NCBI GenBank assembly: GCA_963921795.1
Contig: OY997650.1
Span: 15,458,860 to 15,522,859 of the forward strand
Direction: 5' to 3'
Source: Nannobrachium achirus
Taxonomy: Eukaryota; Chordata; Actinopteri; Myctophiformes; Myctophidae
DNA: 64,000 nucleotides
Part shown: piece after piece, positions 1 to 64,000 of the stretch
How the letters are laid out: each line of letters opens with the position of its first letter
How positions within the stretch are numbered: the first letter of the stretch is position 1
Position numbers and translations under genes: made by a program
The notes under the pieces: model-generated
Told to the model about the DNA's origin: nothing
What the model saw: only the letters and a program-made list of their open reading frames with translations
Database searches by the model: none

Positions 1-575
1 AGTCCCAGAAAGGACTAGGTCTCCCTTACATTTGGACGGAGAATGAGTCAGAGGAGCTCTTGACTTTTCTTGACGTAGTTTAGTCGGGGTGGAGTGCTGT
101 TCCTCGCTTCCATGCTCAACATCATTTCTGCTGTTGTGCAGGGACAGGTAGCCGCTGTCCTGCAACACCTCATCCAGGAGGAACTGCTCTCCTTTGTGAA
201 TGTTCTTGTTTTCCTTGTTGTTGACTGGCCCGCTGTTGTCGAGAGGAAACAATTCAGTAGTCACACCCAAAGGTGTAAACTGAGGTTTGGCTGGGATGTG
301 CTCTTTCAATGGGGAGGCTGGGATGTGCTCTTTCAACGGGGAGGCTGGGATGTGCTCTTTCAACGGGGAGGCTGGGATGTGCTCTTTCAACGGGGAGGCT
401 GGGATATGCTCTTTCAATGGGGAGGTTTTGGTCTTAAGTATTTGCTTAGATGCTGTAGCTGCAGCAGAAAAGTCCTTCTCCATGTTGCTGCATGGAGCCC
501 TGAACTTCTCGTAACTAGATGTGCATTTCATGGTTATCGGTTCACTTGGAGATGCACAAATCATGAAGTCCACCC
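1..575 (-). CDS. fbxo5: fbxo5-like tandem copy, first coding exon (partial, runs off left edge)
   Basis: This is a second copy of the first coding exon of the Emi1/FBXO5 gene found complete at 3733-6748. The minus strand is open from the splice acceptor at about 576 (ATAG before GGGTGGAC) to base 1 with no stop; the first ATG is at 564-562. Shared features are the starts CASPSE and MKC, the NNKENKN segment, the phosphodegron DSGYLSL and the STPTKL segment. Two internal differences stand out. PLKEHIPA occurs five times in tandem (24-bp units, about 289-424) against once in the complete copy, and the KRSPYKLSP repeat of the complete copy is absent. The open frame and intact acceptor argue against an old pseudogene, but the F-box and zinc-binding exons would lie outside the window. 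Gene identity is firm; whether it is functional is inference. Confidence 0.8.
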
Positions 576-1430
576 CTATAAACAAACAAAGAAACAGAAA
601 TTATAATGAGGAAAAGAGATACATAGTAGGCTAGAGTCGACCATTACATGATCAGGCTGAACCCAACAACACCGTTCATGTAGGCTACGCTAAACTAGTC
701 ACAGTTGCCTACTCTTGAAACATTTTAGAGACACATAATCTGTTATCTCAATATGAGAGACACCATGCTTTTCACAAATCCTGAAACCATATTGTGTATT
801 CCGTGTAATATAAATAGCCATAAATTATAACTTCCAGTAGAGGGTGCTAATAGTATTAGCACCCTCTACTGGAAGTTATAATTTATGGCTATAATATAAA
901 CGCTGTTCCCTCCAGTTCTACACGAGAATAGTGCAACATTCTACCCAAAATTTTTTTGGCGCGGTATGCATTTGGCGCAAAGACTAGGTAACGCAACCAC
1001 ACTAGATTGTTTTAAAAATAGACTAAACCACAAGTCTGCCAATTAAATACAATAACTAAGTGACTGTCTATAGCTTGTTCCCAACTATAATGTAAAACTA
1101 TTGAATTGCTGTAGTAGTGACACATTATCGGGCGCACTCCGTTTACGCGCGCAACTCAAGTTATTTTAAATAAAATACAATGACTTGACGACATCTCTTT
1201 TGCGTTTTCTATCCGTGAAGTTCTGGTGAAGTTATGCCTAAAACACCTTTGTTGAACGTAGGCTAGTTATAAGTAGTAATAAGGTTAGCCGCATTAGCTT
1301 GCTACTTGCTAGTAACTTAGCTCAAGTTGTGGACTGGACATGTCGTCAACCACACCAGTTTGTAAACCGACCAAATACAATATAAAGCAGCATCATGCTG
1401 TATATAGTACGTTCTATAAACACCTCTTAC
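576..1430 (-). other. Intron 1 of the fbxo5-like tandem copy
   Basis: The interval lies between the putative untranslated exon 1 (donor CGAG/GTAAGAGG on the minus strand, exon end at 1431) and the coding exon. It aligns by eye with 6749-7528 of the complete gene over most of its length. It contains a 77-bp palindromic insertion (815-891) missing from the other copy. Two E2F-like TTTGGCGC motifs near 956-980 are altered in the other copy. Confidence 0.6.
815..891. mobile_element. 77-bp perfect palindromic insertion with 9-bp target duplication
   Basis: Two 38-nt arms are exact reverse complements separated by one G. The element is flanked by the direct repeat taatataaa at 806-814 and 892-900. 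The corresponding site in the second fbxo5 copy (about 6962-6975, aatataaaggctt) has one such flank and no palindrome, so it serves as an empty site. No coding capacity. It looks like a miniature fold-back element; the family is not recognised. Confidence 0.85.
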
Positions 1431-1770
1431 CTCGTATTAAGATTGTCTTTATTGAAGTAATAATCTCCTACTCCTAGTTTTCCATGCAACAACAACAACA
1501 GCAAACTCCACTATAGTACTATTACGTCGTCGTCTACAACTTACTACGTACGTATCCAGAGGTAAGATGTGTGAACTGAGCTGCCTGCAGTGCGTAGCGG
1601 CGGCCGCCGCCAGATTCCTCATTTAAAATCGGTGCCAAAATTCGTGCAGCCAATGAGAGCGCAGCTCGCCCACGCCTGCCCGGCGCGTGCTTTAAATCTG
1701 TAGCCAATGGCAAGCCGCGAGACAACCCTGGGACAACCCACTCCAGCCTATGACTCCAGCGTGTTGACGT
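1431..1770 (-). promoter_or_regulatory. Promoter and untranslated exon 1 of the fbxo5-like copy
   Basis: The sequence parallels the promoter of the complete fbxo5. Two CCAAT boxes (1650-1654 and 1704-1708) lie 54 bp apart, matching a pair at 7699-7703 and 7751-7755 spaced 52 bp. A GGCGGCCGCCGCC GC-rich block and TTTAAAAT/TTTAAATC motifs are present. CCAAT (NF-Y) boxes with such motifs are common in cell-cycle promoters, and Emi1 is a known E2F target, but binding here is inference. The presumed exon ends at 1431 with a GTAAGAGG donor. It carries a three-codon upstream ORF (ATG at 1485-1483, stop at 1476-1474). The transcription start is not determined. Confidence 0.5.
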
Positions 1771-2024
1771 GATTGGTTCTCAAAGTGGGGTTCGGGGACC
1801 CCCAGGGGTCTTTGAGGGAGTTCCAGGGGGTCCTCATCTAAATGATAGATTTCAAGGTGTAACCTACCCTATTTTTTGATTTGTACACTCGGATTTAAAT
1901 TATCATTGATTTTACAACATAAATTGGGTTCCCAGGCAGAGATAGAAATACAATTAAATAGCTTAAATGCATGTCAAAGTGTCTAATTGGAGGCCTTCTT
2001 GACGTGAAAGTTTGAGAACCACTG
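1771..2024. mobile_element. hAT-like MITE (GGTTCTCAAA ends)
   Basis: The left end reads ttggttctcaaagtgggg and the right end gtttgagaaccactgg, giving terminal inverted repeats of the ggttctcaaa type known from hAT/Charlie-like elements. No ORF. It begins about where homology between the two fbxo5 copies ends, so it may mark one edge of the duplication. A target duplication was not identified. Confidence 0.55.
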
Positions 2025-2149
2025 GTAGCCTTTTTCTCCCAATTTTTATGCTTTTGTAATTGATGTTATCCTTTTTCTGCTTTTGAAATTGATGTTATTC
2101 TATGTTCTAGCTGTCTGTCTTTCAATGTTATGAGATACATAAAGTGCTT

Positions 2150-2640
2150 TATATGAGATACTTAAAGTGTGGTTCCTGTGGAAATAAGCCTCGGCTTTCT
2201 AGGATCTCCTTTTAGTTGACCTTGTACCAGTGATTTGTACTGTCATGAAACTGTACTTTTTTTCTATTGCAAACTTCTAATAAATTCTTCAATCAATCAA
2301 AAACTCCTGTGTGTAAATAAGCCGTAAAGCTTACCAGGATCTAATTTTAGTTGACCTTATACCAGATTTGTGCTGTCATGAAACTACTTTTTTTCTGTAG
2401 CAAACTGCTCTTCAATCAAAACCTACTTGACAGGATCCCGACCCAGGAGGACCAGTTAGGCCTACATTACATCGATAGTCAAATCTTGGAGACGATGAAT
2501 TCAGTGGTTCTCCAACTTTAATTCCAAGTGACATAACGTACACGACAAAGGAGAAGCATAAAGGGCAAGGGTGGCCTTGTCATGAAACTGTACCTTTCCT
2601 CTGCAAACTTCTAAAGTCTTCAATCAAAACTGAAGATGCA
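2150..2640 (+). repeat. Three adjacent copies of a retroelement-like 3' tail
   Basis: A module containing ggatctccttttagttgacc, gtcatgaaactgtac and a (tcaa)n-like end occurs at about 2160-2305 and again, diverged, at 2306-2430 and 2570-2640. The reverse complement of the same module fills the loop of the hairpin at 29004-29297. The simple (TCAA)n end suggests the 3' terminus of a non-LTR retrotransposon or a SINE derived from it; the family is not named. Confidence 0.5.
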
Positions 2641-3397
2641 GAAATAGTAAAGAACTAGTGATTCAACGACACAATGTTGCCATCTAGTGGAGAAGACATT
2701 GTGCTTCATGCCGAGTAACTAAACTCTACTTGCCTTAGCAGCACAAGTAGGTTCTTCTAATCACCTAGTTGTCCATTTCGAGTTGAAAGTGCTCTAGAAT
2801 GTAGTAATAACTGTTCAACCTTGTGAATGCAAGGTAACCTACAGCAAAATGAATCCATGTAGCCTGTACAGTAAGCCTACTGTATGTCAGCATATAGTAA
2901 GTTTTAGTTTACAATGTTCATTTAAAGAATTTAATGGGGGAAGGAAGGTCAAGGTGTAAGCAGCAAGAATGTGTATGACAGGTCTCATGTACTGGGCTTG
3001 AACCCATTACACCAATGTATTAGGTTGTCTGAGGCCACACTTTCCTAGCCTGGGGCCAGCCTAGATACTAATGCATCTAGCTAACTAACTGCAGTGTCTA
3101 TCATTCCCTCCTTGTTTTAACATGGCTGGGATGTCTAGCTCAGCTAGGCTAACACTTTCTTAGACAGTAAGATCTGAATTCTTAACCCATACTTGACAGT
3201 GGGGATGAGGTATTGTGAATAATACAAAGAGACAGCAGTTTATGGAGAGACTGTATTTACATACAAAAATAAAATTGTCAATACAATTTATTGAAACGTG
3301 TATAATTTACAACATTGACATAAAATAAAACACCCATAACTGTACAGTTAAAAACATTAAAAGTGCAACAAAGCACCATTTATTTTGGTTAAAAACG
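2641..3397. other. Intergenic stretch without recognised features
   Basis: AT-rich sequence between the two fbxo5 copies. No exon, long repeat or RNA gene was recognised. The part nearest 3280-3400 may belong to the fbxo5 3' UTR, since minus-strand AATAAA signals occur near 3382-3377 and 3290-3285. Confidence 0.4.
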
Positions 3398-3401
3398 TTA
3401 A

Positions 3402-3669
3402 ACTTTCTAGCTCATCCAAAAAAAGTGACACATTTTCTATCTATCAATTACACACCTCATTAAGCCTTGAATTCGTGGAGATTGTTGGTCACATTCCTGA
3501 GCCAATAATTTGAGGAGATTGTTGGTCACATTTCTGAGCCAATAATTTGACAACGGAGGATTAGGAGGCTCATCAATTATTGTCATAGAAATTAGAAAAA
3601 GTATCAATGAATTCAAGGATTCAATGGGATGTGCAATTGATAGAAAATTCACTTTTTGGATGAACTCCT
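3402..3669. mobile_element. TTAA-flanked fold-back MITE in the fbxo5 3' UTR
   Basis: The element lies between TTAA at 3398-3401 and TTAA at 3670-3673. The right end ggatgaactcct matches the family seen at 18800-19121 and 55028-55268, whose ends read aggagtagttcaccc. The left end is diverged (ctcatccaaaaaa). It contains a 47-48 bp direct repeat (ggagattgttggtcaca... at about 3477 and 3514). It starts 64 bp after the fbxo5 stop codon, so it is probably transcribed in the 3' UTR. Confidence 0.65.
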
Positions 3670-3732
3670 TTAAGAGTCCAAATATTGGCTACAAACAGAC
3701 GCATTTGTTCTCGGAGCACTGCAGTCTGTCCA

Positions 3733-6700
3733 TCACAGGCGCTTTACATTTTTCTTGCTGCGAGCACTGCCTGGGAGAATAGTGGACATCTTGGAAGTGT
3801 GTCGAGCAATGCGGGGCGTCACCATTCGGCAGGGGGTCGAGCCGTGGAAGGTTTCCTGGCAGCAGGTGCAAAACTCAAAGCTGCAGCTGGCACGCGTGCA
3901 TGTCGCCCTCTGAGCCTCCACCAGGTGCTTGGCAGGCGAGCCACAGAGCTTACAAGAACGCAGAGACTCGTGCTGCTTGAGACCACCGGCCGCCTGTTGG
4001 GGAAAATGAACAAATGTTTTAGGGAGTGAACTACTCCATGAATGAAAGGCATTTCTTTGCGTGAACAGGGAGATTTGTTTTCCACTGTGACAAACGGGGG
4101 CAGCCCTCTATTCAGAAACACCCCTATTCAGAAATACCCCAACTGAGGTTAGGGTTAGGTGACACCTCCATTTAGAATAATGGAAGTCAATCTTCTGAAT
4201 AGAGTGTGTAACCGTGACAAACAAAGTTTGTTTCTGCTCACCCCAATTAATGCCCAATTTATACTATATGAACTCTCACAAAACGCTCTTTGCCATGGGC
4301 GTGCTTGTAGATCGTCCATTTTTGCCAAATGTTCACCTTATGAGATGACATGCCCAGTTTCGAAAACATGGCATGATTGCCCTCATCAGTTGTGGCCAGC
4401 CCAGGTACCATACAAATGGGGCTTTACAAATAGAATGCTGACACAATATAAACAAAACTCACCTGTATGTATTCATTGAAGCGAGAATTGTTGGACAAAG
4501 GGGTTCGTCTGCCAGCCCTGTAGTTCGGGGTGGCTGATGTGGATGAAGGAGTGGAGGATGCAAGAGACTGCATGCTGGATAACACCACCCTTGAGAGGGT
4601 ATCATTTCTGGTCAGAATGCACCAATTCTCCTGTCCTGAAGAGTTTCTTGACTCCTACATAGACACAGAATGAATATCAGGAATTAACATGTGGCGACAG
4701 TTCAAAAGAAACTATGAAGGGATGTTATTTTAAAATTGCATGTTGAGATTCAATCAGTACTTGTTCTGCCCTTGGTTAAATATATAATAAGTACCAAACC
4801 CGAAAAAGCCAGTTTTACATAAGTGGAGGAGGAACCAAAACAGTTACGATATTACTATAGTTTATTCAGATGATATTGGACATAGGGTTTTATAAGACCA
4901 CTGTGTGTAAACAAGATAAAGCCAGCTGTCCTACTTGCAAGTGGAAATAAAGAATAGAGGTCATCTGACACTCTGAGTCAACTAGATGTTCAAAAACACT
5001 GTTACATGACAAGTGTGCAAGACTGGAAGCTCTATGGTCTTAACTCCAGGTGTACTTAACATAAGCATGAGGGCCTCATGACCATCTATTCAGAAAAGAT
5101 GGGAGTGAATTTGTGTCTTTACCTTCAGTGTCGCTCGAGCCTGTTGACACCTGTTGTGAGCAGCTGCATCTTCATTAATTATTTTCCTCCAGGACCTGCT
5201 CACCTTTCTACAGCTGGGAAAACACATAAACAACAAATTAAATTGCTGTACAAGATGAAGATGGACCAGGTAAACAAATAGGCACCATTAGCTAAAACGT
5301 CTCATTCACTAGTAAAATAATTGAGTTGAAGCTAAACATTGTGTTGTAGTAGGCCTACTCTAACAGCAATACTTTAAATCCTGATCTCCCGCTCTTTTCT
5401 TTTGACCTCTCTTGTTGCAAAAAAAAATAAAAAATGTAGGGCACAAACTGCTCACCCAGGTGCCTATGCTACCTGAATTATTGAATAAACTGTTTGGAGT
5501 GGATAAGTTGTAGAACAGTTTAAAGTCAAGAATGTGGGAGAGATTATGCAGAGCTCATATAGTCCAGGTGCAACATGTGCAATTTCTGACCTCAATACAG
5601 CTTAAACGATGAAATGAGTCAAGATTATAATTCTAATAATTAATACATCTATTACTTATTCTTGTTCTGCACATAGAACATTGGCTGATATAGAAAATTC
5701 AGTCAGCTAAACAAATCTTCCACTCAAAGCAACTACTCATAGATTTCCAGTTGTCCTGTTACCTGATGAGGTCCATGTCTCCCAGCAAAGCCAGTACGTT
5801 GGTCAGCATCACCCTCATGTTCCTGGAGAGCAGAGAGGAGAATACATCCACATATTCCCTCCCCATATGCCCTCCAATCACTCTGTCCAATAGGTGGTCC
5901 TCTGCAACCTTATCCACCACACTCCAGTCATACCTGCAACATCAGAGATCAGCAGAGCGTTAAAGTCAAGTCTTATTTAAAAACCGATGATGACATGCAA
6001 GATACATTGTTGTTGCTGCTGTGCTGATGACTGTACCTCTTGTTTTTCAGGAATCCCTTTTCAAGCTCTTCACACACAGCCTGCTGGAACTTCACTATGG
6101 GCAGCAGGTTTTGGTCACTCTGGGACAGAGCAGTGGTGGACGCCACAGAGCTTTGCGACTGCTTCTTCCAGAGGCACATTCTAGGTGTAGAATTGAACAC
6201 CGTCCCAGATGGGGCTACTTTACATTTAGATGTAGAAAGTTTATATGGGGACCTTTTAGATGGAGAAAGTTTATATGGGGACCGTTTAGGTGGAGAAAGT
6301 TTATATGGAGAACGTTTAGATGGAGACCACGTCGGTGCGCTTGACTTTTCTTGACAAAGTTTAGTTGGGGTGGAGTGCTCTTCCTCACTTCCATGCTCAT
6401 CATTTCTGCTGTTGTACAGGGACAGGTAGCCGCTGTCCTGCAACACCTCATCCAGGAGGAAATGCTCTCCATTGTGACTGTTCTTGTTTTCCTTGTTGTT
6501 GACTGGCCCGCTGTTGTTGAGAGAACACAATTCAGTAGTCACATCCACGGGTGTGAACTGAGGTTTGGCTGGGATGTGCTCTTTCAATGGGGAGGTTTTG
6601 GCCTTAAGTGTTAGCTTAGCTGGTGTAGCTGCAGCAGACAAGTTCTTCTCCATGTTGCTGCATGGAGCCCTGACCTCCTCCTCGTAAAAAGATGGGCATT

Positions 6701-6737
6701 TCATGGTTATCAGTTCACTTGGAGACGCACAAATCAT
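3733..6737 (-). CDS. fbxo5: F-box only protein 5 (Emi1), complete
   Basis: Emi1 inhibits the anaphase-promoting complex and is itself removed through SCF-beta-TrCP (family knowledge). Minus-strand coding exons are 6748-6037 (ATG at 6737), 5933-5763, 5213-5123, 4654-4463 and 3993-3733. All have GT-AG borders, and they join to 1416 nt, 471 codons plus stop (human about 447). Visible features: KEN at residues 82-84; degron DSGYLS at 101-106; three KRSPYKL units at about 141-167; LPIVKFQQAVC at 212-222; F-box region at about 235-310 (DMDLI, then KVSRSWRKI); zinc-binding region C-x2-C-x14-C-x4-C-x4-C-x2-C-x4-H-x4-C at 399-440; C-terminal KRL. The zinc region and RL tail are the known APC/C-inhibitory parts. 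The ATG was chosen because the conceptual exon 1 has only a short out-of-frame ORF. Its mtrf1l neighbour agrees with human synteny. Confidence 0.95.
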
Positions 6738-6748
6738 GAAGTCCACCC

Positions 6749-7528
6749 CTATAGGAAAAAAAGAAACAAAAATTGTATATTAGGCTCAGATATAGAGACT
6801 AGGCTACTAGTAGACCATTACATCAAGCTGGAGGACACCGTTCGTGTAGGCTATGCTAAACTAGTCACAGCACTCTTAAACACATTTTTAGAGACACATA
6901 CAGTATCTCAATACGTGAGACACCCAGTTCTTCACAATGAAAGAAACCATCCATGTATCCTGGAATATAAAGGCTTTTGCCTCTAGACTAGTAGTTCTTT
7001 TCTACACTAGAATTGTGCAACATTTGCCACCAAAGTTTTTGCGCGCCGCGGTATGCATTTGTCACAAAGACTAGGACACGCAAACATACTAGATTGAATT
7101 TAAAAGTAGACTACACGACTACACCACACACACATTAGTTTACCTATTAAATACAATAACTATAGAACTGTCTACAGCTTGTAATGTTCCCAGTGTGATA
7201 TTGCCTAAACTACTGAATTTCTGTAGTGACACATTATCGGGGAGCACTCGGTTTACGCGCGCAACTCAAGTTATTTTAAATAAAACATTGGCGACATGGT
7301 GTTCTTTTGGGTTTTATCTATCCGTGCAGTTATAGTCCTGAACCCGTTTTAAAAATCACTTTTAGCACTTTTGAAAGTAGTCTGCGATAAGTAGGTACCC
7401 GGGTCTTACTAATAAGGTTAGCCGCATTAGCTTGCTAGTAACTTAGCTTAAGCTGTAAACGTACCAATATAAACTAAGCAGCATCATGCTGTATGTACAG
7501 TATGCAGTGCGTTATAAAAACCTCTTAC
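6749..7528 (-). other. Intron 1 of fbxo5
   Basis: Lies between the putative 5' untranslated exon (donor CGCG/GTAAGAGG at 7529/7528) and the acceptor before the first coding exon. It is homologous to 576-1430 but lacks the 77-bp palindrome and has altered E2F-like motifs. No coding signal was seen. Confidence 0.55.
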
Positions 7529-7810
7529 CGCGTGTTTTAGATTGTCGTCAAAAAGATTGCCGCCAAGTTTTCCATATAATAGGCTCTGGTGTCTGGTCCA
7601 GCACGATCGATCACTAGTTCCACTATTTACTTTCTTTTACTAAAATGCGGCGCCAGCGCCAGATTCCTGGTTTAAAATCGGTGCTGAAATTCGTGCAGCC
7701 AATGTGAGCGCAGCTCGCCCAGCTGCTCGGCGTTAGCTTTAAATCCGTATCCAATGGCAAGCGCCAGTCAACCCTGAGACAACCCACCGGCTTTATGACG
7801 TCTAGTAGCC
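7529..7810 (-). promoter_or_regulatory. fbxo5 promoter and untranslated exon 1
   Basis: Contains CCAAT boxes at 7699-7703 and 7751-7755, a GCGGCGCC block at about 7648 and TTTAAAAT/TTTAAATC motifs. All are mirrored in the other copy at 1431-1770. Exon 1 ends at 7529. The arrangement fits a cell-cycle promoter of the NF-Y type; the transcription start is not determined and factor binding is inference. Confidence 0.5.
7537..7575 (-). other. Upstream ORF in fbxo5 exon 1 (12 codons)
   Basis: ATG at 7575-7573 reads MENLAAIFLTTI and stops at TAA 7539-7537, just before the exon 1 donor. The other copy keeps the same ATGGAAAAC start, but a TAG follows after three codons. If exon 1 is transcribed as inferred, this uORF could damp translation of the downstream start. 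Confidence 0.4.
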
Positions 7811-7872
7811 TACGTGACTGACAGACAGGACCCATGCAGGAGGACTAGAGTCAAAGATAGAGTGAGGCCTAT

Positions 7873-8326
7873 CAGGGGTCTTCATGTTTTCGGCCAAGGA
7901 CCCCTTAGTTGAGAGAGATGAAGCAGGGACCAGTCACCCTGACCCCACAACCTTTTCATAGATTCCATAGTTTCATAAAGTTGACGGCACAATCATCAGT
8001 GTATTTTGGATTCATGTCAATTTGTGTTTTCAGATATTTAATCACTTGAGTAGTCAACACTTAATAAACTTGACCTTTCACTCTGTACTACTTTCCCCCT
8101 CTACACCAAAGCTCTTTGCCGAAAATAGCCGATCTACAAGCTCACAATGCCTCGCAGTTGTGAGCTTGTAGATCTGCTATCTCAGAATATGGACGCTAGG
8201 GTTCAAGTGGTTAAAATAAAAAAGGGGAAAAAAGTTTCTATCACACAAAGATTTGGAGGACCCCCTGTAGTAACTCTGAGGACCCCTAGGGGTCCCTGGC
8301 CTTACCCCCTGTTGAAGACCCTTGGT
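7873..8326 (+). mobile_element. hAT-like MITE with internal hairpin (family A)
   Basis: Starts caggggtcttcatg and ends gttgaagacccttg, closely matching 47313-48379 over its whole length (ttttcggccaaggacccctt, the caatcatcagtgtattttgg block and the ggttcaagtggtta block). It contains the GATCTACAAGCTC hairpin at 8125-8180. No convincing target duplication was found at this copy. Confidence 0.7.
8125..8180. repeat. GATCTACAAGCTC hairpin module, copy 1
   Basis: Arms atagccgatctacaagctca and tgagcttgtagatctgctat enclose a short loop (caatgcctcgcagttg). It sits inside the family A hAT-like element. The arms differ from each other at one position (cc/gc). Confidence 0.8.
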
Positions 8327-9458
8327 ATCTGCACAATTCTACCACTGACTGGCCAGACAGGACCCCGACCCATTCCAGGAGGACTAGTGAGGCCTTATAA
8401 TATTATAATGTATTAGTAGAGTTAGAGTTAGAGTTCTATATATTAGCCTACTTATTTTAGTCATATATTAGGCCTATAGGAGGATCCTGCTGATTTTCAC
8501 CACCCATCCCAGATGAAATGCAATTCAAATCCATTTAAATTCAAAGAAGCTTTATTTGCATGATAAAACGGCTACTATTTCCAAAGCAAGTGTCAAAATA
8601 AAATAAAAACAGTTGAAAATGGGGAACATACAGTTGGAGGGGGTACATTAACATTGTGTAAACATAGCTATGTCGCATTGTCTCATCATATTATAGACTA
8701 TATACACTATACAGGGTATAGCTTTTGCAACAAATAGCCCCCTTAATACAGAAAAAAATGCTTTTAAAAGTAGCAGCTCTGTTCATACTGTATGTGCACT
8801 TGTGCAGTAGGTCCTTAGGGTGGTTGTGTTCCAGTCTCTAGCCTTCTTTTATCGCAACAGTTCACAAATCTTGCAGCACTACCTGATTAGAAATACACTA
8901 CCTGATAAGCAAGTGGTTCTCAATCGACCCCCAGGTGAACCCAGTTTCCTTGGGTGAACCTTTAGGGTCCCTGGACTCCCTGGACCCCACTTTAAGAGTT
9001 ATGGTTACAGTAGTCTTCAAAGGAAGAGGAACTTTTCGTTGACGATAGTAAGCCAGATTGTGGTTACAGTGACTGCAATTATGGCAGGCATTCTGTTGTG
9101 TAGTAGCATATCTCCTTAAAAAAACGAAATAGGCCCCTATCTGTGTAGGCTATAGAATTAGTCCTCATGCTCATACTTTCACAAAATAGCAAAGAAAACA
9201 ACAAAAATCTGGGACTTTAAAATCACTTAGAGAGATGGACCGTTACTCTTATACAGGTATGTACATTTCTAATATAATTGAACTGAATTGAAAACTAGAA
9301 CAATAGGCCTACATAGGTAGGGTTGACTTTATTCACATTCTATCATGGTCATGTTTTGTTGAAATAAGAAAGGACAACATAAAGATTCAAGAATATCCTA
9401 AACTATAGCAACTTACTATAGTCGAACTCTAATGTTTGTGTGAGTGTGAGACCTAGGT

Positions 9459-9487
9459 CTGGGGGGGGGGGGGGGGGGGGAGGGGGG
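9459..9487 (+). repeat. G homopolymer run
   Basis: About 22 consecutive G, one A, then six G. Such runs are prone to slippage and sequencing error, and the run could form a G-quadruplex. Confidence 0.9.
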
Positions 9488-10253
9488 CATGCCCGGACAG
9501 GGAGTCAGGGGCCAATAGGACCCTGCAGGTAGTCTTCTGGGGCCCCCGTTGTGAAACTACTATGGCAGACTGGAACTCTCTATGCATATAGTATAGTTTC
9601 ACACCCCTGGGTGGAATGTGTTGGTGGGCTGTTGTTTCAGTGAAACCACACGACACAGGGATGGGGGATGTTTCTTCTTACTTTAGAAAAAAGAAAGAAA
9701 GCGAAGGAAAAAGTACAAAATAGTCCTATATTTAATTATATCAATTAACTATTAAATGGTCAAGGATTTTAGTATCACATATAGGCCTATATGCCGCTGT
9801 GGAAACATTTGCAGGCAATGGGCTGATTGTTCTGCTGTATGGACAAAAATGAAATAAAAGTGACATAAAATCAAAAGACATATGACATCACACACTGATA
9901 AAGGTGCATTCTAAAAACAACACGAAAAAGGATACTGTCTGTTGTCTATTTCCTATTGAAATCATTGTGGTAGGTCAACTTAAGAGACCTCATAGCCTAC
10001 ATCATTCATTTGCATACCAACCAGCATAAATGGTCCTGCATAAATAATGCTAATTAATTAAATGATCCAACAGCCACAATGGGCGGCTTAAAGAGTTGTT
10101 AATGCCTGGCAAAGGCATTTCAAAGTCAAAGAGATAAGAATCATAAGATACATAGTGACAGAGCAGAGGCACGGTATGGTGGTTAAAGGAGTGATTCTCA
10201 AAGTGGGGACCAGTTTTACAACTGTACAGCTAGTACATCAGCTATTTGAAAAT

Positions 10254-10321
10254 AATAGGACTATCTACAAGCTCACAGCTGTCCCGATGCGAATGCCATG
10301 TGAGCTTGTAGACCAGCTATT
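10254..10321. repeat. GATCTACAAGCTC hairpin module, copy 2 (diverged)
   Basis: Left arm ctatctacaagctcac (10261-10276) and right arm gtgagcttgtagaccagcta face each other across a loop of about 23 nt. The host sequence is a hAT-like fragment unlike family A. Confidence 0.7.
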
Positions 10322-11080
10322 TTATTTTTTTCAAGTTTGAATATTCTTGAAACAACACAAATCTTGTATGGGGAGTTGGGGACCCCTTGCACAAATATGT
10401 TCAGATGGGGCCCATGGCCCAAATACATATTAATTTGAGGGTCCAACCCCTGAGTTGACATTAAAAAGTGTAGCCTATAAGCACCCCTGTGATAAAGGAC
10501 CCCAAAGCCATGCAGAGCCCCTAGAGGTCGACTCTCTTGAAAAGATTATCCTTTGGAGGGCGGCAGAGATCTTTCTAGCGAGCAAATAAGTAACCCTTCA
10601 TATCGCATTAAGGCCCATTATTTATTGAGCATTTGAGCCACGGACCACCATTAGATTGTTAATGAAAAAACAATAAAAATATTGTTAAAAAAAAAAAAAA
10701 GAAAGAAAAAAGACACAGAATTTGAATATTATGGTTAGATAAGATTTTGTCCACAACAATACATTCCATTCCATGCTTCATTCCATGCTTGTAGGAGAAC
10801 AGGCGAAACGTTCATCATTTTTTTCTCTAATTGTGTAGATTTCTTGTAAATGAAGTTTTTAAATAAAGTAGGCCTAAATCGCCTAATGCAGTTAGTTTAA
10901 CAATAATTTAACTCTTGAGACACGTTGAGCGTAATACAATGAAATGAAATGGACGTGTCCATTTGGTTACTTAAATATCTATAACTATAAGGGTCCATTT
11001 GGTTACCAACTCTCCAACATTTAGCTGGGGACCATCTGTAAACCCCTCAAGGACCGCTGGTGGTCCCCGGACCACGGGTT

Positions 11081-11393
11081 GGAAAACACTGCCCGTGATC
11101 ACACTGCAACGAATGACTGCGCATGTGCAAACTACATTCAATATGTCTGCGCCCTTGGACGCCTGCAACGGTGGGAAATGTCAACATTGATATCGCAAAC
11201 GTTTCATAGATAGAAAGTAGTTTGAATAATTTTGAATGAAAATTTTCAGGAAAACGTAGCGTTCTTCCTCTGCTATGTCTCATGTTGTCATGCTCGACAA
11301 TGTTGTGCCAATAAGGCTGCCAGATTGTTATCAAACCCGTGCGCGACAGAATAACTCGAGTTAAAGTCTGTTAGAAACGGTCTTTCAGACACA
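11081..11393 (+). promoter_or_regulatory. Probable mtrf1l promoter and 5' UTR
   Basis: This is the unique-looking sequence immediately upstream of the mtrf1l start. It contains gcgcatgtgc, an NRF-1-like motif often found in promoters of nuclear genes for mitochondrial proteins, near 11118. No TATA box is obvious. The assignment rests mainly on position. Confidence 0.35.
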
Positions 11394-14300
11394 ATGTTCC
11401 ACAGACGAGCCTTTCTCATGTTTCCCAGAGGGAAGAACATCGTTTTGGGTCTGTTGGTGCCTTGCCTTCCAAAATCACCAACTGTCATGTGCCAGAGGTT
11501 TGGACTTCATAAACTGTCCTCCACTTACAACCTCACCAGAACTCTGCATACTGCTATGCCATTGATGACAACAAAATTACTGACTGTTGATGAGATCTTT
11601 GCTCGAAGATCTCTGCAGGACCACTTGAAGAAGCTTGAGACTGACTATGGTGAATGCTTGAAACTCGTCAACAGCAACGTGACAGACCAGGGTGGTGAAG
11701 AGGAACTGAGGGCAAAGAGGTCTAAAGTATCGCGGCTGGCACCGCTCATCCAGTCCATCAAAGCCCTGGAAACCAAACAAAAAGAGATGGCAGAGACAGA
11801 GTCACTACTGAAAGGTTAGTAGCAAGCTGTTCTGATTAAAACAGGCCTGAGGAATACCAGTCACTTCGCCAAAAATCCAACTCGCCAAATCAACTTGCTA
11901 GGACACTTCGCAAATGAGCAGGGTTGTCAACATTGGACTGTCAGTCCAGGAGAATCCAGGAGATTTATTTTCTTAACAGATATATATTTTCCTGTGTTCT
12001 GTTGAATTTTGTGCATGTTTGATACTTTTATCAGGCTTGCTTTCCAAATGTAGGTGTACAAATTTGATGACTGAAGCAAAGTAAGACATCCTTAATAATG
12101 ACTTCTCATCTGGGGGTCCTCCCCCAGAAAATATTTAAAGTTTTACTATGTAACTTTTTTTATAAAACAAATCTTAAAATTGTCCTAACTGTTAAATCGC
12201 TAAAGTTTTAGAACACCCACTCCGTTATTTTCAGCTTCTGAAGCCTTCTCTTTATATGTTTTCTATGAGCCGTGAGGGGGGGAGAATTTCGCGCCATGAT
12301 GACGTAATCTGCATCATCTGTATACGTTGTGTATACGTTGCCCAATCACATCGCCGATCATGCACACATGGTACACTACCGGCCAATCACAGCTTATCTG
12401 CCCTGGTCTTGAAGTGGGGTCGCCATATTTGTAGTCGCCGTGTGTCTCTTTACTCAAAAAGTAATCTCGCCTACCAGGCAGGGTGAAGTCGTCCGTTTCT
12501 CCGGAATGCCTGAACGCCCAGGAACCAGGGACCCCTCTAAAGATAGCTCTCGGCGTTGTGGAGGCAGACGCGGGGGTGTGAAGGTACGAAAAACGGGCGA
12601 AAGACGCGAACGCGACCGCGGTTTGCTATATGGCTACTGACCACTAGTTGAGAATCTTACACAGTATAGCTTTAACATATAGATGTAATTGCCAATCATC
12701 TTGGCGAATCCAGGAGCATTGACAAATTTGACGAGTTGGATTTTTGGCGAAGTGACCGGTTACCAGCCTGAGGACTCAGTGATGAGGCCCAATCAGAGTT
12801 ATTGCGACCGTAGTTCGCATATTAGTATGTGAACGGTCACAGCTTGTCCATATGTGTGTGTATCTCTGTCTGTCTGTCACGCCTGACACCGTAGTTCTAT
12901 GGGTTTGTCGCTCTGACATCATGCTCTGGCTTCACTGTGATGTCACACTAACATAATCCCTTTTATGGAGTTCCCTGATGTCATCAATATTAAGCCTATA
13001 TCTAACAGGACTTCATATGCCCATATATGGAGGCCACATCGGCCACATATCACACTAACGGCTGGTTCTACAGACAGGGATCTCCATGTATGGGCATAAA
13101 AGGGTATGATGTCATAGACATCATAGGACTTTCACATAACGACTAACTGAGTAAGCATGTTTGGGCTCTCACAGCAGCATATCTCCATATACAGTACATG
13201 GATCTCCATATATGGGTACCAGGGGTCTCCATATATGGGTAACTGGTCCGATATACATCACTGGCCAGATGGCCAAGAATTGGCCTGACCTCGCCGCATG
13301 TCGCCCTGAGGCGTCTAGCTGCGTCTTATTACTATATATATTGCATTTAACTGATGTTTAACTGGCTGGCTAAGGGTCAACTTGAGGTTACAAACAAGCA
13401 CAGCACACCAACAGACAACTAAAATAATTACTGTAAAAATCTGGGAAACATTGCCTGGCACAACCTAGTGAAGTAGAACATACTGTATATTGGTTCGTCT
13501 GCTTGCAAATATCATATATGCACATGACAAGGCTCCTCTGGAGCCACTGGAGGGGAAATGAAATGTCAAAAATGTCTCGTCTCCTCATAGATGAAGATCC
13601 AGACCTGCGTGAGCTGGCAGAGCTGGAGAAAGAAGCCTGTCTCAATGACCTTCATGACATCAGACAGAGGGTACAAATAATAATATTTTAAGTTATTACC
13701 ATAGAAGATACCGAAATATAAACAAGGGGAGCTATGATTATAGTGTCAGCATTTCTTTGTAGTTATTCATTAAAAGTAACAGCAATAAAGTGTCACTTTA
13801 ACTAGCATTACAAAACATAGGCTATTATGTTCTCACTTGAACCCGTTAATGACTCAAGCAACCTGTTTCATCAATTAGATCCTGAGTCTGTTGATCCCTG
13901 AGGAGGAATTGGACCAGAGCGACCTTGTCCTTGAAGTCACAGCTGGGGTTGGTGGTCAGGAGGCAATGTTGTTCACAGCTGAGGTTAGAGTCTTTGTACT
14001 AATAACCAAATATGTGTATATGACATGTCAATCATTCATTCCTAATAAAATGCCATTGAAATATAGCATGCAACAAAGGAAAATGTACACTAAAAGCAGA
14101 ACATTTTTCCACTTCATCATCATAGAGCCATGTATTATTTCTGGTCTGGCATATAGGACTGTGTAATGTAATGCCTAATGCCCAAGTTGTGGCTTGCTTA
14201 AAATAGCAGAATCTCAAGCTAACGTTTAATAATGCTCTTATTTGTTCTCTGTGTGACTATTTCTTTGTTTGTTGTTTCTGACCTGCAGGTTTTTGATATG

Positions 14301-17300
14301 TACCAGGGCTTTGCTCAGCACCAGGGCTGGGCTTTTGATGTCCTTGAGTACATGACCAGTGAGATAGGTAAGTGATTTGCCCTGTAACAACATAAACATA
14401 ATTACCGTTTAACTGTCAGTCAGTCACTGAATGACTGTAATATTTGTGTTTTTAACTACCATCATGTACCCTGAAGGCAGCCACGTTTGTCCGAAACGTT
14501 GGCATTTAAATTTTATTCTAGGCTCTAACTTTGTTAATCCTTGAGTCTGGACTGGAGTGCGATGTTTCAATGTTATTAAACATGAAAGAGAGTAAAGGTA
14601 ACTCTCCAACACACCAACGCTGGTAAGTGTTGGAAAGCATTTGTTGCAGAAAATCTGCTCTTGAAATGGTGGTGGGTAAACTATCGCGTTGGGTCGCAAG
14701 TTGTAGAGAAGAGTTGAATAGCAGTGGGCTTGTTGTTGAAAAAGACTTAGAGCCATAGGCTATTTTTAGCACCATAGTAGCCGTCTGTTTTAGTCGGCTC
14801 TCAGGTCCATTCACACCTTCCAACTGTCTGATCTCCTGACTTAATTCCACTGCCAGTCTACTCTGTAGTAATCTGTTGTAGTCTGTTTGGTGGCGAGCGT
14901 GTGAATCAAAACACCGTTCTGGTTCCGCGGGCAGAGATTACAGAGGCACGTTGTCTCAGGCGACCTTGAGCCATGTGAGACACCATCGAGCGAGCGAGTC
15001 GCCGTGTCGAGCGTTGCGAAGGTCGCATGAGCCAACCCAGCCGACCCCGTTAGAAGTTTGAAACCAGGGGGCCTGAATAGTATGTTCGCCCCACCGACTT
15101 TCGGCACCTCCGCGTGGTCCAAGTGAACACATCAAAGCGCTCCCTTCCTCCGGTTCAACCAATCACAAGCTGCTTCCACGGGCAGGTCTACTGAACCCAA
15201 CCGGTGTTTTGATACACGCGTGGCAAGCTACCTTAAGGGCCCGTTCACATTGAGCCGATCCCGGGGCCGAGGATCCCCGACCAGATTTCGGGAGGACCCC
15301 CCGGGAAAATCGTTTGGTCGGCCCCGGAATCGGTCTTGGGCTTGAACAGTACCCCGACACGATCGGATTATGTTAATTAGCTTTTTTATGACCTCGGGAC
15401 TCGTCGGGAGCACTCACGATAATATCAAAAAAGCTTGATATTTTCGGGTCATCGGGTAGGAATCCTTTACAATTATTGTCGTCTGAATGAGCTCACGGGA
15501 TTGCATCAGATTATATGAAGCCAGCTCCTCCCTTTTTTAGGCTGCGCAGAGTGTAGGCTATTCTGTCACAGCCTACACTTTTATTATTATTATTAGCCTA
15601 CTTACTTTTTACTTTAGCCTACTCTCTCCCTTGTTGTAATCACTTGTTCAAAAACGTTATAGCCTATAGCGTTCTTTCTTCTTTTTTCTTCTTCTGCGCA
15701 GTCATTTGGCAACAAGGCAGTGTCTTTTTTTTTGCTGCGCAGATTTGGCTAGGGCAGTGCTGTTCTATCCGTGTATTAGCCTATAAGGGCTCTAAATTGA
15801 CCTTGTGCAACTTGACAGACAGACACCCTATATATAATATCTTATTCATATAATGTAATACTCAAAGTCAGAGACATTCCATTGCATTCCTTTTTTTTTT
15901 TACTTTTACGCGCGGGCTGCAGGCACATAATTGCGCCTCTCGTTCTGTCAGTTTGTTCATTGGTCCTCAAAGAGGACCGCCAGTCCTTGGGGAGTTCCAG
16001 GGGGTCCCCAGCTAAATGATATTGAGGAACCTAGGCCTGTCCCTATTCTATATGCTTGGATGTTGGTGGGACAGTAAAAAAAAAAAAAGCGAGAGGTTAA
16101 ACTTTTTTTTTTTCTGCGACTGCACGCCCACAACGGCGAGGTTTGGACATTCATAATTGCTATTAGCTGATTAAGCTCATGTCTGTTTAATGTCTGGCTG
16201 GTTGCCGTTAAAATGCTGGTTGATGTTTTTTAGGAGTGGACACTGGTCAATCAATGATATTGGAGATGCGACACTCTCAGCCGTGTCTTGCTGGATGCGC
16301 ATCACATCTCGCGTCTCGCTTGCCAAAAACATAACTGAATATATAATTATAATATCTATAAAGTGAGCAGCGGCCAGTGTGCGCACAGTAGCCTACCTAG
16401 AAGACTACCAACCTACCTTTGTTTTTATAATGTTTTGTCATGATGGCGCAGTTATCACTTGTGTGCAAAGGACGATGATACACGAAAGAAGAATGTAACA
16501 CCAACTTCTACCAATTAATCCATTGCTGTGACAGACAGACAGGGTGAGACAGCCAACGTGCTTCCTTGTAGACTACATAATCCACTGGGTCCAGCTTGGT
16601 TCAGATCAATCATATCAACATAACAGTAATAACACCAACCAAAGTCAGAATAAAAAGAGTCCACGAATAGGCCTGCACACTCGCTCATAATGTCCTCCTC
16701 CTCCTCCGGCTGCCAGCAGCGTCAGTTCTGCAAATGCTAAGGTATGGTAACATGGCTGTTGTCTTGCACGTGTGAGGCATGCATGCGATACACTAGTCAT
16801 GTTGCCAATACCTACTTTTTAGCAACAAGCACAAGCATGATGAATTCATTTTAAGAAGTACATTTTATTATTTTCTCCTGTAATCAAGGTACGTTATACC
16901 ATACCCATGTGCGCCTCTGTAGTCTAATTTGCGCAGTGATGGAAAAAGTATACTCCCATTCTTTACTTAAGTAAAAGTATCAATACTGCATTATTAGCTA
17001 CAAATATGGCACAGACAGAGAGAGAGAGAGAGAGAGAGACTCTTTGTTATAGACTATAGCGAATATATTTGTTTAATTTCGCTGTTTTAATATTTAATTA
17101 GGTAATAAAATGGATTTTGGAGCATAGCGAGTCAGAACACCGCAGCTGCAGGACTTCTGCGCTAATTGGGTCGTTGGCTCGTTGACTTTGCTGGCATGCG
17201 GTAGGCCTAATTGATTATTTTGGAGAAAGATTCCCTTTAGTATAAATAATAGTCCTTTTGGTTACCATTTGGTCTCCATCATTAAGCTGGGGATCACCTG

Positions 17301-20300
17301 GAACACCCTCATTGTCAAAACATTAAACAAATGGCAATTAAACTGACGTGAAGAGAGAGAGAGAAAAACACTCTTGATTTTATCCCTCTTGAGGGGGCGG
17401 AATCTTCATCTAGTCACGTCTCTCATGGCACCACCCCCCCGAGATCGTGGGTGGCTAGAATCGCGAGACGTCGGTCTCATTTGTAATGGTCTGAGATATT
17501 TCACTTGGCACAGCGGGATATACCGGGCCCGGTCGCAAGACAGAGGATCGCTGTCGTTTGAAATGAACACCGATAAACCCCGGGCACGAGATCTGATCTG
17601 ACCCAACATCGGCCTCTCATCTGTGAGGCCCTTAACACGTATCTTGATTCTTGTGTCCATCTTGTGTTTCCAGGTGGGTTGCGGCACGCTTCGGCCAGCA
17701 TCAGTGGCCTCCAGAGCTACAAGAGGATGAAGTTTGAAGCTGGGGTCCATCGTGTCCAGAGGGTCCCCAAAACTGAAAAACAGGGGCGCATGCACACTAG
17801 TACCATGACTGTTGTTGTACTTCCACAACCAACTGAGGTGAGACTTAGGACAGCGTCATCCATTTTCAACCTTATCTTTGTATAATTGGTCCTCGCTAAT
17901 GCTCATAATAAAATGGTGCCATTGTTTCTACTACTACTGTGTCTCAGAGGAGGGCTGTGGGCAGTTCAGATTTCCATTGTTCTACTAATGTGAGAACAAA
18001 CGCAGGAATAAATAGCCTGCAGTTCCTATTAGCTTGGATTCCCCATAGCAGGTTTCTGAACTGTCCACAGCTTTCCTCTATACACAGAGAGAGTAGACAA
18101 AGATAATACCATAATACAATGAGCATTAGTTAGGACCAATTGTATGAAAATAGGTTGAAAATGTGTGAAGTCGTCCTCTAATTAATTTCAGCATTTTCTA
18201 AACACTTATTTACTCTGATAAAGTTTGACTAAGGGTGTGGTCACACCAAACTTTTATTCTGCCTATGCTTTTCAATGAGAACAGAGCGATTCACCCCAAA
18301 ATGTTTTTTTTCCATCCCTATCAATTACTCACCATGTGAAGACATGAATTCATGGACAGTTATTATTTGTGCCACATATTTTCACAGTGTAGATCTGCTG
18401 TTTTTGAAAACGTGTAATTCTTTTTAAATTTTTTGAAAATGTTCACCTACAATGACATCCAATAGGGACAACAGATTGAAAAGTTGTTACATCACTCTTA
18501 TGGCCGTAGTCCAAGATTTTCAAAATAGCCAAACAACTCCACAAGAGGAACAAAATGTGGGATTGGTCAGAAGTTAAAGGTGGATGTGATTTTATTTTGT
18601 TTAGTATTGTTTCCACATTCTGAACAAGGCTTGATTCTGCCAGCACACAGTGATGGTTTTGGAGAGGTCACCTGAAGAGGTTAGGACGAGGAGGTGCTCG
18701 GCGTCACCATAAACACAACCTGTCGCAAGAAAAGGAAAAACCTCTGTGACAAATTTGCCAAATAACTTTGTTACGATAGTCTCAGGAAGCCCTGCTTAAA
18801 GGAGTAGTTCACCCCCAAAATGACTTTTTTTCTATTGATTACTCATGTCATGGAGAGTAGAGTTCAATATTATATATATTTTTTGTCACATTCCTAAGAC
18901 AAAAATTTGATTTGAGTAAATTTACCCCCATTGATTCCGGATGGGGACCCGTTTAGAAACGGGTCCCCATCCGGAACGAATGGGGGTACATTTATTGTTA
19001 TCACATTTTTGTCTTAGGAATGCGACAAAAAACTAAAAATATTATTATTATTATTGAACTCTAGTCTCCATGGCGTGACTAATCAATAGAAAAAAAGTCA
19101 TTTTGGGGGTGAACTACTCCTTTAACTCACTGAACGCCATAAACGTCTTATACGTCTTTGGACCTCGGTGCCATAAACGTCTTTTACGTCTTTTTAATTA
19201 ATCAAAAGTTTTATCATTTTTTCATAATTGTAATTTCAAAAAAATCGCTCTAGAAGTTGGCCATATGCCTCCGTGACCTGAGCGATACGGCCGATTTGAC
19301 TGTAGCACCAGTGTAACACAGTCCGGCGGAAAATCGGTATAGCCGAAGATTGGTTCCGGCCGTTTAAATGTTATCTAAAACGTTCGTTTATACACTTTCC
19401 CGTGCATCCCTGACGAACTATAAGTACTCAAAAAACGCAGAAAATTCTCAGGATTCCAGCGGTGCCATCCATTCTTCTCTACCTATCCTTGATCGCGATC
19501 GCCAGGGTTCCGAAGTGTGTAGCATGCTAGCTAAAAGGCCTGGCCAAAATGTAAACAACAGGCCCAAACCAAAAAAAAGATGGACGTCTTCTTCCTTCTT
19601 CTGTTAGTTGATCAGATAGTAGGAGACCACCCTCTGGTGGTTTTCAAATGGTATTGCACTCCAGATTGCACACAGGGCCCATCACAGCACACACATATGA
19701 TGATGATCAAGACATCTTACACATGTTCTATTGAAGCCCAAATCTAATGATAGGATATATATATATAAATATACATGTTTTCCTTTGTAAGAGGGGTAGT
19801 GTGGCTTTCGATAGAAGCATAGATTTATATATGTAATTTAAGTACAAAATATGATTTTGGCCCCCATAAAAAGGCAAAATTAAGCAAAATGGCTGGCACC
19901 AGTTTTGTAGATTTTGAATAAAGGGTGGCATTATTAAGCTGAAAAAGGTTTACCATCAGATTTGATGCAGCCTTTATTTTTAGTCATGGTCTTGGTGAGT
20001 GTTGATATTGCTATGCGTGTCTGCAGGAAATGTGGATGTACATTTTTGCTGATCCGTTGACTTTCCCTCCTTAGATCTCTTTCACTATAAACCCTAAAGA
20101 CCTGAGGATAGAGACCAAAAGGGCCAGTGGAGCTGGAGGCCAACATGTCAACACCACAGACAGCGCAGTGAGAATAGTGCATCTACCTACTGGTAATAGT
20201 GTTCAGTACTGTACAAAAATGTTTAACAGGATTGAATAAAACGATAGCCAAATGTATCAAACATGGAAAATGTAATTCAAAATGGTGCTAATTTTGCCAA

Positions 20301-22084
20301 CATGGCAGTGTTGGTATCATCTTGTGAGACAATACATAAATGTATTGATAGAAATGGGAAACTGGTAATGGCAGTTTCTCAAATAATTTGTGTGTGTAGG
20401 TGTGGTGTCAGAGTGTCAACAAGAGCGATCACAGATAAAGAACAAGGAAAAAGCCATGAAGATGCTGAGAGCCAAACTCTTTTCCATGAGACTGGAGGAG
20501 GAGACCAGCAAACGCTACAATGCACGCAAAGTACAGGTGGGATAAGATACAAACATACCACAAAGTACAGGTGCGATAACATACAAAACAGAGATATGTT
20601 TCAGAGCACCACTGGGATAAATCCAGGTATAATGCAAAGCAGTGGCAGCTGGAAGCTGGTAAATTAAATAATCACAGAGGAAGAGAGAGATATGATCAAA
20701 GTGCAAAATACATGCACATCCTAGACCGACTAGTTGGGGTACTGTATCAAACAGCTCACTAAGCAGAAAATATAAATCAAATCTGCTTTTAGTGACTTTT
20801 TGAACACTAGGCTTCATGAGACGTCTACAATAAAATCTTTGCAAACGAAAGCTACCTGGTGTGCAGATTTATGGGAGATGGGAGAGATAAACCTTATTTA
20901 TAAATAAGTCTGAAATTCAATTCAAGATTTATTTTACTATATACAGCATGTATTGATCCTATCTAACTGATTCATTTACGGAATGTCTGTCCGCCATCTG
21001 TCCGCATGCTGACATCACTGATACTAAACAGTGTAGCCACCATGGTAACAGCCACATGCTGAAACAATGCCTGACATCACTGACTGACATCACAGAACAC
21101 CATATATGGGCATTAACGGGTGAAACAGTCTGCATGCTGACATCACTGATATTAAACGTGTCGCCACCATGGTAACAGCCGCATACTGAAACGATGCCCA
21201 AATAATGTCTGTCTGACATGATGAAATAAGTGACCAAATTTGTAGATGACTGACATTACTGACTGACATCACTACAGTGCCCAAATGTGGAGATCATGAC
21301 ATCACAGACTGGACTTGACACGGAACACCATATATGGGCATAAAAGAGAGCCAGACAGAGATAAGAAATCTCCATATAATGTATGGGCATGAAAGGGACA
21401 TACAATACGAGCATTGCACAACTGGACGTCAATGGTGACTATTCTGCCCAACGGACACTGGTCTGGGTTCTCCAAAATTACTTCTGAGACCCCTCAGGGA
21501 CATTCAATCCCATACTGTGCATTCATATACTGTGCACACCCCCGGGCACAGGATTAGTTCATGATAAATTAACAAATGCACCTGTAACCTGACCAAAAAA
21601 AGACGAGACTTGAAGCAATAATATTGTCAGAGGAACTCTTCTGAGATCAGGACTACATTGGACACATGTAATCTGGGGGAAAATAAAGGCACCCAATTAA
21701 AATATCTTTCGTCAAAGATTTTATCACTTGAAAGCAGACCATTCCTAGTCCTATTTCTGTGGTATGCTACCAATTTAACCAAGTTAATTTTACCGTTCTC
21801 AATAGACTATAGTGTTTTAGGAATTCCAAAATACAATACAGTAACACAATTACTGCTTCTTTTACTTGTCCCTTCTCCAGATTGGTACCAAAGCCCGGTC
21901 TGAGAAGATACGTACCTACAACTTTGCCCAGGACCGGATCACTGATCACCGTCTGGGGAAAACTGTGCATAACATCAGGGAGTTCCTGATAGGAGAGGAG
22001 CTCCTGGAGGAAATGAACTCCTCCCTGGAGGATTTCTCCAATCAGGAGATGCTCATGGACCTCCTTGGAGAAAACGAGTATTGA
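11394..22084 (+). CDS. mtrf1l: Mitochondrial translational release factor 1-like
   Basis: A class I peptide release factor (mtRF1a type) that reads stop codons on mitoribosomes and triggers peptidyl-tRNA hydrolysis. Exons: 11394-11814, 13591-13670, 13879-13983, 14289-14367, 17674-17837, 20075-20192, 20400-20536, 21881-22084. All borders are GT-AG and the 1308 nt stay in frame (435 codons plus stop; human MTRF1L about 380). The N-terminus is Arg-rich and lacks acidic residues, as in a mitochondrial targeting sequence. Later features are a coiled helical segment, the [10 protein letters not shown] segment of domain 2, a PxT-like PKT at 260-262 and SGAGGQHVN with the catalytic GGQ at 304-306. 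The C-terminus contains [15 protein letters not shown] downstream ATG at 11487 (residue 32) is an alternative start. MTRF1L rather than MTRF1 is chosen because of the fbxo5 neighbour and the uninserted PKT loop. Confidence 0.95.
11854..12766. mobile_element. hAT-like element with exact 8-bp target duplication in mtrf1l intron 1
   Basis: Direct repeat cctgagga flanks the element at 11846-11853 and 12767-12774. Subterminal inverted repeats are clear: gtcacttcgccaaaaatcca on the left and tggatttttggcgaagtgac on the right. No transposase ORF is present. The interior carries a second element at 12139-12671. Confidence 0.75.
12139..12671. mobile_element. TTAA-flanked element nested in 11854-12766
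   Basis: Flanked by TTAA at 12135-12138 and 12672-12675. Ends are agttttactatgtaa on the left and ttacacagtatagct on the right, imperfect inverted repeats. The interior is GC-richer, with no recognisable protein. Confidence 0.5.
12790..13340. repeat. Repeat region with ccatatatgggcataaaagg motifs
   Basis: Within mtrf1l intron 1, short motifs such as tatatggg, gggcataaaaggg and tgatgtcat recur. They also occur at 21080-21400, 42090-42200 and 49270-49400, so this is an interspersed family with palindromic tgacatca-type pieces. The family is not identified. Confidence 0.45.
14368..17673. other. mtrf1l intron 4, repeat-rich
   Basis: The interval holds a GC-rich repeat at about 14880-15130 related to 35400-35570, another GC-rich block at 15240-15420, a hAT-like fragment near 15958-16070 (ggtcctcaaagaggacc), a (GA)n tract at about 17019-17038 and fragments of gttctcaaa-type elements. 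No exon-like conservation was recognised. Confidence 0.45.
14880..15130. repeat. GC-rich interspersed repeat (partner at 35400-35570)
   Basis: The strings gtctcaggcg, gagtcgccg and gcgcatgagcc or gtcgcatgagcc occur in the same order at both places. No ORF of note. The class is unknown; a diverged DNA transposon is likely. Confidence 0.45.
18800..19121. mobile_element. 322-bp TTAA fold-back MITE in mtrf1l intron 5
   Basis: TTAA occurs at 18796-18799 and 19122-19125. The ends aggagtagttcaccccca and tgggggtgaactactcct are exact inverted repeats, and homology between arms continues to the centre (ggggacccgtttagaaac). The whole element can fold into one hairpin. TTAA targets are typical of piggyBac-like transposases, so it is probably mobilised in trans. 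Confidence 0.85.
19122..19610. repeat. Repeat-like block beginning ttaactcactgaacgcc
   Basis: Contains a direct repeat of ccataaacgtctt (19138 and 19171). Its start resembles the ttaactcatt starts at 27607 and 31100, so these may be members of a TTAA-ended family. The right end is not defined. Confidence 0.35.
20975..21575. repeat. Complex repeat with internal minisatellite (member 1)
   Basis: Contains tandem pieces of the form gcatgctgacatcactgata and accatggtaacagcc, followed by a distinctive tail (gcacaactggacgtcaatgg ... gcacagga). The same pieces and tail occur in the same order at 37445-37985. It lies in mtrf1l intron 7. Confidence 0.65.
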
Positions 22085-22417
22085 CTGACTGTCAGTTTCG
22101 ACAAGATAAGATAAACCTTTGGATTATAGACAATGAATAGTCAAGGATCTTTATAGTGCGTCAGGGTGCTTCATCTGTACTGGAAATTTGATGGTTCCAA
22201 ACGCTGGTACAAACTGGGAAAAGTCCTTGACTTCTCTCTTGAAAGGAGCACTTATTTCAGGAATTATGACCTGCCTTCATTTTACGCAAAGAATTTGTGC
22301 GTAAAAGCCTGAAGGAAATGAACGGTTTTCTATGGCAACACATGGAATGGAAGCTTCGTGGTATTTACACTGACCAAAGAAACACGGAAATAACTTATTC
22401 TGGTCTTGTCGCAGTAC

Positions 22418-22423
22418 AATAAA
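22418..22423 (+). terminator. Candidate mtrf1l polyadenylation signal
   Basis: AATAAA 334 bp after the stop codon is the first canonical hexamer noticed downstream of the last exon. Cleavage position not determined. Confidence 0.45.
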
Positions 22424-22439
22424 ATTAAACCATAAGGGG

Positions 22440-24000
22440 ATCCTGAGATTATTTCACTTTCCTATGAAACAACATGGTGGTTGACTCAGGAGAGAAAACA
22501 TGCTGGTGTGTGTAGTGGTGTAACAAAGGTCATCAGAGTCCATATAGGCTGTTGTGCTAGTTGACAATAATGGGTATGCAGTTTTGACAGGCGTATTAAA
22601 CACTTTCATCCTTATTGTAGAAAAAGCAGATCTACAAGCTCATAACGGACTATAACATTTGACAAAGAATTTAAAATTGAGCTTATGTGGTTATTAAGTC
22701 CACCAGGTGGCATCAAACAGAGAAAGAATCTACATCTCAGAGTCCAATCATCTCACAAGTTGATCTGGACAGTAGATGTAAAAAAAAAAAAAGAAAGAAA
22801 AAAAAAAAAGTTAATACAATTCCTAGGTTGGCTGGGGTCCCATATATGACAATGACAACACACTCCCCTCTCGGAAGCCAACTATTTCAAGGGAATATAC
22901 ACATTTCTATTACATTATAAAAGATCAATTACATATAAGTAAATCAACACATTTGTTGATTTATTTTAGTTAGCTGAAATATTTATCTGCTGGGAAAAGT
23001 ATTTGGCTTGTACGATTGTGTGATGAAAATAAAATCACGCCCATCCCTTCACTTTACTAAACGATGTAGGTCTACTAACAACACTGTTTGAGGGCAAACC
23101 AGCCATGTTAATCCATTAACTGCTCGAATAGAGTTAATTAGCTCAAGATAATCTGTATAATAATTCTGCTCAGTGGCCTTGTGGTTAGAGTGTCCGTCCT
23201 GAGATTGGGAGGTCGGGGTGGTCATACCAAAGACTCTAAAAATTGGGCCGAATGCCTCCCTGCTTGGCACCTTGTATCAAAGGTTGGATTGGGGTAAGTC
23301 CCTGCAACTAGCGTCATGTCCAGAGGGTGTACTTGTACATCAAGCTGCCTCTCACACTACAGAAACAGGAGATAGGCTCCTGCCCAATGGGCCTCATGAC
23401 TCGGCAAGGTTTACTTAATCTGTGTCCACTTTGCAAGTTGGAGAGGTGGAAAGTCTGGTGGTGCGAGGCTAGTTGGAGAGTAGAGAGAATATGCTTTTGT
23501 TTACCTAAAATGTTCATGTAATATACAGATCTATCTAAAATAAATTGTGTAAAAGTTTCTTCTGTAATATAATTCAAAATGTGAAACTTTCATAATTTCT
23601 AGATACATTGCGCATGCGGTGAAATATTCAAAACCTTTTTTGTTTTCATAAAAAAGAAAAAGAAAAAAAAAAGAAATATATATATATATGGCATACAGGA
23701 TACAGCTCATGAATATTAAAAAATCATATCAAAATATTACAATATGCAAGACTACTCAAAACAAGGATTTATAATAGAAATGTATTATCGTGAAGTTTCC
23801 GCAGTCAGTGATGATTCGGGGTGCTATGGCATCGCATCGGCATGATTTTTTTTTCTTCACAATATTAAATATATTTTTAGATGGATCTGTATATATATTA
23901 TATTCAGGTGCAGGCTCAGCAACTTGTTCCAACAAGAGTCCATCCTTCAACTACATATCCCAAGCACCAGTAGTACCAAGGTTGACTAATTGAAAGTGGA
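22440..24000. other. Intergenic region between mtrf1l and desi2
   Basis: Holds a half-site of the hairpin module at 22624-22645, an A-rich run at 22780-22809, a tRNA-derived SINE at about 23165-23300 and an A/TA-rich tract near 23640-23690. No gene recognised. Confidence 0.5.
23165..23300 (+). mobile_element. tRNA-derived SINE fragment
   Basis: The segment ggttagagtgtccgtcctga followed by gaggtcggggtggtcatacc, ctccctgcttggcacctt and ggttggattgggg matches the layout of a widespread teleost tRNA-derived SINE known from memory. The B box is degenerate. Length and subfamily are not assigned. Confidence 0.6.
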
Positions 24001-24671
24001 TTCATCGTGCAGCTCTCCTCGCCCACTCTTCCCCCTCTCTCTCTCCGTCCACAGCAGTTTTCTCTCAACAGTCACATCCATCCTTTGAGCCAAGCGCTAT
24101 ACCGTTAGCCACGGAGGATACATTACTATCAAGTGAGGGAATATTCACACGCAATGAAATATCGGATTGGAAGTCGCTCGGGAAAATGACTTTTCGCCAT
24201 TTTCGTGCTAATTCCTCAGCGAGAAATACTCACTTTTCATCCCAGGAGTGTCGCTTTCACTTGGAGCTTTGCAGGCTAGGCTAGGCTAGCGAGCCAGTTC
24301 ATCAGCTGTTCGTTGTTTTTTTGTTTATTTATGTGGGATTTGCTTTCGGACAAGCCGTGTGGATGCTGGACGAACGCGGTAGTAGTGGACTTGTCAAATA
24401 TAACGGGCGGCTTTTTACGTCTGACCATGTTTATGAACTGTCGAGCTGACCAAGTGCATGTAGTCTTTTCAAGAAACTAGTAGTGAGAGGGGAAAGGTTC
24501 TGTATGAAAGAGGAGGGGGCTGTGAGTGAAGACAGAACCGAAGAAGAGGAAGGAGAGCTGCTGTTGTGAGTGTGGAGGAAGGCAAGAAGAGACAGCAAAA
24601 GAAGACTTGTTGTGGGACTGTAGTGTAGAAGTCACACCAGAAGAAGAGGCTCATAGAGGAACACCATCCTG
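24000..24671 (+). promoter_or_regulatory. Probable desi2 promoter and long 5' UTR
   Basis: About 670 bp upstream of the desi2 start is free of the surrounding repeats and has moderate CpG content (agtcgctcgg, gacgaacgcgg). The part from about 24480 is purine-rich (gaaagaggaggg, gaagaagagg). No TATA box is evident. The transcription start is not determined. Confidence 0.4.
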
Positions 24672-54067
<29,396 letters not shown>

Positions 54068-54317
54068 GGGGGGGGCATCTGCGCGGGAGCGTTCGGGGTC
54101 GGGGTGGGTCAGGGACAGGACAATCGACATATCCCGACATCAGCCATGTGTGTCTTTGAGAAGACATTGAGCCCACTTGCCTGCTTGGCGGGTGGCGGGG
54201 GCTTCTTTGGATGAGATGCAGGCTGAATTGGGGTGGGTATTTGATTTGTAGGGTACTGGAGAGTGACTTTGTGGATTTAAACAGTGTTTATTTTAATCTG
54301 CCCCTTGGGAGGTGTCA

Positions 54318-54400
54318 TGTTGGCTTTCTAGTTGGTAGAGTAGTTCGGTTCTGTCAACGGAAAGCCACAGGTTTGAACCCTGGGAAACAGATTCTGTCCA
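54318..54400 (+). repeat. Possible tRNA-derived SINE head
   Basis: tagttggtagagtag and caggtttgaaccctggg resemble A and B boxes. It lies just after the desi2 stop, probably within the 3' UTR. Degenerate. Confidence 0.4.
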
Positions 54401-55027
54401 AGTGTCCTAACTGTCCTTCGCTGGTTCATTTCATTGTGCATCTCTCTGTATAGCAGGGGCAGATGAATGCATAACATCTTTAGAATAAGACTGAGCATGG
54501 GTGTGCTGGTCTGTAGCAGGGGAGTGCAATCCTAAACGGGACAAAGAAGCTTACCTTTCACACCTGAAGCTGACAAAAGAGGGGATGAGGAGGTCGTGAT
54601 CAACATGGACCAACAATTCTGTGGTCATACTGTAGTAAACAACCGTATTTGCAGCAATTTATTTCTTGAGACGCATATGGTGAGCATGAATATGTCTGGC
54701 TCGGAGGGGGGGCTTTGTCTTTTCTCCAAGCTGTTTATACATGGAGGGAATATTGGAAAGCCTCCCCTAATCACAGAGCTGCTCCTACTTCCCAGAGCTT
54801 CTCCCACAGCTCTCAACTCAAGGGCCTCTCTTCCTCCTGCCCTCAATCTAAGGCTGTGTTTGACAAGGAGTTCCATAATCTACACAACTAACATGCAACT
54901 GACAAAACAAAACCATAAAGCCTGATTCATATTTTACGGCGGCATTACGTTGTCGCATCGCTCGCGTGTCGAAGGTATTTTTTTGATGCACGACACCGTT
55001 ATGCGATGGACCATAAATTAGGCTTAA

Positions 55028-55268
55028 AGGAGTAGTTCACCCAAAAGAATTACTTTTTTTACACATCCCATAAATACTTGAATTCATGGAGAGTTTTTAG
55101 TTTTTGTCGTCCTCCTGAGCCAATAATCAGGAGTCTCCTACCAGAAACTTAGCTGGTCATCAAATTATTGGCTCAGGAATGCGACAAAAACAAGGCCTCC
55201 GTTAATCCAAGGCTTCACTGGGTGTGTAATTGATAGACAATAAGTAAATGTTTGGGAGAAGTACTCCT
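55028..55268. mobile_element. 241-bp TTAA MITE (aggagtagttcaccc family)
   Basis: Between TTAA at 55024-55027 and 55269-55272. The left end aggagtagttcaccc matches 18800; the right end is gggagaagtactcct. Interior segments gagccaataat and ggaatgcgacaaaa match 3402-3669. Confidence 0.75.
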
Positions 55269-55446
55269 TTAAGACCCAGGGGATGCTCCCAACTGTTGCC
55301 ATGACAACTCAGTGGGATTCCTTAGTGAGACAGCTTGGTGCTATAAACTGAAACCGCTTACCTGAGACCCCAAGCCCCAAAAACCACGATTCACAGAACA
55401 TTAAGGCAACGTGAATGGGAAACGCAGCTCGGACAAGGGCAGAAGG

Positions 55447-55640
55447 TACGGTTTCCCAAACAGTGGTTCGGGACCCATTTGTGTTTTTTTTTATGGGTAA
55501 TTATAAGTAATGATTTATTTATTTTTCCAAAAAGTTAAAAACAAATCCATTAATTAGAGGGGGACACTTTCTTTTTTGTAGATATTGTCACTAGTTACGG
55601 TCCTGGGGAGACCACAAAGTTTGGGAAGCACTGCCTTCAC
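55447..55640. mobile_element. Small DNA-element fragment with tttcccaaac / gtttgggaag ends
   Basis: ggtttcccaaacagtggttc at the left and ccacaaagtttgggaagcac at the right are imperfect inverted repeats typical of hAT-like miniature elements. Confidence 0.45.
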
Positions 55641-56142
55641 GCAACAGTGTCCAAACTTTGTCTATTTGTTCCTGTCTGACCCAAGAACAGAGGTCGACCT
55701 AAATTCTGTGATACAAGCAGGCTGGTTTTTATTTACCGTGTATACAACACCTTGGGCTGTTGCGCTATTAAGAACTGTTGGTTCTTCCATGATCACATGG
55801 GTTGTTAACTTGAACACAGCTGGTTTATTTTTGTCAGTTTTTCAGTGGTTTGCTCGCAGCAGGTGTCCGTCTCCTCCAACGTGCCTCCTCTTTTTGAGGC
55901 GGTGCATTTTGACTATGCTGCCTGTAAGTTGAACGTGTCTCCGATTTTGCCTTGACGTGGCTACAGAGGAGACGGGCACCCTCTGATCAAACAATACAAC
56001 CAATGCACATAGCATTTCCAATAGTTAAGTCATTAAATAATTCTAGGTCTAAATGGGTTGGTCATGTGAAGCCAACTGTATTAGCTATCCTTCTTCATAC
56101 ATCTATAATCATACAGGTTTCACATGCTTCTATGCACATACT

Positions 56143-56145
<3 letters not shown>

Positions 56146-56220
<75 letters not shown>
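56146..56220 (+). repeat. (CA)n microsatellite
   Basis: About 75 bp of CA. Confidence 0.95.
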
Positions 56221-56222
<2 letters not shown>

Positions 56223-56574
56223 CGACATAATTGCATACACATAAAAGCAATGGCAATGTGAAGAACATGCACGCACAATCACACACAGTACTATACTCGG
56301 ATGCCTTCAGACAAATGGAACAGTATAAGAAGATGTGCATTCTTAAAGGAAGCACATTCACACCTTAAAACAGTGAAAACTGCCCCCCTGTCCCTCCTTA
56401 GGAGACCAGCCTCCTACCAGCTACCATAGTCCAGCCTGCGAAACATCAATGTTTTTTTGTTTGTTTGTTTTTTCATCTGTGTGACTTGTTTGGGACAGCA
56501 CATTTCTGTTATTATGGAGCAAAATCTATGCCAATAACAATACATAGCATTTTTATCCAGTGTGCTAAATATCC

Positions 56575-56580
56575 AATAAA
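56575..56580 (+). terminator. Candidate desi2 polyadenylation signal
   Basis: AATAAA about 2.5 kb after the stop. DESI2 transcripts in other vertebrates have long 3' UTRs, so this is plausible but unproven. Confidence 0.25.
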
Positions 56581-56832
56581 ACCATGTATTACGAAGTTAC
56601 CTTTTTTTTTTCTTTTTTTTTTTTATATAGAGGATTAAAGCTACAATCTGGGAGTTCTGCTCGTTGTCGTCTTCTCTTGTGTGGCAAGAGACTGGAGATT
56701 ATCTCCACCTGTTCAGAATGGCAGGTGTTCTTGCTCTGTTTGTGTGTTATGTTTGTGAGTGTGTAGCTAATCTCGCAAACTACTGCACCGTTGAGCATAA
56801 TTTATTTTGTACACATGGCAGTAGGGCAAGGA

Positions 56833-56997
<165 letters not shown>

Positions 56998-57259
56998 CGA
57001 ATTCATAATCTCTCACCAACTGTCCCTCCAGGCTATGGAGTGGAACTAGCCAATCAGGTGCAAGCTGTCTGTCCCAGGGAGCGTGCGTAATCCGATACCA
57101 CTGTTTTACAATTCATCAGAGAGAGAGACAAACACAGACCACGTGCACCGCACGACACTCAGAGATCATGGGCACCGATGACACACGCACAGTCGCACAC
57201 ATGGAGAGACTGGTACCTACGACGTGCAGTCGTCCACGACTAAAATGATTAGTCTAAAA

Positions 57260-57745
57260 CAGGGGTCTTCAACAGGGGGTCCGGGACCCATAGGGGGTCC
57301 TCAGACTTACTACAGGGGGGCCGCCAAAACCTTGTGTGATAGAATAATTATTTAAAATGAACAATAACTTGAACCCTCGCATCCCAATTCCGAGGAGAAC
57401 TTTAACCAAAAATAGCAGATCTACAAGCTTTCAACGCCTCGCAGTGCGAGGCGTTGAGAGCTTGTAGATCAGCTATTTTCGGCACATAGGTTTGGTGTAG
57501 AGGTAAAAAAAAAAAGAGCAGACCAAGTACATAGTGAAAGGTGAAGTTTACAAGATATAAATGATTTAAGTGGTTAAATGTCTGAAAATACACATTAAAA
57601 TGAATCCAACATAGACTGATGACAGTGCTGTCAAACAAGTCTATGAATCTATCTATGACATCGATGAAAATCTGCATCACACATATAGAGGGGGTCCCTG
57701 CTTCATCTCTCTCTGGCCCTAGCCTGAAAATGTTTAAGACCCCTG
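57260..57745 (-). mobile_element. Family A hAT-like MITE with exact 8-bp duplication
   Basis: Ends caggggtcttcaac and tttaagacccctg. The perfect direct repeat gtctaaaa lies at 57252-57259 and 57746-57753. The interior is the reverse complement of 47313-48379, including hairpin copy 8. Confidence 0.9.
57401..57485. repeat. GATCTACAAGCTC hairpin module, copy 8
   Basis: Arms aaaaatagcagatctacaag / cttgtagatcagctattttc. The inner stem reads aagctttcaacgcctcgc / gcgaggcgttgagagctt. Relative to copy 7, one base has changed in both arms (cacaacg to ctcaacg or ttcaacg). Confidence 0.85.
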
Positions 57746-57759
57746 GTCTAAAATGAATG

Positions 57760-59480
57760 AAACGCTCAAGAAACAGCCCAAACTGAGCACAAGGCCAAAG
57801 ACTCTTAAAGCCATTTGGAAATGCTTGATAAAATCCACTTTAAAATGCTGCAAAACATAGATATTTTGTGACAATTCATCCTAGAGTAATGATGCGTCAT
57901 GTGCGCACACACCAGACCCTGGGAGGGGGAGAGACGCACTTTGACGTTACCGCATCAGACAGCGTACCTCCTGGTAGCTGATCTTGCTGTGAACAAGAAC
58001 ATTTTGTAACATTGCTACATGCAATAATATCATCTCTGACATCTATTGCTGCTATGACAAACCATACACTCAAATACTCAAAGCAGCTATCATAGGCATC
58101 AACAGCTTTATGCTCCAATATTACGAAACCACATTATCAACACATACACCCGTGTCTAGGACAGATTCTAATCGATGTAGGCCAGGCCATGACCTACTGA
58201 GTCATTTTACCCACACAATGTTTACTGTAAGTGCATGCGTCCAACAAGGAGCATGCTTTTTTGGTTGACGCAATGCCACATGTCATCACTACCAGTGTGA
58301 CATTCTTACACGTCCCTGAGTAGGTGGTCAAAATGACGTGTTACTCATCTGCAGTTGGCTTCCACCTGTCCAGCAGCGCAAATGGCGTCAACTGCAGTGA
58401 TTACATTACACTTTAAAATAGCATATAGGATTGTGTAAATGTTGCGATATGACGGTAGGCTCACAGTAAGCTCCTAGCACTATCTCTAGAACCTGGAGAG
58501 GTGCGATCCAACAGAGTGGTCACAGAGAGCATGGAGAGTGTTTCCGACCATGGCAAATGTGACAGTGTGACAGCCCATTCCCACTTGGCCAGATAAACAG
58601 ATAAAAGATATCTGTCACAGATATTTTGTGTCTGTATCTTACCATCCACTTGAATGGAGACAGATATTTTGTATCTGTTTATCTGGTCCAGTGGGAATGG
58701 GCCTTTACTGTTATATGCTACCTTAAAGAAGGATCAAATGTTAATTAACTACAATAAATCCCTGATTTGAGCTTTAATACAATTTATTTTGTGCTGTTAA
58801 TCAGTAAATACATTTGGTGTCATGTAAAATGCGACCTTGTAAAATGGAACAAACTCCGTCATATGAAAGAAATCTGTGAGAAAAAGAACGTGTGCTGTCC
58901 CAACTTCAATGTGTGTGTATGAGAGAGAGGGAGAGTTTGAGAAAATGGCACACACCCTTTTTAAGTTAATCCTTTATTTTTTCTTTAACCTCATTGGCTT
59001 AACATCTTGCCACACTGCTATGGCTATACCTTTTCTCTTTTTTGTCCTGTTCTTTTTTTGTTGTTGACAAAACTAAGAAGGTGTTAAAATGATGTCCTTT
59101 TTTATCCCTTGTTGATCTGGATTCTGGCCTTTTCCTGTTTTGTATATATATAATATAAACTCAGGACTCCAAAATGCTTTGTTATATAAATAGTTTTTAT
59201 TGTCTTTTCCAGACACACACCCTTGTTTTGTTGTTTTCTTTGTTGCTCTCTTTCCTAATGCAGTAGTCCTTTTCCCAGAATGCACATTGGCAGTGCATTT
59301 TTGTACTCCTGACTTTGATAAAGGAAAGAAAAAAAGAAAGCATTTGTTTACAACTTGTATGTATGTTTATATGCGAGCATGTTTCTCTTTGTTTGAGATT
59401 TCTGTGTGTTTGCATGCGCGTGTGCGCATAGGCTTGTATTTTATGACAACCAAGAAGCTGCCATCTGGTCCAACCTCCCC
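57760..59480. other. Intergenic stretch between desi2 and the GPCR
   Basis: No coding or repeat feature recognised, apart from a short imperfect inverted repeat at about 58564-58704 (gacagcccattcccacttgg and ccagtgggaatgggcc) that could be another small fold-back element. Confidence 0.4.
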
Positions 59481-59486
59481 TCCCTA

Positions 59487-59489
<3 letters not shown>

Positions 59490-59577
<88 letters not shown>
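59490..59577 (+). repeat. (CA)n microsatellite
   Basis: About 88 bp of CA. Confidence 0.95.
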
Positions 59578-59581
<4 letters not shown>

Positions 59582-60077
59582 CAGTTATACATGCTGTACT
59601 GCACTCATACTGTCTAAAGAAATCCCATTCTTCCATCAACTTTATACTTACTTATGGATATTTGCAATGCACTCATCTTGGTTAAATAGTGGTAGCCTTG
59701 AGGCTGATATCACGCTTGTGCCTGGAATGCTACCAGTCTAATACCCTGATGTGGTAGGGAAAGTCCGGGAAACACCTCGACTAACCGGACGCCATTCGGG
59801 AGGAATGTTGGAATTACACACTGCGAACTTGAACTCTGTAAAAAGGCACATTTTGACACCGACGTCAAAGTAAAACTCAACATTTCTTATTTATTTTGCG
59901 GCACACCCACGAGGTGTGAAATCTGAAATGTCCATGATGAGCCATCTTCCGGATACTGGAAAAAGTTTTGACAGCCGCTAACTTTTCTGTTCTAAAACAA
60001 ATCCAGCTGTCTGGGAAAAAATAGTGAGTGACTGGTGGATTTCCTTCGCCACACACGTTACAGTACACATACAGTGT

Positions 60078-60078
<1 letters not shown>

Positions 60079-60147
<69 letters not shown>
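60079..60147 (+). repeat. (CA)n microsatellite
   Basis: About 69 bp of CA. Confidence 0.95.
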
Positions 60148-60151
<4 letters not shown>

Positions 60152-60584
60152 CATACTCTTACAGCTGATGTCAACCCCTCACCATGTGGTGGCTGTGCCT
60201 GATGATTTTTACTGTACCCGCTCACTGAGCTCTGCACTGTTTTCTTCTGCCGTTTGTCTGTCACCAAAAACAGACAGACATGAGGGAGGAGGGCCAGGTT
60301 TCCCAGAGTTCTCATGGCTTCTGGTTGTTCTGAACTTAAGGGGGAGTTTCAAAAGTCGATGGAATACGATGTAGTACAAATATAGTAATTGCTTATTTTT
60401 GCTAAAACAAAAATATTGCACAGATTTAGCTGTTTTACTTCTGGGAGAAAACAACAGGACACAGAATAAGAACATCCTGAGCTGTGATAGACTGGGAAAC
60501 CTTGGCCTTACATCCCTTCTTAACCCTGGAAAACTGACTTCAGATGTTTCAAAACCTTTTGTTAGAGCCTTCAGTGAAGCTGAA

Positions 60585-60880
60585 CAGATTTGTATCCTGT
60601 TTTAAAGTCATTAAAGAAAAAAATATATGGTTTACAACATTATTTTGTGTGTCATGGTTATTTATTTTATCCTAGTTTTAGTTTTAAACATGGGGAAAGG
60701 AAACCGGTTGAATGAATATGATCAAGCAGGATACAGATTTGTATCCTGTTTTAAAGTCATTAAAGAAAAATATATGGTTTACAACAATAGCTTGTGTCAT
60801 GGTTATTTATTTTATCCTAGTTTTTGTTTTTAACCTCTGGAAATGAAACTGGCAGAATGAATGAATATGCACAAGAAGAA
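60585..60880 (+). repeat. 148-bp tandem duplication
   Basis: acagatttgtatcctgtttt begins at 60585 and again at 60733, and homology runs through ggttatttattttatcctag. The first unit ends cleanly where the second begins. The end of the second copy is diverged. Confidence 0.8.
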
Positions 60881-61000
60881 GAAAATGTATGATTTATATC
60901 TTTTATGCTCACATAATTACACCACCAGTGTTGGGGAGACCAAAATTGCACACGTCTAACAGTTGGATTTTTTTAAAGATTTGTTTTTGGGCTTTTTGCC

Positions 61001-61162
61001 TTTTTATTGATAGGACAGTAGACTGACAGGAAATGGGGGAGAGACAGGGAGGGACATGTGGCAAATGTCGGCCGGATCGGGAATCGAACCGGCGACGCCG
61101 ACAGGCATTGATGCCGAAATGGCAATGCCTCTATGGTATGCGCCTAGGCCACCAGACGCCCC
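61001..61162 (-). mobile_element. tRNA-derived SINE (inverse)
   Basis: The minus strand reads ggtggcctaggcgcatacca, B box ggttcgattcccgatccgg, then gacatttgccacatgtccct and ctttcctgtcagtc-like tail sequence. Same general family as 45267-45432. Confidence 0.75.
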
Positions 61163-61230
61163 AGTTGGAATCTTTTATAGGTGATCAGGGGTGTCACACC
61201 AAATTCTGGGCCCTGGGTACTTTAACTATT

Positions 61231-61305
61231 GAAAAATAGCAGATATACAAGCTCACAGCGCAGCACTGAGTGCCACGCTGCAAGCTTGTAGATCTGCTAT
61301 TTTTG
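61231..61305. repeat. GATCTACAAGCTC hairpin module, copy 9
   Basis: Arms gaaaaatagcagatatacaa / gtagatctgctatttttgag; inner arms gctcacagcgcagcactgag / gtgccacgctgcaagc. The inner stem differs from copy 7 in both arms. Confidence 0.75.
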
Positions 61306-61557
61306 AGAAAATGTGTGCAAGTCTTTGAATATTTCAAATCCTTCAAAGGTTTTTTGAAAGACCTATGTTTCTTTGTCAGTGGTGCTCAAACCTTTTCATT
61401 TGAAGGACCCCCAAAATGATATGTATTTGGCCACAGACCCCCATCTCAAAATATTTATTTCCAGGAACCCCCCCTGAAACAAAATTTGAGTTAACAAATG
61501 TTCACTTAAAAAATACATATATTCAAAGATTTGCACACATTTTCACGACTTTTCAAG

Positions 61558-61619
61558 AATCTACAAGCTCGCAGCGCAGCAATCGGTGCCACACTGAGCT
61601 GTGTATGTCTGCTATTTTT
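61558..61619. repeat. GATCTACAAGCTC hairpin module, copy 10 (diverged)
   Basis: Left arm aatctacaagctcgcagcgc; right arm acactgagctgtgtatgtct then gctattttt. Pairing is much weakened. Confidence 0.6.
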
Positions 61620-61716
61620 CAATAGCTAAAGTATAAAATAATTAAGGCCCCTCCACCTTGGGCCCTAGTAACTCAGTCCCACTCCCCCCCCCCCCTTGTG
61701 ACACCCCTGTAGGTGA

Positions 61717-62449
61717 TTAGAGCCTTGTCTCAACAGTCTCAGACACCGTGTCCACAGTGGGCTCCGGGGCCTCTGCTGCAGCTCTCTTCTTACAACAAGG
61801 TAATGCTTCCAGTAGCGCCCTGGGTCCTTGACTCATAAATAAATAGAGGAAGGGGTCCACCAGAGGGCTGAGGTAGAGCAATAGGTGAGAAACTAGTCCC
61901 AGGTAGCGTACCTCCTCTTGAAAAGATAACGACTCCAGCAGCACACTCAGGATGAAGGGGAGGTATAGCAGGGTGTAGTTGGTGCATATGATCATCAGTC
62001 CCAGTGCCATACGCTTCCTCTCCACCGTCCGGGGGGTGGACTGAGGGCAGCAGTGCAGTGCCCTCCAGGAGTCCAGGGCAAAGAACAGTAGGAACGGGAA
62101 CGGGGCGAGCAGGGCCACGGCGAACCAGAAGTAGTAGTGGAGCATGGCGAGGGCCAGCACGGCAAAGGGAACGCCCCAGATAGCCATGGAAACGATGGCA
62201 TTCCTCTTGAGTGTGGTGAAGCAGCCCTGGCACTGCGGCCAAGCCACCAGCAGATGGCGCTCCTGGGCTATGCACGTCATGAAGGTGACGTTGGACACAA
62301 TGCCGAAGAAGAAGAGCAGTTGGGTTGTCATGTCACCAGAGTCCTTGGACAGTAGGACACTGGTGGAGGCCACCTCGGGCCTCCCAAAGAAACTCAGGAC
62401 ATCAGATACCAGCAGGCTGATGATGTAGATGGGCACCTTGTTCTGACCT
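61717..62449 (-). CDS. Class A G protein-coupled receptor, last exon (TM2 to C-terminus)
   Basis: The minus strand is open from a plausible acceptor (aaggtcag before aacaaggtgccc, about 62450) to TAA at 61719-61717, about 243 residues. Hydrophobic segments correspond to TM2 (PIYIISLLVSDVLSFF), TM3 ending AQERH (in place of DRY), TM4 (SMAIWGVPFAVLALAML), TM5 (ALLAPFPFLLFFALDSW), TM6 (GLMIICTNYTLLYLPFIL) and TM7 with SPLVDPFLYLFMS (DPxxY form). A palmitoylation-type CC follows in ALPCCKKR. The LVSD of TM2 and DPFLY favour the P2Y/proton-sensing-like delta group, but no receptor name is safe. TM1 is missing and must be on an upstream exon not seen in the 1.5 kb to the right edge. The usual Cys at the start of TM3 is absent and the TM4-TM5 loop is very short. 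Confidence 0.75.
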
Positions 62450-62504
62450 TATGTGGAAAACAAATGTATTCAGTCATTTACGTTCAAGCATACATTCTAT
62501 GCTC

Positions 62505-62973
62505 AGGGTTCCCACGGTCATGAAATTCCTGGAAATATTTTGACATTAGATTTTTTTTTTTTCAGTACTGGAAAAGTTTGGGAATTGATCAAGGGTCCTG
62601 GAAGGTCCTGGAAAAAATAGCTATGCATTGTCTTTGGTTATTGATTTTGTTAATACCTCAGAAATTACAAATTAAACAAGGTGAAAATAGCCAAGGTGAA
62701 AATGCTATTTTCACAATAGAAACGTGTTATACAAAATTCCTCAACTCTTAGTGCTCGTCAGGGTGCCGGGTCCCCAGTTAAAATATGATTATTTCGGGGG
62801 TTACAGCCTGAAAAGGTTGAGAACCACTGGCATACACTACCTGTCTGTGGGCATTGCGCATAGGAGTAAGCGACTTGTTATTGAGTTGAATTATTGTTAT
62901 ATAGTCCTGGAAATTGGGTTAAATATTCTGGAAAGGTTTTGGAAATTAATTGGTAAAAATGTGTGGGAACCCT
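62505..62973. mobile_element. hAT-like MITE (agggttcccac ends) in the GPCR intron
   Basis: Ends agggttcccac and gtgggaaccct are inverted. Flanks ctatgctc and gtatgctc match at seven of eight bases. A fragment of a second hAT-like element (ending aaggttgagaaccactgg) is nested at about 62757-62832. Confidence 0.65.
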
Positions 62974-62974
62974 G

Positions 62975-64000
62975 TATGCTCATTTTGCAATCTTGTTTAC
63001 AAAACACAGGATGTGATGTATGTAGATGTGCTTTGTACAATCACATACTGTAGCGTATACGAGAGTGTTATCTTGGTGAGGAATGATGGCCACAAGGGAG
63101 TTAGGGGGTTGTAAATGCGTCATCAGTATTTCCTTTGGTTCTTAGGATGTTTCCACCTTTGACCTGATACACCCTCCCTAAAGGCGCCAGCTATAGGCTG
63201 ATCAGACCTGAGCTTGTGTCCCTCGCCCAATTAATCATGGGGGAGTTGCCTTGATGTTGAGTGGCAGACATCCCAAGGGACTATACATGGCAGCGTTGGC
63301 AGAGGTGTCCTTTTTCCCTGAGTCAAGCCTAAGCTGACTACCGGTACATACCTCCTGTCCTGCTACTCCAGGGCCCATGGGGTCTTTCTTCGTCATAAAT
63401 AGCCGCAGCAAACATACATTTAATGCTAATTTTGGAATAAGTTGATCATTATAATTTGGGCAGGGGTGAAAAGGAGTTAGTTGTAAAAGCTACTTTTGGA
63501 TTCTCAAGTCAATACAATTCAAAGGAGCTTCATTGGCATGAGAAAACATACGTTTACATTGCTCTAATAACAGTTGAAAATGTGGAACATAATTACTGTA
63601 TACAGTCGGAGGGGGTATAGCATTGCTATGTCACATGTTTCTCATGTACTTCTATACTACTTACTGTATATTGGTAATTCTACTTTGCACTTTGAAGCTG
63701 TTTTGAAAAGTGCTATACAAATAGGGTTAGTTCATTATTACTTTCACTTAAAGGACAACTTTGTTTTTTTTACAACAAGGGTTCATATTTTAGATGGTCA
63801 TTAGAGAAAAGAAAAGATGAGTGTTAAAATGTTTTCATTTACTTCTTTCTATTGTTTTAGTGATTTTAACGATTTTGATTTGCATTGCAAGTGGCTAAAT
63901 ATGGACACAATAAGTCCATTCCCAAGATGCACCGCAATCTTTCATGGGCGGATGTGACTTATGGGGACTGGTGTAAATAGTAACACAGAAATTGCTGGCT
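62975..64000. other. Right-hand end of the window
   Basis: No exon was recognised on either strand; a TM1-coding exon for the GPCR was looked for on the minus strand and not seen. 63500-63640 is the partner of the repeat at 8520-8690. Confidence 0.4.

What the first reader, a model, noticed from the sequence alone, without database searches (positions are those of the whole stretch)
8125..61619. A short hairpin module recurs in unrelated contexts across the window
The inverted core GATCTACAAGCTC / GAGCTTGTAGATC, usually bordered by ATAGC and GCTAT, occurs at ten loci (8125, 10254, 24964, 29004, 35031, 42774, 48148, 57401, 61231, 61558). Half-sites are at 22624, 34375, 37395 and 41545. Four of the full copies are internal parts of family A hAT-like MITEs, but others lie in a tagggctgtcac MITE (42774), a caggggtgtcacac MITE (61231, 61558), a hAT-like fragment (10254) and apparently no such element (29004, 35031). 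Sharing among elements with different ends suggests the hairpin moves or is copied by itself, or was captured repeatedly. Sequence and positions are seen; independent mobility is inference. I know of no named element with this core but could not search.
Basis: partly seen in the sequence, partly recalled or inferred. Interest (0 to 1): 0.82.

Follow-up and report, generated by a model that had tools for sequence, protein, structure and literature searches.

The report
Shared hairpin core of fish MITEs
In what is apparently a fish genome, one small mirror-image DNA hairpin sits inside many mini-transposons with different ends, in hundreds of thousands of copies, and looks like a passenger core taken up by family after family rather than an element that jumps by itself.

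Summary
The window has 23 core hits (<=2 mismatches; 1.28 expected). The whole 1.66-Gb genome has 362,806 + 362,778 arms (<=1 mismatch) against 202/201 for the reversed control. The unit is an ~85-bp palindrome whose outer and inner parts differ between families yet tend to stay paired.

Both copies said to lie in no element lie in hAT-like MITEs: 35031 in a complete one, 29004 in a decayed one. I found the hairpin in eight hAT-like TIR types, in a 179-bp TA-flanked MITE (14 of 14 copies read) and in a module with a probable 4-bp duplication, so it appears to cross transposon classes.

Independent mobility is not supported: hairpins sort by host family (weak branch support), and of nine hairpin-less family copies eight keep clear arm residues, one is too diverged. 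What is seen to insert precisely is a whole MITE.

Best reading: a palindromic core captured by several MITE families and amplified by their transposases. Coral CMITEs are the nearest precedent. The genome-wide empty-site probe did not complete; no sister species was available.

The parts
8125..8180 (.). hairpin (family A element about 7873-8324)
   Evidence: no credible TSD found for this copy
10246..10334 (.). hairpin with variant arms TATC/GACC in a decayed hAT-like element E (about 10192-10490, ends by eye)
   Evidence: the TSD/TIR scan found none
24964..25031 (.). hairpin (family A element about 24821-25240)
   Evidence: TSD not found
28981..29317 (.). hairpin with a ~207-nt repeat inserted in its loop, in a decayed hAT-like MITE similar to J (28956-29347)
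   Evidence: no TSD
34851..35208 (.). complete hAT-like MITE D, TIR TAGGGATGGGA[GC]GA, TSD AAGTGGAC/AAGTGGAT, holding hairpin 35030-35100
42576..43333 (.). hAT-like element C, TIR TAGGGCTGTCAC[GA]A, TSD 7 of 8, hairpin about 42775-42844; a 369-bp copy with TSD TAGATATG is at L032:1131-1499
48148..48235 (.). nearly perfect hairpin in a family A element (right end 48379); DNA fold z = -15.1
   Evidence: TSD not found
48031..48271 (.). inner part of this family A element, with inverted ends TTAACCACTTGAACA / GGTTCAAGTGGTTAA around the hairpin
57260..57745 (.). complete hAT-like MITE A, TIR CAGGGGTCTTCAAC, TSD GTCTAAAA; hairpin 57406-57482
61186..61709 (.). complete hAT-like MITE B, TIR CAGGGGTGTCACA, TSD TAGGTGAT, with two hairpins (61232-61304, and a decayed one at about 61558-61619)
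22629..22641 (+). single arm (half-site), exact core
37398..37410 (+). single arm (half-site), one mismatch; GGCTATTTTC of the far arm lies next to it
34295..34413 (.). inner part of a decayed family A element, hairpin reduced to one arm
41471..41611 (.). inner part of a decayed family A element, hairpin reduced to part of one arm
62593..62838 (-). family G copy whose hairpin has collapsed to GTGAAAATAGC/ATTTTCAC (centre deletion, not an empty site)

Best explanation
[quoted passage not shown] Shown: it is an ~85-bp palindrome with a conserved middle (TACAAGCT...CA) and family-specific outer and inner parts that tend to pair; it lies inside elements with eight hAT-like TIR types and in a TA-flanked MITE, with a further module of probable 4-bp duplication; hairpin versions go with host family; hairpin-bearing MITEs nest in one another, and one such nest (K inside B) occurs in about ten places. 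Inferred: each family acquired the hairpin once or a few times, by such nesting or as filler during gap repair after excision. After that it was amplified as a passenger by whatever transposase recognises that family's ends. Mirror symmetry is renewed by template switching between arms, by selection, or both. Inferred and least sure: the palindrome persists because it helps the carrier multiply, for example by bringing the two ends together or by provoking template switching at replication forks.
For: Genome-wide abundance far above control and in stretches chosen by position. hAT-like hosts with TIR and an 8-bp TSD (7 or 8 of 8) but different ends: A, B, C, D in the window; I, J, more B, and the hosts of module H in L013 and L026; C again with TSD TAGATATG; G (one copy, L025) and M (TSD 6 of 8) read by eye. 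K: 14 of 14 copies read are TA|TCCACGAGTTTCC...GGAAACTTGTGGA|TA, 179 bp; 12 of these were picked from the 42 rows as matches ending at K's ends, L051 and L054 share flanks, and two diverged relatives (L023, L025) are not counted. Of the 42 rows, 21 begin at query 42-48 and end at 230-232, the ends of K, while 10 on several contigs cover the whole query, that is K with its B-element flanks, at 90-100%. Module H: ends CGTC/GACG with AAAT (L013 and L019a, one insertion) or ATAT (L010b, L026b) on both sides; not so in L010a or L026a. With the hairpin masked, 16 representative sequences (13 types) gave at E<=0.01 only A-M, A2-G (25 terminal nt), F-J and same-family or same-element matches. Hairpins group by host with 11 changes, the least possible for 12 groups; 0 of 200 shuffles as low. 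Pairing is kept through double changes: 85.4% of cells against 77.8% shuffled, covariation 0.260 against 0.129, 0 of 500. Two complete full-length hAT elements (L041, L042) hold no hairpin between their ends.
Against: No capture by a hairpin-less family was caught, and no hairpin-less ancestor of any family was found. The tree has only 3 well-supported branches of 31, an unsettled bootstrap, seven groups not listed apart (one row each), group A needs 2 changes, and label B was partly given by hairpin type, so its grouping is partly circular. Families are not all independent: A and M share a larger inner stretch, A and D some flank, and the right flanks of B and E are alike (96 nt at 69%). The autonomous hAT elements read have other TIRs than the hairpin families, so they do not show that the true parents lack it. 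The class of K and H rests on flanking duplications alone; no transposase was linked. A single arm in a 45-bp minisatellite unit (L031) is not explained by a MITE-only account.
Confidence: 0.58

Rival explanations
1. One ancestral hAT MITE carried the hairpin; its TIRs and flanks diverged beyond recognition while the hairpin was kept by constraint.
For: Most delimited hosts are hAT-like, with 8-bp TSDs and related-looking ends; some flanks are alike between types (A-M, A-D, B-E); hairpins sort by family.
Against: K is TA-flanked and H has a probable 4-bp TSD, unlike hAT. With the hairpin masked, representative hosts show little cross-family similarity.
Confidence: 0.2
2. The hairpin is a mobile element in its own right (a eukaryotic analogue of REPINs or of mitochondrial hairpin elements).
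For: Very high copy number, many contexts, single and tandem arms outside clear elements, some hairpins not assigned to any element, and one arm-variant pair shared by a family A copy and element E (TATC/GACC at 24980 and 10262).
Against: No clean empty site among nine hairpin-less family copies: eight keep arm residues, one (L028:6633) is too diverged to tell. Hairpin types go with host families. By eye only, not tested: in most families (not B) the letters at the hairpin edge are mirror-symmetric and I saw no direct duplication there. The unit with precise ends is the whole MITE.
Confidence: 0.08
3. The hairpin is a selected functional site (protein-binding palindrome, or a source of small RNA) that families retain because it raises their transposition or shields them.
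For: Symmetric conserved core with invariant columns and compensated changes; strong folding (z -15.1, -14.4, -14.3; K only -3.4).
Against: No Rfam family at gathering score in the window; no binding factor known; symmetry can also arise from template-switch repair without selection; loss of one arm or of the centre is common.
Confidence: 0.14

Closest known systems
CMITE families of Acropora corals (PMC2872659; abstract and sections 10 and 14 read)
   Same: MITE families with different TIRs share a highly conserved internal region of unknown origin; tandem arrays occur; a new element arose by insertion of a CMITE.
   Different: All CMITEs are TTAA-flanked and piggyBac-like, about 1,600 copies estimated in A. 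millepora; here the shared core is a palindrome, is in hundreds of thousands of copies, and lies in 8-bp-TSD and TA-flanked elements.
V domain in the MER6 MITE (PMC6887750; abstract and section 8 read)
   Same: A conserved module known from one element class (SINEs) is carried inside a MITE.
   Different: One domain in one MITE lineage; not a hairpin shared by many MITE families at once.
REPINs of bacteria (PMC3116915; abstract read)
   Same: Inverted pairs of a short sequence, predicted to form hairpins, at high copy number.
   Different: REPINs are themselves the replicative unit and are linked to RAYT transposases; here the moving unit seen is the host MITE.
Repetitive hairpin-forming elements of sponge mitochondria (PMC2800124; abstract read)
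   Same: Short hairpin repeats dispersed through a genome.
   Different: Organelle DNA, intergenic.
Angel and other fold-back MITEs of teleosts (recalled, not read)
   Same: Fish MITEs with strong hairpin potential.
   Different: As recalled, a single family; no core shared among families.

Membership tests
hAT-type MITE (hosts A, B, C, D, I, J) | 8-bp target site duplication | tested here: met
   8 of 8 for A 57260-57745 and B 61186-61709, 7 of 8 for D and C; I, J, L013 and L026 hosts; C at L032 with TAGATATG. No credible one for the copies at 8131, 10262, 24980, 29031, 48165
hAT-type MITE (hosts A, B, C, D, I, J) | short TIR, here beginning CAG or TAG | tested here: met
   13 of 14 TIR positions match for A, B, C, D; 10-14 of 14 for the others
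hAT-type MITE (hosts A, B, C, D, I, J) | mobilised by a hAT transposase with the same ends | tested here: inconclusive
   hAT transposase domains are abundant (150 scored of 1,653 candidates) but the two full-length elements delimited have other TIRs
TA-target (Tc1/mariner-type) MITE (host K) | TA on both sides, short TIR, uniform length | tested here: met
   14 of 14 copies read, 179 bp
TA-target (Tc1/mariner-type) MITE (host K) | a Tc1/mariner transposase acts on it | not tested
   no transposase with these ends was sought
CMITE-like MITEs with a shared internal region | internal region more alike between families than the TIRs | tested here: met
CMITE-like MITEs with a shared internal region | TTAA duplication and CC[CT]T ends | tested here: not met
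   8-bp and TA flanks; only the inner part of family A has TTAA at its ends, followed by CCACTTG
self-mobile hairpin (REPIN-like) | hairpin-only presence/absence | tested here: inconclusive
   none among nine hairpin-less family copies in the DNA held; the genome-wide probe did not complete
known structured RNA | match to an Rfam family | tested here: not met
   0 matches at gathering score in the window

The most novel reading that the evidence does not exclude
A single palindromic core has become a common part of MITEs served by unrelated transposases, spreading between superfamilies because it raises the multiplication of any MITE that captures it: a shared amplification cassette that helped to fill this genome.
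Probability: 0.25. Interest if true: 0.85.

Novelty: new variant of a known kind. Interest (0 to 1): 0.62.

Why it matters
MITEs are usually thought to succeed because of their ends. A core that is more alike between families than the ends, appears to cross transposon classes and is present in hundreds of thousands of copies points to the middle of the element as a possible driver of amplification. It gives a natural experiment on how MITEs acquire their filler, and a direct assay: same ends, core present or scrambled. It would also affect repeat annotation, since one core links families that classification by ends keeps apart.

Tried and rejected
Searches for the hairpin outside this genome: none in viral contigs (two patterns) or bacterial and archaeal contigs (one pattern); these collections are not expected to hold fish DNA, so this says little. 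Full text of the open library for six stretches of the hairpin: one paper, on Theileria parva, holding one 13-mer once, probably chance (listing only). Literature searches for hairpin or palindromic MITEs and shared internal regions; the coral CMITE paper was the closest. The species was not established; exons that look like desi2 are my reading from memory, from no call. An anchovy is a guess from 24 large contigs and 1.66 Gb beside PMC13403563 (start of abstract and eight passages), in which DNA transposons are 16% of the genome with hAT, CACTA and TcMar most abundant; 'palindrom' and 'miniature' do not occur in its main text.

Rejected: chance and known structured RNA in the window. Candidate empty sites turned out to be deletions that leave arm residues: window 62593-62838, L028:7800 and L028:8961 (family G; the last two 98% alike), L023:4181, L009:5966, window 34375 and window 41545 (family A), L019:9814 (family H); L028:6633 (family G) is too diverged to tell. 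Two module H copies (L010a, L010b) have also lost one arm. Hairpins in L033 lie outside the stretch shared with its hAT relatives. Not assigned to an element: L024:6860, L020:302, L021:4568; for type L (L015:7189, L033:2570) and element E no firm ends were found.

Rows dropped or chosen before counts: one search used 32 of the 34 loop-27 hairpins (L002 and L004, near-copies, left out); the 34 are those of the 67 pairings with the modal loop length, so shortened hairpins and K copies with a 28-nt loop are not in it. In one search hosts were one or two chosen representatives per type. In one search twelve K copies were chosen. The control (40 random centres) had an extra filter on end letters that the listed loci did not have.
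Full report
OBSERVATION. The pattern GATCTACAAGCTC occurs 23 times in the window at up to two mismatches, against 1.28 expected and at most 5 in 100 shuffles. Nine of the ten listed loci are hairpins with both arms; the tenth, 61558, has a decayed right arm. A further half-site lies at 4301. In the whole genome (G000, 1,658,514,493 bases, 564 contigs) the 13-mer occurs 362,806 times on one strand and 362,778 on the other at up to one mismatch; the same pattern read backwards gives 202 and 201. In the window plus 20 stretches of 10 kb taken at base 10,000,001 of contigs C1-C20 (256,720 non-N bases) there are 58 hairpins and 37 single arms by my criterion, with a modal loop of 27 between the 13-mers. 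Those 58 include one false pairing at window 29205 and four overlapping pairings in a tandem tract of L025. If there are about 3.6 x 10^5 units of about 85 bp, they make up roughly 2% of the genome (arithmetic, not measured).

ANATOMY. Thirty-four hairpins with the modal loop line up over 85 bases. The conserved part is AAAATAGC-N-GATCTACAAGCTC-ACA, with TACAAGCT the firmest. The outer part (about 7-15 nt beyond the core) and the inner part next to the loop differ between host families yet tend to pair within a hairpin: mean mirror identity within against between hairpins is 0.64/0.45 outside, 0.88/0.85 in the middle and 0.76/0.61 inside. On 32 of them (two near-copies left out), 85.4% of 1312 cells pair against 77.8% in shuffles, 25 of 41 pairs show changes on both sides, and the covariation score is 0.260 against 0.129 shuffled and at most 0.093 when slid. 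Relatedness inflates such counts, and palindromes can be re-perfected by template switching, so this shows kept symmetry, not necessarily selection. Four examples folded as single-stranded DNA give z-scores of -15.1, -3.4 (K), -14.4 and -14.3.

HOSTS IN THE WINDOW. A scan for TIR plus 8-bp duplication delimits four hosts: A 57260-57745 (CAGGGGTCTTCAAC, TSD GTCTAAAA), B 61186-61709 (CAGGGGTGTCACA, TSD TAGGTGAT; two hairpins), C 42576-43333 (TAGGGCTGTCAC, TSD 7 of 8) and D 34851-35208 (TAGGGATGGGA, TSD 7 of 8). At 40 random places the scan, with an added filter on end letters, gave two hits, one of them element A again. The hairpin at 29004 lies in a decayed element that aligns with family J (CAGGGACGTGCAGA) at its left end and near its right end; its wide loop is an insert, a repeat with copies 97-98% alike over 156-165 nt in L010 and L018. 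No credible TSD was found for 8131, 10262, 24980, 29031 or 48165.

HOSTS ELSEWHERE. I (CAGGGGTGGGCAAC, 510-511 bp, TSD ACTTAAAT, four neighbouring copies), J (CAGGGACGTGCAGA, TSD TCGACAAC in L018), further B copies, and two hAT-like hosts of module H (CAGGGACGTGCTGG in L013; CAGGGGTTCCCAAA in L026) were delimited. G (CAGTGGTTCTCAACC, bordered by CGTTTAGAT on both sides in one copy, L025, which is itself inserted in another hairpin) and M (CAGGGGTTTTCAAA, TSD 6 of 8) were read by eye. A copy of C in L032 is 369 bp with TSD TAGATATG. The same scan of the window and L001-L028 also shows hAT-like elements without a hairpin, such as window 50043-50591, L020:810-1311, L020:9129-9673, L023:1088-1446 and L026:9107-9888; some others without one are A, G or H derivatives that have lost it. 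With hairpins masked, 16 representative host sequences share little across families: A-M, a 25-nt terminal match A2-G, F-J, and copies or hosts of the same element. Searches without masking or nearer the hairpin add a partial A-D likeness and a B-E likeness in the right flank (96 nt at 69%).

NOT ONLY hAT. K is a 179-bp MITE, TCCACGAGTTTCC...GGAAACTTGTGGA. All 14 copies read have TA on both sides; 13 are nearly identical and L010 is somewhat diverged; L051 and L054 share flanks. Twelve of the 14 were chosen from the 42 rows (40 of 2,077 candidates scored), of which 21 begin at query 42-48 and end at 230-232, the ends of K. Ten other rows cover the whole query, K plus the B-element sequence around it, at 90-100% identity on several contigs: the nest of K in B seems to have multiplied as one unit (or by duplication of segments), which is how a hairpin-bearing MITE could become the core of another. 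In L047, K interrupts a B element at another point; the uninterrupted sequence stands at window 61620. Module H has ends CGTC/GACG and AAAT or ATAT on both sides in three insertions (L013/L019a, L010b, L026b), but not in L010a or L026a. The inner part of family A carries inverted ends TTAACCACTTGAACC around the hairpin; I could not show that it moves alone.

DOES THE HAIRPIN MOVE ALONE? Nine hairpin-less copies of families A, G and H were aligned with their relatives. Eight keep pieces of the arms, for example GTGAAAATAGC|ATTTTCAC at window 62593-62838, and so are deletions, as expected for long palindromes; L028:6633 is too diverged to tell. A tree of 34 hairpins sorts by host family with 11 changes, the least possible for 12 groups, and 0 of 200 shuffles as low; but only 3 of 31 inner branches are well supported, seven groups have one row, family A needs two changes, and the B label was partly assigned by hairpin type. 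One hint of exchange remains: the family A copy at 24980 and element E at 10262 share the arm variants TATC and GACC. A genome-wide probe with joined K flanks did not complete.

AUTONOMOUS ELEMENTS. hAT transposase domains are abundant (150 scored of 1,653 candidates). Two full-length hAT elements with perfect TSDs (L041:381-3828, L042:154-3589) contain no hairpin between their ends; L034-L040, L043 and L044 show none around their transposase, but their ends were not found; hairpins near the transposase of L033 lie outside the stretch shared with its relatives. The TIRs of L041 and L042 differ from those of the hairpin families, so the true parents remain unseen.

READING. The account that fits best is a palindromic internal core carried by many MITE families of at least two, probably three, target-duplication classes and amplified with its hosts. 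Nesting of one hairpin-bearing MITE in another is seen directly (K in B, H in hAT-like hosts, G in a hairpin). Capture by nesting or by gap-repair filler is inferred. Coral CMITEs are the nearest precedent (PMC2872659: different TIRs, conserved 75-base internal region, tandem arrays, all TTAA-flanked). I found no report of a core shared across classes, in a library that lacks most subscription journals.

Noticed in passing
L045-L056, L016:7511-7693, L010 near 8195: K is a 179-bp TA-flanked MITE with nearly identical copies at many places, so it probably moved very recently.
   Followed up: partly
rows 1-10, e.g. C6:16381787-16382043 and C17:16543007-16543266: K inside a B element, with the same flanks, at ten places at 90-100% identity: a nested pair that seems to have multiplied as one unit.
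   Followed up: no
L031 (C1:3707500-3708800): A 45-bp minisatellite whose unit contains one hairpin arm (GCAGATCTACAAGCTCACA) and otherwise different sequence.
   Followed up: no
L029, L025:2640-2800: Tandem amplification of half hairpins (units of 37-43 bp) and of back-to-back arms, suggesting slippage at the palindrome.
   Followed up: no
window 120-633 and 6398-6806: A duplicated block about 6.2 kb apart that includes a 27-bp tandem repeat.
   Followed up: no
window 50043-50591: Complete hAT-like element (TIR TAGGGCTGCACGAT, TSD ATGAAGGC) without the hairpin.
   Followed up: partly
window 29044-29250: Repeat inserted in a hairpin loop, with relatives at window 2148-2627, L010:3155-3319 and L018:9813-9968.
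   Followed up: partly
window 21004-21203 and 37497-37766: Repeated block GCATGCTGACATCA...CCATGGTAACAGCC of unknown nature.
   Followed up: no
window 24980 and 10262: Two hairpins in different hosts share the same pair of arm variants, a possible trace of exchange.
   Followed up: no
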